NCBI RefSeq assembly: GCF_026341125.1
Contig: NZ_JAPEOR010000003.1
Location: forward strand, 496,001 to 560,000
Reading direction: 5' to 3'
Source: Streptomyces sp. NBC_01142
Lineage (GTDB): Bacteria > Actinomycetota > Actinomycetes > Streptomycetales > Streptomycetaceae
Length of the DNA: 64,000 nt
Part shown: positions 1 through 64,000 of the stretch, in pieces
Numbering within the stretch: the first letter of the stretch is position 1
Layout: each line of letters opens with the position of its first letter
Notes under the pieces: generated by a model
Told to the model about the DNA's origin: nothing
The model's input: the letters and a program-made list of their open reading frames with translations, nothing else
Database searches by the model: none
Made by a program: the position numbers and the translations under genes

Positions 1-1042
1 CACCCCGACGGCCCTCATGGTCGGCACCGGCCGCGGCGCCCAGCTCGGCATCCTCATCAAGGGCCCGGAAGTTCTGGAGACCACCCGCAAGGTCGACACG
101 ATCGTCCTGGACAAGACCGGCACCGTCACCACCGGCCGGATGACCCTCCTCAAGGTGCACACCGCCGAAACAACCGACGAGGCCGAAGTCCTCTGTCTGG
201 CAGGAGCGTTGGAGCACTCCTCCGAGCACCCCATCGCGCAGGCGGTGGCCACGGGGGCGGCCGAGCGCGTCGGTACTCTCCCCACCCCCGAGGACTTCGC
301 GAACATTCCCGGTCTCGGTGTGCAGGGCATCGTCGACGGGCACGCGGTCCTGGTGGGCCGGGAGAAGCTGCTCGCCGAATGGGCCATGGCACTGCCCGTG
401 GAGCTGGAGCGTGCCAAGGCGGAGGCGGAGGCGGAGGCCGCGGGCCGTACCGTCATCGCGGTCGCCTGGGACGGTGAGGCGCGCGCCGTCCTCGAAGTCG
501 CCGACGCGGTCAAGGAGACCAGCCCGGAAGCCATCCGCCGGCTGCGTGCCCTGGGACTGACGCCGATCCTGCTCACCGGTGACAACAAGGCGGTCGCGGA
601 GTCCGTCGCCGCCGAGGTCGGCATCGACGAAGTGATCGCCGAGGTCATGCCTCAGGACAAGGTCGACGTGGTCAAGAAGCTGCAGGCCGAGGGCCGCAGT
701 GTGGCGATGGTCGGCGACGGCGTCAACGATGCGGCCGCCCTCGCCCAGGCCGACCTCGGCCTGGCGATGGGCACCGGCACGGACGCCGCCATCGAGGCGG
801 GCGACCTGACCCTGGTCCGCGGCGATCTGCGGGCCGCCGCCGACGCCATCAGGCTCTCCCGCAAGACGCTGGGCACGATCCGCTCGAACCTCTTCTGGGC
901 CTTCTCCTACAACGTGGCCGCCCTGCCGCTCGCCGCGGCCGGTCTGCTCAACCCGATGATCGCGGGCGCGGCGATGGCGTTCTCCTCGGTCTTCGTGGTC
1001 GGCAACAGTCTGCGACTGCGCAGCTTCCGTGCCGTCGGCTGA
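1..1042 (+). CDS. Heavy-metal (copper-type) P1B-ATPase, 3' part only
   Basis: This is the C-terminal half of a heavy-metal-translocating P-type ATPase, which pumps Cu or a similar metal out of the cytoplasm. The frame is open to the left edge (first full codon at 2-4, reading TPTALMVGTGRGA), so the metal-binding domains and first six helices lie outside the window. The phosphorylation motif DKTGTVT starts at base 110. The P1B hallmark HP dipeptide is in SSEHPIAQ (~base 225). LTGDN is at ~574 and the hinge motif VGDGVNDAAALAQAD at ~709. The end has the NLFWAFSYN helix and a final hydrophobic segment with no extra C-terminal domain. Copper rather than zinc is inferred from overall CopA-like wording; the CPC motif that would decide it is not in view. 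The metA-type start at 17 is internal. Confidence 0.93.
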   Translation, partial: TPTALMVGTGRGAQLGILIKGPEVLETTRKVDTIVLDKTGTVTTGRMTLLKVHTAETTDEAEVLCLAGALEHSSEHPIAQAVATGAAERVGTLPTPEDFANIPGLGVQGIVDGHAVLVGREKLLAEWAMALPVELERAKAEAEAEAAGRTVIAVAWDGEARAVLEVADAVKETSPEAIRRLRALGLTPILLTGDNKAVAESVAAEVGIDEVIAEVMPQDKVDVVKKLQAEGRSVAMVGDGVNDAAALAQADLGLAMGTGTDAAIEAGDLTLVRGDLRAAADAIRLSRKTLGTIRSNLFWAFSYNVAALPLAAAGLLNPMIAGAAMAFSSVFVVGNSLRLRSFRAVG

Positions 1043-1132
1043 GCATCTGAGGTGCGGGAGCCCACCGGCCTGCGCGAGCCGAAGACCCACGTGGACTCCG
1101 CCCTCGTCCCGGTCTGGCCTTGTCCCGGTCTG

Positions 1133-1186
1133 GCCTCATCCGGGGCAGGCGCCTCATCCGGGGCAGGCGCCTCATCCGGGGCAGGC
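1133..1186. repeat. Three perfect tandem copies of an 18-bp unit
   Basis: Unit GCCTCATCCGGGGCAGGC occurs at 1133-1150, 1151-1168 and 1169-1186 without mismatch, and a partial CTCAT follows. Just upstream, GTCCCGGTCTGGCC is also repeated twice. The array sits in the 216-bp gap between the converging ATPase and PP2C genes. Its role is unknown; replication slippage is the simplest origin. Confidence 0.85.
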
Positions 1187-1258
1187 CTCATGGGCTGGTG
1201 AACACCCGCTCCCACGTGTTTCACGTCTGCTGCCGACGGGGCGTCCGACCGGTGTCGG

Positions 1259-2482
1259 TCACAGGCGGACGATGACGAGGGCGATGTCGTCGCGGGATCC
1301 GCCGCTGACGCCGAGCTGCGCCAGCACGGCGTCCGCGAGACGTTCCGCTCCGAGAACGCGGTACCGGGTCAGGGTGTCGGTGAGGTGGGTGATGCCGGTA
1401 TCGATGTCCTCGTCCCGGCGTTCGATGAGGCCATCGGTGTAGAGAACGAGGGTGGCATTGCGGGTGTAGGAGCGGCTGGTCTCAGGGCGGGGAACGTGTT
1501 CCGGGCGGGCGCCCAGCGGCGGATCGGTGGCCTGATCGAGGAGATGGCAGGTCCCGTCGGCGGACAGCAGGACAGGCGGGGGGTGCCCGGCGCTGCTGTA
1601 GGTGATCAGTCGGCGGCTGGTATCGATCACTACCTGGGCTGCGGTGGCGGCCAGCGCCCCCTCGACGGAGCGTGCGTACAGGCCCAGCACCTCCAGTGCC
1701 TTCGCGGGGCCCTCCGCGGTCCGCACCGCGGCGCTGAGGGCACTGCGGAGCATTCCCATGACAGCGGCAGCTTCCAGCCCGTGGCCCACGACATCGCCGA
1801 CCGCTACGGCGAAGCGGCCATCGGGAAGGTCGACGATGTCGTACCAGTCACCGCACACGTTCAGTGACCCGACGGCGGGCAGGTAGCGGACCGCGATGTC
1901 CTGGTGCTTGATCAGGTCCGGGGCGTGGAGCATGGCCTCTTGCAGGGTGAGTGCCACCTGGCGTTCACGGCTGTGCGCCTGGCGTAGTTCTTCGTTGAGT
2001 CGTTGCAGCTCGCGGGCTCGCGCGTACAGTTCGGCCTCCATCCCCACGTCCCGCTCGCTCAGCGTTCCACCCACATGGCGGATCTCCACGAATGCGGTCA
2101 CGTCCTCGACCCGGTGAATGATCCAGGCCACTGCTCCCTGCGGCGTGAGAACCGGAGCATTGATCGTTGACCACCAGCGCTTCTCGAACTCTCCGGGTCG
2201 GCCCACGAGGGGGATGTCGTATCGCTGCAGCGCCAGGGAGTCCGGCTTGCCGGAGGCCAGGACCCGGTGCAGGGAGATCGCGAGATTCGACACCCCGTCG
2301 GCGTCGGGATCAGCGGGATTGTCGGGGAAGGCATCGAAAACGTAGCGCCCGACCAGATCCTCTCGCGTGCGCAGTGTCGCCTGAAGATAGGCGTGGTTGA
2401 CATCGCGGATGACGAAGTGCCTGTCCAGCACCAGATAGGGACTGGGCGTGGCGGCGAACAGCGCTGCGTAATCGAGAGTCAT
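1259..2482 (-). CDS. PAS domain - PP2C/SpoIIE-type serine phosphatase
   Basis: This is a cytoplasmic PPM-family protein phosphatase with a sensory PAS domain, a class that in Streptomyces commonly acts on anti-sigma-factor antagonists. A PAS fold covers roughly residues 5-120 (start TPSPYLVLDRHFVIRDVN; later WIIHRVEDVT). A coiled stretch at ~135-185 (ELYARARELQRLNEELRQ) links it to the PP2C core at ~195-405. The core carries metal-site aspartates in CGDWYDIV, VGDVVGHG and LYTDGL. The ATG at 2482 is preferred because the protein then begins MTLDYAALFAATPSP, directly at the PAS domain; the longer frame adds an arginine/glycine-rich tail with no homology feel. No anti-sigma kinase domain is attached. 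Substrate is not deducible. Confidence 0.88.
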   Translation of the reverse strand: MTLDYAALFAATPSPYLVLDRHFVIRDVNHAYLQATLRTREDLVGRYVFDAFPDNPADPDADGVSNLAISLHRVLASGKPDSLALQRYDIPLVGRPGEFEKRWWSTINAPVLTPQGAVAWIIHRVEDVTAFVEIRHVGGTLSERDVGMEAELYARARELQRLNEELRQAHSRERQVALTLQEAMLHAPDLIKHQDIAVRYLPAVGSLNVCGDWYDIVDLPDGRFAVAVGDVVGHGLEAAAVMGMLRSALSAAVRTAEGPAKALEVLGLYARSVEGALAATAAQVVIDTSRRLITYSSAGHPPPVLLSADGTCHLLDQATDPPLGARPEHVPRPETSRSYTRNATLVLYTDGLIERRDEDIDTGITHLTDTLTRYRVLGAERLADAVLAQLGVSGGSRDDIALVIVRL

Positions 2483-2781
2483 GCCGTCACGCGCCTGCCC
2501 GTTCCTGTCGCCCGTCCCACTGATCAATCTACGAGGCTCCCCCCACTCACGCGAGGCACCGGCGGTCCTCTCTCGCCCGTCCGGGGCGCCGACAGGGCTC
2601 GACGGGCCCGGACGGGGTTGCACCGGCTCAGCGCAAGCGGTGTGCGGCAGCCGGGTGCATCAGTGGCGACCGCGACAGCGATGTCCGCCCCAGTGGTGGC
2701 CGCGGCCGGCAGCACTCGGTGTCCCACTGCGAGGCAGGGCTGCACAGCGGAACTCCCCGAGCCGAGGACGGCGGCATCCTG

Positions 2782-3375
2782 AAGGTGTCACTGGAGCGGC
2801 GGGGGTGACAACCTCCCGGACTACGCGGCCCAGTTGGGCTGGAACGCCGCACTGGTGTGTGCGGCCGCAGTCGCGTGCTGCTGTTGCGGCGCACAGGAGG
2901 GCTCGACCCGGCCCGCTGGTCCCGCACCGCCGAGGTCATCGCCAACTCCTGCTGTTCGCGCTGGTCCTGTTGGCCGGTGGGTTCGCGCTGATGCTCGGTG
3001 TCGCCGTCATCGGGCTGTTCTTCCGACCCCGTGTGCTCCAGCGCCACATCGGCACGATCGTCCGGGGCGCCTGTGTCGTTGCGGCGTTCACCCTGGGCCT
3101 GCTGCTGGTGAATGGCATCGACCTGCTGCACGGTGTGGTGTTGGGGGCCGCCGCGTACGGCGCCCAGATGGTGGTGGGCTCGGTACTCACCCGGAAACTC
3201 GACCGGACCGACCGGATCCCGCTGGCTCTCAGTCAGCAGAACGGCGTGACGGCGATCGTTCTGGCCCTGTCGCTGGAGCCGATGTTTCCGCAGGCGGTGG
3301 CGATCGTGGCGCCGGCGATCCTGACGGTCAACTGCCTGCACTTCGTGGCCAATTCCGTGTGGAACCGCCGACAGC
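2782..3375 (+). pseudogene. Frameshifted remnant of a cation/proton antiporter
   Basis: Pieces of one membrane protein can be read only by changing frame. The order is KVSLERR (~2782), then GGDNLPDYAAQLGWNAALV (~2803-2877), then VLLLRRTGGLDPARW with AEVIANS, then LLLFALVLLAGGFAL onward to FVANSVWNRR (~3375). The last part has several hydrophobic helices and the stretch LSQQNGVTAIVLALSLEP followed by AIVAPAILTVN, typical of the C-terminal half of CPA-type Na+/H+ exchangers. At least three frame changes and no N-terminal half point to decay; one change lies at a run of G. Sequencing error cannot be excluded for each single shift, but several close together plus the missing front argue for a dead gene. 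Confidence 0.6.
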
Positions 3376-3639
3376 CGACCCTTCCAGACCCGCTCCCTGT
3401 CGCTCCGCCGCTGGAGATGCCCGCCCACGTCTCCGTCCCACCGTGGAAGGACCGGGGCGACGGTGGTACCCCGCGCTGGAAGGAGACGGACGCCTTGGCC
3501 CCCGGGTGTTGCCCTGGCGCGGTTGATTCTGCTCCGCAGCAACATCTGTTCGGCGTCGACAGCCTTCGGTTCGGTCCGGGCTGTGCGGCGCGGGCCGTGC
3601 GGGTCGCCGCTGCCACGCACCCAGCCGTGCGGGCAGCCG

Positions 3640-3745
3640 ACGGCGGGGTGCGGGAGAGCGCCACGGGAGTCGGTACGGAAGCAGCCGGGCTCGACGATGG
3701 TGACCTTGACGTCCCGCGGGGGCTTGGCGGAGGCCAGTGAGCCGT
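3640..3745 (-). pseudogene. Short remnant of a short-chain dehydrogenase (SDR)
   Basis: On the minus strand the frame through 3737-3650 reads LASAKPPRDVKVTIVEPG and then CFRTDSRGA. This matches the conserved late segment of classical SDR enzymes, where K/R-V-T-I-V-E-P-G is followed by a FRTD-like strand. Neither the Rossmann glycine motif nor the YxxxK site is present in any nearby frame, so only a scrap of the gene remains. The surrounding 3376-3896 region holds nothing else I recognise. Confidence 0.4.
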
Positions 3746-3896
3746 TGAGACGCTCCGGCCCCGCCGGTTGCGGGACCCGGCGACGCTGCGGGTCTCGTCG
3801 GCCCCCGAGGGCGCAGAGCCGGCCCGCCGGCTGCCACCCGAGTCCGTCCAGAGGCTGCGCGCCGCGGAGACGTCACGACCGGAGGAGCAGGCGGCG

Positions 3897-4544
3897 TCAG
3901 CTCTCGCCGACCGCCGTGGGGCGGGATTCGGCATGGGGACCCAGGCAGTACGGATTTTCCACGACCATGCCGCTGAGCCATACCTTCGGGTGAGCCTTGA
4001 CCAGCGGGATGATCAGGTCGCCGCTGAACAGCTCCAGGTCGTACATGCAGACTCCCACCTGGGGACGGGACCTCAGCCAGCGCGTCGCCTTCACTTCGTA
4101 CTGGACCAGGTCGTGGATGAAGGCGGGCTGCACCAGGGGCTGGGCCCAGCTCATGTCGGCGGCCACGCGGGCGAAGTTGCCGTCTCCGTTGCGGAACATG
4201 TCGGCGGACCAGGCATACAGCAGACCCAGCATGCGATCGCCGTCGAAGGACCCGTTGTGCAGATAGGAGCCCTGCGGACCCCTGATCTGGAGATGGTCGG
4301 ACTCCCGCTCTGCCGAGGGGGCCGTCGCGGCCAGAACGTCGCAGAACGTCCTGCCCTCGTCCTGTGCGGCCATGAGGAGGCAGATGTGTCCGTCACGGAG
4401 GCCGTCCGCGAAGAACGGTGTGATGAGCTGGTTCCGCTCGGCGCGCCCCCGGTACAGCGCGCACACGTGGTCACCCGGGGCCAGAGGCACACCGCCCACC
4501 GAGGCGACGGTTGCCGAGGAGACTTCCGCTCGGTGCTGAACCAT
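3897..4544 (-). CDS. MEDS (DcmR-like sensory) domain protein
   Basis: A 215-residue protein made almost entirely of a MEDS domain, named from methanogen/methylotroph DcmR sensory proteins and found in actinomycetes as a stand-alone putative sensor. The opening PLAPGDHVCALYRGRAERN and the following FFADGLRDGHICLL are characteristic: the domain is a RecA/KaiC-like fold that has lost a clear Walker A. There is no HTH, kinase or membrane segment. The ATG at 4544 has GGAGAGACGG directly upstream. It is 99 bp downstream of the PucR regulator gene on the same strand and may be co-transcribed with it. Ligand unknown. Confidence 0.75.
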   Translation of the reverse strand: MVQHRAEVSSATVASVGGVPLAPGDHVCALYRGRAERNQLITPFFADGLRDGHICLLMAAQDEGRTFCDVLAATAPSAERESDHLQIRGPQGSYLHNGSFDGDRMLGLLYAWSADMFRNGDGNFARVAADMSWAQPLVQPAFIHDLVQYEVKATRWLRSRPQVGVCMYDLELFSGDLIIPLVKAHPKVWLSGMVVENPYCLGPHAESRPTAVGES

Positions 4545-4643
4545 CCGTCTCTCCGATCAGCATTGAGGGGGTGTCATTTGGATCCTGCCGGGCTCGCGTG
4601 CCCCGGCACGGTCCTCGCGCCCGGCCTGATCCCCAAGACGCCC

Positions 4644-6284
4644 CTAGCCGCCCAGGACCTTCCACACCCGGGTGGCGACGTGCAGATTCAGCCGGCTGTC
4701 GACGTCCGCGAGGTCGCTTCCACTGACGTCGCGGATGCGCTGGAGCCGATAGCGCAACGTGCTGCGGTGGATGCCCAGAGCGGCGGCTGTCCCGTCGTAG
4801 TTGCCGCCGCACTCGAAGTACTGGGAGAGGGTCTGGGCCAGGTCCGAGTGGTGTGCGGCGTCGTAGTCGAGGAGAGGACCGAGCCATTCCCGGACGAACT
4901 GATTGACCTCCCGGTAATCGCCTCCCGGCCCGAGGATGCGGTAGAGGCCAAGTTCGTCGAAGGTCGTGGTGCCGTTGGGTGACTGGGAGCGCCGGCGGAC
5001 CTCCAGTGCCCGCAGCGCTTGCTGGAACGAGCGCGGAATCTCGCCCGGGACGTCGCAGCGGCCGCCCACCCCGATCGAACCGGTGGACGAACCCAGTTCC
5101 CGGGCCATCGCCCGGTACAGCGCTTCTGCCCGCGGCCGCCCTTGGAAGACAAGGACGGCCATGCCCGGATGCCCGGCCGACAACGACCGCATCCGCAGAC
5201 TTGCGGCCGCACGTCCGACCGCCTGCACGAACGCGTCGTCGGCTGCCCTGCCCACCCACTGCACAACGGCCAGATAGTGAGGGCCGTGCAGGTCATGGCC
5301 GACAGCCGCGGCCCGGGCGTAGGCACTCTCGTCATCGGTGCCGGTGATCAGGTCGTCCACCAGCTCACGGCGCAGCCGCAGTTCGACCTCGGCGAGGTTC
5401 CGCTGATGGGCCAGTTCCAGGGCAAGCGCCATGCACGCGTGGTCGAGGGTGAATTCCTCCTGCTCGCCGGTGGTCCCCGCCGCGTCGATCAGGGCCATGG
5501 CACCAAGGACGTCGCCACGATGCTGGGCCAGGGCGATGAGCCGTTCTCCTGCCCGCACCGGGCGCAGTCGGCGGGCTGCTTCCTGCAGAAGTTCTTCGTG
5601 CTGTGCCGCGTCGGGTTTGGGGTACGGGTCGGGGCGGCCCGGGCCTGCCCAGGCCGCCAGATTGCCGAAGCGGTCCTCGATGGCGACGGGGTAGCCGGTG
5701 AGCCGGTGTACGGCCGTGGCGATGCTTGCCACACCGCCGCCGTTCGCCGTCGCCCTGCTGAGTACCTCGTGGACGGAGCGCTGGTGCTCCAGCTCGGAGA
5801 CGGATGCGGCCAGCCGCACGTTCACGGCCGCTCGGTCCTCGTTGAGCTGCCGCAGCTCCTGCGCATGGTCGCGTTCCCTCCGCCGGGCCGTTGCGTTCGC
5901 CAGGGCGGCCGCGGTCTGCTGGGCGAGAACGTGGATCAAGAAGAAATCGTCGTCGGTGGGCCGCGACGGCGCGCTGACCACCAGATAGCCGTTGCTGCCG
6001 CCCCTGGTGTGCAGCGCGAAGGCCCAGCCCCACTGCCGGCCCGGCACCGGGACAGGCCCTTCCTGGCCGCGCAGGTGCTGGAACTGGTCATCGAGGGTGA
6101 AGGTGGCATGCGGCCATTCGGCGGGCGTGCGGACCAGCAGGTCGCCGACGGTGAGGAAGCCCGCCTCCGACCGGCAAGGACCGAGTGCGGTCACGGAGGT
6201 GAGCGCCAGCCGCAGGATGTCGGTCTCGTCCCGGCCGTCGTTCATGATCATGGAGAGCACGAACAGGCTGTAGAGATTGGCCAT
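4644..6284 (-). CDS. GAF / PucR-type (CdaR-like) transcriptional regulator
   Basis: A DNA-binding regulator with an N-terminal GAF-like sensor (about residues 1-165), a short coiled linker rich in E, R and Q (QELRQLNEDRAAVNVRLAAS), a second sensory/CdaR-type middle region, and a C-terminal PucR helix-turn-helix. The HTH is recognised by YFECGGNYDGTAAALG followed by HRSTLRYRLQRI, very close to the family pattern. The ATG at 6284 (MANLYSLFVLSMIM) starts where GAF relatives usually do. An in-frame ATG at 6344 would add 20 residues, but neither site has a strong ribosome site. Effector and targets are not visible; the adjacent MEDS gene is the only candidate partner. Confidence 0.85.
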   Translation of the reverse strand: MANLYSLFVLSMIMNDGRDETDILRLALTSVTALGPCRSEAGFLTVGDLLVRTPAEWPHATFTLDDQFQHLRGQEGPVPVPGRQWGWAFALHTRGGSNGYLVVSAPSRPTDDDFFLIHVLAQQTAAALANATARRRERDHAQELRQLNEDRAAVNVRLAASVSELEHQRSVHEVLSRATANGGGVASIATAVHRLTGYPVAIEDRFGNLAAWAGPGRPDPYPKPDAAQHEELLQEAARRLRPVRAGERLIALAQHRGDVLGAMALIDAAGTTGEQEEFTLDHACMALALELAHQRNLAEVELRLRRELVDDLITGTDDESAYARAAAVGHDLHGPHYLAVVQWVGRAADDAFVQAVGRAAASLRMRSLSAGHPGMAVLVFQGRPRAEALYRAMARELGSSTGSIGVGGRCDVPGEIPRSFQQALRALEVRRRSQSPNGTTTFDELGLYRILGPGGDYREVNQFVREWLGPLLDYDAAHHSDLAQTLSQYFECGGNYDGTAAALGIHRSTLRYRLQRIRDVSGSDLADVDSRLNLHVATRVWKVLGG

Positions 6285-6578
6285 GTGTTCTCGGCCCCAG
6301 GTCTTCTGGTGAGACCGGTCAGCCCTGTGCAAGGTCGCGGTCATGGTGAAGATCCGGGCCCCTTCCTGGAGAACCGCCCTTCAATGCCCCCTCATCCAGA
6401 TTACTGATCTGTGTGGAGTCTGCCCTGATTTGTTTCATTCGGATGGGCCTGTGCTGACAGGGCGAGAGTCTGTGCAGATTTCGGCTCCGCAGGCGCAGGC
6501 TGCGGAACGTCTCCGGCCGCGACGCTGGAGCAGTCCTCGTGAATCAGTGGCGCTTGGCGCCGTCCGGAGAAGACGGAC

Positions 6579-7067
6579 ATGGACGAGCGGAATCGTCGGA
6601 CCATCGCTTCGTACGCCACGTACGCGGAGGCGGAGCGCGCGGTCGACTACCTCTCCGACCAGGGTTTTCCCGTCGAACGGGTCACCATCATCGGTCACGA
6701 TCTACGCATCGTCGAACGAGTGGTCGGCCGCCTCAACTATGGCAAGGCGGCGCTGAGCGGCGCTGCATCCGGCGCGCTCCCAGGTGTCCTCATCGGCTGG
6801 CTCTTCGGACTCTTCAACTGGCTCGACCCGGTGGTTTCGGCCCTGCTCCTGGCCCTCTACGGGCTCATCTTCGGTGCCGTGGTCGGCGCGCTGCTCGGGC
6901 TGCTGATGTACGCCATGCAGCGTGGCCGTCGGGATTTCGCTTCTGTCAGTGCGATGCAGCCCGGCCGCTACGAGGTCGTGACGGACACCGAGGTGGCAGA
7001 CCGAGCCGTCGGACTGCTCGATCAGCTCGGGATCCCGGAAACGGGTAAAGCCGCTGCCGAAGGCTGA
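6579..7067 (+). CDS. General stress protein 17M-like membrane protein
   Basis: A 162-residue protein of the general-stress-protein 17M (YflT-like) family. The N-terminus RRTIASYATYAEAERAVDYL with QGFPVERVTIIG is the conserved ferredoxin-like fold start. It is followed by a glycine/alanine-rich hydrophobic hairpin at ~55-110 (ALSGAASGALPGVLIGWLFG and GAVVGALLGLLMYAMQRG), and the second half of the fold returns at VSAMQPGRYEVVTD. Such proteins are often under stress-sigma control, but I could not place a clear SigB-type promoter in the 234-bp upstream gap. The ribosome site is GGAGAAGACGGAC. It begins the stress-flavoured run of small genes up to 13.3 kb. Confidence 0.82.
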   Translation: MDERNRRTIASYATYAEAERAVDYLSDQGFPVERVTIIGHDLRIVERVVGRLNYGKAALSGAASGALPGVLIGWLFGLFNWLDPVVSALLLALYGLIFGAVVGALLGLLMYAMQRGRRDFASVSAMQPGRYEVVTDTEVADRAVGLLDQLGIPETGKAAAEG

Positions 7068-7141
7068 GAACCCCCTCGATATGTGGCACGCGAGCGTGTT
7101 CGCGTCCGTCGGCTTCGATGAATGGAAGGAGGCCCGCCACG

Positions 7142-7399
7142 ATGACAACCGACCCGCATCTCGAGTTCGTGCGCCCAGTGACGCCGCGCACTCCCCAGGG
7201 CTGCGAGGAGTGCCTGCGCCTCGGCTCCCCATGGCTGCACCTCAGACTGTGCCTGACCTGTGGGCACGTCGGATGCTGCGACTCCTCGCCGCTCAAGCAC
7301 GCCCGCCAGCACGCCGGCACCGTCGATCACCCCATCGTGCAGTCCTTCGAGCCGGGCGAGGACTGGCGCTGGTGCTTCGTCCATGAGGCCTTGGTCTGA
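7142..7399 (+). CDS. UBP-type zinc-finger protein
   Basis: An 85-residue protein that is one UBP (ubiquitin-hydrolase type) zinc finger, a stand-alone form common in actinobacteria. Zinc ligands appear in order as GCEECLRLG, LCLTCGHVGCCDSS, then HARQHAGTVDHPIV. The tail EPGEDWRWCFVHEALV is typical of the bacterial family. Start: ATG 7142 follows GGAAGGAGG with a suitable gap, so the upstream in-frame ATG at 7118 is not needed. It lies 74 bp after the stress-protein gene and may share its transcript. Bacteria lack ubiquitin; what the finger binds here is unknown. Confidence 0.85.
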   Translation: MTTDPHLEFVRPVTPRTPQGCEECLRLGSPWLHLRLCLTCGHVGCCDSSPLKHARQHAGTVDHPIVQSFEPGEDWRWCFVHEALV

Positions 7400-7803
7400 T
7401 GAACGCGGCAAGGCCGACCTCGGGGGACGCCCCCCGAGACTCCTGACCAGCACGGCGCCTGTCCCCGGCTGACGCCGGAACAGATCGATATGCCGGCCCG
7501 CTCCGGCGAGCACCTGCCCACCAGGAAGGGGGAGGTGCGGGGGGACAGGACGGGCCATCCCTCCCGGTCCGGTCGGCACAGACGGTGGCACGCCCTCCGG
7601 CGGAGGTACTGGTCCATGAGTTCAGTTCCGCCAAGCGCCGGCCGCACCGCACGGTGGACGACAAGTGGCGGCGCGCCGGCTCCGTCCCGGCAGACGCCGC
7701 GCCGCCAGTCACCCACCGGGTCGCGGGTCGCGCCGCCTGTCACCGACCGGGCCGCAGTGCCGCTGATGAGAACGGCCGCTGCATCCCGCCTAGGCTCGGT
7801 TCC
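7400..7803. other. 404-bp gap, no gene recognised
   Basis: Open frames exist on both strands but have arginine/proline-rich translations with no motif, as expected of out-of-frame GC-rich DNA. The plus frame open from 7585 simply runs into the FUSC gene. Presumably holds that gene's promoter. Confidence 0.5.
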
Positions 7804-9996
7804 GTGACGTGGTTGCGGGCGCTGAGGGAGATTGTGCGTTCCGGGCTGACGATCGAGCGGACGCGGCTCGAGCCCCTGGTCGCACTGCGCGCGGCGGCCG
7901 GAGTGGCGATCGTGATCGGACTCGCGCTGTGGCTCGTCTCACCCGCGTACGCCGCGTCCTCCGCGCTCGGTGCGTTCTCGGCCGGTGCTGCCACGTTCCA
8001 GCGGAGCTGGCGTCCGCGCAAGGTGATCGCGCTGGCCGCAGGTGCTGGTCTCGCTCTCAGCACGTTCCTGGGCTACCTCGCGGCGGGGCACCTTGTGACG
8101 TTCCTCCTGCTGCTCGCCACATGGTCCTTTGTCGCCGGGATGGCCTGGGCCGTCGGACCGACCGCCGGGATCGTCTCGGCCGCAACGGTCGCCGGCATGC
8201 TGGTGATCATCACCCTGCCCACCAGCGTCGGGCAGGCCCTGGAACACGCCGCTGTCATCGCGCTCGGCGGAGTGGTGCAGGCGACACTGATCCTGCTGTT
8301 CCCGATCCGCAGATGGGGAGCGCACCGAGACGCGCTCGCCGACGCCTTGGCCGCCGTGGCGGACTACGCCAGACGGCTGAGTCATGACCCGACGGCCCCC
8401 TTCGACGCGAAACCGATGATGACGGCCCGAAGCGCTGCCGCCGTCACGCCGTCACAAGCGCGCCGTCGGCCTGCCGCCCTGCACGGCCCACGCGGCCTGG
8501 CCGAACGCATCCGCCCCGCCGTCGCCGCTCTCGCCGACCCCCGGGTCGGCGCTCCGGCGGAAGGGCCGGGACGAGACCGGGCGCGGGAAGTGCTGGGCGC
8601 GGCCGCCGACGTCCTGGACGCCGCCGCCCGTTCGATCCGTCGTGGCACCCCGGCCCAGGTGCCCTCCGGGGCAATGGAGACCTTGCGGATCGACGAGGGG
8701 GACGAGGTGTTGGAAGGGCCTGCGCGGCAGGCCGCCGTCCGGCTGGCGAGTCTGCTCGGCGAGGTTCTGGAGACCGCCGACAGCTGCGACACACACGTGG
8801 TACCCGCGCCGGCCCGCGGTGCGGCGGATGCCCCGCCACTGCTCCGTCCGACGATGTTCCGGCTGGTGCCGGTCGTCCTGCGCGCGATGCGCCGCGAACT
8901 CCACCGTGACTCGCCCGTACTCCGGCACGCCGTACGTCTCGCCACGGTGGCCTGCCTCGGCTACGCGCTCGGTACGGCGCTCCCTCTGGGCCACGGCTAC
9001 TGGGCGCCGATCGCCTCCGTGATGGTGATGCGGCCGGACTTCCACCAGACCTACGCGCGTGCCGTGGCCCGCTTCACCGGCACCCTGGTGGGCGTCGCAC
9101 TGGCCACAGGAGTGGTGCAACTGGCCCACCCGGACGCATACCTGTCCGGCGGGCTGGCCGTGGTCTCGGCCGCGCTGTCGTACTTGCTGATGCGCACCGG
9201 CTACGTGGCCTCGCAGTCCTTCACGGCGGCGTACGTCGTCTTCCTGCTCGGAATGGGCGGCGAGGCCTGGGACCAGACAGTGCGGGACCGGGTGCTGCTC
9301 ACCCTGGTCGGCGGCGCGCTCGCGGTAGTGGCGTACGTGGTTTTCCCGGCCTGGGAGACACCGCGGCTGCTGGATCGGCTCGCGGACTGGCTCGCCGCGA
9401 ACGGGCGGTACGCGGCGGCGGTGGTCCGCGGCTACGGCGATCCCGCAGGGCAGCGCCGCGCGGACGTACGGCAGGCGCTGCTCGCCAGCCGTGACGCGAA
9501 CGCCGCTTGGGGCGAGGCCTTCGGCCGGGCCAAGCAGGAGCCCGTACGTCATCGAGGGCTGACCCGCAGGGAGGCGGAGGACGCCCAGGAGGCGGTCCAG
9601 TCGCTGGGGCAGGCAGCGATGCTGCTGGAGACCCACCTGCCGGAACGCGGTGCGCGACCCGTTCCCGAAGCCGCACGGTTCGCCGAGGCCCTGGAGGCGG
9701 ACACCGCGCAGGCAGCGCGAGAGGTGCGCGCACGGCGGAACCCCGACTGGGACCGGGTCGAAGAGGCGCTCGATGCCTGGGAAGGTGCCGACAGCGGTAT
9801 GGATCCGGTGGTGCGGCGCGGGGCCGAACTCCAGCTGCAGGCCCTGGAGGAGCTCGCGACCGCCGTGGACAGGACGCCGCTGGAGCGGGATGTCGCGTCG
9901 TCTCGGCAGGAGCGCCATGCACGTGCGGAAGAGGAAGAGGAATCCCGACGCGAACGTGACACGGGCCCGGCCCCGCCGCCGAAGGAGGAAGGCTGA
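7804..9996 (+). CDS. FUSC-family inner-membrane exporter-like protein
   Basis: A 730-residue FUSC (fusaric-acid/aromatic-acid exporter-like) protein. Two membrane blocks of about five to six helices each occupy residues ~20-165 and ~355-525. Each is followed by a cytoplasmic helical region; the first begins RRWGAHRDALADALAAVADYA. The second membrane block starts with LATVACLGYALGTALPLGHG then YWAPIASVMVMRPDF, the best-conserved family signature. The C-terminus is charged (RHARAEEEEESRRERDTG). GTG at 7804 (MTWLRALREIV) is chosen because the frame further upstream is low-complexity R/P-rich sequence. Substrate unknown; no membrane-fusion partner gene is nearby, as is usual in Gram-positives. 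Confidence 0.85.
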   Translation: MTWLRALREIVRSGLTIERTRLEPLVALRAAAGVAIVIGLALWLVSPAYAASSALGAFSAGAATFQRSWRPRKVIALAAGAGLALSTFLGYLAAGHLVTFLLLLATWSFVAGMAWAVGPTAGIVSAATVAGMLVIITLPTSVGQALEHAAVIALGGVVQATLILLFPIRRWGAHRDALADALAAVADYARRLSHDPTAPFDAKPMMTARSAAAVTPSQARRRPAALHGPRGLAERIRPAVAALADPRVGAPAEGPGRDRAREVLGAAADVLDAAARSIRRGTPAQVPSGAMETLRIDEGDEVLEGPARQAAVRLASLLGEVLETADSCDTHVVPAPARGAADAPPLLRPTMFRLVPVVLRAMRRELHRDSPVLRHAVRLATVACLGYALGTALPLGHGYWAPIASVMVMRPDFHQTYARAVARFTGTLVGVALATGVVQLAHPDAYLSGGLAVVSAALSYLLMRTGYVASQSFTAAYVVFLLGMGGEAWDQTVRDRVLLTLVGGALAVVAYVVFPAWETPRLLDRLADWLAANGRYAAAVVRGYGDPAGQRRADVRQALLASRDANAAWGEAFGRAKQEPVRHRGLTRREAEDAQEAVQSLGQAAMLLETHLPERGARPVPEAARFAEALEADTAQAAREVRARRNPDWDRVEEALDAWEGADSGMDPVVRRGAELQLQALEELATAVDRTPLERDVASSRQERHARAEEEEESRRERDTGPAPPPKEEG

Positions 9997-10117
9997 GCAT
10001 GGCCGGGGCCGGCGCCGCACGGCGTCCGCGCGACCGGACCCTGGCCGTCCGGCAGTTGCCCGGCACGCGATTGCCCGATCGCTTCGCGAGGGGCCTTCCG
10101 GAAGCGGGCCTGCCAGG

Positions 10118-10699
10118 ATGAGCCTCTATCGTGCAGACGTGACCGGTACCGCACAGCGTCCACTGCTCTTCCTCGATGTCGACGGACCACTCATTCCCTT
10201 CGGCGCGGCGCCGCAGCAGTATCCGGACGGCTATCCGACCTATCAAACGGGCCCGGAACCACGGGGGGCCGACTCGAATCCACTGCTGGCCAGGATCAAT
10301 CCCGAGCTCGGGCCCCGGTTGGCGGCGCTGGCGTGCGATCTGGTCTGGGCCACCACATGGATGGGCGACGCGAACGAGTGCATCGCCCCGCGGATCGGCC
10401 TGCCGGAGTTGGCGGTGGCGATCTGGCCGGAGCCGTCCGACCGGGATGAGCAGGATGAGCGGGACGGGCTGCATTGGAAAACCCGAGCCCTCGTCGACCG
10501 GGCAGCCGGGCGCTCCTTCGTCTGGGTCGACGATGAGATCACTGACATTGACCGGGCCTGGGTCTGCGCACACCATCAAGGACAAGCCCTGCTCCATCGT
10601 GTCGACCCCCGCCAGGGCCTCACCGAAGCGGACTTCGTCGCTCTCCACGAGTGGTTGCGCAGGACTCACGTAACGCCCCCGCCCTGTGGCGCGGCGTAG
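10118..10699 (+). CDS. HAD-like domain protein
   Basis: A 193-residue soluble protein with a HAD-type first motif, LLFLDVDGPLIPFG, near the N-terminus (residues ~15-28), a second part LVWATTWMGDANE, and an acidic motif FVWVDDEITDID near the end that would fill the metal-binding position. The pattern fits actinobacterial 'HAD domain-containing secondary-structure' proteins of unknown substrate rather than a specific phosphatase: there is no large cap domain and the length is short. ATG 10118 is preceded by a weak CCAGG; the frame open from 9650 is an overlap with the FUSC gene. Function beyond the fold is not inferred. Confidence 0.72.
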   Translation: MSLYRADVTGTAQRPLLFLDVDGPLIPFGAAPQQYPDGYPTYQTGPEPRGADSNPLLARINPELGPRLAALACDLVWATTWMGDANECIAPRIGLPELAVAIWPEPSDRDEQDERDGLHWKTRALVDRAAGRSFVWVDDEITDIDRAWVCAHHQGQALLHRVDPRQGLTEADFVALHEWLRRTHVTPPPCGAA

Positions 10700-10930
10700 G
10701 ACTGCCCCGGAGTCAGGCTGTCCGCAGACAGAGGCGAATCATGCCGAGGGCGACGTTCACCTGGCAGGGAGACGTTCAACTGGCAGGGAGACTGGCGCGG
10801 CCACCGAGTGGAACCCGGCTGTGCCGCAGGCCCGCGACGGTAGTTACGGTGGGGTCGACCGGACCGCCTGCCATGTGATGCCACCGGCTGACACCGCGCA
10901 GGGCTGTCCCCGCACGAAGGGAAGGCTGCC

Positions 10931-11368
10931 ATGAGTGACTCCGCGGAGCCGGCGCGGCGGGACGCGACACCGACGGTCGTCGAACCCGTCCCGGACCTTC
11001 AGCTCCAGCTTCTGATCAGGCTCCTCGGGCAAGACCCTCGGTCAAGTCTGCCGATCACGCTGAACATTCCCGGCGGCGTGCTGTACGGCGATCTGATCGC
11101 CCACGAGGCATGGAAGGCCGACTGGGCGCAGAGCCTGCGTCGGATGGAAGGACCGGGCGCGCACCTGCTCGCGAAGTTCCCCGAAACAGTGGACCAGATA
11201 ATCGACGAACTGCACGGTGAGGACGGCAACGGTTCACAGGGGCTTCCGCGGTGGATCCACTTGCGGAGCGTCACCATCGTCACCGGCGCGAAGAAGCCGG
11301 TGACATCGCCGCTCTGGCGGGCGCGGCTCGCCGACATATCCGGCTGGTCTCTCGGCAAACCCGCGTAG
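10931..11368 (+). CDS. GvpU-family gas-vesicle accessory protein homologue
   Basis: A 145-residue protein whose layout follows GvpU of Bacillus megaterium. A strand ITLNIPGGVLYGDLIAHEAW corresponds to the family's L-N-V-x-G-x-V-x-G-x-(L/M)-I stretch. It is followed by a helical middle, then WIHLRSVTIVTGAKK and PLWRARLADISGWSLGK, matching the family's (F/W)IHL...I...G, then WR.(K/R)IA...G(F/W).LGK. Ribosome site GAAGGGAAGG precedes ATG 10931. No gvpA, gvpF or other gas-vesicle gene lies in the window, so the protein either acts on vesicle genes elsewhere or has another, stress-linked job, as is common for Streptomyces gvp genes. Family call is from remembered sequence pattern. Confidence 0.68.
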   Translation: MSDSAEPARRDATPTVVEPVPDLQLQLLIRLLGQDPRSSLPITLNIPGGVLYGDLIAHEAWKADWAQSLRRMEGPGAHLLAKFPETVDQIIDELHGEDGNGSQGLPRWIHLRSVTIVTGAKKPVTSPLWRARLADISGWSLGKPA

Positions 11369-11452
11369 CCGGCAGGCGGCGCAATTCGCCGTCACGATGG
11401 GAATGCCGAGTCGGCGGGCCAGTTCGCGCGCGGCATGAGGCCGGTCGAGGCG

Positions 11453-11962
11453 TCAGGTACTGAGCAGACGGACGAAGAATGACCGGTATTGCCTCAAGGC
11501 GAGGCGCAGGTCCTCGGTGGCGGCCTCCTCGCCGCGGTGCCATTGACTTTCGAGCCCCTGTTTGTGGTCGGTGAATGTGGCGGCGAGCAGCTGCATGACC
11601 TCGGCGACCAGCTCGTCTGCCGCGCGCACGGAGTCCTGCGGGTCGTCGACGAATCGCTGCTGGATCTCCTGCCACCGTGAACGGAGCTCTTCCGCCTCCT
11701 GCTGTCCCAGGAGCGGGTCGGTTCCGGGCTCCTGCTGCGACGCATCGCGTGGGCCGGAATCAAAGGCCGAGTCGTCTCGCGCCTCGTCCGCGATGCGGGT
11801 TCTCGGCGTCACTTCGCCCACTTCAGGGGCTGCCATCCGGTCATTCCCCTTCGCGGGCTGCTGCGGTGCCTCAGTTTCCGTCCGCGCGATGTCCTCGGTG
11901 GAAACTCGTTCTTCGGTGGGTGGGGATCCCTCGTCGCGCCTGAATATGTTTTCTCCCTGCAC
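11453..11962 (-). CDS. Small helical protein related to its upstream neighbour
   Basis: Hypothetical 169-residue soluble protein. The first ~90 residues are charged and disordered-looking (E, T, P, Q, D rich); the last ~75 form a helical unit with RWQEIQQRFVDDPQDSVRAA and LRLALRQYRSFFVRLL. The same two blocks occur in the next gene upstream (12016-12567), namely WTSVQEHFVDNPDQAV and LRSAMVHYRALFEELL, so the two are paralogous domains. It has no membrane segment, unlike the neighbour. The ATG at 11962 has AGAGACGTG upstream, a weak ribosome site. It lies 53 bp after the neighbour's stop, probably in the same transcript. Function unknown. Confidence 0.72.
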   Translation of the reverse strand: MQGENIFRRDEGSPPTEERVSTEDIARTETEAPQQPAKGNDRMAAPEVGEVTPRTRIADEARDDSAFDSGPRDASQQEPGTDPLLGQQEAEELRSRWQEIQQRFVDDPQDSVRAADELVAEVMQLLAATFTDHKQGLESQWHRGEEAATEDLRLALRQYRSFFVRLLST

Positions 11963-12015
11963 GTCTCTTCACCTCCACGGGGCGGTGGCGGTACCCGGTT
12001 CCGCCCGGTGGGCAT

Positions 12016-12567
12016 TCATGGGCGCTCATCACCTGACGGGTGCGTGTCGTCTTTGAGTAGTTCCTCGAACAGTGCGCGGTAGTGGACCATCGCGCTCCGC
12101 AGTTCTTCTGTCGAAGTGTCCCTGCTGCCGACGCGGCCGTTGATCTCGTGGGCGATGCGGTAGTGCTCCAGCGTTCGGCCGTGCTCGACCGAGAGGTCTC
12201 GCTGCTGTTGTTCGTAGCCCTCGGTGGGGTAGCCGCGCTCGCTCATCAAGGTGATCACGAGCCGGTCTGCCTCGCCCACGGCCTGATCGGGGTTGTCGAC
12301 GAAATGCTCCTGCACGCTGGTCCAGTCCCGTGCATACCGGTCCCGGACCGCTGAAGGGAGCGCCCTGATCTCGAGGTCCGCATGGCGCTGCTCTCTCGCA
12401 GTCAGGTCGCGCTCGGCTGCGCGACGACCATGTTCCGCCTCGACCGTGCGATCGTATTCCGGGCCGAAACGCTCCTGCAGATGCCGACGCCGGACCGTGG
12501 TCCGCACCGCCAGCGCGACCAGGATCAGGACAATCACGGCAGCCGCGATGATGATTCCTGTCCACAT
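12016..12567 (-). CDS. Membrane-anchored small helical protein
   Basis: Hypothetical 183-residue protein with one N-terminal transmembrane helix (MWTGIIIAAAVIVLILVALA) followed by a basic stretch VRTTVRRRHLQERFG, so the N-terminus is outside and the rest cytoplasmic. Then comes a long charged helical region with RDLTAREQRHADLEIR and the domain shared with 11453-11962 (EHFVDNPDQAVGEADRLV). I recall this arrangement as a frequent uncharacterised Streptomyces protein, often beside stress genes. The start ATG at 12567 is chosen because GGAGG lies five bases upstream; the in-frame GTG 12 bases earlier overlaps that ribosome site. Confidence 0.78.
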   Translation of the reverse strand: MWTGIIIAAAVIVLILVALAVRTTVRRRHLQERFGPEYDRTVEAEHGRRAAERDLTAREQRHADLEIRALPSAVRDRYARDWTSVQEHFVDNPDQAVGEADRLVITLMSERGYPTEGYEQQQRDLSVEHGRTLEHYRIAHEINGRVGSRDTSTEELRSAMVHYRALFEELLKDDTHPSGDERP

Positions 12568-12671
12568 CGCGTCCTCCACTCACTCGACAGACGCGCGCGC
12601 CGCAGAGCAGACTCCGTTCCCGGACTGCCCTCGCTCAATGGGCTTCGCGAACGTCCCCGGATCGCGCCGCT

Positions 12672-12827
12672 CTACCAGTAGTGTCGCCGCCCGCCGACCG
12701 CATGCCCGACCGCCCCCAAGATCCACAGGATTGCCCCGATCACGATAAGAATGACCCCGATGGTCCACAGGATGCCGATACCGGCGACGAGACCGATGAC
12801 GAGCAGAATGAGACCAAGAACAATCAC
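12672..12827 (-). CDS. DUF6131-family small membrane peptide
   Basis: A 51-residue peptide: two hydrophobic segments (MIVLGLILLVIGLVAGIG and IGVILIVIGAILWILGAVG) and a short basic tail HAVGGRRHYW. This is the familiar DUF6131 family of tiny actinobacterial membrane proteins. GTG start at 12827 has GGAGG five bases upstream. It lies 104 bp upstream of the 12016-12567 gene on the same strand, and the shared membrane/stress character suggests one unit. No function is known for the family. Confidence 0.82.
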   Translation of the reverse strand: MIVLGLILLVIGLVAGIGILWTIGVILIVIGAILWILGAVGHAVGGRRHYW

Positions 12828-12972
12828 GGTGTCCTCCGAACTCGCAGAAACATCCCAATATCACTCTGCGCCTCGGCTGTCCTGGCGGCAACCGCGGCAA
12901 TGCGGAGCCCGCAACCGGAGATTCTGCTATGCCGTCGGCTTCGGTCTCAGCACCTCCGGAGTTCCGCGCACC

Positions 12973-13341
12973 TCAGGAGTCCTCCTCCATCCCAATGGCC
13001 TTTCTCAGCGATTCGAATGCCTCGCCGGTCGGGCTGTTCCGCTCTTCCAGAAGTGCACGTGCGATGGCGTCGAGCTTGAGCTGGATGGCGCGTTCGGCTC
13101 GGCGTTCGGCGTTCTTGAGAAGAGCCAGCAGTAGCAGGGTCACCGAAACCATGGTGTCCCCGACAAGAAGCTGCCAGCTCGCCGGCAGGCCCGCGGCGTG
13201 GACCCCGATGAACGCGCCGACGAGGAGAAGACAGAACGAGAAGAAGAGCGGGGAGCTGGTGAGGTTCGACGCTCGCTCCGCGAAGCGCTCGAACGGCCCT
13301 CGCCCCTCGCTGCCTCTTTCGGCCGGATGTTGAAGAGTCAT
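12973..13341 (-). CDS. Low-affinity iron permease-like membrane protein
   Basis: A 122-residue protein of the low-affinity iron permease family in its short bacterial form. After FERFAERASNLTSSPLFF, the conserved family opening, come two helices (FFSFCLLLVGAFIGVHAAGL and LLVGDTMVSVTLLLLALLKN), then an amphipathic helix with RAIQLKLDAIARAL that ends the domain. The start ATG 13341 (MTLQHPAERG) lacks a clear ribosome site, so the message may be leaderless. Iron transport is shown only for yeast relatives; bacterial members are untested, so the function is tentative. Confidence 0.78.
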   Translation of the reverse strand: MTLQHPAERGSEGRGPFERFAERASNLTSSPLFFSFCLLLVGAFIGVHAAGLPASWQLLVGDTMVSVTLLLLALLKNAERRAERAIQLKLDAIARALLEERNSPTGEAFESLRKAIGMEEDS

Positions 13342-13698
13342 GGATGCTGGGTACCCGGGGAGACCGCGACCGCACCTGCTTCTCCCCACGGATGCAAACG
13401 GCAGGTGCCCCGAAGGCCGAACGTTGTCCGCCTTTGCCGCCGGGGTCCTGTTCCGGGACCGGTGCCATCGTTGCCGGTGTCCTCCCGCGCCTTCACGGCC
13501 AGGAGGATGGCGTTCCCTCCCTCGGGACCGTCAGGCAACGGCGGGGAGATCGAATTTCACCGAGAGGGACATGGACGCGGTCCTGGACGACACCGGGCCG
13601 TCGCCCTTTTCGAGGAGCTCGCACACCCATGACGGGCCCGGCGGCCGGTTGGTCGACGCCGCGCCCGTCAAGGTGCCGATGGACACCGTCGGCTCGCG
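13342..13698. other. 357-bp gap, no gene recognised
   Basis: Lies upstream of the iron-permease-like gene and downstream of the convergent-side end of the glutamate-binding gene. Frames on both strands give low-complexity translations. No convincing promoter or hairpin was found. Confidence 0.4.
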
Positions 13699-14622
13699 TC
13701 AGTAGCGCTGGACCATTGCCGCCCCGCCGTACTTGGAGCCGGACAGGCCGAGCGTCGCGTCGTACGCCTTCTTGTGGTCGCCGTTCTCGTCGTGTGCCTC
13801 GATGGCGTCCGAAACGGCGTCACGCAGCACCTTGTCGTCCTTGTTCATACCGATGCCGTAGGGCTCCTCGGTGAACGGGTTGCCGACGACCTTCAGCTTG
13901 TCCGGGCGCTGTGCGGCGTAGCCCATGAGGATGGCATCGTCCGTGGTGACGGCATCGACCTCCTGGGCGAGCAGTCGCCGAACACACTCGGAGTACTTGG
14001 GCGCCTCGACGGTCGTGGTGTTGTAGTCGGGTTTCTTGATCTCCCGGAGCGCGGTTGCGCCCTTGACCGAGCAGACCGTCTTGCCCTCCAGGGAGAACGG
14101 CCCGCCGATCGTCCCGTCGCTCTCACGGACCAGCAGGTCGGCACCCGCCTTGTAGTACGGGCCGGCGAATCCCACTTGCTTCTTGCGCTCGTCGTTGATC
14201 GTGTACGTGCCGACGTACAGGTCGATCTCGCCCTTGGAGATGGCGGCTTCGCGGTTGCTGGTGTCGACCGTCTTGAACTCGATCATGTCCGGCGAGAAGC
14301 CGAGGTCCGCAGCGATCATCTTGGCGATCTCGATGTCGAAGCCGGACCGCTTGCCGTTCGCTTCCTCGAAGCCGAGGAACGGCTGGTCGTTCTTGGCGCC
14401 GATGACGAGCTTGCCGGCCTCCTGGGCCTTCTCCAGGGTCGGGGAGTCGATGTTGACGTCCTGGGCGACCTGGTACGTGGGCAGCGAGGGCCGTTCCTGG
14501 TACCTGGAGCTACTGGTGGGCCCGTCACTCGCGTCGCCGGAGTCGCCACCACAAGCGGTTGCGGTGAGGGCGACCGCAAGGACAGCGATCGCCGAGGCTG
14601 CGGCGGACTTACAGGACTTCAT
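13699..14622 (-). CDS. Glutamate-type ABC transporter solute-binding lipoprotein
   Basis: A 307-residue family-3 solute-binding protein, closest in style to glutamate-binding GluB. The signal peptide ends in a lipobox, VALTATACGGDSGD, so it should be anchored outside the membrane. The mature part has the amino-acid-binding pattern GKLVIGAKNDQPFLGFE, SGFDIEIAKMIAADLGF, EGKTVCSVKGAT and VDAVTTDDAILMGYA, and the ligand-site segment IDLYVGTYTINDERKK. The usual partners (ATPase GluA, permeases GluC and GluD) are absent on either side, so this is an orphan binding protein that must use a transporter encoded elsewhere or act as a sensor. AAGGA precedes the ATG. Confidence 0.9.
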   Translation of the reverse strand: MKSCKSAAASAIAVLAVALTATACGGDSGDASDGPTSSSRYQERPSLPTYQVAQDVNIDSPTLEKAQEAGKLVIGAKNDQPFLGFEEANGKRSGFDIEIAKMIAADLGFSPDMIEFKTVDTSNREAAISKGEIDLYVGTYTINDERKKQVGFAGPYYKAGADLLVRESDGTIGGPFSLEGKTVCSVKGATALREIKKPDYNTTTVEAPKYSECVRRLLAQEVDAVTTDDAILMGYAAQRPDKLKVVGNPFTEEPYGIGMNKDDKVLRDAVSDAIEAHDENGDHKKAYDATLGLSGSKYGGAAMVQRY

Positions 14623-15115
14623 GGTGGAACATCCTTCATTTCAGCAAGTTCGGGAGATTCGGCGGCCGGGGACACGAGCATCGCCGCAAGCCGTCGCGCC
14701 TCAGGGGTGCAGGATCTTGGCCGCTGACCACCTGAGAGCCGCACCGGGTACGTTCCGGCCTGTGCGTCGAAGCCCAACGCCCTCCGGGGCAGCGGCTTCC
14801 CGTCGATCGCCGCCCGGTCGCCCCGTACTGAGGACGGCGCCCCCGGGAACCGAATCGCCCGCCATCGGCTCTCTGCTCCGTCCCCCTCGATTGTGAGGAC
14901 AGTAAGGACACGGCTATCTCACCGTCATTACATCTGAGCGGAACTTGAGCATCACGTTCCGGCTACGGCCGGACACTGCCCGCGTGGACCCGGGGTGGGT
15001 GCAGGCGTGCGTGGAGGAGCCTCCGCTCGGTCACGCCTCCGTGGGCGGCATGGTGACGCAGTCCTGCGCCTTCTCGGCCTGCACCCGGTGCACTCCGGAG
15101 TCGCCGGAGCGCCCC
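14623..15115. other. 493-bp gap, no gene recognised
   Basis: Between the start of the binding-protein gene and the stop of the P450 gene. It should hold the promoter of the binding-protein gene. A less GC-rich patch around 14890-14945 (TTGTGAGGACAGTAAGGACA) could be a promoter, but no spacing fits well enough to call. Confidence 0.4.
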
Positions 15116-16408
15116 TCACGCCCGCGGCGCCCGCGAGGTGGTGGCCGCTGCCGATCGGGTCACCGGAACTCTCCGTGGCGCCCGGAACGACAGCAGCCCC
15201 AGCATGTCGGCCTCTCCGTCGTCGAGGAGCCGCACATCCGGAAGCAACCGGGCGGCCGTGTGCAGTGCCACCGCCGCCTCGGTGCGCGCCAGGAGGGCTC
15301 CCGGGCAGCGGTGCCGACCGGCACCGAAGGACAGATGGCGGCGGGTGTTCTCCCGGTACGGGCAGAGCCGCTCCGGCTCCTCGAAGACGGACGGGTCGGA
15401 CCCCGTACCCATCAGCATCAACAGCAGCTCCGCCCCTGCCGGCACCCGGACCCCGGACAGTTCCGTCTCCCGCGCCGCCACTCTGCGCCACGTGGTGACC
15501 GGTGGTTCGCGGCGCAGCACCTCCTCCACCCAGGCCCGCGCGAAGTCCTCGTCCGCGGCGGCCTTCGACCACGCCGACGGGTCGGCGCAGGTGGTGCGCA
15601 CCACCGTGGAGATCAGCTGTCCGGTCGTGGACTGGCCGGCGATGAGTACGAAGAAGCACACCGCAACCGCGGTCGGCACATCCAGTGCAGTACCGTCCGG
15701 CAGCCGGTGACCGCGCAGGGCACCGATCAGTCCCTCCGCGGACTGCCCGTCGGTGACCTGTTCGGTCAGCCACTGGTGGAACTCCCCGACCAGCCCTGCC
15801 AGCGCGATCTGGCGGTCGGGAGCCGGTCTGCCGTAGAACAGCTCCAGAGCCGCGTCGCTCCATTCCACAAGTGTCTCGGCCGGTACCCCTCGTACGCCGA
15901 GCATCCGCATCATCACCCGGCAGGGCAGCAGACTCGCGAAGCGACCCGAGAGGTCGTACGTGCTTGTCGCGGCCAGGTCGCCCTGGGCCGGGGCCAGCAA
16001 CTCCCGGGCCGTCTCCTCGATCACGGGAACCGCGGCGCTGACGCGGGAGGCATCGAAGAACCGGGTGACCAGCCGGCGCAGTCCCGTATGGCTGGGGCCA
16101 CCGTTGTTGGCGAGGGCGGGCGGCAGGGTGAAACCCGCCCGGGCGAGGATCCGCAGGACCGGGACAGGCAGCCGGGTGACGGCGTGCTGGGCGTTGTCCG
16201 GCAGGAAACCGGCCGGGTCGAGGAGTATCCGTTCCACGTCGGCGTACCGGCTGACCAGCCACAGACCGGTACCGGGGTCGTGGTGAACCGGTGAGGAGCG
16301 CCGGAGCGCGGCGAGTGCCGGGTAGGGGTCGGCGACGAACGGGTCGCCGAAGAGGTCCAGAACGCCGAGGGCGTCCTCACCGACGACCGGAGTCGTACCG
16401 CCTGTCAT
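15116..16408 (-). CDS. Cytochrome P450 monooxygenase
   Basis: A 430-residue soluble bacterial P450. The heme-thiolate motif FGAGRHRCPG has its cysteine at about residue 368. The I-helix oxygen-activation segment is LIAGQSTTGQLI and the K-helix ExxR lies in VEEVLRREPPVTTW. The N-terminus is VLDLFGDPFVADPYPALAAL and meander residues follow normally, so the enzyme looks intact. The start ATG 16408 has GGAAGG just upstream; the longer open frame to 16681 is arginine-rich and rejected. No ferredoxin or ferredoxin reductase gene and no biosynthetic genes adjoin it, so the substrate is unknown. The P450 superfamily is certain; the subfamily cannot be told by eye. Confidence 0.92.
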   Translation of the reverse strand: MTGGTTPVVGEDALGVLDLFGDPFVADPYPALAALRRSSPVHHDPGTGLWLVSRYADVERILLDPAGFLPDNAQHAVTRLPVPVLRILARAGFTLPPALANNGGPSHTGLRRLVTRFFDASRVSAAVPVIEETARELLAPAQGDLAATSTYDLSGRFASLLPCRVMMRMLGVRGVPAETLVEWSDAALELFYGRPAPDRQIALAGLVGEFHQWLTEQVTDGQSAEGLIGALRGHRLPDGTALDVPTAVAVCFFVLIAGQSTTGQLISTVVRTTCADPSAWSKAAADEDFARAWVEEVLRREPPVTTWRRVAARETELSGVRVPAGAELLLMLMGTGSDPSVFEEPERLCPYRENTRRHLSFGAGRHRCPGALLARTEAAVALHTAARLLPDVRLLDDGEADMLGLLSFRAPRRVPVTRSAAATTSRAPRA

Positions 16409-16772
16409 GCTTTCCTTCCCGCGGGACGCGCGCACGCATCGGTGGCGCCCTTCGCGCGTGGCTCCGTCGGCCGGACCCTCGCGGCGTTCCCGCACGACCT
16501 CCCTGTCGCAGCCACTATGCATGTCCGACTGCGGTGCCCGGCGATCGGGTCCGGACGGACACCGCCGCCCCCGCCCTTCGGCAGAACACCGCACGGCCGA
16601 CGGCCGGGGCGTACGCGACCCGAACCGCCGCGGCCCGTGCCTCGCGCCTGCCTGCTCCTTGGGGAGGGCTGCTCCGGTCACGCTGCCGTCACGTTCCTGT
16701 CACGCCCCGAAAGGCAGACTCATTCTGGGTCCGTTGGGCTTTGCGCCCATTCCTCCCACGGAAGGAAAAAGG
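16409..16772. other. 364-bp divergent gap, no gene recognised
   Basis: Separates the divergently transcribed P450 and secreted-protein genes, so it must hold both promoters. A GAAGGAAAAAGG ribosome site for the plus gene closes it. A frame open across it on the plus strand is R/P-rich and not coding-like. Confidence 0.45.
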
Positions 16773-17471
16773 ATGAACCGGCAGCGTCGTCTCGCACTTC
16801 TCGCGGCTCCACTGCTCGTCCCTTCAGTCGCGCTCGCTCCGGCCGCGGTGGCGCAGGGGATGGCTGAAGAGATGCCCCTATCCGTCTCTGCCGCCCCCGC
16901 CGCGCCAAAGTGTGCGCTGGTGCTGGGCGAACCCGGTGCAAATGGCCAGCCCACGTTCGATCTGAAGCTCACGGGATTCGCGGCGGAGAAGGACGTGACA
17001 GTCAGTTCCGTGAAGGGAGCCGTGGACGGTACTACGTCGGAGGACGGCGCCTTCTCGGAGGAGGACGTTCCTTACGCCACCTACAGCGCCAAGCAGGGCA
17101 ACAAGAGGACGAACTGCAGCAAGGTGGCCAAGCCGCCCAAGGTTGATCCGGCAAAGACGCCGGCGGAGGTTACCGACCTCACCCTGGCAGTGCCCCCCAA
17201 GCCGAGCGGGAAATGCGACCCGCCGCCGAAAATCACCTTCAACGCCACGGTCGCGGTTGCAGGGCCTGGAGTGGTCAAACTCCAGTTCCGCTTCAGTGAC
17301 AACACCGTGTCGCCTGTCAAGACCGTCAAGTTCGACAAGGCGGGAGAGCAGGTTGTAGGCGCCAACTGGCCAGGAGACACTAATCCCCCGACCTTCACCG
17401 GAAGCGCGCTGGTCAAGATCGTCGGTGACGAAGCCCAGGCCACCAAGGCTTTCACCTTCACCTGCACATAG
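16773..17471 (+). CDS. Secreted protein of unknown function
   Basis: A 232-residue exported protein with a classical Sec signal peptide, MNRQRRLALLAAPLLVPSVA then LAPAAVAQG, probably cleaved after AVA. The mature part is lysine-, proline- and threonine-rich with likely beta structure: PKCALVLGEPGANGQPTFD, a lysine-rich linker around residues 110-145, and a second domain PKITFNATVAVAGPGVVKLQ ending FTFTCT. Cysteines at ~49, 113, 148 and 231 could form disulfides. The second half resembles immunoglobulin-like folds, but I recognise no named family. ATG 16773 follows a strong GAAGGAAAAAGG site. A good terminator-like hairpin follows at 17546. Confidence 0.75.
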   Translation: MNRQRRLALLAAPLLVPSVALAPAAVAQGMAEEMPLSVSAAPAAPKCALVLGEPGANGQPTFDLKLTGFAAEKDVTVSSVKGAVDGTTSEDGAFSEEDVPYATYSAKQGNKRTNCSKVAKPPKVDPAKTPAEVTDLTLAVPPKPSGKCDPPPKITFNATVAVAGPGVVKLQFRFSDNTVSPVKTVKFDKAGEQVVGANWPGDTNPPTFTGSALVKIVGDEAQATKAFTFTCT

Positions 17472-17545
17472 CGGGTGCGGAAAGGCGGACCTGGCGTCGG
17501 CTCCTCGTAACACCGGACCCATGTGATGTGAGGTCCCGAGCAAAG

Positions 17546-17571
17546 GCCCCCGGCCTCGGACGGCCGGGGGC
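17546..17571 (+). terminator. Intrinsic-type hairpin after the secreted-protein gene
   Basis: A perfect 10-bp stem GCCCCCGGCC / GGCCGGGGGC closes a 6-base loop, 75 bp downstream of the stop codon at 17471. There is no T run, as usual for Streptomyces terminators. Confidence 0.75.
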
Positions 17572-17715
17572 TGCCCGTTGGAGCCTCGGCAGCGCGCCGA
17601 GCATCGGCCGGCAGTGGTCTCCGTCGCGCCCGTAGTCACAGCGTCGTCCCGCCGGGCCCCGATGGCGGCACTGTGTCCCTGCACCGTGGCCCCATCACGG
17701 CCTACCGTTGCGTTC

Positions 17716-18069
17716 ATGACCACGTTCACCAGCTTCGCCGTACACATCCCCGACGCCGACCTGGAGCCCGACCCCCTCGACCCGGGACAGATCGTGCAAG
17801 GCGCCCCCGAGGTGTCGGGCAAGGTGCTGTGGGAGTCGGAGGACGGCAGGCAGATCCGGGGAATCTGGCAGATCACCCCCGGGGTGGTGACCGACACCGA
17901 GGCGAACGAACTCTTCGTCGTCGTCAGCGGCCGGGCCACCATCGCCGTCGAGGACGGCCCCACCTTCGATGTGGGTCCGGGCGACGCGTGCGTGCTGCGC
18001 GAAGGAGACCGGACCACCTGGACCGTTCATGAGACGTTGCGCAAGGCGTACCACATCACCATGCCTTAG
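17716..18069 (+). CDS. Cupin-domain protein
   Basis: A 117-residue single-domain cupin of the cupin_3 / ureidoglycine-type family. The run TDTEANELFVVVSGRATIAV followed by FDVGPGDACVLREGDRTTWTV shows the two cupin motifs. The first motif has an acidic-rich TEANELF in place of the usual histidines, and the segment before it, QIRGIWQITPGVV, contains none, so metal binding is doubtful. HETLRKAYHITMP ends the barrel. ATG 17716 has no strong ribosome site. The neighbours give no pathway clue, so no reaction is assigned. Confidence 0.82.
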   Translation: MTTFTSFAVHIPDADLEPDPLDPGQIVQGAPEVSGKVLWESEDGRQIRGIWQITPGVVTDTEANELFVVVSGRATIAVEDGPTFDVGPGDACVLREGDRTTWTVHETLRKAYHITMP

Positions 18070-18223
18070 CAGCGGCAACCACACGCGTCTGCCCGGCCGC
18101 CCGGCAGGTGGTTCCCGGAGCTGGAAAGCCCGTTGCTATGGTGGCGTGTGCTCGTCAATTGAGGCTGATTGGCGAGATTCCGTCTGTACAACGGGGGTTT
18201 GTGTGTAACGCCGACACATACGT

Positions 18224-18706
18224 GTGATCGCCGCAGTGGCAGTCGTTTTCGTCGCTCTGACTGGTGCCAGGAGGTCGGGCGGGGGCAGCTGCGACAACGA
18301 CAGCGGCAGTTCGGGCTCCTCCACCTCCGGTGGCAGCTCCGGCCACTCCACCTCTGGTGGCAGCAGCAGCGGCGGTCTGTCGTCGGCCTCCCCGTCGCCC
18401 ACGGATCAGGACGCGATCGGCGACATCAAGGGCAGCAGGTGCACCTACGACGAGGTGGCCGAGGAGCTCAACTACGACATCACCATCACCAACTCCTCTG
18501 CACAGGCCTATGAGTACACGTTCTTCGTCGAGTGGCAGGACGTGGCGGACAACGGCCTCATCGGGATCGACGAGCACAGCGAGCCGGTCACCGTCGCGCC
18601 CGGAACGAGCGAGACGATCAAGGCGGCCGACACCTACCACTTCACCCGCGACAACGTCAGCTACCGCTGCAACGTCGACTGGGCGATGAAGTCGCCCGCG
18701 CGCTGA
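18224..18706 (+). CDS. Putative exported Ser/Gly-rich protein with damaged lipobox
   Basis: A 160-residue protein starting at GTG 18224, with an in-frame TAA 15 bases upstream. It has a very short hydrophobic start (IAAVAVVFVALTG), a serine/glycine linker (residues ~20-60) and a C-terminal beta-type domain (CTYDEVAEELNYDITITNSS to VSYRCNVDWAMKSPAR), the fold style of actinobacterial exported proteins with a FxLYD-like domain. The linker is out of keeping with a cytoplasmic role. The signal reads ALTGARRSGGG, lacking the lipobox cysteine. In the next frame the same bases read LTGCQEVG, which is exactly a lipobox, so a pair of compensating indels is possible. The ribosome site is weak. Confidence 0.6.
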   Translation: MIAAVAVVFVALTGARRSGGGSCDNDSGSSGSSTSGGSSGHSTSGGSSSGGLSSASPSPTDQDAIGDIKGSRCTYDEVAEELNYDITITNSSAQAYEYTFFVEWQDVADNGLIGIDEHSEPVTVAPGTSETIKAADTYHFTRDNVSYRCNVDWAMKSPAR

Positions 18707-18725
18707 ACGGCAGTTGAAGCTTCAG

Positions 18726-18748
18726 CGCAAGTCGGCTTGCGATAAAAT
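18726..18748 (+). promoter_or_regulatory. Palindromic operator and -10 of the TetR gene
   Basis: CGCAAG-TCGG-CTTGCG (18726-18741) is a perfect inverted repeat immediately before TAAAAT (18743-18748), a good -10 hexamer. Transcription starting seven bases on would begin at the ATG at 18755, so the tetR message is probably leaderless. A second copy of the palindrome lies at 19341-19354, just after the gene. Autoregulation is inferred from this arrangement. Confidence 0.7.
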
Positions 18749-18754
18749 CGGGTC

Positions 18755-19348
18755 ATGGCGAACGAGAGGGAAGCGTCACAGCCGCTCAGGCGTCGCGGCG
18801 AGCGGATGCGGGAGGCGGTCCTCGCCGCCACGCTCGGCCTGCTGGCGTCCGAGGGGCTGGAGGGCACCACCGTGAACGCGGTCGCGCGCGCCGCGGGTGT
18901 CCATGAGACATCCCTCTACCGTCGATGGAAGACGCGCGAGAATCTCATCTTCGACGCGCTCACCGTTCACGCCGACGAGACGTTGCCGGACACCGGCGAC
19001 GTCCGCCAGGATCTGGCGCTGCTCTTCGGGGCGTTGTCCCGGTTCCTTGCCACACCGCAGGGGGCCGCGCTGCTGCGGCTCGGTGCTGCGCACGAGGGTG
19101 ATCTCGTGGAGCAGGGCTTGCGTCCCTACTGGAACTCGCGCCTGGAGCGCGGCGAGTCCACGGTCCGGCGCGGCATCGGGCGCGGGGAGCTGGCCGCCGA
19201 GACCGATCCGCGCCTGCTGGTGGAGGCCATCGCCTCGCTCTTCTTCGCGCGTGTCCTGCTCACGGGGGAGCCGCTGGGGGAGGACCTCGCGGGACGCATG
19301 GTCGACCTGGTGCTCGACGGGGCGCGCCCTCGCTCCTATCGCAAGTGA
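18755..19348 (+). CDS. TetR-family transcriptional repressor
   Basis: A 197-residue repressor with the TetR helix-turn-helix at residues ~17-65: REAVLAATLGLLASEGLEGT, then TVNAVARAAGVHETSLYRRW and KTRENLIFDAL. The C-terminal ligand domain (GALSRFLATPQGAALLRLG to LVEAIASLFFARVLLTGEPL) matches the usual TetR_C type. Two palindromes of the same half-site, GCAAG/CTTGC, bracket the gene: one on its own -10, the other overlapping its stop codon and the -35 of the downstream membrane-protein gene. It very likely represses itself and that gene. The inducer is unknown. Confidence 0.92.
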   Translation: MANEREASQPLRRRGERMREAVLAATLGLLASEGLEGTTVNAVARAAGVHETSLYRRWKTRENLIFDALTVHADETLPDTGDVRQDLALLFGALSRFLATPQGAALLRLGAAHEGDLVEQGLRPYWNSRLERGESTVRRGIGRGELAAETDPRLLVEAIASLFFARVLLTGEPLGEDLAGRMVDLVLDGARPRSYRK

Positions 19349-19379
19349 ACTTGCTTTACAAGATCCTTGGGCGTACTTT
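19341..19379 (+). promoter_or_regulatory. Operator overlapping a promoter for the YhgE/Pip-type gene
   Basis: GCAAG-TGAA-CTTGC (19341-19354) repeats the half-sites of the tetR operator, with the TetR stop codon inside its spacer. Its right arm overlaps a -35-like TTGCTT (19351-19356), followed after exactly 17 bp by TACTTT (19374-19379). A further half-site CTTGCG lies at 19394-19399. This is the layout of a repressor-controlled promoter for the gene at 19491. Confidence 0.68.
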
Positions 19380-19490
19380 TCAAAGCCAGACGGCTTGCGA
19401 TGTCGTCGGGGCCGTCACCGACGACGCCCAGGCCGTTCATCTGCCCCGCCCGGTGAGCGGCGACCCCGTCCACCAGGAAGAGAACTCGTC

Positions 19491-20795
19491 ATGCTCCGCG
19501 CCTCCACCGTGCTGAAGAAACCCAGAACGTGGATAGCCGCCCTCGGCCTGGGCATCCTGGCCGTCGCGTTCACCGCGTCGTACCTGGGAGGGTTTCTGAA
19601 CCCCGCCGGCAACATGAAGGATGTGCCGGTCGTCGTCGTGAACAGCGACGCCGGAAAGCTCGGTGGCCAGGTCACCCAGGGCATCACCCGGTCCGAAAAC
19701 GGCGGGAAGATCGCCTGGCGGCAGGTGGATTCACCCCGGGACGCCGAACGGCTCCTCAAGAACGGCACGGCGTACGCCGCCATTGAGGTCCCCGAGAACT
19801 TCAGCGCCACCGTCGGCGCGCTGAGCAAGGCCGCCGCGGACCCGACCGCGGACGTCGCCGCGACGAGGCCCGAGATCGGGGTGATCAGCCAGCCCGCCAT
19901 CGGCGCCATGGGCTCGGGCGCCGCGCAGTCGGCGGCGGTCTCGGCCGTCCAGGCGGCCTCCCGGCAGCTCGGCACCTCGCTGACAGGCGCGAAGAGCACC
20001 CCGGTTCAGCAGCTCCTGCTCGCCGACCCCGTGCACATCGCCACGCAGGAGGTCCAAGCGCTGCCGGGCAAGTCGGCCAAGGGCATGGCCGCGTTCTACG
20101 TACCGCTGATGCTGATGCTGGCCGCCTTCATCGGCGCCAACCTCATTCACATGCTCGTGGACAGTCATCTCGGCTACGCGCCCAAGGAGATCGGCGCGCG
20201 GCGCACCCTCAAGCCGCTCGCCCCGATCTCCCGCCGTCACACCCTTCTGGTCAAGGGTGTGTTGATGCTCGGCGGCGGAGTTCTCATCGGTGCGGGCACG
20301 CTCTTCACGTCCATCACCCTGCTCGGCATGCCGGCGCCGCACTTCTGGCAGCTGGCACTGCTGTCGGTCGCCGTGCCGACCGTCGTCGGCTGGGTGACCC
20401 TCGGTCTGCTGGCCGTGCTCGGCGCGCCGGGTCTGCTGGTCGGCATGTTCGGCTTCATCGTCCTCGGCATTCCGACCTCCGGCGGCCCGTACCCGCTGGA
20501 GATGGTCCCGGACTTCTTCCGCACCCTCGCCCACGGGCTCCCACTGAACCACTGGGTCAGCGGGGTCCGTTCGCTGCTCTACCTCGACGCGAACGCCGAG
20601 AACGGGATGCGCGGTGCCTGGATCGCGGTCCTGGTCTGCGCGGGCCTCGCGGCCCTGCTCGCGCTGGCTGTCTCGCTGTACGACCGGCGCGGCGTGGTCC
20701 GTGCCGCCGATCTCGAGACCGAGTACGTCGCGTACGCAGAGACGACACGCAAGGAGACCGACGTCCCCGTCCTGGCCGGCCCGTCAGCCACCTGA
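19491..20795 (+). CDS. YhgE/Pip-like (DUF3533-type) membrane protein
   Basis: A 434-residue membrane protein with one N-terminal helix (WIAALGLGILAVAFTASYLG), an extracytoplasmic domain of ~170 residues beginning VPVVVVNSDAGKLGGQVTQG, and five or six helices at the C-terminus (MAAFYVPLMLMLAAFIGANL; WIAVLVCAGLAALLALAVSL). This matches the YhgE/Pip and DUF3533/SNG1-type group related to ABC-2 permeases, often linked to export or drug tolerance and often controlled by a neighbouring TetR gene, as here. It has no ATPase partner nearby. ATG 19491 has AGGAAG upstream; the open frame further upstream overlaps tetR. Substrate unknown. Confidence 0.82.
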   Translation: MLRASTVLKKPRTWIAALGLGILAVAFTASYLGGFLNPAGNMKDVPVVVVNSDAGKLGGQVTQGITRSENGGKIAWRQVDSPRDAERLLKNGTAYAAIEVPENFSATVGALSKAAADPTADVAATRPEIGVISQPAIGAMGSGAAQSAAVSAVQAASRQLGTSLTGAKSTPVQQLLLADPVHIATQEVQALPGKSAKGMAAFYVPLMLMLAAFIGANLIHMLVDSHLGYAPKEIGARRTLKPLAPISRRHTLLVKGVLMLGGGVLIGAGTLFTSITLLGMPAPHFWQLALLSVAVPTVVGWVTLGLLAVLGAPGLLVGMFGFIVLGIPTSGGPYPLEMVPDFFRTLAHGLPLNHWVSGVRSLLYLDANAENGMRGAWIAVLVCAGLAALLALAVSLYDRRGVVRAADLETEYVAYAETTRKETDVPVLAGPSAT

Positions 20796-20824
20796 CCGGC
20801 CCGCGAAACCACAACGGGAACCTT

Positions 20825-20853
20825 GTCCCGCCGCCCTGTACGGGTGGCGGGAC
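20825..20853 (+). terminator. Hairpin after the YhgE/Pip-type gene
   Basis: GTCCCGCC (20825-20832) pairs with GGCGGGAC (20846-20853), and an inner CCC/GGG pair shortens the loop. It starts 30 bp after the stop codon, the expected place for a terminator. Confidence 0.72.
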
Positions 20854-20958
20854 ACGTCGTTTTCCGTACGCGCACTCCGTCCCGAAGGTGACGCCGTCAC
20901 AGACCGCGCCTGCTGCGTCGGGGAAGACCTGCGGGCTCGGCAGTCGCCGCGTTCCCCC

Positions 20959-20991
20959 CATGTGTCATCCATGTGTCATTCATGCGACATC
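20959..20991 (+). promoter_or_regulatory. Three 11-bp direct repeats with SARP-like spacing
   Basis: CATGTGTCATC, CATGTGTCATT and CATGCGACATC follow one another at 20959, 20970 and 20981, an exact 11-bp period. SARP activators are known to bind heptamer repeats spaced one helical turn, with the last repeat about 8 bp before the -10. Counting CATGCGA as the last heptamer, 8 bp on lies TACGGA (20996-21001), a poor but possible -10. The precursor gene at 21252 is the next gene, and a BTAD regulator is encoded at 23274. No gene is seen in 20854-21251. Confidence 0.45.
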
Positions 20992-21201
20992 GCTGTACGG
21001 AATGCGCTCTCCGGCCCGGTGATGACATCAGAGTCGTGATTCCCCCCGCGCTCGGGCGGAACCCGGCGTCGCGCCCGGGCCTCTAATACCTCGAACGACC
21101 CTGCGTGGAGTCACTGACGAGGCGAGGCGGGCGGTGTGACGCTCTTCACCTCATTACGGACGTATTGTGACGGAACGTAGTGAGACCCCTACAACATCTG
21201 C

Positions 21202-21217
21202 ACGTATTCATACGTGT
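21202..21217. promoter_or_regulatory. Perfect 16-bp inverted repeat in the precursor leader
   Basis: CACGTA-TTCA-TACGTG lies 35 bp upstream of the precursor start codon and 26 bp before its AGAGGAGA ribosome site. It could be an operator for a dimeric repressor or a small leader hairpin. A weak promoter-like pair, TTGTGA (21166) and TACAAC (21191), lies just before it, which would put the palindrome at the transcription start. Confidence 0.5.
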
Positions 21218-21251
21218 GGCACAGCCATCACATGGGAAAAAGAGGAGACTC

Positions 21252-21443
21252 ATGCGACCGTTCGTGTTGAACTACGCACTTCCGGCCGAGAATTCAGCGG
21301 TCACCATTCCGTACACATACGATTCCGCACTGCAGTTGAACGTCCTGTCCGATGGACGCCCGGCCATCACCGACCGGGATGTGCTCCTGGCAACCGGTAC
21401 GACGACGTCCACGGCCGGTTCCCAGACACACTTCGACGACTGA
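21252..21443 (+). CDS. Graspetide (ATP-grasp-modified RiPP) precursor peptide
   Basis: A 63-residue peptide of the putative ATP-grasp-modified RiPP type. The leader begins MRPFVLNYALPAENSAVTIP and contains PYTYDSALQLNVLSDG, in keeping with the actinobacterial leader pattern that binds the ligase. The C-terminal core is very short: TGTTTSTAGSQTHFDD, with a cluster of Thr/Ser hydroxyls and two terminal Asp carboxylates, the groups an ATP-grasp ligase joins as omega-esters. No second core repeat is present. ATG 21252 follows AGAGGAGACTC; the longer frame from 21180 lacks such a site. The ligase gene starts 17 bp after the stop, so the two are surely co-expressed. Confidence 0.82.
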   Translation: MRPFVLNYALPAENSAVTIPYTYDSALQLNVLSDGRPAITDRDVLLATGTTTSTAGSQTHFDD

Positions 21444-21459
21444 CCGGCCCGGCGCATCA

Positions 21460-22389
21460 ATGACTGTGCTGATCCTGACCTGTCATCAGGATGTAACGAC
21501 GGACATGGTGGTGGCGAAACTGCACGAACGGGGCGTCCCGTTGGTGCGTTTCGACCCCGCGGATCTCCCCGGTGAGGCCGCCATGTCGGCCGAGTACGTC
21601 AGTGGCGACTTTCACGGCTATCTGTCGTCGGAAGGGCGCCTGCTCAGCATGAGCAGCCTGCGCTCCATTTGGGTGCGCAGGCCGGGCGAACCCGCGGCAG
21701 ATGCCCCCGAGCCGTCGGAGTGGCTCACCGCCGAGTCGGGGCAGGCGCTGTACGGGATGCTGTACTCCACCACGGCACGCTGGATGAACCATCCCTGCGT
21801 GTCCGCGCAAGCCCGCTGCAAGCCGTGGCAGTTGCGCATCGCCCACCGCAGCGGTTTCGCCGTGCCCCCCACGCTCATCACCACCTTCCCGCGTGTGGCA
21901 CGCCAGTTCGCGGAGCAGTACCGGGACATCGTGGTGAAGTCCGCCTCCGGGCCGCCGTCCAGTGATCCCCCGGTGACGGTGCCCACCACTCGCATCGGGC
22001 CGGACACGGACTTCACGGACGTGGCGGCGGCCCCCACCCTGCTTCAGCAGTACATCGCCAAGCGGGCCGACATCAGGCTCACGAGTGTCGGCGGGCGGCT
22101 GTTCGCCGCCCGCAAGGAATCCGAGTCCGGCGAGGTGGACGGGCGTTACGCCGCCACCGGTCATGCCTGGGAGCCCGTCGAGGTGCCCGACCGCATAGCC
22201 AAAGCCGTCCATGACTACACAGGCCTCGCCGGTCTCGCCTACGGCGCCTTCGACTTCGCCGAGGACGCCGAGGGAGTCTGGTGGTTCCTGGAGTGCAACC
22301 AGGGCGGCCAGTTCGGCTTTGTCGAACTGGAGACCGGTCAGCCCATCGCGGAGGCAGTTGCGTCCTGGCTGGCCGCCACGGCACCGTAG
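21460..22389 (+). CDS. ATP-grasp ligase maturing the graspetide precursor
   Basis: A 309-residue ATP-grasp enzyme of the RiPP-maturase (MvdD-like) group. The pre-ATP-grasp part opens MTVLILTCHQDVTTDMVV, with WVRRPGEP and the substrate-binding region around residues 70-110 that in relatives clamps the leader. ATP-grasp features follow: KPWQLRIAHRSGFAVPPTLI, DIVVKSASG (ATP lysine), LLQQYIAKRADIRLTSVGGR and the metal-site WFLECNQGGQFGFVE near the end. It should activate the precursor's C-terminal aspartates as acyl phosphates and close ester rings with threonines. The start ATG 21460 is set by its position just after the precursor; there is no clear ribosome site, suggesting coupling. A methyltransferase often found third in such clusters is absent. 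Confidence 0.87.
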   Translation: MTVLILTCHQDVTTDMVVAKLHERGVPLVRFDPADLPGEAAMSAEYVSGDFHGYLSSEGRLLSMSSLRSIWVRRPGEPAADAPEPSEWLTAESGQALYGMLYSTTARWMNHPCVSAQARCKPWQLRIAHRSGFAVPPTLITTFPRVARQFAEQYRDIVVKSASGPPSSDPPVTVPTTRIGPDTDFTDVAAAPTLLQQYIAKRADIRLTSVGGRLFAARKESESGEVDGRYAATGHAWEPVEVPDRIAKAVHDYTGLAGLAYGAFDFAEDAEGVWWFLECNQGGQFGFVELETGQPIAEAVASWLAATAP

Positions 22390-22464
22390 GGCGCGGGGCG
22401 GCGCAGTGTGGCGGGGCTTCACCTGGCCCCGGGAATCCCGCGCCGTGACCGCCGAATTCCGGGT

Positions 22465-22851
22465 GCCGTCCAACTGGCCGTCAACTACCGCCGCAGCCCC
22501 GCCACGGCCGACGACCCGCATGCTCCCCAGCGCGGGCCGCGGGCAGGTGACCGACTCCCCGACACTTCGGGCGACCTGCACGCGCTGACTGCCGCACCCG
22601 GATTCCACCTGCTCCTGTGCGGTCCGCGCGACAGCTGGGACACCAGTGTGATCGCGGCTGCCACCAGAGGTCACGAACGCCTGATCCACGTCCACACCCC
22701 CGGCACGAGCGCGTTCTGGCGCGGTGTCGCGCAGGGCCTGGTCCGCCCTGACGGCCGTATCGGATACCGCGCCGGAGGGACGGACCTGACCGGCCTGTTC
22801 GGATACCTTGACCGGTGGCTGCCGCTTTCCGAACCCGGGAAGCCCCGGTGA
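22465..22851 (+). pseudogene. 3' remnant of an FAD-dependent monooxygenase
   Basis: The frame from 22465 reads GAVQLAVNYRRSP, AGDRLPD, LTAAPGFHLLLCGP, then LVRPDGRIGYRAGGTD and YLDRWLP. This is the thioredoxin-like C-terminal domain of class-A flavin monooxygenases (the aromatic hydroxylase/rifampicin-monooxygenase group). The FAD-binding front (GxGxxG, GD motif), some 380 residues, is missing; the sequence upstream is the ATP-grasp gene. Only about 125 codons remain, so this is a truncated leftover, possibly marking the insertion point of the graspetide genes. Confidence 0.62.
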
Positions 22852-23171
22852 CGGTGTCTCCCGGGCCGGCGGGACAGCTGGTCGACTCCGCCCGGGAGGA
22901 GCGACGGCCGCGCCCCGGCGTCCATGGCCGTGACGGGCAACGACCGGCCATCAGACCGGGTACGAGGGGTTCGCTCCGTTGGCGCGCCACGCGCCGACGA
23001 CCAGGAGTCGACGGCGGCTGCCACGCGGCAGACCGGCCGGCAGACGGGTCACCGGCCTGCCCATGGCCCGGCCGCACATGCCCGGGCGGCCCACCGGAAA
23101 CACCGGGTCGTCGACCCACTGACCTGGGCTTCTTGTAGTCCTTGCGTGCCTTTGCAGGCCCCGCAGGGGGA

Positions 23172-23200
23172 GCTCTCCCGGTCGACAGAACCGGGAGAGC
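23172..23200. terminator. Strong hairpin in the gap before the BTAD regulator
   Basis: An 11-bp perfect stem, GCTCTCCCGGT (23172-23182) with ACCGGGAGAGC (23190-23200), closes a 7-base loop. It lies in the 422-bp gap 22852-23273, in which I see no gene. It could end transcription from the graspetide side or shape the leader of the regulator gene 74 bp downstream. Confidence 0.6.
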
Positions 23201-23273
23201 GACGCAGCATGGCAATGGACGGCACTCTTGAACTCTCCTTGATCGTTCCGACTGGAAGAGATGGCGGAGGGCC

Positions 23274-24077
23274 ATGGATCGCTCACAGGCTCGGGGGAAC
23301 CGCGGCGCAGCCGACCGGCAGGCGAAGCAGAGCCCCCCGGACGACCAGCAGGCTCCGACCTCGAACGAAGGGCCGGAACACCGCGTACGCATCGCAGTCC
23401 TCGGTGGCTTCGATCTGTGGGTCGGCGACGAACCCGCGGAGATCCCGCTGAGCTCGGAGCGTGTGCTGGCATATGTCGCTCTGTGCAGTCGGGCGGCCGT
23501 TCCCCGGGCCTTGATCGCGGGGACTCTCTGGCCGGATGCACCCAACGGCTGCGCCCACGCGAATCTTCGATCGGCTCTGTCCCGCCTGCGCGACATCGGC
23601 AAGCAGGCACTCGACATCGGCGCGACCGAGGTGCGTCTGGCGCGTGATGCCGGCGTCGACCTCCAGCACGCTCGCTCGCTGGCCCAGGGCATCCTGGACC
23701 CCGAGCGGACCGAGGACCGCGGCCCCGCCATCGCCACGATCGAAGCCCTCGCCGCCGACCTGCTGCCCGGCTGGTACGACGACTGGGCTCAGCTGGAAGG
23801 CCAGCGCTGGCGGCAACTGCGGCTGCACGCCCTGGAGACGCTCGCGGAGAAGCTCACCGCGGCCGGGCGCTACGCCGAGGCCGTCGCAGCGGCCCGCACG
23901 GCCGTCCACGCCGATCCACTGCGTGAAAGCAGCTGGATCTGCCTGGTCCGGGCGCATCTTGCGGAAGGCAATCCTTCCGAGGCGCTGCACGACTTCCGTG
24001 ACTATGCCCAGCGCCTCGTCGCCGAACTCGGCATCCACCCCACCAGACGTCTGTGCGCGCTGGTGGCGGACCTTTAG
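23274..24077 (+). CDS. BTAD-containing SARP/AfsR-type transcriptional activator
   Basis: A 267-residue regulator. After a polar N-terminal tail, residues ~38-115 form a winged-helix OmpR-type DNA-binding domain (RVRIAVLGGFDLWVGDEPAE to AHANLRSALSRLRDIGKQAL). Residues ~135-265 form the bacterial transcriptional activation domain with TPR-like helices (LPGWYDDWAQLEGQRWRQLR; AAVHADPLRESSWICLV; LHDFRDYAQRLVAELGI). It is the short SARP form with no ATPase or C-terminal TPR region. ATG 23274 has GGAGGG upstream. Its targets may include the graspetide or the PKS locus on either side; 11-bp direct repeats at 20959 are a candidate site. Confidence 0.88.
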   Translation: MDRSQARGNRGAADRQAKQSPPDDQQAPTSNEGPEHRVRIAVLGGFDLWVGDEPAEIPLSSERVLAYVALCSRAAVPRALIAGTLWPDAPNGCAHANLRSALSRLRDIGKQALDIGATEVRLARDAGVDLQHARSLAQGILDPERTEDRGPAIATIEALAADLLPGWYDDWAQLEGQRWRQLRLHALETLAEKLTAAGRYAEAVAAARTAVHADPLRESSWICLVRAHLAEGNPSEALHDFRDYAQRLVAELGIHPTRRLCALVADL

Positions 24078-24129
24078 ACGGGGCCCGGCGCCGCCGCGGG
24101 CGGACAGCAGACATGGCGGCTCGGCCACC

Positions 24130-25026
24130 TCATCCGGCGGACTCCCGCACGGGCGCGTTGTGCTGGGCGTGCGAGAGGAAGGCGCGGGCGGCGCGGCTGA
24201 GCGGGCGGCGCCGGTGCGCGATGCCGACGGTGTGCAACAGCGGCGGAGTGAAGGAACGGACTTCCACACGGTGGCCGAAGACCCGTAACACCGTGTCCCG
24301 GTACCAGATCAGCGAACCGCGCCCGGCGGTCACGCTGGTGACCCAGGCCAGACGCTCGTTGACTTCCACCGCCGGCACCGGGCGTACCCCGAGCCGGCCG
24401 AACATCGCCTCGAGCTCGGTGCGCCGGCCGGTGCCGGGGGTCGGCAGCACCATCGGCAGACCACTCAGTCTCCGGAAGGGCATCGGGTCGGGCAGTCCGG
24501 AGCCGGGCGGGGAGATCAGTACGACCTCGCGCTCCCGGAGGTGATGCGTGGACAGCTCCTTGTCGACGGGCAGATCGACCATGCCCAGCTCCGCCACGCC
24601 GTCGGTCAGGGCCCGCACGAGTGCTTCGCGGCTGTCGTGCTGGAGCAGCCGTACGTCGATCTCGGGATGGCGTCCGGTGAAGGCAGGAACGAGGTCGGCG
24701 GCCAGATCGAGGGAGAGGGTGGGGGTGACGGCCACGATCAGCGCGGTGCGTCGCGAACCGACCGCGTGTGCCGCGCCGACGTCCTCGATCGACTCCACCG
24801 CGTCGAGGACCGTGCGGGCCAGGCGCACCACACGGGCACCCTCGGGGGTGAGGGTCGCCCCCCGGCCCCTGCGGACCAGGAGCTCCACGCCCAGCTCCCG
24901 TTCCAGGGACTGGATGGAACGGGAGAGGGCGGGCTGGGCGACATAGACGGAGGACGCCGCGGCCGTGATGGAGCGGCAGTCCGCGACGGCGACGAGGTAG
25001 CGCAGCTGTTGCAGTGTGGGGGACAT
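24130..25026 (-). CDS. LysR-family transcriptional regulator
   Basis: A 298-residue LysR regulator divergent from the big PKS operon. The HTH lies at residues ~1-60: LQQLRYLVAVADCRSITAAA and VYVAQPALSRSIQSLERELG. The effector domain follows (TALIVAVTPTLSLDLAADLV, VDVRLL-like strands, VLISPPGSGLPD and LAWVTSVTAGRGSLIWY). ATG 25026 (MSPTLQQ) is the natural start; the longer frame to 25080 gives a tail unlike the family. Divergent placement 347 bp from the PKS start suggests that it controls that operon, with the palindrome at 25087-25094 as a possible part of its site. Confidence 0.9.
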   Translation of the reverse strand: MSPTLQQLRYLVAVADCRSITAAASSVYVAQPALSRSIQSLERELGVELLVRRGRGATLTPEGARVVRLARTVLDAVESIEDVGAAHAVGSRRTALIVAVTPTLSLDLAADLVPAFTGRHPEIDVRLLQHDSREALVRALTDGVAELGMVDLPVDKELSTHHLREREVVLISPPGSGLPDPMPFRRLSGLPMVLPTPGTGRRTELEAMFGRLGVRPVPAVEVNERLAWVTSVTAGRGSLIWYRDTVLRVFGHRVEVRSFTPPLLHTVGIAHRRRPLSRAARAFLSHAQHNAPVRESAG

Positions 25027-25372
25027 GTGCGGACGGTAGCCGCTGTGCCGTAAGGGTGTAAGTGGCACTCGCGTGAACAAATGATCGAACGTTCAAGGGA
25101 GTTGGGGCAATGCTCTGACGGCAGCACTCCATACCTCATCGGCATGGGCGGGGGAGGAGCGTTGACAGTGCGGGCCGGCCGTCCCACGATGCAACGCGGC
25201 AAGGCGGTGTTACCGACGGGTCACCCCCGGCTGCACTTCCGCAGCGCTCGTCGCGCCCCACCGCCCGCTGCGGTCCGGCCTGTCACGGCAACGCCGTGTC
25301 GGCGCCCGGCGGCCGCGAAACACCGCTCCCCGCTCCCTCGCCCGGTGCCGCCCGGAAGTAAAAGGAGTGCCC
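25027..25372. promoter_or_regulatory. Divergent LysR-PKS control region
   Basis: This 346-bp gap between two divergent starts must carry both promoters. A perfect 8-bp palindrome GAACGTTC sits at 25087-25094 within TGATCGAACGTTCAAG, a plausible part of a LysR-type site. It is 61 bp from the LysR start and 279 bp from the PKS start. The ribosome site AAAGGAG at 25361-25367 decides the PKS start at 25373. No good -10/-35 pair was found for the PKS direction. Confidence 0.5.
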
Positions 25373-28300
25373 GTGATCTCTCAGTCCGCCCGGTCCTTCC
25401 GTCGGGATCTCGTCGTCGTGGTCACCCCGTTCGAGGAACCCAATCCCCGGATGGTCGCCGCCGCGGAACGAGCCGGCGCGCTCGGCCTGCTCGACCTCGG
25501 CAGGGACCGCGACCGGGCGCGCACCGCGCTGGCAGGACTGCGCGGGCCGTACGGAGTCCGCGTACCGGCCCGGTGCCCGCTCACCCCGGACGAACTGCCC
25601 GCTGCCGTGGACACCGTCCTGCTCACCGAGCAGTGGTGGCGGACCGGGACGGACGTCTGGGCGGCCGGTGGCAGGCGTCGGGTGTGGGCCGAGGTCGTCA
25701 GCCCCGCCGAGGCCGCGGCCGCCGTCGCCGCCGGAGCGGCCGGGATCGTGGCCAAGGGGCACGAGGGCGGCGGGCGGGTCGGCGAACTGACCACCTTCGT
25801 ACTCCTGCAACGCCTGCTGGCCGAGCCCGGGTTGACCGTGCCGGTCCTCGCAATGGGGGGCATCGGCCCGCACACGGCCGCCGCCGCCGTCGCGGGCGGT
25901 GCCGCCGGCGTCGTACTGGACGCGCAGCTCGCGCTCACCACCGAAGGCGCGGCCGACCTGCCCGCCTCGGTCGCGGCCGCGGTCCGGGCCATGGACGGCA
26001 GTGAAACCACCGTCGTCGCGGGCCACCGTCTCTACACGCGCCCCGACGTCCTGCCGCCGGAGCCGGACGCGGACATCGCCGGCCTGCTGGGCGCCCGCAG
26101 CCTGCGCACCCAGCCACTGCCCATCGGCCAGGACGGCGCGGCCGCTGCCCGGCTCGCCGCGCGTCACCGCACCACCGGCTCCGTCGTACAGGCCGTACGG
26201 GCGGCCGTCACCGGACACCTCGAAGCAGCCGTACGGATCCGTCCTCTCCAGCCGCGCCCCGGCGAAGCGCGTCCGGCAGGGGAAGCCCGTCCGGCAGGGG
26301 AAGCCCGTCCGCCGGTGCAAGGCCGACTGCCGGTGGAACGCCGTCCGCCGGATGCGGGCCGCCCGGCCGTGGCTGACCGTCCGCCGGTGGTCCAGGGGCC
26401 CATGACCCGGGTCAGCGACCGGCCCGCCTTTGCCTCCGCCGTGGCCGGCGCGGGCGGACTGCCGTTTCTCGCCCTGGCCGTGATGGACGGCCGGGAGGTA
26501 CGCGAACTGCTCACCGAGACCGCCGTACGCCTTGCGGGTCGGCCCTGGGGCGTCGGCCTGCTCGGATTCGCCCCGGACGAACTGCGCCGTGAACAGCTCG
26601 CCGCCGTCGCCGAGGTGCGGCCGCCGTACGCGATCATCGCCGGCGGCCGCCCCGCCCAGGCCGCCCCGCTCGAAGCCGCCGGGACCAGGACCTATCTGCA
26701 CGTACCCTCGCCCGGACTGCTCGAGCGGTTCCTCGCCGAGGGAGCGCGGCGGTTCGTCTTCGAAGGGCTCGAATGCGGCGGCCACATCGGCCCGCGCGCG
26801 GCCTTCCCACTCTGGGAGGAGCAGATCGAGCGGCTGCTCTCCTGCCCGTACGCCGCCGAACTCGACGTGCTCTTCGCCGGTGGCATCCACGACGAGCGCT
26901 CCGCCGCGATGACCGCTGCCGCCGCAGCTCCGCTGGCCGAGCGCGGCGCCCGGACCGGCGTCCTCATGGGCACCGCCTACCTGTTCACCGAGGAGGCCGT
27001 CACCGCCGGAGCCGTGCTGCCCGGCTTCCAGCAGACGGCGGTCGACTGCACCACCACCGCTTTGCTGCGCACCGCCCCGGGCCACGCGACACGCTGCGCC
27101 GCCACCCCGTACGCCGGCACCTTCGCCGCCACCGCGCACCGGCTGCGGCAGGACGGCGCGAGTCCGAACGAGGTCTGGGAGGAACTGGAGAAGCTCAACC
27201 TCGGCCGGCTGCGGATCGCCAGCAAGGGCCTGCGCCACACCGGGGCCGGGCCCGTCCCGGTGGGGGAGGAGGAACAGCGCGGCGAGGGGCTCTACATGCT
27301 CGGCCAGATCGCCACCGCACGCACCGCCACCACCACGGTCGCCGCCCTGCACACCCAGGTGACCAACGGCGCCACCGCCCTGCTCGCCGAACGAGCCGAA
27401 CAGCTTCGCGTTCTGTCGGCCGAGCCCGTTCCGCCCGAGGAGGCCCCCCTCGACATCGCCGTGGTCGGCATGGCCTGCCGCTACCCCGGCGCGGGCGACA
27501 CCGCCGGGTACTGGGCGAACATCGTCGCCGGGACCGACGCCGTCACCGAGGTGCCCGCCGACCGCTGGGACACTGCCGCCTACCACGACCCCGACCCGGC
27601 GCGGGCAGGGGAGCGGACCCCGTCCCGATGGGGCGGTTTCCTGCAGCCCGCCCCGTTCGACGCGCTCGCCCACGGCATTGCCCCGGCCTCGCTCGGAAGC
27701 ATCGAACCGGTGCAACTGCTCGCCCTCGACATCGCCGCCCGTGCCCTCGCCGACGCCGGTTACACGGGCGAGCGGCACTTCGACCGCTCCCGTACGTCCG
27801 TCGTCTTCGGCGCCGAGGCAGGCACCGATCTCGCCGGAGCCTACGGCTTCCGCGCCCTGCACCCGGGCTATCTCGGCGAGCTGCCGCCCGAGCTGGACGC
27901 TCAACTGCCCCGGCTGACCGAGGACTCCTTCCCCGGCGTCCTGGCGAACGTCATCGCCGGGCGCGTCGCCAACCGGCTCGACCTCGGCGGCGCCAACTGC
28001 ACGATCGACGCCGCCTGCGCCTCCTCGCTCGCCGCTCTCGATCTGGCCTGCAAACAACTGCGCGACGGGGACAGCGACATGGCGCTGTGCGGCGGCGCCG
28101 ACGTGCACAACGGCATCAACGACTACCTCATGTTCGCCTCCGTACGCGCCCTGTCGCCCACCGGCCGGTGCCGCCCCTTCGACTCCACCGCCGACGGCAT
28201 CGCGCTGGGCGAGGGCGTCGCCTGTCTCGTCCTCAAGCGCCTGGCCGACGCCGAACGCGACGGCGACCGCATCTACGCCGTCGTCAAGGCCGTCGGCGCG

Positions 28301-31300
28301 TCGAGCGACGGGCGCTCCCTCGGCCTCACCGCGCCCCGCCCCGAAGGCCAGCGGCGGGCCCTGGAACGTGCCTACCGGCGGGCCGGGGTCGCACCCGCCG
28401 AGATCGGCCTCGTGGAGGCGCACGGCACAGGCACCGTCGTGGGTGACAGCACCGAACTGGCCGTCCTGACCGAGGTGTTCGGCGACGGAGACAGCGGTTC
28501 CTGCTCGCTCGGCTCGGTCAAGTCGCAACTGGGACATACGAAGTGTGCGGCGGGCCTGGCCGGTCTCATCAAGGCGGTACGGGCCGTGCACTGCGGCGTA
28601 CGGCCGCCGACTCTGCATCTGACCGCCCCCAACGGCGACTGGCAGCCGGACACCAGCCCCTTCTTCTTCGACACCGAAGCCAGACCGTGGGCCGTACCCG
28701 CCGCGCGGCGGCTCGCCGGGGTCAGCGCGTTCGGCTTCGGCGGCACCAACTACCACGCGGTCCTCGCCGGGTACGGGGACGCGGACGAGCCCGCGCACGG
28801 ACTGGAGGCCTGGCCCGCCGAGCTGTTCTGCTTCCGGGGCGCCGGCCGCCCGGCCGCCCTCCGTGCGATCGACCGCCTCGCCGCCCGGCTGGAGCAGAAC
28901 GACGCGGCAGGACGGCCCTGGCCGCTGCGCGACCTCGCCGCCGAGGTCTCCACGGAGGAGGGCCCGGTCCAGGTGGCGGTGGTCGCCACCGGCCTCGACG
29001 ACCTGGCCGAAAAGCTGCGCCGCGCCCGGGAGTTCGCCTCGGACGACGGCGTCCACGTGGCGGACGACGCGCATGCCCCCGGCCGTACCGCCTTCCTCTT
29101 CCCAGGACAGGGCAGCCAGCGGCCGGGCATGCTGAGCGACCTCTTCATCGCGTTCCCACGCCTGCGGACCCTGCTGCACGACGCCGATCCGCGCCGCGTC
29201 GCCACCATGTTCCCGCCCGCGGCCTTCACCCCCGGGGAACGAGCCGCCCAGCGCGCCGCCGTCACCGACACCCGGACCGCCCAGCCCGCCCTCGGCCTCG
29301 CCGGCGCCGCCGCACATCTGCTGCTCACGTCGCTCGGAGTACACCCCGACTGCACCGCCGGCCACTCCTACGGCGAGCTGGTCGCCCTCTGGGCCGCCGG
29401 TGCCTATGACACCGCGACCCTGCTGCGTCTCAGCGACCGCCGGGCCGACGCGATCCTCGCCGCAGCCGGGGACGACCCCGGAGCGATGGCCGCCGTGCCC
29501 GCGGCCCCGCACGATCTGCCGGAGCTTCCCGCCGGATGCGTCGTCGCCAACCACAACGCACCGGCGCAGAGCGTCATCTCCGGACCGACCCCGGCCGTCG
29601 ACGCCGCGATCGCCGCGCTGCGCGAGGTGGGCATCGCGGCCGATCGTATCCCCGTCGCCTGCGCTTTCCACAGCGACGTCGTCGCCGGTGCCGCCGGGGC
29701 GCTGGGCGCGGAGCTGGACGGTACGGCCGTGGCCGAGCCCGCCGTCCCGGTCTGGTCCAACACCACCGCCCGCCCGTACCCCACCGACCCAGGGGCGGTA
29801 AGGGAATTGCTGGCCCGCCAGCTCGCCGAACCCGTCCGGTTCGCCGAGCAGATCGAGGCCATGTACGCGGCCGGGGTGCGCACCTTCGTGGAGGCCGGCC
29901 CGGGCCGGGTCCTCACCGGTCTCGTCGGCCGCATCCTGGGTGACCGGCCGCACACCGCCGTCCCGCTCGACGTACCGGGCGAGCACGGCCTGACGCGCCT
30001 GCTCACCACGCTCGCCGAACTCGCCTCGGCAGGCGTCCCGTTCGAACCGGAGCCGCTGTTCAAGGGCCGTACCGCGGCGTTGCCCGCCGAGGCGCCCCGG
30101 CGCGCCGGATGGCTGGTGGACGGCCATCTCGTACGGACCGCGGACGGCGAGCCCGTGGCGGGCGGGCTGCGCCCTGCCCGGCGGGTGACGGCGTCCCGAC
30201 CGGTGGACGGGCGTCCGGCGGCGTCGGCCGTGGACCGGCGGGAGGACGCCGTACTGGAGTATCTGCGCGGGGCACGGGAACTGGTCGCCGCGCAACGGGA
30301 TGTCGTGCTGGGGTACTTGGGGGCGACCGGTTCGCCGTCGCCGGTGGTGATGCCGGTGGGGGAGCCGCATGCGCCGGAGATGTCCGTCTCTGCCTCCGGG
30401 CCGGTGCCGGTGCCTGTGTCCGGCGAAGTGCCTGTATCCGGCGGCGCCGAGGCCGGAGCCTCTCTGACGCCCAGTCAACTCATGGACGTGGTACTGGAAA
30501 TCGTTCACATCCGCACCGGCTACCCGAGGGAGATGCTCGACCCCGCACTCGACCTGGAGGCCGACCTCTCGGTCGACTCCATCAAACGGGTGGAGATCAT
30601 CGGGGCGCTGGCCGACCGGATCGGGCTGCCGCGCGGCGCGGACGGGCCGGCGGAGTCGGCCGTCGAGGAACTCTCCCGGCTGAAGACCATCAGCGGCATC
30701 GTCGACTGGATCGTGGCCCACAGTACGGGCCCGGAGCCCGCGGTCCCCACGCAAACGATCCCGGCAGCGGACCCGGTCGTCCTGTCGGCGGACGAGGGCA
30801 CGCCGAGCCCTGCCCCCCGCTCCGCCCGCCCCGCCCGCCTCCTGGTCGAGGTCACCCCCGTGGGACCGCCGGTCACGCGTGAACCCGCCGCCGTACTGCC
30901 CGGCCTGCGGTTCGCCGTCGTCGACGACGGCCTCGGTGTGGCCGTTGCCCTCGCCGCCGCGCTGGAGTCGTACGGCGCCGAGGTGCGTACCGTCCATCCG
31001 GACCGCCTGGCGGACGCCGCCGGCACCGACGGCGTGGTGGACCTCAGCGCACTGCGCCCGGCTCCGGACCCAGTGCTTCCGGAAGCCTTCGGCGCTCTGC
31101 GCGAGACCTTGATGGCGGGCACACGACGGCTGTTACTCGTCACCGGCTGCGGCGGAGCGTTCGGCCGTACGCCGCCCTCGCCGGAATCGGCGGGGCCCCC
31201 GGAATCGGCGGGCTCCCAGGCACCCTCGGACTCGCCGGGCGCGCTGAGCTCTGCCGATCCGGTGCCCGGCGCCGGCCTGTACGGCTTCGCCCGTACCGCG

Positions 31301-32392
31301 GCCATCGAATACCCCGGCACGGTGATCCGTGCCGTGGACGTCGACCCCAAGGACCGTCCCGAGCGGATCGCCTCTCATCTGATCGCCGAACTGTGCGCCC
31401 CCGAGGAGCCGGTGGCCGTCGGCTACACCAACGGCACCCGCAACACTCTGCGCACCGTTGCGGTCCCACTCGCCGTCCCACTCGCCGACGACGAACCGGC
31501 ACCACCGCTCCCCATCGGCCGCGACGCCGTGGTGCTGCTGACCGGCGGGGGCCGTGGCATCACCGCCCGTACGGCCGTCGCCCTCGCCGGCGCCACTGGC
31601 TGCCACATCGAACTCATCGGCCGTACCGCGCCCCCCGACGATGCCGAGGACCCGTCCGTCGCCCACGCCCACGACCGCGTCGCCCTGCGTGCGGCCCTCA
31701 TCCGGGAAGGCCTTCGTACGCCCTCGGACATCGAGGCGGCCGCGTCCCGGATTCTTGCCGCGCGCGAGATCCGCGCCACCCTCGACGCACTCTCGGGCGT
31801 CGCCGCGTCGGTGCGCTATCACGCGGCCGACGTCAGTGACCCCGACGCCGTACGGGCTGTCGTCCAGGACGTACGCGCACGTCACGGTCGGCTCGACGGG
31901 ATCGTGCACGGCGCCGGAACCATCGAGGACCGCTTGTTGTGCGACAAGGACCCGGCTTCCTTCGCGCGGGTGTTCACCACCAAGGTCGACGGCGCCCGCC
32001 ACCTCGCCGAAGCCGCCGCCGACCACGGCGACGACGCCCCCGCCCTCGCCTTCCTCGTCCTCTTCGGCAGTGTCGCCGGGGTCTTCGGCAACCGCGGCCA
32101 GGCCGACTACGCCGCCGCCAACGACGCCCTGGACACCCTCGCCGCCGCCCCCGCCTGGTCGCGCCGGTTCCCGGGCCGGGTCCTCGCCATCGACTGGGGC
32201 CCGTGGGCAGCCGGGGCAGGCGGCATGGTGACCCCGGAGCTGGAACGGATGTACGCGAGCCGCGGCATCGCGCTCATCGATCCGGACGGCGGCACCGCCG
32301 CGTTCCTCGCCGAGCTCGCACACGGCACCACGGGCCAGGTCGTCCTGCTGGCGGACGAGGGCACGCAGGGCCCGGAGGCCCGCCGTGGCTGA
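25373..32392 (+). CDS. PUFA-synthase-like PKS: flavin-flavin-KS-AT-ACP-KR
   Basis: A 2,339-residue multidomain synthase. Two nitronate-monooxygenase/PfaD-like flavin barrels come first (~10-215, with AKGHEGGGRVGE, His ~130; and ~344-600, with ECGGHIGPR, His ~471). They are joined by an E-A-R-P-A-G repeat linker. KS (~693-1130) has Cys882 in DAACASS, His1017 in EAHGTGT and His1055 in GHTKCA. AT (~1237-1540) has Ser1332 in GHSYGE. A single ACP has Ser1736 in LSVDSIKRVEI, the PUFA-type wording. KR (~2048-2320) has TGGGRG and Ser2233/Tyr2246/Asn2250. All catalytic residues are present. Flavin domains of this family act as trans enoyl reductases in PUFA synthases, so full reduction cycles are possible with the DH of the next protein. 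GTG 25373 is five bases after AAAGGAG. Chain length cannot be read from sequence. Confidence 0.92.
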   Translation: MISQSARSFRRDLVVVVTPFEEPNPRMVAAAERAGALGLLDLGRDRDRARTALAGLRGPYGVRVPARCPLTPDELPAAVDTVLLTEQWWRTGTDVWAAGGRRRVWAEVVSPAEAAAAVAAGAAGIVAKGHEGGGRVGELTTFVLLQRLLAEPGLTVPVLAMGGIGPHTAAAAVAGGAAGVVLDAQLALTTEGAADLPASVAAAVRAMDGSETTVVAGHRLYTRPDVLPPEPDADIAGLLGARSLRTQPLPIGQDGAAAARLAARHRTTGSVVQAVRAAVTGHLEAAVRIRPLQPRPGEARPAGEARPAGEARPPVQGRLPVERRPPDAGRPAVADRPPVVQGPMTRVSDRPAFASAVAGAGGLPFLALAVMDGREVRELLTETAVRLAGRPWGVGLLGFAPDELRREQLAAVAEVRPPYAIIAGGRPAQAAPLEAAGTRTYLHVPSPGLLERFLAEGARRFVFEGLECGGHIGPRAAFPLWEEQIERLLSCPYAAELDVLFAGGIHDERSAAMTAAAAAPLAERGARTGVLMGTAYLFTEEAVTAGAVLPGFQQTAVDCTTTALLRTAPGHATRCAATPYAGTFAATAHRLRQDGASPNEVWEELEKLNLGRLRIASKGLRHTGAGPVPVGEEEQRGEGLYMLGQIATARTATTTVAALHTQVTNGATALLAERAEQLRVLSAEPVPPEEAPLDIAVVGMACRYPGAGDTAGYWANIVAGTDAVTEVPADRWDTAAYHDPDPARAGERTPSRWGGFLQPAPFDALAHGIAPASLGSIEPVQLLALDIAARALADAGYTGERHFDRSRTSVVFGAEAGTDLAGAYGFRALHPGYLGELPPELDAQLPRLTEDSFPGVLANVIAGRVANRLDLGGANCTIDAACASSLAALDLACKQLRDGDSDMALCGGADVHNGINDYLMFASVRALSPTGRCRPFDSTADGIALGEGVACLVLKRLADAERDGDRIYAVVKAVGASSDGRSLGLTAPRPEGQRRALERAYRRAGVAPAEIGLVEAHGTGTVVGDSTELAVLTEVFGDGDSGSCSLGSVKSQLGHTKCAAGLAGLIKAVRAVHCGVRPPTLHLTAPNGDWQPDTSPFFFDTEARPWAVPAARRLAGVSAFGFGGTNYHAVLAGYGDADEPAHGLEAWPAELFCFRGAGRPAALRAIDRLAARLEQNDAAGRPWPLRDLAAEVSTEEGPVQVAVVATGLDDLAEKLRRAREFASDDGVHVADDAHAPGRTAFLFPGQGSQRPGMLSDLFIAFPRLRTLLHDADPRRVATMFPPAAFTPGERAAQRAAVTDTRTAQPALGLAGAAAHLLLTSLGVHPDCTAGHSYGELVALWAAGAYDTATLLRLSDRRADAILAAAGDDPGAMAAVPAAPHDLPELPAGCVVANHNAPAQSVISGPTPAVDAAIAALREVGIAADRIPVACAFHSDVVAGAAGALGAELDGTAVAEPAVPVWSNTTARPYPTDPGAVRELLARQLAEPVRFAEQIEAMYAAGVRTFVEAGPGRVLTGLVGRILGDRPHTAVPLDVPGEHGLTRLLTTLAELASAGVPFEPEPLFKGRTAALPAEAPRRAGWLVDGHLVRTADGEPVAGGLRPARRVTASRPVDGRPAASAVDRREDAVLEYLRGARELVAAQRDVVLGYLGATGSPSPVVMPVGEPHAPEMSVSASGPVPVPVSGEVPVSGGAEAGASLTPSQLMDVVLEIVHIRTGYPREMLDPALDLEADLSVDSIKRVEIIGALADRIGLPRGADGPAESAVEELSRLKTISGIVDWIVAHSTGPEPAVPTQTIPAADPVVLSADEGTPSPAPRSARPARLLVEVTPVGPPVTREPAAVLPGLRFAVVDDGLGVAVALAAALESYGAEVRTVHPDRLADAAGTDGVVDLSALRPAPDPVLPEAFGALRETLMAGTRRLLLVTGCGGAFGRTPPSPESAGPPESAGSQAPSDSPGALSSADPVPGAGLYGFARTAAIEYPGTVIRAVDVDPKDRPERIASHLIAELCAPEEPVAVGYTNGTRNTLRTVAVPLAVPLADDEPAPPLPIGRDAVVLLTGGGRGITARTAVALAGATGCHIELIGRTAPPDDAEDPSVAHAHDRVALRAALIREGLRTPSDIEAAASRILAAREIRATLDALSGVAASVRYHAADVSDPDAVRAVVQDVRARHGRLDGIVHGAGTIEDRLLCDKDPASFARVFTTKVDGARHLAEAAADHGDDAPALAFLVLFGSVAGVFGNRGQADYAAANDALDTLAAAPAWSRRFPGRVLAIDWGPWAAGAGGMVTPELERMYASRGIALIDPDGGTAAFLAELAHGTTGQVVLLADEGTQGPEARRG

Positions 32393-35300
32393 TGCGAGCC
32401 GCGGCCCCCGCCCGACCGACGCCGCCATCGTCGGCATGGGCGCCGTCTTCCCCGGCGCAGCCGACCTGGCGGCGTACCGGCGCAACCTTGTCGCGGGCAC
32501 GGACGCCATCACCGACGTACCACCCGGCCGCTGGGACCCCGAGGTCTACTACCACCCGGAAGGCTCCGAAGGACCCGCCCGCAGCGACCACTTCTACTGC
32601 CGGCGCGGCGGTTTCATCGACGAACTCGCCGCCTTCGACCCGACCCGGTTCGGCATCATGCCCGCCGCCGTGGCCGGCGCGGAGCCCGACCAGCTGCTGG
32701 CCCTGCGTGTCATCGCCGAGGCCGTGGCCGACGCCGGCGGTGAGCAGCGGCTGCCCGCCGACCGCTCCCGGATCGGCGTCATCCTCGGCCGCGGCGGGTT
32801 CATGGGCGTCGCCACCGCCCGCCTCGACCAACGCGTACGTACCGCCCACCAACTCGCCGCGACCCTGCGCGAACTCGCCCCCGAGCTGGGCGAGGACCGG
32901 ATCACGGCGGTCCGCGAAGCCTTTCAGGCAGGGCTCGGCCCCGAACGGCCCGAGGCGTCCATCGGCCTCGTCCCCAGCTTCACCGCGGCCCGGACCGCCA
33001 ACCGCCTCGACTTCCAAGGCCCCGCCTACACTCTCGACGCCGCCTGCGCCTCCTCCCTGCTCGCCGTCGAGCAGGCCGCCGGACTGCTCGCTGGCGGCAG
33101 CTGCGACCTGGTGGTCGCCGGGGCCGTACACCACTGCCATATCGCCACGCTGTGGAGCGTCTTCACCCAGCTGCGGGCGCTCAGCCCCAGCCAGCGCATC
33201 CGCCCCTTCGACCGCCGCGCCGACGGCACACTGCTGTCCGAAGGCACCGGCGTCGTCGTGCTCAAGCGTCTGGCCGACGCCGAACGCGACGGGGACCGCG
33301 TCTACGCCGTCGTACGAGGGACAGGCGTGGCGGGCGACGGCCGGGCGGCGAGCCTGATGAGTCCTCTGGTGGACGGCCAGGTACGCGCCCTGAACCGAGC
33401 CTGGGGGCAGGCCGGCCTGGACCCGTCCGCGCCCGACGCGCTCGGCCTGCTGGAGGCGCACGGCACCGGGACACCGGTCGGCGACGAGGCCGAACTCGCC
33501 ACCCTGGCACGGGTTTTCGGCCCTCGCGCGGCGGGCACCGAACGGGTCGCGACGGGTTCGGTGAAGTCGATGCTCGGCCACACCATGCAGGCCTCCGGGA
33601 TGGCCGGGCTGATCAAGGCCGCACTGGCGGTGCACGACGGGGTCCTGCCGCCGACCCTCCATCTCGACGACCCGCACGAGGGCTTCGACCGGACGCGCAT
33701 GCGCCCGGTGACGACGGCGGAGCCCTGGCACCGGGGGCAGGCACCGCGACGCGCGGGCGTGAACGCCTTCGGTTTCGGTGGGATCAACGCGCATGTGGTG
33801 CTGGAGGAGACGCCCGGGGCGGGGGCCGTTCCCTTCGTGCCCGTGCCCGCGCCCGTGTCCGTGTCCGTGAGGGCCGGGGCTCAGGATCGCGGCCAGAGTG
33901 TCCCGCAGCCCTCGGCCGAGCGACGCCGACCGGAGCGAACTGCGGAACCTGCGGCCGGTGCCGTGCCAACGCTGCTGGCCGCCGCCACTCCCCGTGAACT
34001 GGGCCGCCTGGTGGAGGAGTTGCCCGACGCGGGGGCGTTCCCGGGGGCGGCGCCACCCCGCTCCGCCGGCCCCTGCCGTCTCGTTGTCCTCGGACTCACC
34101 CCGAAGCGCCGAGCCCTCGCCGCGGCGGTCATCGCCCGGGGGAAGCCGTGGCGCGGTCGCGGCGGCGTGTGGTTCAGCCCGAGCCCGCTGCTCGCGCACG
34201 ACGCCCGACTGGCGTTCCTCTTCCCCGGCCTGGAACCGGACTTCGCTCCGTACGTCGACGACGTCGCCGATCACTTCGGGCTGGCTCGGCCCGCCCTGAC
34301 CGGCGGCGACGCACTGGTGGAGCGGGCGGTCGACGCCATCGCCGTCGGCCGGCTCTTCGCGCGGGTCCTTCCCGAACTGGGCATCCAGGCGGATCTGCTG
34401 GCCGGTCACAGTCTCGGCGAGTGGACGGCCATGGTGGTCGCCGGGATGTACCCGCAGCACGCCGTCGACACGTTCCTGGACTCGCTGCGTCCGGGGGATC
34501 TCGATGTCCCCGATCTCGTGTACGCGGCACTCGGCTGCGGGGCCGGGCAGGCAACCGACGCGCTGCGCGGACTGGACCGCGTCGCCGTCAGCCACGACAA
34601 CTGCCCCCACCAGTCGGTACTGTGCGGCGAACCGGGCCCCGTGTCCGAGGCGCTGACCCGACTGGCAGTCCAAGGCGTACTCGCCCAGGAGCTGCCCTTC
34701 CGCTCGGGCTTCCATACGCCCATGTGGGCGCCGTACCTCGACCAGGTACGCGCCGCATTCGCCAGACTCCCGCTGCGGCCGCCCACCGTGCCGGTCTGGT
34801 CGGCGACCACGGGCGCCGCTTACCCGGAGACCGAGGGCGCGGTCCGGGACGTGGTGCTGCGCCATCTGCTGGAGCCCGTGCGCTTCCGGGAGCTGACGGC
34901 GCGGCTGTACGCGGAGGGCGTACGGGCCTTCGTCCAGATGGGCCCCGGCAGCCTGCCCGCTTTCGTGACGGACACGCTGAACGGCCGCGACCACCTCGCG
35001 GTCTCCGCGGGCGCACCCCGCGGCACCGGCGGCCTGGACCAGCTGCGCCGCCTGGCCGCGGCGCTGTGGACGGAGGGCCTGGATCCACGCTGGGAACTGC
35101 TGACGGGTGCCGGGCACACTTCGTCGGCCGGTTCTGCCCCTGCGGTTGCCGCGACGTCCGCCGCGTCAGCCATGGCTGCCGCGCCTGCGGCGTTGACCGA
35201 GCCGGCCGCGCTCGCGGAGTCCGCCGGGCCGACAGGCCGGGCCGGGCTCGCCGCGCCTGCAGCGCTCGCCGTGCCGGCCGTGTCCAGTGAGCGGACCATG

Positions 35301-37361
35301 CGGGCACTGCTCGCCGCAGGCGCTGAGCCCGGTGAGCGGACCGCGCTCGCCCGGTCCGCCGCGCCGGCCACCCCCGACGCGCCGCCCATGCCCACCGGAC
35401 CTGCCCGGCACGATTCCCCCGCCGCCCCTTCGGGCCCCGAACGGGGCGTCCCGGTACGGCTCGACCTGGGTTCTCCGCTCGTACGCCTCAACGGCGCCGC
35501 GCCACCGCTCTCCCTGGCCGGCCCGTCGCGGACCGGTGGTCGGCCACCCGTCGCCGGTCCCCCGGGACTGCTGTCGGCCCTGGACGCCGTACTCGACGAG
35601 ACAAAGGAGGCGGCGCACAGCGTTGCCGCAGCCTGGCGAGCAGCTCCGGCCACACAAGTGGCCCCCACCGCCGGGGAGTTCGGCGGAACACCCGGACGGC
35701 AGCCGACCGGGCGGCCCGCGCCCGGTACCTCCTCCTCCGCCCCGCCCGCCCCGCCCGCCCACCGCACCCGGCGGCGGCTTTCCCTCGAGACCATGCCGTA
35801 CGTCCTCGACCACTGCGTCTATCTCCAGCCCGACACCTGGCCCGAGGCCTCGGACCGGTTCCCCGTCGTCCCCATGACCACGCTGCTGGAACTGGCCGCG
35901 GACGCCGCACGCCAGACCGTTGCGCAACGCGCGGTGACCGGCTTCGACGACGTACGGGCCCTGCGCTGGCTGGCCGTCGCCCCGCCCGTCGACGCGGCGG
36001 TCCACGCCGTCCCCGACCCCTCCGGCGACGGCCGGGTCCGGGTCGAGATCGGCGGGTGCGCGACCGTCACCGTCGTCCTCGCCGACCGCCACTCCCCACA
36101 CCCCGCCCCCGATCTCTCGGCACTGACCCGTGAGAGCCCGCCTCCCGTCAGCGCCGAGGCTCTCTACCGCGACCGGTGGATGTTTCACGGGCCGGCCTTC
36201 GCCGGTGTCCACGAGGTGACCGCCGTCGCCGACGACGGCATTCATGGGGTGCTGCGTGCGCTGCCCGCGCCGGGTGCGCTGCTGGATGCCGCCGGGCAAC
36301 TGCTCGGGCACTGGATGCAGTTGCGTCTTCCCGCCGACCGACTGGTCTTCCCGGCGTCGCTGGAGCGGGTCCGCCTGTACGGGCCCCCACCACGCGACGG
36401 CGCGCTGCTGCGTGCCACCGCCCGGATCCGCGCCGTGCGGCCCGACTCCGTACGCGGCGACGTGGAGCTCACCTTGGCCGACGGCACGGTCTGGGCCCGT
36501 CTGGAGGGCTGGACGTACCGGCGCTTCGCCGCCGACGAGCGGGTGTGGCCGATGAAGTTCACCCCGGAGATCTGCGGCATCGGCGAGCCGCAGTCCGGCG
36601 GCTGGTGTCTGGCCCGGCGCCGCTGGACCGACCCTGCCTCGCAGGAGCTGGTCATGCGGCGCTATCTGGGCGCGGCCGAGCGGGCGGCGTACGAGCAGCG
36701 CCCGCCGCGCGGCCGTGCTGCCTGGCTGCTCGGGCGGATCGCGGCCAAGGACGCCGTACGCCAACTCCTGTGGGAGCGGGATGCGGGACCGGTCTTCCCC
36801 GTCGAGATCCCCGTGGGCAACGACCGTGTCGGCCGCCCCCGCCCGGAAGGCCCGCTCGCCGCCGGACTCCGGCTCTCCCTCGCCCACAAGGACCGGGTGG
36901 CGGTCGCGTACGCCCATGCCGCCGACGTCGGCATCGACATCGAGACCGTCACCGAGGACCCCCGGGCGCTGAGCCGCATCGCGCTCACCGCCGACGAGCG
37001 GCGGCTCGCCGACCGGCTTGCCGCGCGTGACGGATCCGGGCGGCTCGCCCGGGCGCTCACCGCACTGTGGTGTGCCAAGGAGGCCGCCGCCAAGGCGGAG
37101 GGCACCGGCCTGGGCGGACGGCTGCGGCAGTGGACCGTCATCGCCGGGAGCGCGAGCGGTGAACTCCGTGTCACCTCGCCCGAAGGCCGGGACCACGTCG
37201 TCCGGATCAGTACGGTCCACGATCCGTCCGGCCCGGACGATCACGGCGGCCCGGACGGCGAACCCGCGACCCATGTCGTCGCCTGGACCGTGCCGGACGG
37301 CTCCCTCACCCCATCAGTCACCCCCACCCCGGACTCGACGGAGGCCCCTCATGCCATCTGA
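32385..37361 (+). CDS. PUFA-synthase-like PKS: KS-AT-DH-PPTase
   Basis: A 1,658-residue partner synthase overlapping the first by 8 bp (GTG start). KS (~10-480) keeps Cys221 in DAACASS, His359 in EAHGTGT and His399 in GHTMQA, so it is an active condensing domain, not a chain-length-factor copy. AT (~605-900) has Ser676 in GHSLGEW. After an Ala/Pro linker (~925-1120) comes a double-hotdog dehydratase (~1125-1390) with His1143 in VLDHCVY and an LDAAGQLLGHW segment. The C-terminus (~1440-1640) is a Sfp-type phosphopantetheinyl transferase with Asp1518 in VGIDIE and the WCAKEAAAK motif from 1562, which should activate the ACPs of this locus. The ACP lies in the upstream protein and in the free ACP just downstream. 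Confidence 0.9.
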   Translation: MADASRGPRPTDAAIVGMGAVFPGAADLAAYRRNLVAGTDAITDVPPGRWDPEVYYHPEGSEGPARSDHFYCRRGGFIDELAAFDPTRFGIMPAAVAGAEPDQLLALRVIAEAVADAGGEQRLPADRSRIGVILGRGGFMGVATARLDQRVRTAHQLAATLRELAPELGEDRITAVREAFQAGLGPERPEASIGLVPSFTAARTANRLDFQGPAYTLDAACASSLLAVEQAAGLLAGGSCDLVVAGAVHHCHIATLWSVFTQLRALSPSQRIRPFDRRADGTLLSEGTGVVVLKRLADAERDGDRVYAVVRGTGVAGDGRAASLMSPLVDGQVRALNRAWGQAGLDPSAPDALGLLEAHGTGTPVGDEAELATLARVFGPRAAGTERVATGSVKSMLGHTMQASGMAGLIKAALAVHDGVLPPTLHLDDPHEGFDRTRMRPVTTAEPWHRGQAPRRAGVNAFGFGGINAHVVLEETPGAGAVPFVPVPAPVSVSVRAGAQDRGQSVPQPSAERRRPERTAEPAAGAVPTLLAAATPRELGRLVEELPDAGAFPGAAPPRSAGPCRLVVLGLTPKRRALAAAVIARGKPWRGRGGVWFSPSPLLAHDARLAFLFPGLEPDFAPYVDDVADHFGLARPALTGGDALVERAVDAIAVGRLFARVLPELGIQADLLAGHSLGEWTAMVVAGMYPQHAVDTFLDSLRPGDLDVPDLVYAALGCGAGQATDALRGLDRVAVSHDNCPHQSVLCGEPGPVSEALTRLAVQGVLAQELPFRSGFHTPMWAPYLDQVRAAFARLPLRPPTVPVWSATTGAAYPETEGAVRDVVLRHLLEPVRFRELTARLYAEGVRAFVQMGPGSLPAFVTDTLNGRDHLAVSAGAPRGTGGLDQLRRLAAALWTEGLDPRWELLTGAGHTSSAGSAPAVAATSAASAMAAAPAALTEPAALAESAGPTGRAGLAAPAALAVPAVSSERTMRALLAAGAEPGERTALARSAAPATPDAPPMPTGPARHDSPAAPSGPERGVPVRLDLGSPLVRLNGAAPPLSLAGPSRTGGRPPVAGPPGLLSALDAVLDETKEAAHSVAAAWRAAPATQVAPTAGEFGGTPGRQPTGRPAPGTSSSAPPAPPAHRTRRRLSLETMPYVLDHCVYLQPDTWPEASDRFPVVPMTTLLELAADAARQTVAQRAVTGFDDVRALRWLAVAPPVDAAVHAVPDPSGDGRVRVEIGGCATVTVVLADRHSPHPAPDLSALTRESPPPVSAEALYRDRWMFHGPAFAGVHEVTAVADDGIHGVLRALPAPGALLDAAGQLLGHWMQLRLPADRLVFPASLERVRLYGPPPRDGALLRATARIRAVRPDSVRGDVELTLADGTVWARLEGWTYRRFAADERVWPMKFTPEICGIGEPQSGGWCLARRRWTDPASQELVMRRYLGAAERAAYEQRPPRGRAAWLLGRIAAKDAVRQLLWERDAGPVFPVEIPVGNDRVGRPRPEGPLAAGLRLSLAHKDRVAVAYAHAADVGIDIETVTEDPRALSRIALTADERRLADRLAARDGSGRLARALTALWCAKEAAAKAEGTGLGGRLRQWTVIAGSASGELRVTSPEGRDHVVRISTVHDPSGPDDHGGPDGEPATHVVAWTVPDGSLTPSVTPTPDSTEAPHAI

Positions 37362-37698
37362 CCCCACGGCCGCACGGATACTCGCGGAGGTCACCGCCAT
37401 GCTCGTGGAGACGGTCGGCGACGAGTTCCTCCTCGTGGACGAGGTCACCCTGAAGACCACCTTCAACGAGGATCTGGCGCTGGAGAGCATCGAGTTCGTC
37501 GCACTCGCCGAGCTGCTGCAGCAGCGCTACGGAGCGGCGGTGGACCTGATCGGTTTCCTGGCCGAGAAGGACATGGAGGAGATCCTGGCCATGACCGTCG
37601 GCGACCTGGTCTCCCACATCGCCGCGGCCGTGCCCTCGGCCTCCTCCGCTTCCTCGGTCTCCTCTGCTTCCTCCGCTCCTTCGGCCCCGGCAGCCTGA
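37351..37698 (+). CDS. Free acyl carrier protein
   Basis: A 115-residue acyl carrier protein. Helix 2 carries the attachment serine, Ser46, in LALESIEFVALAELLQQRYG, preceded by LKTTFNEDL. LIGFLAEKDMEEILAMTVGD completes the four-helix fold. The tail is a run of Ser/Ala (SASSASSVSSASSAPSAPAA) with no fold. The start overlaps the end of the synthase gene by 11 bp and has GGAGG nine bases upstream. The motif reads LES rather than the DSL of fatty-acid ACPs, as in several secondary-metabolism ACPs. It may take the finished chain to the downstream hydrolase or glycosyltransferase; that is inference. Confidence 0.85.
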   Translation: MPSDPTAARILAEVTAMLVETVGDEFLLVDEVTLKTTFNEDLALESIEFVALAELLQQRYGAAVDLIGFLAEKDMEEILAMTVGDLVSHIAAAVPSASSASSVSSASSAPSAPAA

Positions 37699-37704
37699 CC
37701 CGCC

Positions 37705-38508
37705 ATGGCCGACATCCACGCCAACGCGACCCGCTTCCATGTCCACCGGCTCTCCGGCGACGGCACGGGCGCGGCCGTCGTCTTCCTGCACGGTCTGGTC
37801 GTCGACAACCTCTCCAGCTTCTACTGCACGCTCGCCCTCCCCACCGCCCAGGCCGGACACGACGTCGTCCTGTACGACCAGCGCGGCCACGGCCGCACCG
37901 AACGCCCGCCCACCGGCTACGACGCCGCCACCGCCGTACGCGACCTGACTGCCCTGCTCGCCGCCCTCGATCTCGACGAACGCCCCGTCCACCTCATAGG
38001 CAACAGCTACGGCGGCACCCTCGCACTGCACACCGCGCTCGCCCGCCCCGACCTCGTGGCCGGGCTCATCCTGATCGAGGCTCCGCTGAGCGGTCCCTGG
38101 ATCGAGAACATGCTCGACACGCTCTCTGTCGCCGCCCTGGACCTCGAAGGCAGCCAGGTGCCGCAGGAACTCGCCTCGATCGGAGCGCGCAAGGCCGCCC
38201 GGCTCACCGCCACGGCCGACGCACTGCTGAACCGCACCACCCTGATCGACGACATCGCGGCGAGCCGGCCGTTCACACCCGCGGACTTCGCCCGGGTGCG
38301 CTGCCCCGTGCTGGCAGTCTGCGGGGAGCACTCCGAACTCGTGCCGGGCGCCCGGGAACTGGCCCGCCACGCGCCGCACTGCACCGTCCGTGTCCTGCCG
38401 GGTCTGGGCCACGACGTCCTCCAGGGCGGCACCGGGGAGTTGCGGCGTGCGGTGCTGGACCGGCTGGCCGAGGCCGCGCGCCGGCAGCCCGAGGCGGTGA
38501 CCGTATGA
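37705..38508 (+). CDS. Alpha/beta hydrolase, possible chain-releasing thioesterase
   Basis: A 267-residue alpha/beta hydrolase. The oxyanion region is FLHGLVVDN, followed by YDQRGHGRT. The nucleophile elbow is GNSYGG (Ser at ~104), the acid is probably in VCGEHSEL (~211-216), and the general base is in LGHDVL (~236). There is no signal peptide. It follows the free ACP gene by six bases, so it is translationally coupled with the synthase. The synthases carry no thioesterase domain, so this enzyme is the natural candidate to release or edit the acyl chain. An amide or ester hydrolase role cannot be excluded. Confidence 0.85.
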   Translation: MADIHANATRFHVHRLSGDGTGAAVVFLHGLVVDNLSSFYCTLALPTAQAGHDVVLYDQRGHGRTERPPTGYDAATAVRDLTALLAALDLDERPVHLIGNSYGGTLALHTALARPDLVAGLILIEAPLSGPWIENMLDTLSVAALDLEGSQVPQELASIGARKAARLTATADALLNRTTLIDDIAASRPFTPADFARVRCPVLAVCGEHSELVPGARELARHAPHCTVRVLPGLGHDVLQGGTGELRRAVLDRLAEAARRQPEAVTV

Positions 38509-39671
38509 AGGTGCTGTTCGTCGTTCCACCGCTCGCCGGACACATCAACCCCACGGTCGCCGTCGCCGCCGAACTGGCCGCACGCGGGCACCGGGTCGCC
38601 TGGAGCGGACCGGCCGAAGTACTGCCGCGGCTTCTGCCCGCGACCGCGGAGCTCTTTCCCGCCGGCGACCGTGCCGGGTCCTCGGACTACGGCACGCTGC
38701 ACGCGCACTGGCGCGATCTGCGCGGCGTCGCCGCCCTGCGCTTCCTATGGGAGGAGGCGCTCATTCCGCTCGCCCACGCCATGCTGCCCGGTGTCGAGGC
38801 GGCGGCCGACGCGTACGCCCCCGATCTGCTCGTCGTCGACCAGCAGGCGCTTGCCGGAGCGGTGATCGCTCAGCGGCTCGGGCTTCCCTGGGTGACGTCC
38901 GCGACGACCTCGGCCGAGTTCACCCGGCCCTTCGCCGGCTTTCCGAAGGTGGGGGAGTGGGTGGCGGACCGGATCGCCGGACTGCTCGCCGCATGCGGCG
39001 CACCCGGCGGCTGGGATCCCCGCTTCTCGGACCGCCTGGTCCTGGTCTTCTCCACCCCCGCACTCGTCGGCGCGGACGAGCTGTACCCCGAGCACTACGC
39101 ATTCGTCGGCCCCGCGCTGGGCCAGCGCCCCGCCCACGCCACACCCTTCGCCTGGCAGCGGCTCGATCCCGTACGGCGCCGGGTCCTGGTCTCGCTCGGC
39201 ACGCTCAACCGGGAGGCGGGCGGCCGCTTCTACGCCACCGTCCTGCAGACCGCGGAACAGCTGGCCGACCGGGTGCAGCTGATCCTGGCCGCGCCCGCGG
39301 ACCTGGTCGGCGACGTGCCGGATCACCTCCTGCTCCAGGAGTACGTCCCCCAACTCCAGCTGCTGCCCCACCTCGACGCCGTGGTCAGCCACGGCGGGCA
39401 CAACACCGTGTGCGAGGCGCTCGCCCACGGCCTGCCCCTGGTCGTCGCGCCCATCCGCGACGACCAGCCGATCGTCGCGCAGCAGGTCGCGGCCGCCGGG
39501 GCCGGAATCCGGGTGCGCTTCGGCCGGCCCCGCGCGGGCGAGCTCCGCGACGCACTCGAAGCCGTCCTCGACGAACCCGCCCACCGGCGGGCCGCCCGCC
39601 GCATCCAGGCCTCCTTCGCCGCGGCCGGCGGAGCCGCCGCCGCGGCCGACAGGTTGGAGAAGCTGACATGA
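38505..39671 (+). CDS. GT1-family glycosyltransferase (macrolide/MGT type)
   Basis: A 388-residue GT-B glycosyltransferase. The acceptor-side N-terminus reads MKVLFVVPPLAGHINPTVAVA, and the sugar-nucleotide motif near the end reads VSHGGHNTVCEALAHGLP and DDQPIVAQQV, typical of MGT/UGT enzymes that glycosylate small hydrophobic aglycones. Its start overlaps the previous stop (ATGA). It should transfer a sugar from an NDP-donor to the polyketide or fatty-acid-like product. No deoxysugar genes are nearby, so a common sugar nucleotide is the likely donor. Confidence 0.9.
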   Translation: MKVLFVVPPLAGHINPTVAVAAELAARGHRVAWSGPAEVLPRLLPATAELFPAGDRAGSSDYGTLHAHWRDLRGVAALRFLWEEALIPLAHAMLPGVEAAADAYAPDLLVVDQQALAGAVIAQRLGLPWVTSATTSAEFTRPFAGFPKVGEWVADRIAGLLAACGAPGGWDPRFSDRLVLVFSTPALVGADELYPEHYAFVGPALGQRPAHATPFAWQRLDPVRRRVLVSLGTLNREAGGRFYATVLQTAEQLADRVQLILAAPADLVGDVPDHLLLQEYVPQLQLLPHLDAVVSHGGHNTVCEALAHGLPLVVAPIRDDQPIVAQQVAAAGAGIRVRFGRPRAGELRDALEAVLDEPAHRRAARRIQASFAAAGGAAAAADRLEKLT

Positions 39672-41551
39672 CGCAGCCCCGTACCCAGCCCCGTACCCGA
39701 GTCCCGTGGGCGGCCGTCGCCGTACTCGCCGGGCTCACGGCCGGCACCGTGCGAGCCCGTCGCCGACTGGCCGGCGTACCCGTGCTGGATCCGCTCCCCA
39801 CCCCGGACAACGCGCCGCCCCCGCACGGCTGGCACCTGATCAGCGCCCGAGGAGTCGACGTCGACCAAGCCACCCTCCACGCTGCTGCCGCCCACGCGGA
39901 ACAGGCCGGTCTGCACGTCCTTGACCTGCTCCCGGGCCGCCTGGACACGGAGCGTGCTCTGGGTCTGCTCCGCATTCTCGACCTCGGCGAATCCCACTCC
40001 CACTACGACCGCACGGCCCAGGCGCGCGGCGCAGGACACGCGGTTCTCGTCTCCGAGGACGTCCGGCGCAGGGCGAAAATCGAGTGCGACAGCGGCCTCG
40101 GGTCGGCGGAACTGCACACGCTCCTGCGGCGTTTGAAGGAGTACGCCCCCGCGGAGACCGGCGTCGCCATCGCCCCCCGCCTGGCAGCCCCCGCCCCCGA
40201 CCCCGCCCTGCGTGCCGAAGAGCTGCGCGCCCAGGGGCTGCCCCCGAGCCTGGTGGCCGCCACTCAACTGGCAGGTCTGGCCCTCCTCGCCCGCGCCGCC
40301 GTCGCGGACCGGCGTTGGGGCGCCGCGGCCGCCGCCCTGTACTGCCTCCAGCCGGCTCTGGTCCTCGGCGGCCCCGGCAGCCCGCTGCGCCCGGCCGATC
40401 TGGCCCGCACCACTGCCGCGCGGCCCCTGCGCTCCCTCGGCGCCGCGCTGCGTACCGCGGTGAGCGACCGCCCGGGCCCGGCCGGACCGTCGCCCGAACT
40501 GGAGGCCCTGCGCCCGTACTACACAGCCGAACTCAAGGCCGGCGCCGACCGGTTCCTCGAGCCCCGCCGCCCCGACTGCCCGTGGTGCGGCTCCGACCGG
40601 CTCTCCGTACGCACCCGCATGCCCGATCTGCTCCAGGGCAAGCCGGGCCGCTTCACTCTCGAACAGTGCGGCGACTGCGGGCACGTCTTCCAGAACCCCC
40701 GACTCTCCCTCGACGGCCTCGACTTCTACTACCGGGACTTCTACGAGGGGCTCGGCGTCAGCGGCGCCGCCCACGTGTTCGGCTCGATGGGCCGCTCGTA
40801 CCGCGCCCGCGCCGCCATGCTCAAACCGTTCGGCACGCCCGCCGCCTGGCTCGATGTGGGCACCGGACACGGCCACTTCTGCGACAGCGCGCGCGACATC
40901 TGGCCCGATACCCGCTTCGACGGGCTGGACATGGCCGCGGCGGTGCGCGAGGCGGAGGCCCGCGGCTGGGTCGCGACCGCCCACCACGGCCAGTTCCCCG
41001 AGCTCGCCGCGGGGCTCGTGCGCCGCTACGACACCGTCAGCATGTACCACTACCTGGAGCACACCCGCGACCCGCTCGCCGAGCTCGACGCGGCCGCCGA
41101 AGTGCTGCCCCCCGGCGGGCATCTGCTCATCGAGCTGCCCGACCCCGAATCGCGGCTCGCCCGCCTGCTGGGACCGTACTGGCTGCCCTGGTTCCAGCCC
41201 CAGCACCAACACCTCATGCCGGTCGCCAACCTCCGACAGGCCCTGGCCGAGCGGGGGTTCACCGTCCTGGCCGAGGAGCACGGCGCGGCCCACCAGTCCT
41301 GCGACTTCTTCGGCGCCGTCCTCCTCACAGCGAACCGGCTCGCCCCGCACCCGTACGCCCCCTGGGGGCCGGGCACGGCTCCCTGGACCCGTCGGTGGGC
41401 CCGCGCGGCCGTACGTACGGTGTCCCTGCCGTGCTTCGCCGTCGCCGCGGCCCTCGACGGGGTGCGTGCGGCAGTGGCCCGCGCCACCGACGGCGGAAAC
41501 GCCTATCGCCTGGTGGCGCGCAGAACATCGCCCGCCCGCGATGCGGAGTAA
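39668..41551 (+). CDS. Two-part protein with zinc-ribbon SAM methyltransferase
   Basis: A 627-residue protein starting at an ATGA overlap. The N-terminal ~290 residues begin with a hydrophobic helix (WAAVAVLAGLTAGTVRA) and contain a region I do not recognise, ending in further apolar stretches (VAATQLAGLALLARAAVADR) that suggest membrane contact. The C-terminal ~330 residues are a class I methyltransferase of the zinc-ribbon type: CPWCG and CGDCG at ~303-340 form the metal site, LDVGTGHGHF (~394) is the SAM-binding loop, then MYHYLEHTRDPLAEL and HLLIELPDPES. The zinc-ribbon class often methylates sugars or lipid-linked products, so it may act on the glycosylated product. The N-terminal part looks like a natural fusion, since no stop or frameshift intervenes. 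Confidence 0.82.
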   Translation: MTQPRTQPRTRVPWAAVAVLAGLTAGTVRARRRLAGVPVLDPLPTPDNAPPPHGWHLISARGVDVDQATLHAAAAHAEQAGLHVLDLLPGRLDTERALGLLRILDLGESHSHYDRTAQARGAGHAVLVSEDVRRRAKIECDSGLGSAELHTLLRRLKEYAPAETGVAIAPRLAAPAPDPALRAEELRAQGLPPSLVAATQLAGLALLARAAVADRRWGAAAAALYCLQPALVLGGPGSPLRPADLARTTAARPLRSLGAALRTAVSDRPGPAGPSPELEALRPYYTAELKAGADRFLEPRRPDCPWCGSDRLSVRTRMPDLLQGKPGRFTLEQCGDCGHVFQNPRLSLDGLDFYYRDFYEGLGVSGAAHVFGSMGRSYRARAAMLKPFGTPAAWLDVGTGHGHFCDSARDIWPDTRFDGLDMAAAVREAEARGWVATAHHGQFPELAAGLVRRYDTVSMYHYLEHTRDPLAELDAAAEVLPPGGHLLIELPDPESRLARLLGPYWLPWFQPQHQHLMPVANLRQALAERGFTVLAEEHGAAHQSCDFFGAVLLTANRLAPHPYAPWGPGTAPWTRRWARAAVRTVSLPCFAVAAALDGVRAAVARATDGGNAYRLVARRTSPARDAE

Positions 41552-41557
41552 CGGGAC

Positions 41558-42502
41558 ATGCAGACGAACATCCAGACGGACAGGGTGAGGGACAGGACGA
41601 CGGACAGGACGACGGACAGGGTGAGGGACGGGCAGGCACTGGACATCGCCCGTCGCCCCACCGCCGACCCGCTCTTCCGGCTGGTCGCCTACGCCCTCGA
41701 GTCGGCACACGACCGCCACCCGGCCACGGTGTGGAGTGCCCCGCATGCCTTCCATCTCGGCTCGCCCCGCCTCGTCGCCGCCGCCGGCTGGCCGGTGGCC
41801 GCCGCCGCGGCACCGCGCGACGACGGCCTGGTGCGGCTGAGCTCGCTCGCCCACCCCGCGCAGAGCTGCGAACTCCCGCTCACCGGCCCGCCACCGCCCC
41901 ACCCCGACTGGGCCGCCCGCACCTATGCGCTGCTGCGCACCATGGCCCGCGCCGGGTACGGCCGAGGGGGCATCGACCTGCACATCCACTCCACGTTGAC
42001 GACCGCGGTCGGGCTGTCGAGCGCGGAGCCGCTGGAGTGCGCCGTGGCACTGGCCGTCGCCGACCTGCACTCCGGCGGGGCCAGACCGCGGCCGCCCCGC
42101 GGTCGGCTGGCCGCCCTCGCCGAGGCCGCCGCCCCCGACGGCGACGAAGCCCTGCGCAGTGCCGTGCTGTTCGCCCGGCCGGGGCGGGCACTGCTGCTGG
42201 GTGACAGCCGGCCGCGCCGCATCCGCTTCGACCCGGCCGAACACGGGGCGCGGCTGATGCTGCTGGTGACCCGCGGTGGCACGGAGGACACCGGTCGGGC
42301 GGTGGACAGCGCCCGGCGTGCGGGTGCCACGGCTTCCTGGTGGCCGGGACTCCAGCCGGGGCGCAGTGCCCTGGTGCTGCTGCCTCAGGCCCGGCTGACC
42401 GATGTACGTACCGCCGTGGCCGAGGAGTTCCGCAGCCGCGGACGCCCCGTGCCGCGCCTGTTGAACATCACCGTGGCGGGCGCGGCCCGCCACGAGGACT
42501 GA
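41558..42502 (+). CDS. GHMP-kinase-like (galactokinase-related) protein
   Basis: A 314-residue protein of the GHMP superfamily. The ATP-loop region reads TTAVGLSSAEPLECAVALAV, matching galactokinase's GLSSSAALECAVAL but with A-E-P in place of S-A-A. The acidic RIRFDPAEHGARLMLLVTRG and the C-terminal PGRSALVLLPQ-like region follow the family order. The length is shorter than galactokinase (~380), and the sugar-binding N-terminal signature (GRVNLIGEHTDYNGG type) is missing, so a pseudo-kinase or altered substrate is likely. The first ~27 residues are a low-complexity D/R/T tail from a DNA repeat and may not be part of the fold. It begins six bases after the methyltransferase gene. It may phosphorylate or sense a sugar for the glycosyltransferase. 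Confidence 0.68.
   Translation: MQTNIQTDRVRDRTTDRTTDRVRDGQALDIARRPTADPLFRLVAYALESAHDRHPATVWSAPHAFHLGSPRLVAAAGWPVAAAAAPRDDGLVRLSSLAHPAQSCELPLTGPPPPHPDWAARTYALLRTMARAGYGRGGIDLHIHSTLTTAVGLSSAEPLECAVALAVADLHSGGARPRPPRGRLAALAEAAAPDGDEALRSAVLFARPGRALLLGDSRPRRIRFDPAEHGARLMLLVTRGGTEDTGRAVDSARRAGATASWWPGLQPGRSALVLLPQARLTDVRTAVAEEFRSRGRPVPRLLNITVAGAARHED
41575..41629 (+). repeat. Direct repeats at the start of the GHMP-kinase-like gene
   Basis: GACGGACAGGGTGAGGGAC occurs at 41575-41593 and again at 41611-41629. Between them, GACAGGACGACG is repeated at 41591 and 41603. They encode an R-T-T-D-R-T-T-D-R-V-R-D tail in frame. The repeats look like slippage that lengthened the N-terminus, so the true start of the ancestral gene may have been nearer 41640. 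Confidence 0.75.
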
Positions 42503-42575
42503 GAAAGCCGAGAGACAGAGACAGAGAAGGAAGAGAACAGAGGCAACAAAGGAAAGAAGAAGGACCAAGGAGGAA
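42501..42575 (+). other. 75-base purine-rich leader without any T
   Basis: From 42501 to 42575 the plus strand has no T and only nine C; the rest is A or G. It spans the gap between the GHMP-like stop and the phosphoesterase start and ends in the ribosome site AAGGAGG (42567-42573). In RNA this would be single-stranded and a good ribosome landing zone. It contrasts sharply with the 72% GC surroundings. Confidence 0.85.
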
Positions 42576-42582
42576 TGCCCGC

Positions 42583-43800
42583 GTGAAACCAAGACCGATA
42601 CCGGAACGGACACCGGACGACAGACGCGCCGGGAGAGGCAGGAGCGGCAGGCGGTGGCGGGCCACTGCTACCGCGATCTTCAGCACGATCTGCCTGGTCA
42701 CCGCCCTCGGCGTGGCCGACTCCGGCGCCGCTGAGCCGCGGCCGCCGGCGGAAGCCGCGCTGCCCGCGTACGAGCACGTGGTCGTCGTCGTCTTCGAGAA
42801 CAAGCAGTACGGCGAGATCATCGGCAGCGCCAACGCGCCCTACATCAACCAGCTCGCGAACGCGGGCGCCAGCCTGACCGCGATGAAGGCGCTGACCCAC
42901 CCCAGCCAGCCGAACTACTTCAACCTCTTCTCCGGTGCCACCCAGGGCATCACGGGCGACGGCTGCTACACGCCACAGTCGATGAGCGCCCCCAACCTGG
43001 GACAGGAACTGATCGCCGCAGGCAAGACGTTCGCGACATACAACGAAGACCTGCCGAGTGAGGGTTCCACCGCCTGCACCAATGGACAGTACGCGCAGAA
43101 GCACAACCCCTGGTTCGCCTTCAACAACGTGCCCCTCAACACCGGCAAGACCTGGGCGCAGTTCCCCAAGGACGACTTCAACCAGCTGCCGCATCTGTCG
43201 TTCGTCGTACCGAACCAGTGCAACGACATGCACTCCTGCCCGGTCAGCACCGGCGACACCTGGGTGAAGAACAACCTCGGCGCCTACGCCCAGTGGGCCA
43301 AGGCCAACAACAGTCTGCTGGTGCTCACCTGGGACGAGGACAACTTCCTCGGCTCCAACCAGATCGCCACGGTCTTCTCCGGTGCCGAGGTCAAGCAGGG
43401 CACGTACGGCTCCGCGTACAACCACTACAACCTGCTGCGTACCTTCGAGGACCTGTTCGGCACCACCCATGCCGGCAACGCCGCGAACGCCACTCCCGTC
43501 ACGGAGGTCTTCGGTGACGGCACTCCGCCGCCCGGCGGGGACCTGCGCCTGGCCAACCCCGGTGCGCAGAGCTGCAAGTTCAACCAGAACTGCACGGTCC
43601 AGGTCACCGCGACCGGCGGCAAGGCGCCGCTCAGGTACAGCGCGTCCGGGCTGCCGTTCATCCTCGCCATCGATCCCGCCACCGGCGTCATCAGCGGCAA
43701 GCCGTGGCAGACCGGCACACGGCAGATCACGGTCACGGTCACCGACGCGGCAGGAGCCTCGGCCACCACGACCTTCCCCCTGACCGTCACCTGGTTCTGA
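42583..43800 (+). CDS. Secreted phosphoesterase (phospholipase C / acid phosphatase family)
   Basis: A 405-residue exported enzyme of the phosphoesterase family (PF04185 type). A basic N-terminus (KPRPIPERTPDDRRAGRGRS) leads into a signal helix ATAIFSTICLVTALGVADS, probably cleaved near GAAEP. The catalytic domain begins HVVVVVFENKQYGEIIG, with metal and phosphate ligands in TWDEDNFLGSNQ and YNHYNLLRTFEDLFG. From ~residue 318 a small Ig-like putative domain follows (VQVTATGGKAPLRYSASGLP; ATGVISGKPWQTGTRQITVT), of the He_PIG sort. GTG 42583 is chosen because AAGGAGG is nine bases upstream; the ATG at 42575 is out of frame. Its substrate could be the phospholipid or a phosphate ester of the locus product; this is unproven. 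Confidence 0.85.
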   Translation: MKPRPIPERTPDDRRAGRGRSGRRWRATATAIFSTICLVTALGVADSGAAEPRPPAEAALPAYEHVVVVVFENKQYGEIIGSANAPYINQLANAGASLTAMKALTHPSQPNYFNLFSGATQGITGDGCYTPQSMSAPNLGQELIAAGKTFATYNEDLPSEGSTACTNGQYAQKHNPWFAFNNVPLNTGKTWAQFPKDDFNQLPHLSFVVPNQCNDMHSCPVSTGDTWVKNNLGAYAQWAKANNSLLVLTWDEDNFLGSNQIATVFSGAEVKQGTYGSAYNHYNLLRTFEDLFGTTHAGNAANATPVTEVFGDGTPPPGGDLRLANPGAQSCKFNQNCTVQVTATGGKAPLRYSASGLPFILAIDPATGVISGKPWQTGTRQITVTVTDAAGASATTTFPLTVTWF

Positions 43801-43830
43801 CGTTGCCCCGGTGACCGGGAGGGAGTATCC

Positions 43831-45153
43831 GTGTACCTTTCGGCCGGCCGGGCCGCCGATGCCACGGCAGGCGTACGCCGTACCTGGCGGCGCCCGCCGA
43901 GCGGCACCGTAGTCCGCCGCGCGGTCGGCGGCAACGTCATCGCCCTCGGCGCGGTCAGCCTGGTCACGGATGTCTCCGCGGAGATGATCACCGCCGTACT
44001 GCCGCTCTATCTCGTCGTCGGCCTCGGCATGTCCCCGCTCGCCTTCGGCGCTCTCGACGGCCTCTACCAGGGCGCGACCGTTCTGTCCCGGCTGGCCGGA
44101 GGGCACCTCGCAGACCGCGGTGCCCAGCGCCGCAAACGTGTCGCGGGCAGCGGATACGCCCTGTCCGCCTGCTGCAAACTCGCCCTGCTCGCCGCGACGA
44201 CACCCGCCGCCGTCGGCGCCGTTCTCGCGGCCGACCGCACCGGCAAGGGGCTGCGCACCGCTCCTCGCGATGCGCTCATCTCCCTGTCCTGCCGGCCCGA
44301 GGAGCAGGGCCGGGCCTTCGGCGTGCACCGGGCCATGGACACCGCGGGAGCACTGCTCGGCCCGCTCGTGGCCTTCGCGGTGCTGTGGGCCGCGCACGAC
44401 GGCTACGACGCCGTGTTCGTGGTCAGCTTCTGCGCCGCCGCACTGGGTGTGCTGCTGCTGGTGCTCTTCATACGGGATGTACGCGACGCCCGGGAGCCCT
44501 CCTCGGGAACAGGGAGAGCCGAGGCCGCAGGAGCGAGCAGCAGCCCCCAGGTGCGGGCGAGAGTGCGCCCCCGCGGGACACTGCGTACCCTCGTCCGCAT
44601 CCCGGGGCTGCCACGGCTGTGCCTGGTCGCCGCCCTGCTCGGTGTGGTCACCGTGAGCGACTCGTTCCTCTATCTCCTGCTCCAGCGACGCCTGGACCTG
44701 CCCGCTCCGTACTTCCCGCTGCTGCCCGTCGGCACCGCCGCCGGATTCCTGCTGCTGGCCGTCCCGCTGGGCCGGCTGGCCGACCGCATCGGCCGTCGGC
44801 AGGTCTTCCTCGCCGGGCACGCGGTACTGCTCGTCGTGTACGTGCTGGTGCTGGCTCCCTGGGGCGGTGGCCCGGCGGCGGCCCTGTGCGCACTCCTCCT
44901 GCTCGGTGCGTTCTACGCGGCTACGGACGGGGTGCTGATGGCCGCGGCGGGCCCGCTGCTGCCCCCGCGTCTCAAGGCCGGTGGACTGGCCCTGGTACAG
45001 ACGGCACAGGCCCTGGCCCGTCTCACCGGTTCGCTGCTCTTCGGAGCGGCCTGGATGTCTTTCGGGCCGGAGGGAGCCATGACCACGGCCGCTGTCGCTC
45101 TGATCGTCGCCGTGCCCGTGGCCGCAGCCTTCCACCGAAGGAGTCGCGCATGA
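43831..45153 (+). CDS. MFS transporter
   Basis: A 440-residue major facilitator with about 12 helices. Typical markers are LSRLAGGHLADRGAQRRKR, the loop A-like motif between helices 2 and 3; AADRTGKGLRTAPRDALISL, as in MFS drug exporters; and LLAVPLGRLADRIGRRQVF before helix 8. The middle loop is charged (RDVRDAREPSSGTGRAEAAG). GTG 43831 follows GGGAGG, 30 bp after the phosphoesterase gene. The next gene overlaps its end by four bases (ATGA). In this operon it would suit export of the product, but substrate direction is not shown by sequence. Confidence 0.87.
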   Translation: MYLSAGRAADATAGVRRTWRRPPSGTVVRRAVGGNVIALGAVSLVTDVSAEMITAVLPLYLVVGLGMSPLAFGALDGLYQGATVLSRLAGGHLADRGAQRRKRVAGSGYALSACCKLALLAATTPAAVGAVLAADRTGKGLRTAPRDALISLSCRPEEQGRAFGVHRAMDTAGALLGPLVAFAVLWAAHDGYDAVFVVSFCAAALGVLLLVLFIRDVRDAREPSSGTGRAEAAGASSSPQVRARVRPRGTLRTLVRIPGLPRLCLVAALLGVVTVSDSFLYLLLQRRLDLPAPYFPLLPVGTAAGFLLLAVPLGRLADRIGRRQVFLAGHAVLLVVYVLVLAPWGGGPAAALCALLLLGAFYAATDGVLMAAAGPLLPPRLKAGGLALVQTAQALARLTGSLLFGAAWMSFGPEGAMTTAAVALIVAVPVAAAFHRRSRA

Positions 45154-46166
45154 ACCTCCGCAGCCGACTGCTCGTCCTCGTCCTCGCCACGGCGGTCCTT
45201 GCCGCGATCGCCGTCGTCGCCACCCTGCGTGCCGCCGACCGTGCCGCGGAGCGCGAGCACGCCAGGCCCGGCGATCCGGTCGCCCGAGCCGGTGCGGTGA
45301 CGCTGGGTCAGCCCGGCAGACTGCTCTTCCGCAACCTCGCCTGGGGTCCGCAGCGCGATCATGTCTCCTCCGTCCCGCTGACCGCCCCGGCCGGGCCCCG
45401 CACCTCCGCGCCCCGCGACTGCCTGCGCTTTCATGCCGCCGCCGGTACGGGCATCTGCCTCCGCGCCACCGGCGGGGTGGTCCCCGGCCATGAAGCCGTG
45501 CTGCTGGACGGACAATTACGCCCCGTCCGTGCGTTCCCGGTACCCGGCATGCCCACCCGCGCCCGGGTCTCACCCAGCGGGCGGCTGGCCGCGTGGACGG
45601 TCTTCGTCAGCGGCGACTCGTACGCCGGCGGCGCGTTCTCCACCCGTACCGCGCTCTACGACACCCGCACCGGCACTCTCCGGCCCGATCTGGAAAAATT
45701 CACGGTGCTCAAGGACGGACGCCGGCACCGGGCCGTCGACCACAACTTCTGGGGCGTCACGTTCGCCGCCGACGACAACCGCTTCTACGCGACTCTCGCC
45801 ACCGGCGGACGTACGTATCTCGTCGCGGGCGACCTGGCCCGGCGTACGCTGCGGATCCTTCGCGAGAATGTCGAGTGCCCCTCCCTCTCCCCGGACGGCA
45901 CCCGCGTCGCCTTCAAGAAGCGTGTCCCCGGCGCCCCCGCAGCCACCCCCTGGCGGCTGCACGTCCTGGACCTGCGCACCGGGCAGGAGAGGGCACTCGC
46001 CGAGCGGAGAAGCGTCGACGACCAGGCCCTGTGGCTGGACGGCCACACTCTCCTCTACGCGCTGCCCGGCGACTTCGGCGCCGACCTCTGGTCGGTCCCG
46101 GCAGCAGGTGGCGGCTCACCCCGGATGATCGTGAAGTCCGGCACGTCTCCCGCCGTGACCGCCTGA
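45150..46166 (+). CDS. Membrane-anchored TolB/PD40-like beta-propeller protein
   Basis: A 338-residue protein with one N-terminal membrane helix (LLVLVLATAVLAAIAVVATL) and an extracytoplasmic region built of repeated propeller-type units: TRARVSPSGRLAAWTVFVSG, CPSLSPDGTRVAFKKRV, TFAADDNRFYATLATGG, DLWSVPAAGGGSPRMI. The S-P-(D/S)-G-(R/T)-x-(V/L)-A signature is the PD40/TolB hallmark. Several VDDQALWLDGHTLLYAL strands complete the set. It overlaps the MFS gene by four bases and is the last gene of the run. It is probably a surface ligand-binding or quality-control factor; no catalytic residues are visible. A GAAGGAG site sits before the ATG. Confidence 0.8.
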   Translation: MNLRSRLLVLVLATAVLAAIAVVATLRAADRAAEREHARPGDPVARAGAVTLGQPGRLLFRNLAWGPQRDHVSSVPLTAPAGPRTSAPRDCLRFHAAAGTGICLRATGGVVPGHEAVLLDGQLRPVRAFPVPGMPTRARVSPSGRLAAWTVFVSGDSYAGGAFSTRTALYDTRTGTLRPDLEKFTVLKDGRRHRAVDHNFWGVTFAADDNRFYATLATGGRTYLVAGDLARRTLRILRENVECPSLSPDGTRVAFKKRVPGAPAATPWRLHVLDLRTGQERALAERRSVDDQALWLDGHTLLYALPGDFGADLWSVPAAGGGSPRMIVKSGTSPAVTA

Positions 46167-46192
46167 GCCGCTCGCGCGGGCAACTCCTGGAC

Positions 46193-46239
46193 CCTGCCCC
46201 GGACCTGCCCGGATCTGCCGTGGCCTGCCCCGGACCTGC
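46193..46239. repeat. 16-bp direct repeat between convergent genes
   Basis: CCTGCCCCGGACCTGC appears at 46193-46208 and 46224-46239, with the related CCTGCCCGGATCTGCC between. It fills the 74-bp gap where the long plus-strand run meets the minus-strand gene at 46241. No clear hairpin; origin probably slippage. Confidence 0.7.
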
Positions 46240-46240
46240 G

Positions 46241-46633
46241 CTAGACCTGCGACCGTCTGCGCGGAGCGTTGCTGCCCGCGAGCAGTGCTTCGGTGATGAG
46301 CCGGACGCCGCGGGCAAGGCGGTTGAGCTGTTCCAGCTCGATGGCGTACAGCCTGATGGTGCTCTCGATGATCGTCTCGGACACTCCGAGGGTGGGCAGT
46401 TCTGCCCGGCAGGTCTGCAACGCGACCCGCACAGCACGGATCTCGTGCTGAACCTGGAGGTGCGCATGGCGGGCGAGCAGGATGTGGTGGCGGGTGAGCG
46501 TCGAGTAGCCGGCGTAACGGGCCGGCAGGAGGTCTCGAAGCCACCGGGCCGCCGAGCGTTCCCAGTCGTGGTTACTCGGGGTCTGTACCTGACACGGCCA
46601 GTCCGAGCTGATCGACGAGAAGGTCTGGGACAT
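46241..46633 (-). CDS. Hypothetical alpha-helical protein
   Basis: A 130-residue soluble protein I do not recognise. After a polar start (MSQTFSSISSDWPCQVQTPS) it has a tryptophan-containing helix WERSAARWLRDLLPARYAGY, then long amphipathic helices with HHILLARHAHLQVQHEIRAV and SETIIESTIRLYAIELEQLN, and a basic end (GSNAPRRRSQV). The composition and even spacing of leucines suggest a helical bundle. The start ATG 46633 has GGAAGGG upstream. It stands alone; a low-GC patch ~310 bp upstream may carry its promoter. The coding look (GC3 bias, ribosome site) is good. Confidence 0.62.
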   Translation of the reverse strand: MSQTFSSISSDWPCQVQTPSNHDWERSAARWLRDLLPARYAGYSTLTRHHILLARHAHLQVQHEIRAVRVALQTCRAELPTLGVSETIIESTIRLYAIELEQLNRLARGVRLITEALLAGSNAPRRRSQV

Positions 46634-47069
46634 CGTCGTCCCTTCCGGATGTGATGCGGATGGGGCTGATCGCGGGGGTCGCGATGATTTTTGGCGGCCC
46701 CGGCCCAGGGGTTGACCGGGGCCGCCACGGACGTCCGCGGGAAGCGGAGCGCCCGGTTGGAACACCAGGGGTGACGAGAGGAGGAGTGCCGTCGTTCCTG
46801 GATGTTCGGTCATGTGGCCCGCGGAGGATCGCCGTGGTCGTCCAGGCCCACTGTCATGGAGTGCATGGTGCGGACCGTCGGCTTTCCTTCGGTGAGGGCA
46901 TGGGTTTTCCCAGCAACTCCGGGGGACACCCGGGGTCGCACCTGCAGTAAATATATATACCGTCGAGTAAGCAAGGGTATGAAAAAATTCATGCACCAGT
47001 GGGGATAGCTGATACATGCCCGAATCGGGGCATAACGGGGCGGCAGGGGAGACGCGCGAGCCGGCCGCG
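46634..47069. other. 436-bp gap with an AT-rich island (46946-46993)
   Basis: No gene is seen. From 46946 to 46993 the sequence TAAATATATATAC and a later ATGAA-AAAA-TTCAT inverted repeat (46979-46992) form an island far below the local GC level. It lies 76 bp past the RpiR stop codon, on the 5' side of the minus-strand gene ending at 46241, and could hold that gene's promoter or a protein-binding site. Confidence 0.6.
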
Positions 47070-48017
47070 TCAGTCCTCGAGGAAGAAGTCGTGCTGCTCC
47101 GCGACCTGCTCGTACCCCTCCAGCCGGCCCTGGGTACGCCCCGGATCGGCATCGGCCATGGCCTGGAGGACGGCTGCGGACATGACCCCGGGTGCCGCAT
47201 AGGAGTCGAAGACGAGACGCGATCCGGTGCCGGCGGTGAGTGCCACATCGGCTTCGTCCACCAGCGGCCCGAGTGTCAGGTCGGTGATCAGGGCGACGCG
47301 CAGCCCCGTCCTGCGGGCGGCCCGCATTGCTGCCAGCGTCTCGTTGGCATGCCGCGGCATCGCGAACGCCAGCACCCACGTGCCGCCTGCCTCCCGCGAC
47401 TGGAGCAGGGCGTCATAGGCGACGCTGCCTCCGCGGGTCACCAGGCGCACGTCGGGGTGGATCCGTCTGGCGGCGTAGGCGAAGTACTCCGCCAGCGAGA
47501 CGGAGATCCGCAGTCCCAGAATCGTCAGGGGTGTCGACCTGGCCAGCTCACGCCCGACGTCGAGCACCTGATTGGGGTCGGCGAGAAGGCGGCGCAGGCT
47601 CTCCAGATTCTCGATCTCGGCGTCGACGGCTGCCTGCAGCTCATTGCGGCGGATTTCCTCCCGGGTGTCCGGGGAGGCGGCAACCGCGCTCAGCGCGATG
47701 GGCTGCAGGGCCTCCCGCAGAGCGGGGAACCCGCTGAAACCCAGGGAGGAGGCGAAGCGGGTCACCGACGGCTGGCTCACCCCGACGCGTTCCGCGAGAT
47801 CCGTGATCGACAAGAACGCGGCCTCGGTGAGGTGATCGACCATGTACTGGGCGATCCGCCGCTGCCCGGGGGACAGCCGGTGACCGCCGAACAGCGCGAG
47901 AACCCTGTCCGTGGGAGCCGCCTCTGCTTCCGGAGACTGCGCTCCCGGGGTGATCGCAGACGCCTGTGCGCGTGCCTGCTGCCCTGATGGCACCGGTGTG
48001 CCTCCTTCTCGTCCCAC
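47070..48017 (-). CDS. RpiR/MurR-family regulator with SIS domain
   Basis: A 315-residue regulator. The N-terminal HTH_6 domain (~35-115) reads ALFGGHRLSPGQRRIAQYMV, SITDLAERVGVSQPSVTRFA and LGFSGFPALREAL. The C-terminal SIS sugar-phosphate-binding domain (~150-290) contains LTILGLRISVSLAEYFAYAA and VLAFAMPRHANETLAAMRAA, the latter being the SIS S/R-type strand with altered serine. Such proteins respond to phosphosugars. The GTG at 48017 has AGCAGGA close upstream; the first ~34 residues are a disordered A/Q/P tail. Nearest candidate targets are sugar genes at 49.3-56 kb, but none is adjacent, so the target is open. Confidence 0.87.
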   Translation of the reverse strand: MGREGGTPVPSGQQARAQASAITPGAQSPEAEAAPTDRVLALFGGHRLSPGQRRIAQYMVDHLTEAAFLSITDLAERVGVSQPSVTRFASSLGFSGFPALREALQPIALSAVAASPDTREEIRRNELQAAVDAEIENLESLRRLLADPNQVLDVGRELARSTPLTILGLRISVSLAEYFAYAARRIHPDVRLVTRGGSVAYDALLQSREAGGTWVLAFAMPRHANETLAAMRAARRTGLRVALITDLTLGPLVDEADVALTAGTGSRLVFDSYAAPGVMSAAVLQAMADADPGRTQGRLEGYEQVAEQHDFFLED

Positions 48018-48174
48018 TCCTGCTCAACATAGCTCACTCACCGTGGCCGCAAGGAGGAACTGTCGCGCCTCAGGAGGACGCTGGCCGGGAACAGCACCTG
48101 GCTCACATCGCCCTGAGGCGCGGCGGGCGTACGTGCGCGACGATGGAAGGGCTCAGCCCTGTCGGGAGGCTTCA

Positions 48175-48405
48175 ATGGATTACCCAGAACGCTACGAGCT
48201 GGTATTTCAGGCGTCCGCCGTGGAGGACGACGTCGTGGTCGTCCATCGCACCGAGAGGGCGGGAGCGGGCGGCTATCCGATTTACGAGGACGAGACCGGA
48301 ATCGTGCGCGCGGAGATCAGCGACCGGGGAGAGGTCCGCATGCTGGCCAGTGGGGGACACCAGACACATGGGACGCCGCTGACGGCGCGGGAGCTCAGTC
48401 GCTGA
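48175..48405 (+). CDS. DUF6296-family small protein
   Basis: A 76-residue protein matching the DUF6296 family known only from Streptomyces-like genomes. The pattern is MDYPERYELVFQASAVEDDV, VVVHRTERAGAGGYPIYEDE, then TGIVRAEISDRGEVRMLAS. It is a compact beta-rich unit. ATG 48175 follows GGGAGG. It is divergent from the RpiR gene, sharing the 157-bp gap. Function unknown. Confidence 0.75.
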   Translation: MDYPERYELVFQASAVEDDVVVVHRTERAGAGGYPIYEDETGIVRAEISDRGEVRMLASGGHQTHGTPLTARELSR

Positions 48406-48484
48406 GTGCGCCCGCGAGGGCCGTCGTGGACTCACGTGGTCGCGGCTCACGCGGTCACTCCCACGTGGTCGCGTGCTCGCGCGC

Positions 48485-49198
48485 TCACTTGGCAAGTGGC
48501 GGGGTGCGCCGTGGGGCAGTGGAGGATGCGGTTGCCATGGCGAGGACGAGGGCAGCCGCCAGGAGCAGTACCGCCGTCGGTGACCACTGCAGGTGGAGCA
48601 GCCACGCCCCCAGGGTGCCGCCCGCGAACATCGCCAGGACCCCGGCGCTCCGGCGGGCCGATGCGCCCCGGCTGCCGTAGCCCAGTGCCGTGTCATGCCC
48701 GAGGGACGAGCCGCTGGCGAGCGCCGCGAGGGTCCGGGTGGTCAGTGTGGTGGGCATGTCCGGCACATGAGCGCGCATCGCGGTCACGTTGCGCATGCCC
48801 ATGGCGAGCGCCACCACGGCGGCCGCGGCGATGTGCCGGGCGGAGGGCGAACCGTCGGCCCGTCCGAGCCCCCACGCCGTGAAGCCGGCCCCGGCAAGCA
48901 GGGCCGACTCCATGAGCAGCGCGAGAACGAACCACCGGAGCCCGCGGGCTTCCGTCACCGACTCCAGCCGGGCGCCGATGAGAGCGCCGAGGACGAATGC
49001 GGCGAGTGACAGGGACGGGGCCACGGTGGACACCACGCCCTCACCCGCGAGCCCGAATCCGAGCAAGAGCACATTGCCCGTCTGCATCGCGGTGAACACG
49101 GGCCCCAGGGCGAGAAAACTGACGGCTTCGACCATGCCCGTCGTCAGCGTCAGCGCCGCCATGACCGAGGTCAGGTCGGGCCATGGCTTCGTCTCCAC
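48485..49198 (-). CDS. YoaK/DUF1275-family membrane protein
   Basis: A 237-residue membrane protein with about six helices. The opening after VETKPWPDLTSVMAALTLTT is GMVEAVSFLALGPVFTAMQT followed by GNVLLLG, the DUF1275 fingerprint. VVALAMGMRNVTAMRAHVPD and MPTTLTTRTLAALASG form the second conserved block. GTG 49198 is five bases after GAGGAG, so it is the best start; the much longer open frame upstream overlaps the sugar permease gene on the same strand. Proposed chemistry for the family is unclear. Confidence 0.83.
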   Translation of the reverse strand: METKPWPDLTSVMAALTLTTGMVEAVSFLALGPVFTAMQTGNVLLLGFGLAGEGVVSTVAPSLSLAAFVLGALIGARLESVTEARGLRWFVLALLMESALLAGAGFTAWGLGRADGSPSARHIAAAAVVALAMGMRNVTAMRAHVPDMPTTLTTRTLAALASGSSLGHDTALGYGSRGASARRSAGVLAMFAGGTLGAWLLHLQWSPTAVLLLAAALVLAMATASSTAPRRTPPLAK

Positions 49199-49311
49199 GC
49201 GCGCTCCTCGGCTGCGGCCACCGCATCGGCTGCGGTGTCCGGCAAGTGTCCGTACTCGCCGGGCACCGCCCGCACCATTGCGCCAACCGTGGGCCCGACC
49301 CCCGGGACCGG

Positions 49312-50247
49312 CTACTTGACGGAGCCCGCCATCACTCCCTGGACGAAGTGCCGTTGGAAGGCGAAGAAGACGACCAGCGGTACCACCAGAGAGAGGAAGG
49401 CACCCGGTGCCAGTACTCCGATGTTGCTGCCGAACTGCCGCATCTCCGACTGCAGGGCGACGGTGAGCGGCTGGGACTCGCTGTCGGCGAAGAGCAGCGC
49501 GACCAGCATGTCGTTCCAGACCCAGAGGAACTGGAAGATGGCCAGGCTCGCCAGGGCGGGCCGCCCCAGCGGCAGGATCAGCCGGGAGAAGATCCGCCAC
49601 TCCCCGCCGCCGTCCATCCGCGCGGCCTCCAGCATTTCGCGCGGGATCTCGGCGAAGTAATTGCGCAGCAGGAAGATCGCGAAGGGCAGTCCGTACGCGA
49701 CGTGGAAGAGGATCACGCCCGGGATGGTGCCGAACAGCCCGACGGCGCCGAAGAGTTTGGCCACGGGCAGCAGCCCGATCTGCACGGGCACCACAAGGAG
49801 TCCCACGACCACCAGGAAGATCGCGTTGCGGCCGGGGAAGTCCAGCCAGGCGAAGGCATATCCGGCCAGCGCCGCGATACCGACGACCAGCGCGGTGGTG
49901 GGCACCGAGATCAGTACCGTGTTCCAGAAGGCCTGCGTGATGCCCGAGTCTGCGAACAGGGCTGTGTAGTTGTCCAGGGACAGCTGCCCGGGATCGGTCA
50001 GCGCCGTCCACCAGCCCTCGGCCGCGTTGTCCCGCTCGGAACGCATCGAGGACAGGAACAGGCCGGCCAGCGGGGTGATCCAGACGAGCCCGACGACGAT
50101 CAGGACGGCCTGGACCAGTCCGTTGCCCAGCCATGCGCTCAGCCGGCCGGGGCCACGCCTGCGGGGAGGCGGCGGAGTGGGGACACGGACGGACGTGTCG
50201 GTCGCTCGGGGGGACGGATTGCGCTCGATGGTGCTGTGACCGCTCAT
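49312..50247 (-). CDS. Alpha-glucoside/maltose-type ABC permease (MalG-like)
   Basis: A 311-residue inner-membrane permease of the carbohydrate CUT1 group, second of the pair. Six helices are visible, starting with AVLIVVGLVWITPLAGLFLS after a proline/arginine-rich cytoplasmic tail. The EAA loop reads EMLEAARMDGGGEWRIFSRL followed by ILPLGRPALASL, which docks to the ATPase. The end GVMAGSVK is the usual MalG C-terminus. It overlaps the MalF-like gene by four bases (ATGA). The ATPase (MsiK-type) is normally encoded elsewhere in Streptomyces, and none is here. Sugar specificity is inferred from the adjacent GH13 enzyme. Confidence 0.9.
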   Translation of the reverse strand: MSGHSTIERNPSPRATDTSVRVPTPPPPRRRGPGRLSAWLGNGLVQAVLIVVGLVWITPLAGLFLSSMRSERDNAAEGWWTALTDPGQLSLDNYTALFADSGITQAFWNTVLISVPTTALVVGIAALAGYAFAWLDFPGRNAIFLVVVGLLVVPVQIGLLPVAKLFGAVGLFGTIPGVILFHVAYGLPFAIFLLRNYFAEIPREMLEAARMDGGGEWRIFSRLILPLGRPALASLAIFQFLWVWNDMLVALLFADSESQPLTVALQSEMRQFGSNIGVLAPGAFLSLVVPLVVFFAFQRHFVQGVMAGSVK

Positions 50248-51581
50248 TTTCCGCTCCCTCGGAAGCGCCGTACGTTGAAGACCATGGCGGGTACGACCAG
50301 CAGGAGCAGCAGCACGCTCAGGGCGCTGCCCAGTCCCTGGTTGTTGCCGCCGCCGAAGGACACCAGCCACATCCGGGTTGCCAGCACATTGGCCTCTTCC
50401 TGGACCGGTCCCGGCGCGATGATGTAGACGAGGTCGAAGACCTTCATCACATTGATCACCAGGGTCACGAAGACCACCGTCAGCACGGGAGCCAGCAGCG
50501 GCACCGTGATCTTCCGGAAGATCTGCCACTCGGTGGCACCGTCCATCCGGGCCGCCTCCAGGGCGTCCCGGGGGAGGGCGGCAAGTCCCGCGCTGATCAG
50601 CACCATCGAGAAGCCGGTCCAGATCCACAGATAGGCACCGATGATGGCCGGGGTCACCAGGGCAGGACCGAGCCACGAGATGCCCTGGTAGGGAGCCGCG
50701 AAATTCTCCGCGGGCAGCCGGACGGTGTACGAACCGGCTTCCAGACCGGGGAAGTTGAACGAGCCGTCCGCGGCGGTGGTGGCTGTCGCGGCCACCCGGC
50801 CGTCCCGTACGGCTTCGACCGACATTCCCGGCAGACCCTTCTCGGCCGGGTCGACCTTCCCCGGCGTACCCCCGCCGCCCGGGACGAAGTCGAGGTACAC
50901 CACGCCCCTGACCTCGTCCGCGGCGGGCGCTGCGGACGATGCGGACTGTGCGGGCCGGGCATCGGCGGGCATCGCGTCCGGTGCCACGCCGACGAAGCCG
51001 AGACTGACGGACTGCCCGGGGCCGACGGCGTCGGTCGTGCGGTACGCGCCGCCCGGGTCCCCGGCCAGGCCCTGCTCCTCACGGGCCCGGGCGGTGGGGT
51101 AGGCGGAGCGGTCGTTGAAGGCGTCGTGGACGCCGACGGCGACGGCATTGAGTACGCCCCGGTCCGGGTCCTCCTCGTAGGCGAGCCGGAAGATGATGCC
51201 GGCGGCGAGGAACGACACGGCCATGGGCAGGAAGAGCACGAGCTTGAACGCGGTTGCCCAGCGCACCTTCTCGGTGAGCACGGCGAGCACCAGACCGAGA
51301 CCGGTCAGCAGGACCGGGGCGACGACAACCCAGATGGTGCTGTTGCGTATCGCCTTGAGCGTCGCCGGATCACGGAATATCTCCGAGTAGTTGGCACCGC
51401 CGACGAAGCGGTCGCCGCTCGCGTCGAAGAGGCTGCGTCCGGCGGAGAACAGCACCGGGTAGACGACCAGCGCGCCGAGCAGCAGCAGGGCGGGCAGGAC
51501 GAACATCACCGCGATGTTCCGCCTCCTGCGCTGGGCCCGCCGCCGCGGGTTCGCGGCGGGGGCGGATGTGATGACAGCCAT
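50244..51581 (-). CDS. Carbohydrate ABC permease (MalF-like) with inserted Ig-like domain
   Basis: A 445-residue permease, longer than the usual ~310 residues. After the basic tail RRRAQRRRRNIAVMF, TM1 is MFVLPALLLLGALVVYPVLF. Two more helices follow, then from ~160 to ~270 an extracytoplasmic insert (AYEEDPDRGVLNAVAVG to LPAENFAAPYQG). Its core, GVVYLDFVPGGGGTPGKVD through AADGSFNFPGLEAGSYTVRL, is a carboxypeptidase-regulatory/Cna-B-type fold. The transport part resumes at WLGPALVTPAIIGAYLWIWT. The EAA loop is DALEAARMDGATEWQIFRKI. The insert might contact the binding protein or anchor complex carbohydrate. It lies 11 bp downstream of the binding-protein gene. Confidence 0.88.
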   Translation of the reverse strand: MAVITSAPAANPRRRAQRRRRNIAVMFVLPALLLLGALVVYPVLFSAGRSLFDASGDRFVGGANYSEIFRDPATLKAIRNSTIWVVVAPVLLTGLGLVLAVLTEKVRWATAFKLVLFLPMAVSFLAAGIIFRLAYEEDPDRGVLNAVAVGVHDAFNDRSAYPTARAREEQGLAGDPGGAYRTTDAVGPGQSVSLGFVGVAPDAMPADARPAQSASSAAPAADEVRGVVYLDFVPGGGGTPGKVDPAEKGLPGMSVEAVRDGRVAATATTAADGSFNFPGLEAGSYTVRLPAENFAAPYQGISWLGPALVTPAIIGAYLWIWTGFSMVLISAGLAALPRDALEAARMDGATEWQIFRKITVPLLAPVLTVVFVTLVINVMKVFDLVYIIAPGPVQEEANVLATRMWLVSFGGGNNQGLGSALSVLLLLLVVPAMVFNVRRFRGSGK

Positions 51582-51592
51582 GGTGTGCGGCC

Positions 51593-52921
51593 TCAGTTCT
51601 TGTACGCCTTGGCAGCCGCGGCTTCCAGCTCGGCCGCGGTGGCCTTCGGGTCGGACGGGTCGCGCAGGAAGTCCTGGAGGAGCTTCCACTCGCCCACACC
51701 CTTGGTTCCGCCGAACGCGGCGGGAGCCTGGTCGGACATGTCGAAGCGGACCGAGTCGCCTGCCCCGACCAGCGATTCGGCCGTGAACCGGGTGGTGTCG
51801 TCGGCGTACGCGGCGAGATCGACATCCTTGTTGGGGGAGAGGAAGCCCCCCGCTCCGGCCCACACCGAAGCCGCTTCGGGAGTGGCCATGAACTCCAGCA
51901 GCTGCTGCGCCGCCTTCTGGTTCTTGCCGTCCTTGAGCACCACGGCAGCGTCGCCGCCGCTCACCACCGGTGCCTTGCCGCCGCCGACGCCGGGGAACGG
52001 GAAGAACTTGGCGTCCTCGCCGAGCTTCTTGCCGAACTCGTCCTTGGCCACGCCGCCGACGAAGTCGCCCTCGTAGACCATGCCGGCCTTGGGCTCGGGG
52101 CCGAAGACCTGCTCGACCGAGGCCGGGAAGTCGGTGCGCAGCGCGCCGTCCGCGCCCCCGGCGACCAGCTGCTTGTCCTTGAACACCTCGCCCAGGGTGG
52201 TGAGTGCCTTGACCACACTGGCATCGGTCCAGGGCAGGGTGTGGGCGGCCAGCCGGTCGTACTTCTCGGGTCCCGCCTGGGAGAGGTAGATGTTCTCGAA
52301 CCAGTCGGTGAGGGTCCAGCCGTCCTCACCGGCGACGGAGAAGGCGGGGAGTCCGGAGTCGGCGAGCGTGCGGCCCGCCTTGAGCATGTCCGGGTAGCTC
52401 TTGGGCTCCGTCACACCGGCCTGCGCGAACGCGCTCGGGCTGTACCAGACGGTCGACTTGTGGGCGGCCTTGAAGTAGAGCCCGTAGTAGGTCTTGTCGA
52501 CGGTGCCGTAGTCCTTCCACACGTCGGCGAGGTTGCCCTCGGCGGTCGTGGTGGTCTTCTCGGACAGCGGTGCGAGCCAGCCCTCCTTGGCGAACTGCTG
52601 GAGCACGCCGACCTGAGGCACCATCACCACATCCGGCGCGTTGCCCCCCTCGATCTTGCTGCCGACGAAGGTGGAGACGTTGTCACCGGTGGGTACGAAC
52701 ACCGTCTTGGCGCCGGTCTTCTCGGTGAAGGCGTCCAGCACCTTGCGGAAGTTCTTCTGCTCGCTGCCGGTCCACACTCCGGCCACGGTCACGGTCTGGC
52801 CGCTGAGTGCCTTGCCGCTTGCCGGGCCCGGCGAGCCGCCGCAGGCCGTCGCGCCGAGGGCGAGGGAGAGTACCGCCGATGCGGCCGCGGCTGTTCTGCG
52901 GGTGGTGGTGAGTCGTCGCAT
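51593..52921 (-). CDS. Alpha-glucoside-type ABC solute-binding lipoprotein
   Basis: A 442-residue family-1 sugar-binding lipoprotein. The signal peptide has a lipobox in LGATACGGSPGP. The mature protein starts TVTVAGVWTGSEQKNFRKVL and shows WYSPSAFAQAGVTEPKSYPD and AVVLKDGKNQKAAQQLLEFM, typical sugar-binding lobes. The aromatic-rich WTLTDWFENIYLSQ may line the sugar site. It is followed in the transcript by the MalF-like permease after 11 bp and preceded by the GH13 gene (39 bp). The overall set GH13-binding protein-MalF-MalG is the agl-type alpha-glucoside uptake operon. The ribosome site is GAAGGACGCTCACC. Confidence 0.9.
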   Translation of the reverse strand: MRRLTTTRRTAAAASAVLSLALGATACGGSPGPASGKALSGQTVTVAGVWTGSEQKNFRKVLDAFTEKTGAKTVFVPTGDNVSTFVGSKIEGGNAPDVVMVPQVGVLQQFAKEGWLAPLSEKTTTTAEGNLADVWKDYGTVDKTYYGLYFKAAHKSTVWYSPSAFAQAGVTEPKSYPDMLKAGRTLADSGLPAFSVAGEDGWTLTDWFENIYLSQAGPEKYDRLAAHTLPWTDASVVKALTTLGEVFKDKQLVAGGADGALRTDFPASVEQVFGPEPKAGMVYEGDFVGGVAKDEFGKKLGEDAKFFPFPGVGGGKAPVVSGGDAAVVLKDGKNQKAAQQLLEFMATPEAASVWAGAGGFLSPNKDVDLAAYADDTTRFTAESLVGAGDSVRFDMSDQAPAAFGGTKGVGEWKLLQDFLRDPSDPKATAAELEAAAAKAYKN

Positions 52922-52960
52922 GGTGAGCGTCCTTCCGAAGGGGTGGGAGAAGCGGGAGGT

Positions 52961-54634
52961 TCACGGGGTGGGGCAGTCGCCCGTCCACCACGCGGCGGTC
53001 GCTCCAGGGAGCACACCGTCCGGGCAGGGGCCGCTGGACAGGAGCGGGGTTCCGGTGACGGGGGCAGGCACCGGCTCGGTGCCGAAGTTGACCGCGCAGA
53101 TCAGCCCGTCGCCCCGGGCCATGGCGAGCACCTGCGAGGGAGCCTCCAGCCAGCGCAGGCTGCCCTCGCCCAGCTGGGGAAGGCTGCGCCGCAGCTGAAG
53201 CCCATCGCGGTACAGGTGCCAGAAGGAGCGGGTGTCGGCCAGCGCCCGGTCGGTCGCGTGCTCGGCGAACCACTCGGGCTGCGGCAGCCACGGCCGGGCA
53301 CCTGCCGCGCCCTGGCTGAAGCCGAACGGCGAGGCGTGCCCGGACCAGGGCAGCGGCACCCGGCAGCCGTCCCGGATGCGCTTGCGGCTGCCGGTGCGGT
53401 GGAAGATCGGATCGGTGAGTACGTCGTCCGGCAGGTCCAGGACCTCCGGGAGACCGAGCTCCTCGCCCTGGTAGACGTACGCGGCTCCGGGCAGCGCCAG
53501 CATCAGCAGCGCGGCGGCGCGGGCCCGTGCGGCACCGAGTCCACTGGCCTCCACACCGGGCTCGCCCGCGTAACGGGTGACCGTGCGGACCTGGTCGTGG
53601 TTGTTGAGCACCCAGGTGACGGTGGAGCCGGTCCCGGCGATGTCGCGTATCGCCTCGGTGATGGTCGCCCGGAAGGCGTCGGCGTCCCAGGGCGCGCTGA
53701 GGAGGTCGAAGAAGAAGGCCTGGTGCAGCTCGTCGGGCCGGACGTACTCGGCATGTTCGCGGGCGGTCGGTACGGAGACCTCACCGACCAGCAGCCGCTC
53801 GTGGCCGTCCGCTGCCGTGTACTCCTCGCACACCGACCGCCAGCGGCGCCACACCTCGTGGACCTCCGGCTGGTTCCAGGCCAGCGGGTTCACCGAGTCC
53901 CGGGAGCGCTCGTCTGCCCCGGGGTCGTCGGAGTCGGGCAGCTCCGGGTGCTTGAAGAGACCTGCGGCCACATCGATGCGGAAGCCGTCCACACCCCGGT
54001 CGAGCCAGAACCGGAGCACCCGCTCGAAGGAGTCGCCGACCTCGGGGTTGCGCCAGTTCAGATCGGGCTGCTCCGGCGTGAACAGATGCAGGTACCACTG
54101 GCCCGGAGTGCCGTCGGGCTCGGTGATCCGGCTCCAGGCGGAGCCGCCGAACATGGCCCGCCAGTTGTTGGGGGGCTCCGCGCCGTCCGGGCCGCGGCCT
54201 TCCGCGAAGTGGAACCGGGTGCGGGCGGCGCTGCCGCGGCCGGCGGCGAGTGCCTCGCGGAACCACGGGTGCTCGCTGGAACAGTGGTTGGGAACGATGT
54301 CGAGCAGCAGCTTGAGGCCGAGACGGCGGGCGTCGGCCATCAGCAGGTCGAACTCGGCCAGGTCACCGTAGACGGGGTCGACGTCGCAGTAGTCGGCCAC
54401 GTCGTAGCCGTGGTCGTGCTGGGGCGACGGATAGAACGGGCTGAGCCAGATCCCGTCGACGCCGAGCTTGCGCAGATACGGGAGTCCGGCGCGTACGCCG
54501 GCCAGATCTCCGATGCCGTCCCCCGTGCTGTCGAGGAAGCTGCGGACGTACACCTGGTAGATCACCGCATCGCGCCACCAGACGGCGGCGGTGCGGGAGG
54601 GGTGGCCGAGGGGGGCCGGAAGAGCTGTGAGCAT
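52961..54634 (-). CDS. GH13 alpha-glucosidase (oligo-1,6-/alpha-glucosidase type)
   Basis: A 557-residue intracellular enzyme of glycoside hydrolase family 13. The start WWRDAVIYQVYVRSFLDSTG and YDVADYCDVDPVYGDLAEFD are typical of the alpha-glucosidase subfamily. LLLDIVPNH gives region I, nucleophile Asp221 is in GFRIDVAAG, acid/base Glu285 in LLVGEVSVP and the third Asp347 in NNHDQVR. There is no signal peptide, fitting cleavage of sugars after uptake by the downstream transporter. It is the first gene of the agl-like operon, with the next gene 39 bp away. A strong promoter with TTGACA and an adjacent palindrome lies upstream at 54691-54729. Confidence 0.9.
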   Translation of the reverse strand: MLTALPAPLGHPSRTAAVWWRDAVIYQVYVRSFLDSTGDGIGDLAGVRAGLPYLRKLGVDGIWLSPFYPSPQHDHGYDVADYCDVDPVYGDLAEFDLLMADARRLGLKLLLDIVPNHCSSEHPWFREALAAGRGSAARTRFHFAEGRGPDGAEPPNNWRAMFGGSAWSRITEPDGTPGQWYLHLFTPEQPDLNWRNPEVGDSFERVLRFWLDRGVDGFRIDVAAGLFKHPELPDSDDPGADERSRDSVNPLAWNQPEVHEVWRRWRSVCEEYTAADGHERLLVGEVSVPTAREHAEYVRPDELHQAFFFDLLSAPWDADAFRATITEAIRDIAGTGSTVTWVLNNHDQVRTVTRYAGEPGVEASGLGAARARAAALLMLALPGAAYVYQGEELGLPEVLDLPDDVLTDPIFHRTGSRKRIRDGCRVPLPWSGHASPFGFSQGAAGARPWLPQPEWFAEHATDRALADTRSFWHLYRDGLQLRRSLPQLGEGSLRWLEAPSQVLAMARGDGLICAVNFGTEPVPAPVTGTPLLSSGPCPDGVLPGATAAWWTGDCPTP

Positions 54635-54690
54635 CTCGCGTTGACCTGTTCCTGCTGGATGCGAGAGCGCCCCAGAGCGGGTGCGCTGTT

Positions 54691-54729
54691 ATGCATGCAT
54701 GTTAAGTACTGATGGCCAACAGGTGTCAA
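54691..54729 (-). promoter_or_regulatory. Promoter and palindromic operator candidate of the GH13 operon
   Basis: On the minus strand TTGACA (54724-54729) is followed after 19 bp by TAACAT (54699-54704), or after 18 bp by TTAACA. Just beyond the -10 lies the palindrome ATGCATGCAT (54691-54700). The 11-mer TACTTAACATG covering the -10 recurs in the hairpin at 54792-54802, pointing the other way. A repressor responsive to the sugar could bind here. Confidence 0.6.
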
Positions 54730-54786
54730 CGATGCTGCGGAAAGCGGCCCGGGTATGCCCGAATATGTGCCGATATGCAAGAAGGG

Positions 54787-54813
54787 CTCGCTACTTAACA
54801 TGTAAGTAGCGAG
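54787..54813. terminator. Hairpin between the sugar-binding gene and the GH13 promoter
   Basis: CTCGCTACTTA (54787-54797) pairs perfectly with TAAGTAGCGAG (54803-54813) around the loop ACATG: an 11-bp stem with low GC for this DNA. It lies 21 bp past the stop codon of the gene at 54834-56105, where a terminator is expected. It also shares the 11-mer TACTTAACATG with the GH13 promoter, so it may instead be a second operator. Confidence 0.65.
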
Positions 54814-54833
54814 CTCAGAGAGGGTGTACGGAT

Positions 54834-56105
54834 TCAGCCCTTGCGGGAGATCGACTCCAGCTCACGGGACAGCCGTCCCACGGCCTGCTGCGGCGTCTGG
54901 CGCAGCGCCATGACGTCCTGCGCCACGGCCTGCACGGCGAGGCTCACCTGGTCGTACCGGGGGCTCTTGGGGCGTGGCTCGGCGGCCAGCACGCTCTGCC
55001 GCAGCGTGGGCAGATACGGGAAGGCGCGGATCAGTGCGGGGTCCTTGTACAGCGCCGCGCGCACCGGCGGCAGCGAGCCCTCGGTGAGCACCTGCCGCTG
55101 GACGCGCTCGCTGGTGAGATAGGTGATCAGATCGGCGGCCGACTGCGGGTGCCGGGAGTGGCTGCTGACCGCGAGATTGGAACCGCCCAGCACGCTGGTG
55201 CCGGGCCCGGACGGACCGGGCAGCGGCACCGCGCCGAACTTGCCGGCCACCTTCGACCCCGCGGCGCCCGCGACCGAGTACACATAGGGCCAGTTCCGCA
55301 GGAAGAGCAGCCGGCCGTCCTGGAACGCCTGCCGGGACTCCTCCTCCTTGTAGGTGAGGGCCTCCTTGGGGATCCAGCCGTCCCGTACTCCGCCCGCCAG
55401 GAACTCCAGACCGGAGCGGGCCGCCGCGGAGTCCACCGTCACCCGGGCACCGTCGTCCCGCAGGATCGACCCGCCCGCCGAGTGGACCGCCTCGGTGGCG
55501 TTGACCGTGAGCCCTTCGTACGGCAGGAACTGGCCCGCGTACCCGTGCATGCCGTACTTGGGGGCAATCGTCCGGGCCTGCCGGGCCAGCTCGGCCCAGG
55601 TGCGCGGCGGCCGCTCGCCCTCCCGTTCCAGGATGTCCTTGCGGTAGTACAGGAGCCCGGCGTTGGTGACGTACGGGACGGCGTACAGACGGCCGTCGAA
55701 GGTGGCGGTGTCCACCACCGGCGGCAGGAACCCGGCCAGTGGGAAGCGGTCCCGCCGCAGGGGCGAGATCCAGCCGGCAGCCGCGAACTCCGAGGTCCAG
55801 GCCACATCGATGTTCAGTACATCGAAGCGGTCGCTGCCGGAGCGCAGTTCACTGATCATCTGGGCCCGGGTCTCGTCCGCGGACTCGGGCAGTTCGACCA
55901 GGGTGACCCGCTCGCCGGGACGGCTGCGGTTCCAGTCGTCGAGCAGCGGGCCGAGATAGTCGGTCAGATCGCCTGCGGTCACCAGCGTCATGGGACCCCG
56001 GCCCTCGGGGTCCGGGGCTCCGGGCTGGGTGCCGAAGCCCGCGTAGCCCGCCAGCAGCACGGCGACAACGAGAAGCCCCCTACCCGCGGCATGCATCCAC
56101 CGCAT
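54834..56105 (-). CDS. Sugar-type ABC solute-binding protein lacking the lipobox cysteine
   Basis: A 423-residue family-1 solute-binding protein (trehalose/maltose/LpqY-like style). The mature part has MTLVTAGDLTDYLGPLLDDW, FDVLNIDVAWTSEFAAAGWI, YVTNAGLLYYRKDIL and LNIDV-like lobes, plus SNLAVSSHSRHPQSAADLIT. The signal sequence runs RGLLVVAVLLAGYAGFGTQP, where tyrosine 21 stands where the lipobox cysteine should be, so the protein may stay membrane-anchored or be released. ATG 56105 follows GGGAGGAACCT; the longer start at 56123 is less good. No permease genes flank it, so it is an orphan that may feed the agl-type permeases at 49.3-51.6 kb. Confidence 0.85.
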   Translation of the reverse strand: MRWMHAAGRGLLVVAVLLAGYAGFGTQPGAPDPEGRGPMTLVTAGDLTDYLGPLLDDWNRSRPGERVTLVELPESADETRAQMISELRSGSDRFDVLNIDVAWTSEFAAAGWISPLRRDRFPLAGFLPPVVDTATFDGRLYAVPYVTNAGLLYYRKDILEREGERPPRTWAELARQARTIAPKYGMHGYAGQFLPYEGLTVNATEAVHSAGGSILRDDGARVTVDSAAARSGLEFLAGGVRDGWIPKEALTYKEEESRQAFQDGRLLFLRNWPYVYSVAGAAGSKVAGKFGAVPLPGPSGPGTSVLGGSNLAVSSHSRHPQSAADLITYLTSERVQRQVLTEGSLPPVRAALYKDPALIRAFPYLPTLRQSVLAAEPRPKSPRYDQVSLAVQAVAQDVMALRQTPQQAVGRLSRELESISRKG

Positions 56106-56158
56106 AGGTTCCTCCCAGTGCACCGACTCCGGCTGCGCCGCCGTCCATCGTGGCCTAT

Positions 56159-56184
56159 GTATACCCGTTAGGCATGGGCGATAC
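56159..56184. promoter_or_regulatory. Imperfect 26-bp inverted repeat upstream of the PadR operon
   Basis: GTATacCCg at 56159-56167 matches gGGcgATAC ending at 56184: outer GTAT/ATAC and inner CC/GG arms with a central GTTAGGCAT region. It lies between the divergent binding-protein and PadR genes. PadR proteins often repress their own operon through such ATAC/GTAT-type sites, so this is a candidate operator; not proven. Confidence 0.45.
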
Positions 56185-56272
56185 TAGATGTCCAGGCGGA
56201 GAAGGCGGGTGGCGCAAACCACAGCCCGTATCCGAGTCAACAAGAAACTACGGAGCGGGAGGGAGGGAGCGC

Positions 56273-56779
56273 GTGCGGCTGCCGCTCCTGGCACTCCTCA
56301 CCCGTGGCCCGGCGCACGGTTACGAGCTCAAGCAGGACCTTGAGAAGCTCCTGGGCGCCGCGTACCCTCAGCCCAACGTCGGCCAGATCTATGTCACCCT
56401 CGGGCGGCTGGAGAAGGCCGGTCTGATCGACGGCGAGGACATCGAGCAGTCGGGCAGACCCAACAAACGAACGTACCGGCTCACCGACGCCGGGCGCGAG
56501 GCCGTCCTGGCCTGGTTCGAGGAGACCACGGACGAGCCGCGGGTCCGGGACGAGTTCTTCATGAAGCTCGCACTCGCACCAGAGTCCGGTCTCGCCGACG
56601 TGGTCGCTCTGATCAACAAACAGCGGCGGCAGTATCTGAACACCATGCGTGATCTGTCCAAGCTGGCCGCCGCCGAGGACCGGGACAACAGGGTCTCCCA
56701 ACTGCTGATCGAGGGCGCCATGCTGCATCTGCAGGCCGACCTCGACTGGCTGGAACGCTGTCAGGAGGAGCTGGAATGA
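56273..56779 (+). CDS. PadR-family transcriptional regulator
   Basis: A 168-residue PadR regulator. The winged helix is at ~1-80: RLPLLALLTRGPAHGYELKQ, the family hallmark, then GQIYVTLGRLEKAGLIDGED and NKRTYRLTDAGREAV. The C-terminal dimerisation coil runs DVVALINKQRRQYLNTMRDL to DWLERCQEELE. GTG 56273 is chosen: GGGAGGGAGC lies just upstream and the protein then starts at the conserved first helix. The frame open from 56150 is an alternative. The next gene overlaps by four bases (ATGA), so it likely represses its own ABC-transporter operon until an inducer is sensed. Confidence 0.88.
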   Translation: MRLPLLALLTRGPAHGYELKQDLEKLLGAAYPQPNVGQIYVTLGRLEKAGLIDGEDIEQSGRPNKRTYRLTDAGREAVLAWFEETTDEPRVRDEFFMKLALAPESGLADVVALINKQRRQYLNTMRDLSKLAAAEDRDNRVSQLLIEGAMLHLQADLDWLERCQEELE

Positions 56780-57579
56780 GCGACGAAGCCGCTCCTGCCA
56801 CGCCGGACGCGGCCGGTGCCGCACCTGGTGAGAGGGCCCCTGTGCCGATCGTGCGCGCCGAGGGTCTGACCAAGACCCATCACGGCGAAGGCGCATCGGT
56901 GGAAGCCGTACGCGGAGTGGATCTGACCGTCCAGCCCGGAGAGTTCGTCGCGGTCACCGGCCCCTCCGGTGCCGGCAAATCCACCCTGCTGCACCTGATC
57001 GGCGGGCTCCAGCGCCCCGACAGCGGCCGGCTCTGGATCGGCGGCCGGCAGGTGGACGGCTATCGCGAGGCACGCTGGGCGGTGCTGCGGCGCCAGAGCA
57101 TCGGCATCGTGTTCCAGTTCTTCAATCTCGTCTCCGACCTCACCGTCGCCGACAACGTCGAACTGCCCGCGCTGCTCGCGGGCGCCTCCCCCAGGGCAGC
57201 CCGGGACAGCCGGGCCGAACTCCTGGCCGAGCTCGGCCTCGAAGGCAGGGAACGGTCCATGCCGGGCGAACTCTCCGGCGGCGAGCAGCAGCGCGTCGCC
57301 CTGGCCAGAGCCCTGGTGAACCATCCCGCCCTGCTGCTCGCCGACGAACCGGCCGGCAGCCTCGACAGCAAGGGGACCCGGGAAGTACTCCGGCTGCTGT
57401 CCCGCTTCCACCAGCGCGGGCAGACGATTGTGCTGGTCACCCATGACGCCCGGATGGCCAGCGCCGCCGACCGGGTCATCAGCTTCTTCGACGGGCGCAT
57501 AGCCGACGACGCGGCGCTGGGCGACGGGCGCCGCAGCCCGGGCGCCGGAGTCTCCGGCGTACTCGAACTGAAGGACTGA
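56776..57579 (+). CDS. ABC transporter ATP-binding protein (MacB/LolD type)
   Basis: A 267-residue ATPase. Walker A is GPSGAGKST, the signature LSGGEQQRVALARAL, Walker B LLLADEPAGSLD and the H-loop VTHDARMAS. FNLVSDLTVADNVELP is the Q-loop-side wording of the MacB/LolD class that works with FtsX-type permeases, as encoded next, two bases after its stop. The first ~33 residues are an A/P/D-rich tail. Starts with ATG overlapping the padR stop. Role: probably export or stress response linked to the PadR signal. Confidence 0.92.
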   Translation: MSDEAAPATPDAAGAAPGERAPVPIVRAEGLTKTHHGEGASVEAVRGVDLTVQPGEFVAVTGPSGAGKSTLLHLIGGLQRPDSGRLWIGGRQVDGYREARWAVLRRQSIGIVFQFFNLVSDLTVADNVELPALLAGASPRAARDSRAELLAELGLEGRERSMPGELSGGEQQRVALARALVNHPALLLADEPAGSLDSKGTREVLRLLSRFHQRGQTIVLVTHDARMASAADRVISFFDGRIADDAALGDGRRSPGAGVSGVLELKD

Positions 57580-57581
57580 CG

Positions 57582-59900
57582 GTGCGGGCCACTCTGCGCT
57601 GGGCGCACGCCGATCTGCGGGCACACCGCGGCCAGGCGCTCTTCGTCGTCCTGGCCAGCGCCGGGATCATCGGCTCGCTGCTGCTCGCGGTGGCACTGTT
57701 CAGCTACGCCGCCAACCCCTGGCAACGGATCTTCACCCAGTCCCAGGGCGCCCACCTCTGGCTCCACACCCGGGTCGCCGCGGACACGGGGGCGCTGTCC
57801 GGCCTCGACGGTGTCGCCGGTGTGTCCGGGCCGTACCGCACCGGGCACGCCACCGTCGAGTCCCGGGGTGTCAGGGCGAACGTGGCCCTGCGCGCCGCGG
57901 ACACCCGCCCGCCGGAGATCGCCCGGCCACTGGTCACCGCCGGCAGCTGGCTCACCGCGCAGACGGACCGCGGCGACGGTGTCGTACTGGAGCGCTCACT
58001 GGCTCGCGTGCTGTGGGCGGAGCCGGGCGACACAGTGACCGTCGCCGGACCGGACGGCACCCCCCGCTCCCTCCGGGTGGCCGGGGTCGCCGAAGCCGCC
58101 GAACCCCGCTACCGGCCGGGCGGCGGGCCCGGGACCGGCTGGGTGCTGCCCGGCACGCTCGACCGCATCGCACCACAGAGCACCGGACAGAGCATCGGGC
58201 TGCGGCTGGACGATCCGGCCGACATCGACTTCACCGTCCAGCAGGCCGTCACCCTGCTCGGCGCCGACCGCGTCTCCCAGGTGACCAAGTGGCAGCAGGC
58301 CCGGGCCGAGGCCGGAGGCGACGACCGGCTGCTCGGACAACTGTTTGCGGTATTCGGTCTCGGCGCCCTGCTGGCCGCCGCACTCGCGGCGTCCGGGGCG
58401 ATCAGCGCCCGTATCCGCGGACAGCTGAGGGACATCTCGATCCTCAAGGCGATCGGGTTCACCCCGGGCCAGGTGATCCGCGGCTTCCTCGTCCAGCATC
58501 TCGCCTTCGCGCTCCTCGGGGTCACCCTGGGCACCGCGGCGATAGCGCTGCTCGGTGCCCGGCTGCCCGGCCGGATCGGGGAGGCTGCCGGGGTGTGGCA
58601 GGACCTGCCCGGGCACACCGCCCTGATGCTCGGCGTCCCGAGCGGCGCGGTGCTGCTGATCGCGACCGCCACCGGACTCGCCGCCTGGCGAGCCGGCCGG
58701 GTCCCGCCGGTTCCCGTCGCCCGGGCGGCGCTTCCCTCGGCGGCACCGATGACCGGCCTCGGCCGCCGGGCGCTCGGACTGCGGGTGCCACCCGCGCTGG
58801 TGCTCGGCTGGCGGGCGGCGTTCCCCCGGCGGCCGCGCACCCTGATCACCGTGGCCCGGCTGGCGCTGCCGCTGCTCATGATCACGGCGGCCCTGGTTGC
58901 CTCGTCCACGTTGGACGCCTTCCGCAGCCGGCCCGCGGACATGGGCGTGCCCGCGGCGCTGACCGTACGGGCCGAGCAGCCCGGCGGTCCCACCGGTCAG
59001 GAGCTGGACCGGGTGCTGACCGCGCCGCCGGACGTCGCGGCCGTCCACCCCGGCGTGGAGGTCGCGGCCCTGGTACCGGGACAGACCGGCACCATCACCC
59101 TGCGCGGGCTGGGCACCGCCGACGCCCCCTATCCGTTCACGGTCGTCGAGGGGCGCCCCGCCGACAGCCTCGACGAGGCGGTGGCCGGCCAAGGGCTGCT
59201 CGACCTGCTGGACGTACGGGTCGGTGACTGGGTACGGATGACGGTCGAGGGGCGGCCGCAGATCCTGCACATCGTCGGACGCAGTATCGAGCCCGAAGCC
59301 GGCGGACGGGTGATCTCCACAACGGTCGACACGCTCGGCGAGCGCGACCCGGCACTGCGGCCGGACTTCCATCATCTCGTCCTGAAGCCCGGCGCGGATC
59401 CCCGGGCGGTGAGCGGCGAGCTCGCCGAGGCGGCCGGGGGTGACCTGGAGATCCGCGAGACGGCCAACCCGGCAGACCGGCTGGAACCGGCGCGGGGCGT
59501 GATCGCGGCCCTGATCGCCGTGCTGGCCCTGATCGGGTTCATCGAGCTGCTCACTCTGATCAGCACCGGTGTGCGCGACCGCGGCCGTGATCTGCTCGCG
59601 CTCAAGGCGATAGGGCTGACGCCTCGTCAGATCAGTGCGGCGATCGTGGCGGCCGCCGGCTTCACGGCCCTCGTCGCCGCCGCACTGGGCACGGGACTGG
59701 GGGCGCTGGCCGGCAGCTGGCTGGTGGACACGCAGGGACGCTCCAGCGGTATGGGCGCCGGCATCGCCCATGTCCCCCCTGCGCTGCTGCTCGGCACGGT
59801 CGTGGTGGGCGCCGTACTGGGCGCCGTCGCGGCCGCGACCGTACCGGCCGTCCGCACCGCGCGCCGCCGCCTGGCGGATTCCCTGGCCGAGACGCTGTGA
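57582..59900 (+). CDS. FtsX-type ABC permease
   Basis: A 772-residue permease with two FtsX-like halves. TM1 is ALFVVLASAGIIGSLLLAVA, followed by a large outer domain (~45-250) and three helices (AVFGLGALLAAALAASGAIS; LVQHLAFALLGVTLGTAAIA; LMLGVPSGAVLLIATATGLA). A second half then begins near TLITVARLALPLLMITAALV, with a second outer domain and the end LLLGTVVVGAVLGAVAAATV. FtsX hallmarks LRDISILKAIGFTPGQVIRG and RDLLALKAIGLTPRQISAAI occur in both halves. GTG 57582 follows the ATPase gene by two bases. It likely forms one transporter with that ATPase under PadR control. Substrate unknown. Confidence 0.9.
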   Translation: MRATLRWAHADLRAHRGQALFVVLASAGIIGSLLLAVALFSYAANPWQRIFTQSQGAHLWLHTRVAADTGALSGLDGVAGVSGPYRTGHATVESRGVRANVALRAADTRPPEIARPLVTAGSWLTAQTDRGDGVVLERSLARVLWAEPGDTVTVAGPDGTPRSLRVAGVAEAAEPRYRPGGGPGTGWVLPGTLDRIAPQSTGQSIGLRLDDPADIDFTVQQAVTLLGADRVSQVTKWQQARAEAGGDDRLLGQLFAVFGLGALLAAALAASGAISARIRGQLRDISILKAIGFTPGQVIRGFLVQHLAFALLGVTLGTAAIALLGARLPGRIGEAAGVWQDLPGHTALMLGVPSGAVLLIATATGLAAWRAGRVPPVPVARAALPSAAPMTGLGRRALGLRVPPALVLGWRAAFPRRPRTLITVARLALPLLMITAALVASSTLDAFRSRPADMGVPAALTVRAEQPGGPTGQELDRVLTAPPDVAAVHPGVEVAALVPGQTGTITLRGLGTADAPYPFTVVEGRPADSLDEAVAGQGLLDLLDVRVGDWVRMTVEGRPQILHIVGRSIEPEAGGRVISTTVDTLGERDPALRPDFHHLVLKPGADPRAVSGELAEAAGGDLEIRETANPADRLEPARGVIAALIAVLALIGFIELLTLISTGVRDRGRDLLALKAIGLTPRQISAAIVAAAGFTALVAAALGTGLGALAGSWLVDTQGRSSGMGAGIAHVPPALLLGTVVVGAVLGAVAAATVPAVRTARRRLADSLAETL

Positions 59901-59922
59901 CGGCTTCGGCCGTACCCAGCGA

Positions 59923-60573
59923 TCATCCTCGGTTCCAGGCCTCGGCCCCGTCCCCGAGACCGTCCTCACGTACGCGGCAGGCAAGGTCGATCTTCGTGTA
60001 CGCCGGCCGCCCCGCCTGCTGGTACTTGTCCTTGACCCGGTCGAGGTAGTACTTGGCCGTGTTCGGGCTGATTCCGGCGCGCCGTGCCGTCGACTTGAGA
60101 GTCAGCCCCGACGCATAGTCGAGCAGGACCTGCAGCTCCTTGGGCGACAGCCGCGGCCGGGTGGGGCTCTTGTCGTGCGCCCAGGCGAACGCCAACTCGG
60201 GGGAGTGCACCGTCCCTCCGGCGGCCACCTCCTCCATCGCGCTCACCAGGGTCTTCAAATCGTGGTCCTTGGTGAGATAGCCGTCGGCCCCGGCCGCCAT
60301 GGCGGCGACGATCCGCGAGCGGTCCGCCACGGTGCTGATCATCAGCACTCGGCTGCCCGCCGCGCGTAGTCGTCGAATGTTGTCAGCCGGTACCGAGGCG
60401 TCCCGCAGCACCAGATCCAGCAGGACCACATCCACCACGCCGTCCGCACCGGCCAGCAGTTCGTCCACGGTGGCCACCGCGCTCACCAGCCGCACCTGGG
60501 GCACGTCCGCCAGCCAGGACCGCAGCCCGTCGAGCAGCATCCGGTCGTCGTCGACCACGGCGGCGGTGATCAT
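59923..60573 (-). CDS. LuxR/NarL-type response regulator
   Basis: A 216-residue response regulator. The receiver has acidic residues Asp8-10, phospho-acceptor Asp53 in VVLLDLVL, a Ser/Thr in LMISTVADRS and Lys in GYLTKDHDLK. The C-terminal HTH is a shortened LuxR form: LSPKELQVLLDYASGLTLKS, TARRAGISPNTAKYYLDRVK, with K-Y-Y-L-D-R-V-K replacing the usual recognition helix wording. The last residues (GDGAEAWNRG) extend beyond. Its start overlaps the kinase stop by four bases. It converges on the FtsX gene with 22 bp between stops. Confidence 0.9.
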   Translation of the reverse strand: MITAAVVDDDRMLLDGLRSWLADVPQVRLVSAVATVDELLAGADGVVDVVLLDLVLRDASVPADNIRRLRAAGSRVLMISTVADRSRIVAAMAAGADGYLTKDHDLKTLVSAMEEVAAGGTVHSPELAFAWAHDKSPTRPRLSPKELQVLLDYASGLTLKSTARRAGISPNTAKYYLDRVKDKYQQAGRPAYTKIDLACRVREDGLGDGAEAWNRG

Positions 60574-61694
60574 CCGGGCCAGCGCAGTTCGATGCTGGCC
60601 CCTTCTCCGGGAACGCTGTCCACGCGGGCCACGCCCCCGATCGTGCGCATCCGTGCGTGCACCGACTGGCGAAGCCCGAGGCCGCCGCTGACCTTGCCCG
60701 GGTCGAAACCGACTCCGCGGTCGACGACGGTGATGACGAGGTGGCCGTCGTCACCGGTGGCGGTCAGATAGGCGTGTCCGGTGCCGGCGTGCCGCAGGAC
60801 GTTGTTCAGGGCCTCGGTGACGGCATCGGCCAGGGCAGTCGCCACGTCCGGCGGCACCGTGGGCAGGTCGTGGTACTGGGCGGTCACCTGAAGGTCCAGA
60901 CTCTCGGCGGAGCGTACGGAGTCCTCCAGCGCCCGGCCGACCTCCGGATTGGACTCCGTGTCGGCGGTCTGCTGGATCAGCCGCCGCAGGTAGGCGGCTT
61001 CCCGGGCACAACGGCTGCGGACTTTGGGGGTGTTGGCGTCGATGCCGCCGCCCGCGATGGTGGTCAGCGTGGCCAGCACGGTGTCATGCAGGGCACGGTG
61101 GTGGGCGATCCGCTCGGCATACCTGGCCCGTTCTGCCTCGGCGGTCATCGCCTGCTCGGTGGCGGCGTCGAGCAGGCTGCCCTGCCGGCGCAGATACCAC
61201 CAGAAGACCCATGTCATGATCGCGGACGAGACCACCGCGTTGAGATGCCCGCCGGTCACCGCCATACCCGCGCCCGTCATCCGGTACCCCACCGCATGGG
61301 TCACCGCCAGCAGCAGGACCGCACCGACGGTCGCCGGCCGGCCGAAAGTGACGGCGGCAACCCCGCTCGCCGACCCGCCGAGCAGCATCACCCAGGCGAT
61401 CGACGCCGGTTGCTGTGCTCCGCTCCACAGATACGCGACAAAGGGCAGCGCGCATCCGGTGACCAGCACATCGGCCCAGACGAACCGCGGACTGAACCAG
61501 CCCCGGGAGCGGGCCGTTGCGTACACCAGCACGCTCAGCGCCACGGCTGCGACCAGCACCATCCAGGAGACCGGGCGGTGCCGTTGGTGCTGTACGACGG
61601 CGAGGAGACCGACCATCAGATGGCTCATCCGGTACAGCATCGTCGCCAGGATCATGAAGGCCTGAGCCCGCTGAAGTCCGGAGCCCATCCTCAC
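60570..61694 (-). CDS. Membrane histidine kinase of the HisKA_3 type
   Basis: A 374-residue sensor kinase with about six helices in the first 175 residues (MVLVAAVALSVLVYATARSR; VWADVLVTGCALPFVAYLWS; ATVGAVLLLAVTHAVGYRMT), a coiled linker (LLDAATEQAMTAEAERARYA), the dimerisation/phosphoacceptor region with His203 in HHRALHDTVL, and the HATPase domain (DAVTEALNNVLRHAG; DRGVGFDPG; GLGLRQSVHARM). It has no large outer domain, the intramembrane-sensing style. The start is one of GTG 61697, GTG 61694 or ATG 61688; 61694 gives the best spacing (6) to AGGAGG. It is the partner of the overlapping response regulator. Confidence 0.9.
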   Translation of the reverse strand: MRMGSGLQRAQAFMILATMLYRMSHLMVGLLAVVQHQRHRPVSWMVLVAAVALSVLVYATARSRGWFSPRFVWADVLVTGCALPFVAYLWSGAQQPASIAWVMLLGGSASGVAAVTFGRPATVGAVLLLAVTHAVGYRMTGAGMAVTGGHLNAVVSSAIMTWVFWWYLRRQGSLLDAATEQAMTAEAERARYAERIAHHRALHDTVLATLTTIAGGGIDANTPKVRSRCAREAAYLRRLIQQTADTESNPEVGRALEDSVRSAESLDLQVTAQYHDLPTVPPDVATALADAVTEALNNVLRHAGTGHAYLTATGDDGHLVITVVDRGVGFDPGKVSGGLGLRQSVHARMRTIGGVARVDSVPGEGASIELRWPG

Positions 61695-61890
61695 CACACG
61701 CCTCCTCCGCGTACACGCAACCCCCCCGAACTGGTGGTACAGCGGTGCAGTGGTTCTCGCTAGCTTCCTACACGTCAGGCCGCCGCAGTACGGGTGACGC
61801 GGCGAGCACGGTCAGCGGGCGAGCAGCCACAAACAATCAGATCACCGTGCCGTGGCGCGGCGCCCGCCATTCGAGAAAGAGGGAGACAAG

Positions 61891-62466
61891 GTGGCTCGAT
61901 TCCTGCACCGCGGCGCCGCAGCAGTCCTGATGTCGCTGCTCGCTCTGCTGCTGCCCACGCCGGCCAGTGCAGCCACTGCGGCCGATCCGCCCATCGTGTA
62001 CACGGTGTCGCCGTACAACGCGGCCATCTACGAACTCCGGGCGTCGTACTCGTGGCAGTGCCTCGACGTCCGGGGCGAATCCCAGAGCCCGGGCGCGGTC
62101 ATCCAGAGATTCGACTGCAAGGGCAGGTTGCACCAGCGCTTCTACTTCATGCCGTCCAACACGCCCGGCATGTTCCACATCGGGGTCTACGGCAAGTACT
62201 GCATCGGTGCCGCCAACGCCTCGACGGCCGAGAACACCCCTGTCGTGCTGGGCTACTGCCAGGGCCCGGGGCAGTACTTCCGCTGGGTGGACCGCGGCAA
62301 CAACCACTGGGAGATCGTCGAAGCCGCCAGTGGTAAGTGTCTGCACGACACCGGACGCCGTTCGGCTGTCCAACTGCGCACCTGCGGCAACATCCAGGAG
62401 CCGTACCCGTCGCTGTGGACGCCGCGCTACGACCGTCAGTACAACTACGGCAGCGTCTGGGGCTGA
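61891..62466 (+). CDS. Secreted ricin-type beta-trefoil lectin-like protein
   Basis: A 191-residue exported protein: signal peptide MARFLHRGAAAVLMSLLALL ending LPTPASA, then a single beta-trefoil. The trefoil marks are SWQCLDVRGESQSPGAVIQR, FDCKGRLHQRFYF, GKYCIGAANASTAENTPVVL, WEIVEAASGKCLHDTG and VQLRTCGN, with the Q-x-F/W element replaced by HQRFYF and GQYFRW. There is no catalytic domain, so it probably binds carbohydrate outside the cell. GTG 61891 follows GAGGGAGACAAG. A very strong bidirectional hairpin closes it at 62569-62618. Confidence 0.85.
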   Translation: MARFLHRGAAAVLMSLLALLLPTPASAATAADPPIVYTVSPYNAAIYELRASYSWQCLDVRGESQSPGAVIQRFDCKGRLHQRFYFMPSNTPGMFHIGVYGKYCIGAANASTAENTPVVLGYCQGPGQYFRWVDRGNNHWEIVEAASGKCLHDTGRRSAVQLRTCGNIQEPYPSLWTPRYDRQYNYGSVWG

Positions 62467-62491
62467 CCCGGGCCCACGGGAAGCGGGGAAC

Positions 62492-62548
62492 GGGGGACAA
62501 GCGGGGGCACGGGGGGCACGGGGGACAAGCGGGGGACACGGGGGGCAC
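62492..62548 (+). repeat. G-rich direct repeat
   Basis: Two near-identical 28/29-bp units lie at 62492-62519 and 62520-62548, each made of GGGGGACAAGC, GGGGG(A)CAC and GGGGGGCAC segments. The plus strand has at least six runs of five or more G within about 60 bp, a pattern that could fold into G-quadruplexes. It lies in the gap between two convergent genes. Confidence 0.8.
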
Positions 62549-62568
62549 GGGGGAGAACAGGGTAGGGC

Positions 62569-62618
62569 GGGGGCGGGTGTCCTGGTGGCAGGGGAAGTCT
62601 GCCGGGACACCCGCCCCC
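62569..62618. terminator. Strong bidirectional hairpin between convergent genes
   Basis: The 14-bp perfect stem GGGGGCGGGTGTCC (62569-62582) / GGACACCCGCCCCC (62605-62618) contains an inner GGCA/TGCC pair in its 22-base loop. It lies 102 bp after the lectin stop and 17 bp after the phosphatase stop, so it can end both. Confidence 0.85.
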
Positions 62619-62635
62619 ACGCGGCATGTCCGGGG

Positions 62636-64000
62636 TCAGGCGGGTTCCAGTCCGGGGTGACCCGCCTCGGTCACGAAGGAGATGCGGGTCGTGACGGGGG
62701 CGCCGGGGGTGGTGACGTACGGAAGCACCCGGAAGTCGGCGCGGCAGGTCTCCGGGGTGAGTGAGCAACGCACGTATCCACGCTGGTAGTTGGTGAACTT
62801 GATGTGTGCGTTCGCCGCGAGGAGCCTGGCCCCGGAGGGGTCCAGGTCCATGCCGTCCTTCCCGGTGGAGATGGAGGTGCCGACGAACTCGACGCCGATC
62901 GTGGGCGAGTCGGGATCGTCGAAGTTCTGCTTGAGGTCGGCGGCGAGGTGGCGGTGCATGTCGCCGGTCAGTACGACGGGGTTGCTCACGTCGCGAGCGG
63001 CAATCTCCTCGAACAGCCGTTGCCGCGCATGCGCGTAGCCGTCCCAGAAGTCCATGACGAAGGACTGTCCCGGTCCGGGGTCGGTGTCGACCTGGTTCAC
63101 GGGAATCTGCTGGGGGATCAGGTTCCATGTCGCGTCGGAACGCCCGAGGCCGTTGTACAGCCACCGTTCCTGCTCCGGGCCGAGGATGCTGCGGCCGGGT
63201 AACAGCCGTTCTTCGCAGCCGCTCTTGATGCCGTCGCCGCACGGCTGGTCGTCACGGAACCGACGGGTGTCAAGGATGTGGAACGTGGCCATCCGGCCGT
63301 AGCGCAGACTGCGGTACATGCGGGTGTCGAAGCCCTTCGGCTTGTTCGACAGGCGCAGCGGGAGATGTTCGTAGTGGGCCTGGAACGCCGCGGCGGCGCG
63401 TTCCCGGAAGACCGCCGGGTCCTGGTCGGGTTCGCTGTCCACCTTGGAGATGTCGCGCGCCCAGTTGTCCTCGACCTCGTGGTCGTCCCATACGACGGCC
63501 CAGGGGTGGGCCTGGTGGGCGGCGATGAGGTCGGGGTCCCAGCGGTGCAGGGCGTGCCGGTTCCGGTACTGGGCGAGGTTCATCGGCTCGGGTCGCAGCT
63601 CGGCGGCCACGGGGACCTTGCGCACGCCGCCCATCGCGTCGATGGGGTTCTCGTAGATGTAGTCGCCCAGGTGCAGGACGAGATCGACATCCTCCTCGGA
63701 GAGATGCCGGTGCGCGGTGTAGAAACCTTCGAACCAGGCCTGGCAGGACGCGAAGGCGAAGTTCAGGGCCCTGGGGCGGCTGTGCGGCGAGGGCGCGGTG
63801 CGCGTACGGCCGACGGGGCTGATCACGCCGCCGGCGCGGAAGCGGTAGAAGTACTGCCGGCCGGGGCGCAGTCCCGACACCTCCACATGGACCGAGTGGG
63901 CGAGTCCGGCCACCGCGTGGGTCCACCCGCGGCGCACGACGTGGCGGAAGCGTTCGTCGCCGGCGACCTCCCAGAGGACCGTGACCGGGTGGGGCGGCAT
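62636..64000 (-). CDS. PhoD-type alkaline phosphatase, 5' end beyond the window
   Basis: 454 residues of a PhoD-family alkaline phosphatase/phosphodiesterase, an exported Ca2+/Fe3+ enzyme. An N-terminal Ig-like PhoD_N domain is seen (GLAHSVHVEVSGLRPGRQYF). The metallophosphatase core follows: LNFAFASCQAWFEGFYTAHR, LVLHLGDYIYE, VVWDDHEVEDNW, MATFHILDTRRFRDDQPCG, VVLTGDMHRHLAAD and GVEFVGTSISTGKDG. The frame is open to the right edge; the ATG at 64000 is probably internal, since the Tat signal peptide typical of PhoD and the first residues are missing. It converges with the lectin gene at the strong hairpin 62569-62618. Confidence 0.93.
   Translation of the reverse strand: MPPHPVTVLWEVAGDERFRHVVRRGWTHAVAGLAHSVHVEVSGLRPGRQYFYRFRAGGVISPVGRTRTAPSPHSRPRALNFAFASCQAWFEGFYTAHRHLSEEDVDLVLHLGDYIYENPIDAMGGVRKVPVAAELRPEPMNLAQYRNRHALHRWDPDLIAAHQAHPWAVVWDDHEVEDNWARDISKVDSEPDQDPAVFRERAAAAFQAHYEHLPLRLSNKPKGFDTRMYRSLRYGRMATFHILDTRRFRDDQPCGDGIKSGCEERLLPGRSILGPEQERWLYNGLGRSDATWNLIPQQIPVNQVDTDPGPGQSFVMDFWDGYAHARQRLFEEIAARDVSNPVVLTGDMHRHLAADLKQNFDDPDSPTIGVEFVGTSISTGKDGMDLDPSGARLLAANAHIKFTNYQRGYVRCSLTPETCRADFRVLPYVTTPGAPVTTRISFVTEAGHPGLEPA

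What the first reader, a model, noticed from the sequence alone, without database searches (positions are those of the whole stretch)
25373..42502. PUFA-synthase-like locus wired to sugar chemistry: candidate glycolipid pathway
Seven tightly spaced genes join two PUFA-like synthases, a free ACP, a hydrolase, a GT1 glycosyltransferase, a methyltransferase and a GHMP-kinase-like protein. Two of the junctions are ATGA, the synthases overlap, and no gap exceeds 7 bases. A DH and KR plus flavin reductases allow reduced chains; the GT, methyltransferase and kinase fit a sugar-bearing product. S. coelicolor has a PUFA-like locus annotated for eicosapentaenoate, but the product of this type is not settled to my knowledge.
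Basis: partly seen in the sequence, partly recalled or inferred. Interest (0 to 1): 0.78.

Follow-up and report, generated by a model that had tools for sequence, protein, structure and literature searches.

The report
Actinobacterial lipid synthase with swapped headgroup
A soil bacterium carries a compact gene set that probably builds a long fatty chain and attaches a sugar to it; related bacteria keep the same chain-building genes but put a sulfate-adding enzyme in the sugar enzyme's place, and the product is still unknown.

Summary
The seven-gene array at 25373-42502 is real. PKS1 is FabK-type ER, ER, KS, AT, one ACP, KR; PKS2 is KS, AT, PKS-type DH, PPTase; then free ACP, alpha/beta hydrolase, GT1, methyltransferase (MT) and a galactokinase-like protein.

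PKS1-PKS2-ACP-hydrolase is a recurrent cassette. Of 150 Streptomyces genomes, 49 hold the PKS2 tail; 46 of these also pass the GT threshold, and the other 3 show the GT when read. In 80 named loci the next gene is a GT (54) or a sulfotransferase (24, Micromonosporaceae); 2 are truncated. This fits one acyl chain with a lineage-specific headgroup.

The 'kinase' is a dead galactokinase: none of four galactokinase motifs is intact in 120 homologues read, yet selection keeps it. A PUFA product is unlikely: no FabA-type dehydratase, no CLF, PfaA score under cut-off.

antiSMASH probably files such regions as hglE-KS; no product turned up in eight literature searches. Best reading: a reducing iterative synthase making a hexosylated, methylated long-chain lipid. 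New variant of a known kind; chemistry untested.

The parts
24130..25026 (-). LysR-type regulator, divergent from the array
   Evidence: Pfam HTH_1 and LysR_substrate; in the same place in 6 of 10 fetched loci
25373..32392 (+). PKS1: two N-terminal FabK-type enoyl reductase barrels, KS, AT, one ACP, KR
   Evidence: Pfam; both barrels match solved FabK-type enoyl reductases; active-site motifs present; alternative GTG start at 25367
32385..37361 (+). PKS2: KS, AT, PKS-type DH, phosphopantetheinyl transferase
   Evidence: Pfam; KS cysteine, DH His/Asp and PPTase motifs present
37351..37698 (+). free acyl carrier protein
   Evidence: weak Pfam PP-binding (19.8 bits against cut-off 20.8), NCBIfam ACP models below their cut-offs; LESIEF serine motif; 67-86% identical in 9 related loci
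37705..38508 (+). alpha/beta hydrolase, likely chain release or transfer
   Evidence: Pfam Abhydrolase; GNSYG and GLGH motifs; part of the cassette in relatives
38505..39671 (+). GT1 (MGT/YjiC-like) glycosyltransferase
   Evidence: Pfam EryCIII-like_C and UDPGT; NCBIfam MGT below cut-off; solved YjiC, Kcn28 and oleandomycin GT relatives; HGGHNT and GHINP motifs
39668..41551 (+). SAM methyltransferase with Zn ribbon and an extra N-terminal domain of about 275 aa with no known family; probably membrane-associated
   Evidence: Methyltransf_23; no family or solved relative for the N-terminal part; hydrophobic stretches at about 12-30, 190-214 and 578-604
41558..42502 (+). catalytically dead galactokinase homologue (psGalK); start may be 41621
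   Evidence: near whole-length profile match to galactokinase 6TEP; galactokinase motifs lost or degraded; dN/dS under 0.5 in five pairs
42584..43800 (+). phosphoesterase-family protein, probably secreted, conserved neighbour
   Evidence: Pfam PF04185 and Ig-like domain on the ORF 42340-43800; downstream of psGalK in 10 of 10 loci; the start at 42584 and the signal peptide are my reading of the sequence
43831..45153 (+). MFS transporter, possible exporter
   Evidence: Pfam MFS_1; present in 7 of 10 loci
45150..46166 (+). PD40 beta-propeller-like protein, probably not core
   Evidence: weak Pfam PD40; found in only 1 of 10 loci

Best explanation
The array encodes a self-contained, reducing iterative type I synthase. 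PKS1 extends and ketoreduces on its own ACP, PKS2 supplies dehydration, a second KS/AT and its own PPTase, and the two FabK-type barrels reduce the double bonds. The likely product is a long, mostly saturated, probably hydroxylated acyl chain, not a methylene-interrupted PUFA. The chain is handed to the free ACP and/or released by the alpha/beta hydrolase. The GT1 then adds a hexose to a hydroxyl of the chain; the sugar would come from primary metabolism, because no sugar-nucleotide genes were found among the array genes scanned. The MT then methylates the glycolipid. psGalK is a non-catalytic accessory protein, perhaps a partner of the GT or MT. In Micromonosporaceae the same hydroxyl would be sulfated instead. 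Shown: gene content, domain and motif content, conservation, GT/sulfotransferase alternation, loss of kinase motifs, purifying selection. Inferred: chain type, acceptor hydroxyl, order of steps, role of psGalK, export.
For: Domains and motifs. Order kept in 9 of 10 fetched loci. PKS2 tail in 49 of 150 Streptomyces genomes; the GT passes its threshold in 46 of those 49, each time on the same strand within about 3 kb by the coordinates; the other 3 show the GT on reading, one cut by a contig end. Of 80 named loci, 54 have the GT next to the hydrolase (39 of them with a 4-nt overlap) and 24 have a sulfotransferase (23 next to a called hydrolase); none was found with both, 2 are truncated. Sulfotransferase identified by Pfam on one representative, G346, the rest by BLAST to it; PAPS-supply-like genes lie near it in 8 of 24 of those loci, against 1 of 54 GT loci. 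In the tree 20 sulfotransferase rows form one clade (SH-aLRT 100) beside GT-bearing ones. MT occurs in 26 of 54 GT loci, and beside a GT and an acyltransferase without any PKS on one plasmid.
Against: No chemistry, and no member with a known product was found. The GT is of the macrolide/small-molecule GT1 type, so the acceptor need not be a lipid. Chain length and hydroxylation cannot be read from sequence. MT is absent from 28 of 54 GT loci, so methylation is optional, and MT-domain relatives also stand alone beside unrelated genes. One sampled genome, G002, has a related GT without the cassette in the 19.9 kb read.
Confidence: 0.58

Rival explanations
1. The synthase makes a polyene or short specialised polyketide, not a lipid, and the GT decorates that product.
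For: The GT matches macrolide-type GT1 models and solved antibiotic GTs; the KS-AT part of PKS1 matches solved modular and iterative type I PKSs in general.
Against: Two flavin ERs plus DH and KR suit full reduction. In 10 of 54 GT loci the next gene is an ABC exporter of multidrug/lipid type (by mutual similarity, three read by eye), and the out-of-class locus G240 has a wax-ester-synthase-like gene next to its psGalK relative (by eye); both suit a lipid but do not prove one.
Confidence: 0.2
2. The GT and the sulfotransferase are self-protection enzymes that inactivate a toxic product inside the cell, and another enzyme reverses this outside.
For: NCBIfam lists self-immunity and inactivating macrolide GTs among the weaker matches; a phosphoesterase-family gene and an MFS gene follow in window-type loci.
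Against: No glycosidase was identified among the window array genes scanned; the Micromonosporaceae loci were not scanned for sulfatases. Matches to the inactivating-GT models are far below cut-off (104.5 of 700 and 86.9 of 700 bits).
Confidence: 0.1
3. It is a PUFA (EPA-type) synthase, as the S. coelicolor annotation would suggest.
For: Best NCBIfam hit for both PKS proteins is PfaA; 22 of 69 PKS1 relatives counted carry 2-3 ACP motifs.
Against: PfaA model below cut-off; no FabA-type dehydratase domain found even at E up to 1 on PKS2; the KS of PKS2 keeps its cysteine, so it is not a CLF.
Confidence: 0.03

Closest known systems
Heterocyst glycolipid (Hgl) pathway of cyanobacteria
   Same: Iterative KS/AT synthase plus KR, separate acyl handling and a glycosyltransferase, giving a glycosylated long-chain lipid (gene set recalled; C26-C32 chains stated in PMC13291983, passage seen). 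Streptomyces genomes are reported with 'hglE-KS' or 'heterocyst glycolipid synthase-like' regions (PMC11677201, PMC12472026, PMC8466323, passages).
   Different: No thioester reductase among the array genes scanned; an alpha/beta hydrolase instead; ERs are fused to PKS1 and the PPTase to PKS2; MT and psGalK are added. No Hgl sequence was compared here.
PfaABCDE polyunsaturated fatty acid synthases
   Same: KS-AT-ACP-KR order of PKS1 and an NMO/FabK-family ER (Pfa order in PMC3098273 passage)
   Different: One ACP in the window, PKS-type DH instead of the PfaC DH pair, no CLF, PPTase fused to PKS2, below the PfaA cut-off
Enediyne PKS (PksE)
   Same: Overall KS-AT-ACP-KR-DH-PPTase order, closest in the single-protein version of G332; the PksE order is recalled
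   Different: Extra ERs and a second AT, and in the window a second KS (absent in G240 and G332); no enediyne accessory gene was identified among the array genes scanned
Secondary lipid synthase types L and M of Shulse and Allen 2011 (PMC3098273, passages read)
   Same: Pfa-like synthases in actinobacteria with uncharacterised products
   Different: Type L is described with KS-CLF-DH2-AT and a 5' pfaD; Type M domain layout is only in a figure that is not held, so it could not be compared
Fattiviracin, cycloviracin and glucolipsin macrodilactone glycolipids
   Same: Actinobacterial glycolipids with long hydroxy fatty acids and glucose; cycloviracin carries sugars methoxylated at C2 (PMC4365757 passages)
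   Different: No gene cluster for them turned up; neither Kibdelosporangium nor S. microflavus is named among the 120 listed of 3786 GT homologues
Galactokinase (GHMP superfamily)
   Same: Near whole-length profile alignment to 6TEP, E 1.5e-18
   Different: No intact galactokinase motif of four in the 120 homologues listed, the window's own included, of 187 found

Membership tests
PfaABCDE PUFA synthase | PfaA model TIGR02813 above curated cut-off | tested here: not met
   871 and 429 bits against 1010
PfaABCDE PUFA synthase | FabA-type dehydratase domains in PfaC | tested here: not met
   only PKS-type DH (PS-DH, PKS_DH_N) found; that PfaC DHs are FabA-type is recalled
PfaABCDE PUFA synthase | KS-CLF pair | tested here: not met
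   one KS in each protein, both with DAACASS cysteine; two relatives, G240 and G332, lack the second KS
PfaABCDE PUFA synthase | multiple tandem ACPs | tested here: not met
   one ACP motif in the window and in 9 of 9 window-type orthologues with a PKS1; 2-3 in 22 of 69 other PKS1 relatives counted by motif, some of them truncated
PfaABCDE PUFA synthase | PfaD-like flavin enoyl reductase | tested here: met
   two FabK/NMO-family barrels fused to PKS1
Heterocyst glycolipid pathway | glycosyltransferase linked to the synthase | tested here: met
   GT1 beside the PKS2 tail in the 49 cassette-bearing Streptomyces genomes of 150
Heterocyst glycolipid pathway | thioester reductase releasing a fatty alcohol (recalled) | tested here: not met
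   none among the array proteins scanned by Pfam; a hydrolase instead
Enediyne PKS | conserved enediyne accessory genes | tested here: not met
   none identified among the array proteins scanned by Pfam and NCBIfam; the accessory set is recalled
Galactokinase | substrate, nucleotide and catalytic motifs (GEHTDY, GLSSS, G-x-x-DQ, GGGFG) | tested here: not met
   0 of 120 listed homologues for each of four patterns; lost or degraded in the alignment against five motif-bearing GalKs; residue roles are recalled
GT1 glycosyltransferase | family domains and conserved motifs | tested here: met
   Pfam EryCIII-like_C, UDPGT; HGGHNT and GHINP; donor and acceptor not testable
Shulse-Allen Type M | domain layout and KS phylogeny of Type M | not testable with these tools
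   layout is only in Figure 1 of PMC3098273, not held; none of the Type M species named in that paper is among the 80 loci kept of 314

The most novel reading that the evidence does not exclude
A modular actinobacterial lipid system in which one conserved synthase-ACP-hydrolase cassette is paired with interchangeable headgroup enzymes, sugar in most families and sulfate in Micromonosporaceae, so that a single acyl chain becomes a glycolipid or a sulfolipid by lineage. In the window's clade a catalytically dead galactokinase has become an obligatory partner of the GT or MT, as degenerate P450s do for some macrolide GTs (recalled analogy). The product may be a new class or the orphan fattiviracin/cycloviracin type.
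Probability: 0.3. Interest if true: 0.75.

Novelty: new variant of a known kind. Interest (0 to 1): 0.55.

Why it matters
About a third of the Streptomyces genomes sampled (49 of 150) carry this cassette, named relatives come from at least seven actinobacterial families, and no product was found in the searches run here. The GT/sulfotransferase alternation is a natural experiment: comparing a Streptomyces and a Micromonospora product should reveal a common acyl core with different headgroups, which would fix the chemistry of the whole family. The dead galactokinase, labelled 'galactokinase' in many public records, is a misannotation and a candidate new type of accessory protein.

Tried and rejected
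Structure prediction for the MT and psGalK was switched off, so the MT N-terminal domain stays unassigned; profile searches of Pfam and of PDB sequences gave nothing for it. No viral-contig relative of psGalK. The PKS2 tail has no solved relative at E 0.01. The fattiviracin/cycloviracin link was tested by literature and by names of GT homologues: no support, not excluded. I first thought that G012 had lost its PKS genes; in part wrong: it keeps the PKS2 tail, ACP, hydrolase, GT and MT at 8.15 Mb and psGalK, phosphoesterase and MFS at 4.15 Mb, with no PKS1 beside either, so its array is split and broken. Three Streptomyces genomes that looked GT-less have the GT. In the tree, 7 rows (3 GT, 3 sulfotransferase, 1 unlabelled) form a far clade, and because of them the tree as built needs 2 changes for the sulfotransferase label; I read this as the PKS2 KS picked up where the PKS1 KS was off the contig, and set them aside. 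The 80 loci are the best of 314 by similarity to a sulfotransferase-type query, so the 54:24 ratio is not a census, and no window-type (psGalK) locus is among them. Claims about print rest on searches only, of which 18 and 61 showed 25 of 32 and 20 of 299 papers.
Full report
The locus. The window lies in a 10.1 Mb genome (G000). That its genus is Streptomyces is inferred: the G089 contig of the same-genus sample has the length, 5,691,859 bases, of the contig given for Streptomyces gobiensis homologues, and the close homologues of genes 6 and 7 that carry a name are Streptomyces records. Seven + strand genes run from PKS1 to a GHMP-like gene with overlaps or gaps of at most 6 nt if the last starts at 41558. 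PKS1 has two N-terminal flavin barrels, each matching solved FabK-type enoyl reductases (E 7.4e-11 and 5.5e-14), then KS, AT, one ACP and KR. PKS2 has KS, AT, PKS-type DH and a PPTase domain. The active-site motifs that I looked for are present; the DH His and Asp and the GID and AKEA residues of the PPTase are invariant across seven divergent homologues.

Not a PUFA synthase. The PfaA model is the best NCBIfam hit for both proteins but below its cut-off (871 and 429 of 1010 bits). No FabA-type dehydratase was found, the domain that I recall as needed for methylene-interrupted double bonds; the second KS keeps its cysteine and is not a CLF. Reading: a reducing iterative synthase, product saturated or hydroxylated.

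Conservation in Streptomyces. psGalK orthologues (56-71% identity) occur in 10 of 149 other genomes of the genus sample, plus a partial one at a contig end (G046); the other matches are at about 31-40%, and the five of them that I read carry the galactokinase GEHTDY motif. In 9 of the 10 loci fetched the order PKS1-PKS2-ACP-hydrolase-GT-MT-psGalK-phosphoesterase holds (one contig starts inside PKS1); MFS follows in 7 of 10 and LysR precedes in 6 of 10. The tenth, G012, is split over two places. The PKS2 tail is in 49 of 150 genomes. The GT passes E 1e-80 in 47 of 150; 46 genomes are in both lists, in each with the GT on the same strand within about 3 kb by the printed coordinates, 3 have only the PKS2 tail and 1 (G002) only the GT. 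Reading those 3 loci shows the GT after the hydrolase in each (one cut by a contig end), so 49 of 49. G002 has its GT relative without the cassette in the 19.9 kb read.

Beyond Streptomyces. In 346 genomes spread over the phylum the PKS2 tail is in 7, the window's own included, and a full-length MT match only in the window's genome and in G240; five other genomes match the MT domain alone. G240, from another class, has PKS1, a PKS2 without KS, ACP, hydrolase, GT, long MT, a psGalK relative (29%) and then a wax-ester-synthase-like gene. G332 has one 3222-aa synthase with a single KS, then ACP, hydrolase, GT and a psGalK relative, with no MT seen. G362 has PKS1, PKS2, ACP, two hydrolases and a GT, with no MT or psGalK match in the 30 kb read. 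G346 has a sulfotransferase (Sulfotransfer_3) in the GT place, with CysQ/CysD/CysN-like genes downstream.

Headgroup alternation. A named scan found 314 relatives and kept 80. Of these 80, 54 have the GT directly after the hydrolase, 24 have a sulfotransferase (23 directly after a called hydrolase, one where my caller shows no hydrolase), 2 end before that point; none was found with both. Labels are by BLAST to the window, G346 and G240 proteins, on genes called by my own simple caller; Pfam was run on G346 only. Of the 24, 22 are labelled Micromonosporaceae in the tree and the other 2, absent from it, bear the genus name Micromonospora. PAPS-supply-like genes are near the sulfotransferase in 8 of 24 (one on the other strand), and CysN/CysD-like genes also stand in 1 of 54 GT loci. 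On the PKS1 KS tree (95 rows, 4 of them outgroup, quick method) 20 sulfotransferase rows form one clade (SH-aLRT 100) next to GT-bearing rows, while the window, 9 Streptomyces orthologues, G240 and G332 form another (96). Seven rows that seem to carry the PKS2 KS were set aside; with them the tree as built needs 2 changes for the sulfotransferase label. The root rests on long-branched generic PKSs, so 'GT first, sulfotransferase later' is likely but not proven. After the GT, an MT is found in 26 of 54 loci (354-398 aa), and in 10 of 54 the next gene is an ABC exporter of multidrug/lipid type (one similarity cluster, three members read by eye). Two plasmid records matched the PKS2 and MT queries in the same order; the one whose region I read, NZ_CP108492, shows the whole cassette with GT and short MT.

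The dead galactokinase. psGalK aligns along nearly its whole length to galactokinase 6TEP by profile (E 1.5e-18), but only 10 of 27 members reach even a weak GHMP_kinases_N match. Against five motif-bearing GalKs, GRVNLIGEHTDY, the GIMDQ region and GGGFGG are gone, and GLSSSAALE is degraded to forms such as GLSSAEPLE or GLATAEP. Of 187 homologues found, 120 are listed (the window's own included), and 0 of these 120 hold any of the four intact patterns. Many of those records are nevertheless named 'galactokinase'. dN/dS in five orthologue pairs is 0.19-0.45, beside 0.15-0.27 for the hydrolase, 0.11-0.25 for the GT and 0.21-0.41 for the MT (Nei-Gojobori in my own script). So the protein is kept by selection, though in 3 of the 5 pairs it is the least constrained of the genes compared. 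It was found only in window-type loci, G240 and G332; a very divergent copy elsewhere could have been missed. That clade is also the one with the long MT, G332 excepted. I propose an accessory role for GT or MT; this is inference by analogy with degenerate P450 activators of macrolide GTs (recalled).

Methyltransferase. The MT has a Zn ribbon and a Methyltransf_23 domain. The N-terminal 275 aa matches no family or solved chain; the protein has hydrophobic stretches near both ends. A plasmid locus without PKS has acyltransferase, MT (53%) and a GT (28% to the window's) in a row, which fits sugar or glycolipid methylation.

Literature. [quoted passage not shown] coelicolor (passage). antiSMASH-type regions named hglE-KS or heterocyst glycolipid synthase-like are reported in S. 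sirii BP-8, S. olivoreticuli YNK-FS0020 and S. nojiriensis (passages). An MT homologue here comes from a record named Streptomyces sp. BP-8, and S. olivoreticuli ATCC 31159 has two cassettes, so this family is probably what the label catches; I did not match the regions. The four hglE-KS regions of S. olivoreticuli YNK-FS0020 are listed with best-known clusters at 54, 13, 21 and 13%, and that of S. nojiriensis with none. A 2026 survey of hybrid PUFA-like clusters (PMC13291983, abstract, outline and passages) does not, in what I saw, describe this cassette. No paper with its product was found in searches.

Verdict.

Noticed in passing
window 21352-22389 (+): ATP-grasp gene with MvdD-type pre-ATP-grasp domain, suggesting a graspetide RiPP locus just upstream of the array.
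   Followed up: no
window 48485-54634 (-): By eye, a sugar ABC transporter set and a GH13-like enzyme lie downstream (starts of the called proteins); DUF1275 found in the ORF 48485-50134.
   Followed up: no
window 17716-18069 (+): Cupin gene with an 82-83% identical homologue just downstream of the cassette in both G107 and G013.
   Followed up: partly
G012 (L039, L040, L068, L194, L195): Cassette split: PKS2 tail to MT at 8.15 Mb, psGalK to MFS at 4.15 Mb, the latter in one open frame with an FAD-oxidase-like sequence.
   Followed up: partly
L161 and L162 (Streptomyces olivoreticuli); genome G055: Two cassettes in one genome: in S. olivoreticuli one has an MT after the GT and one does not; G055 has two PKS2 tails each with a GT nearby.
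   Followed up: no
L064, L065, L066, L067: Stand-alone relatives of the MT domain in a shared chromosomal neighbourhood unrelated to the cassette.
   Followed up: no
L071 (NZ_CP108583, Streptomyces sp. NBC_01187 plasmid): Acyltransferase, MT and GT in a row without a PKS.
   Followed up: partly
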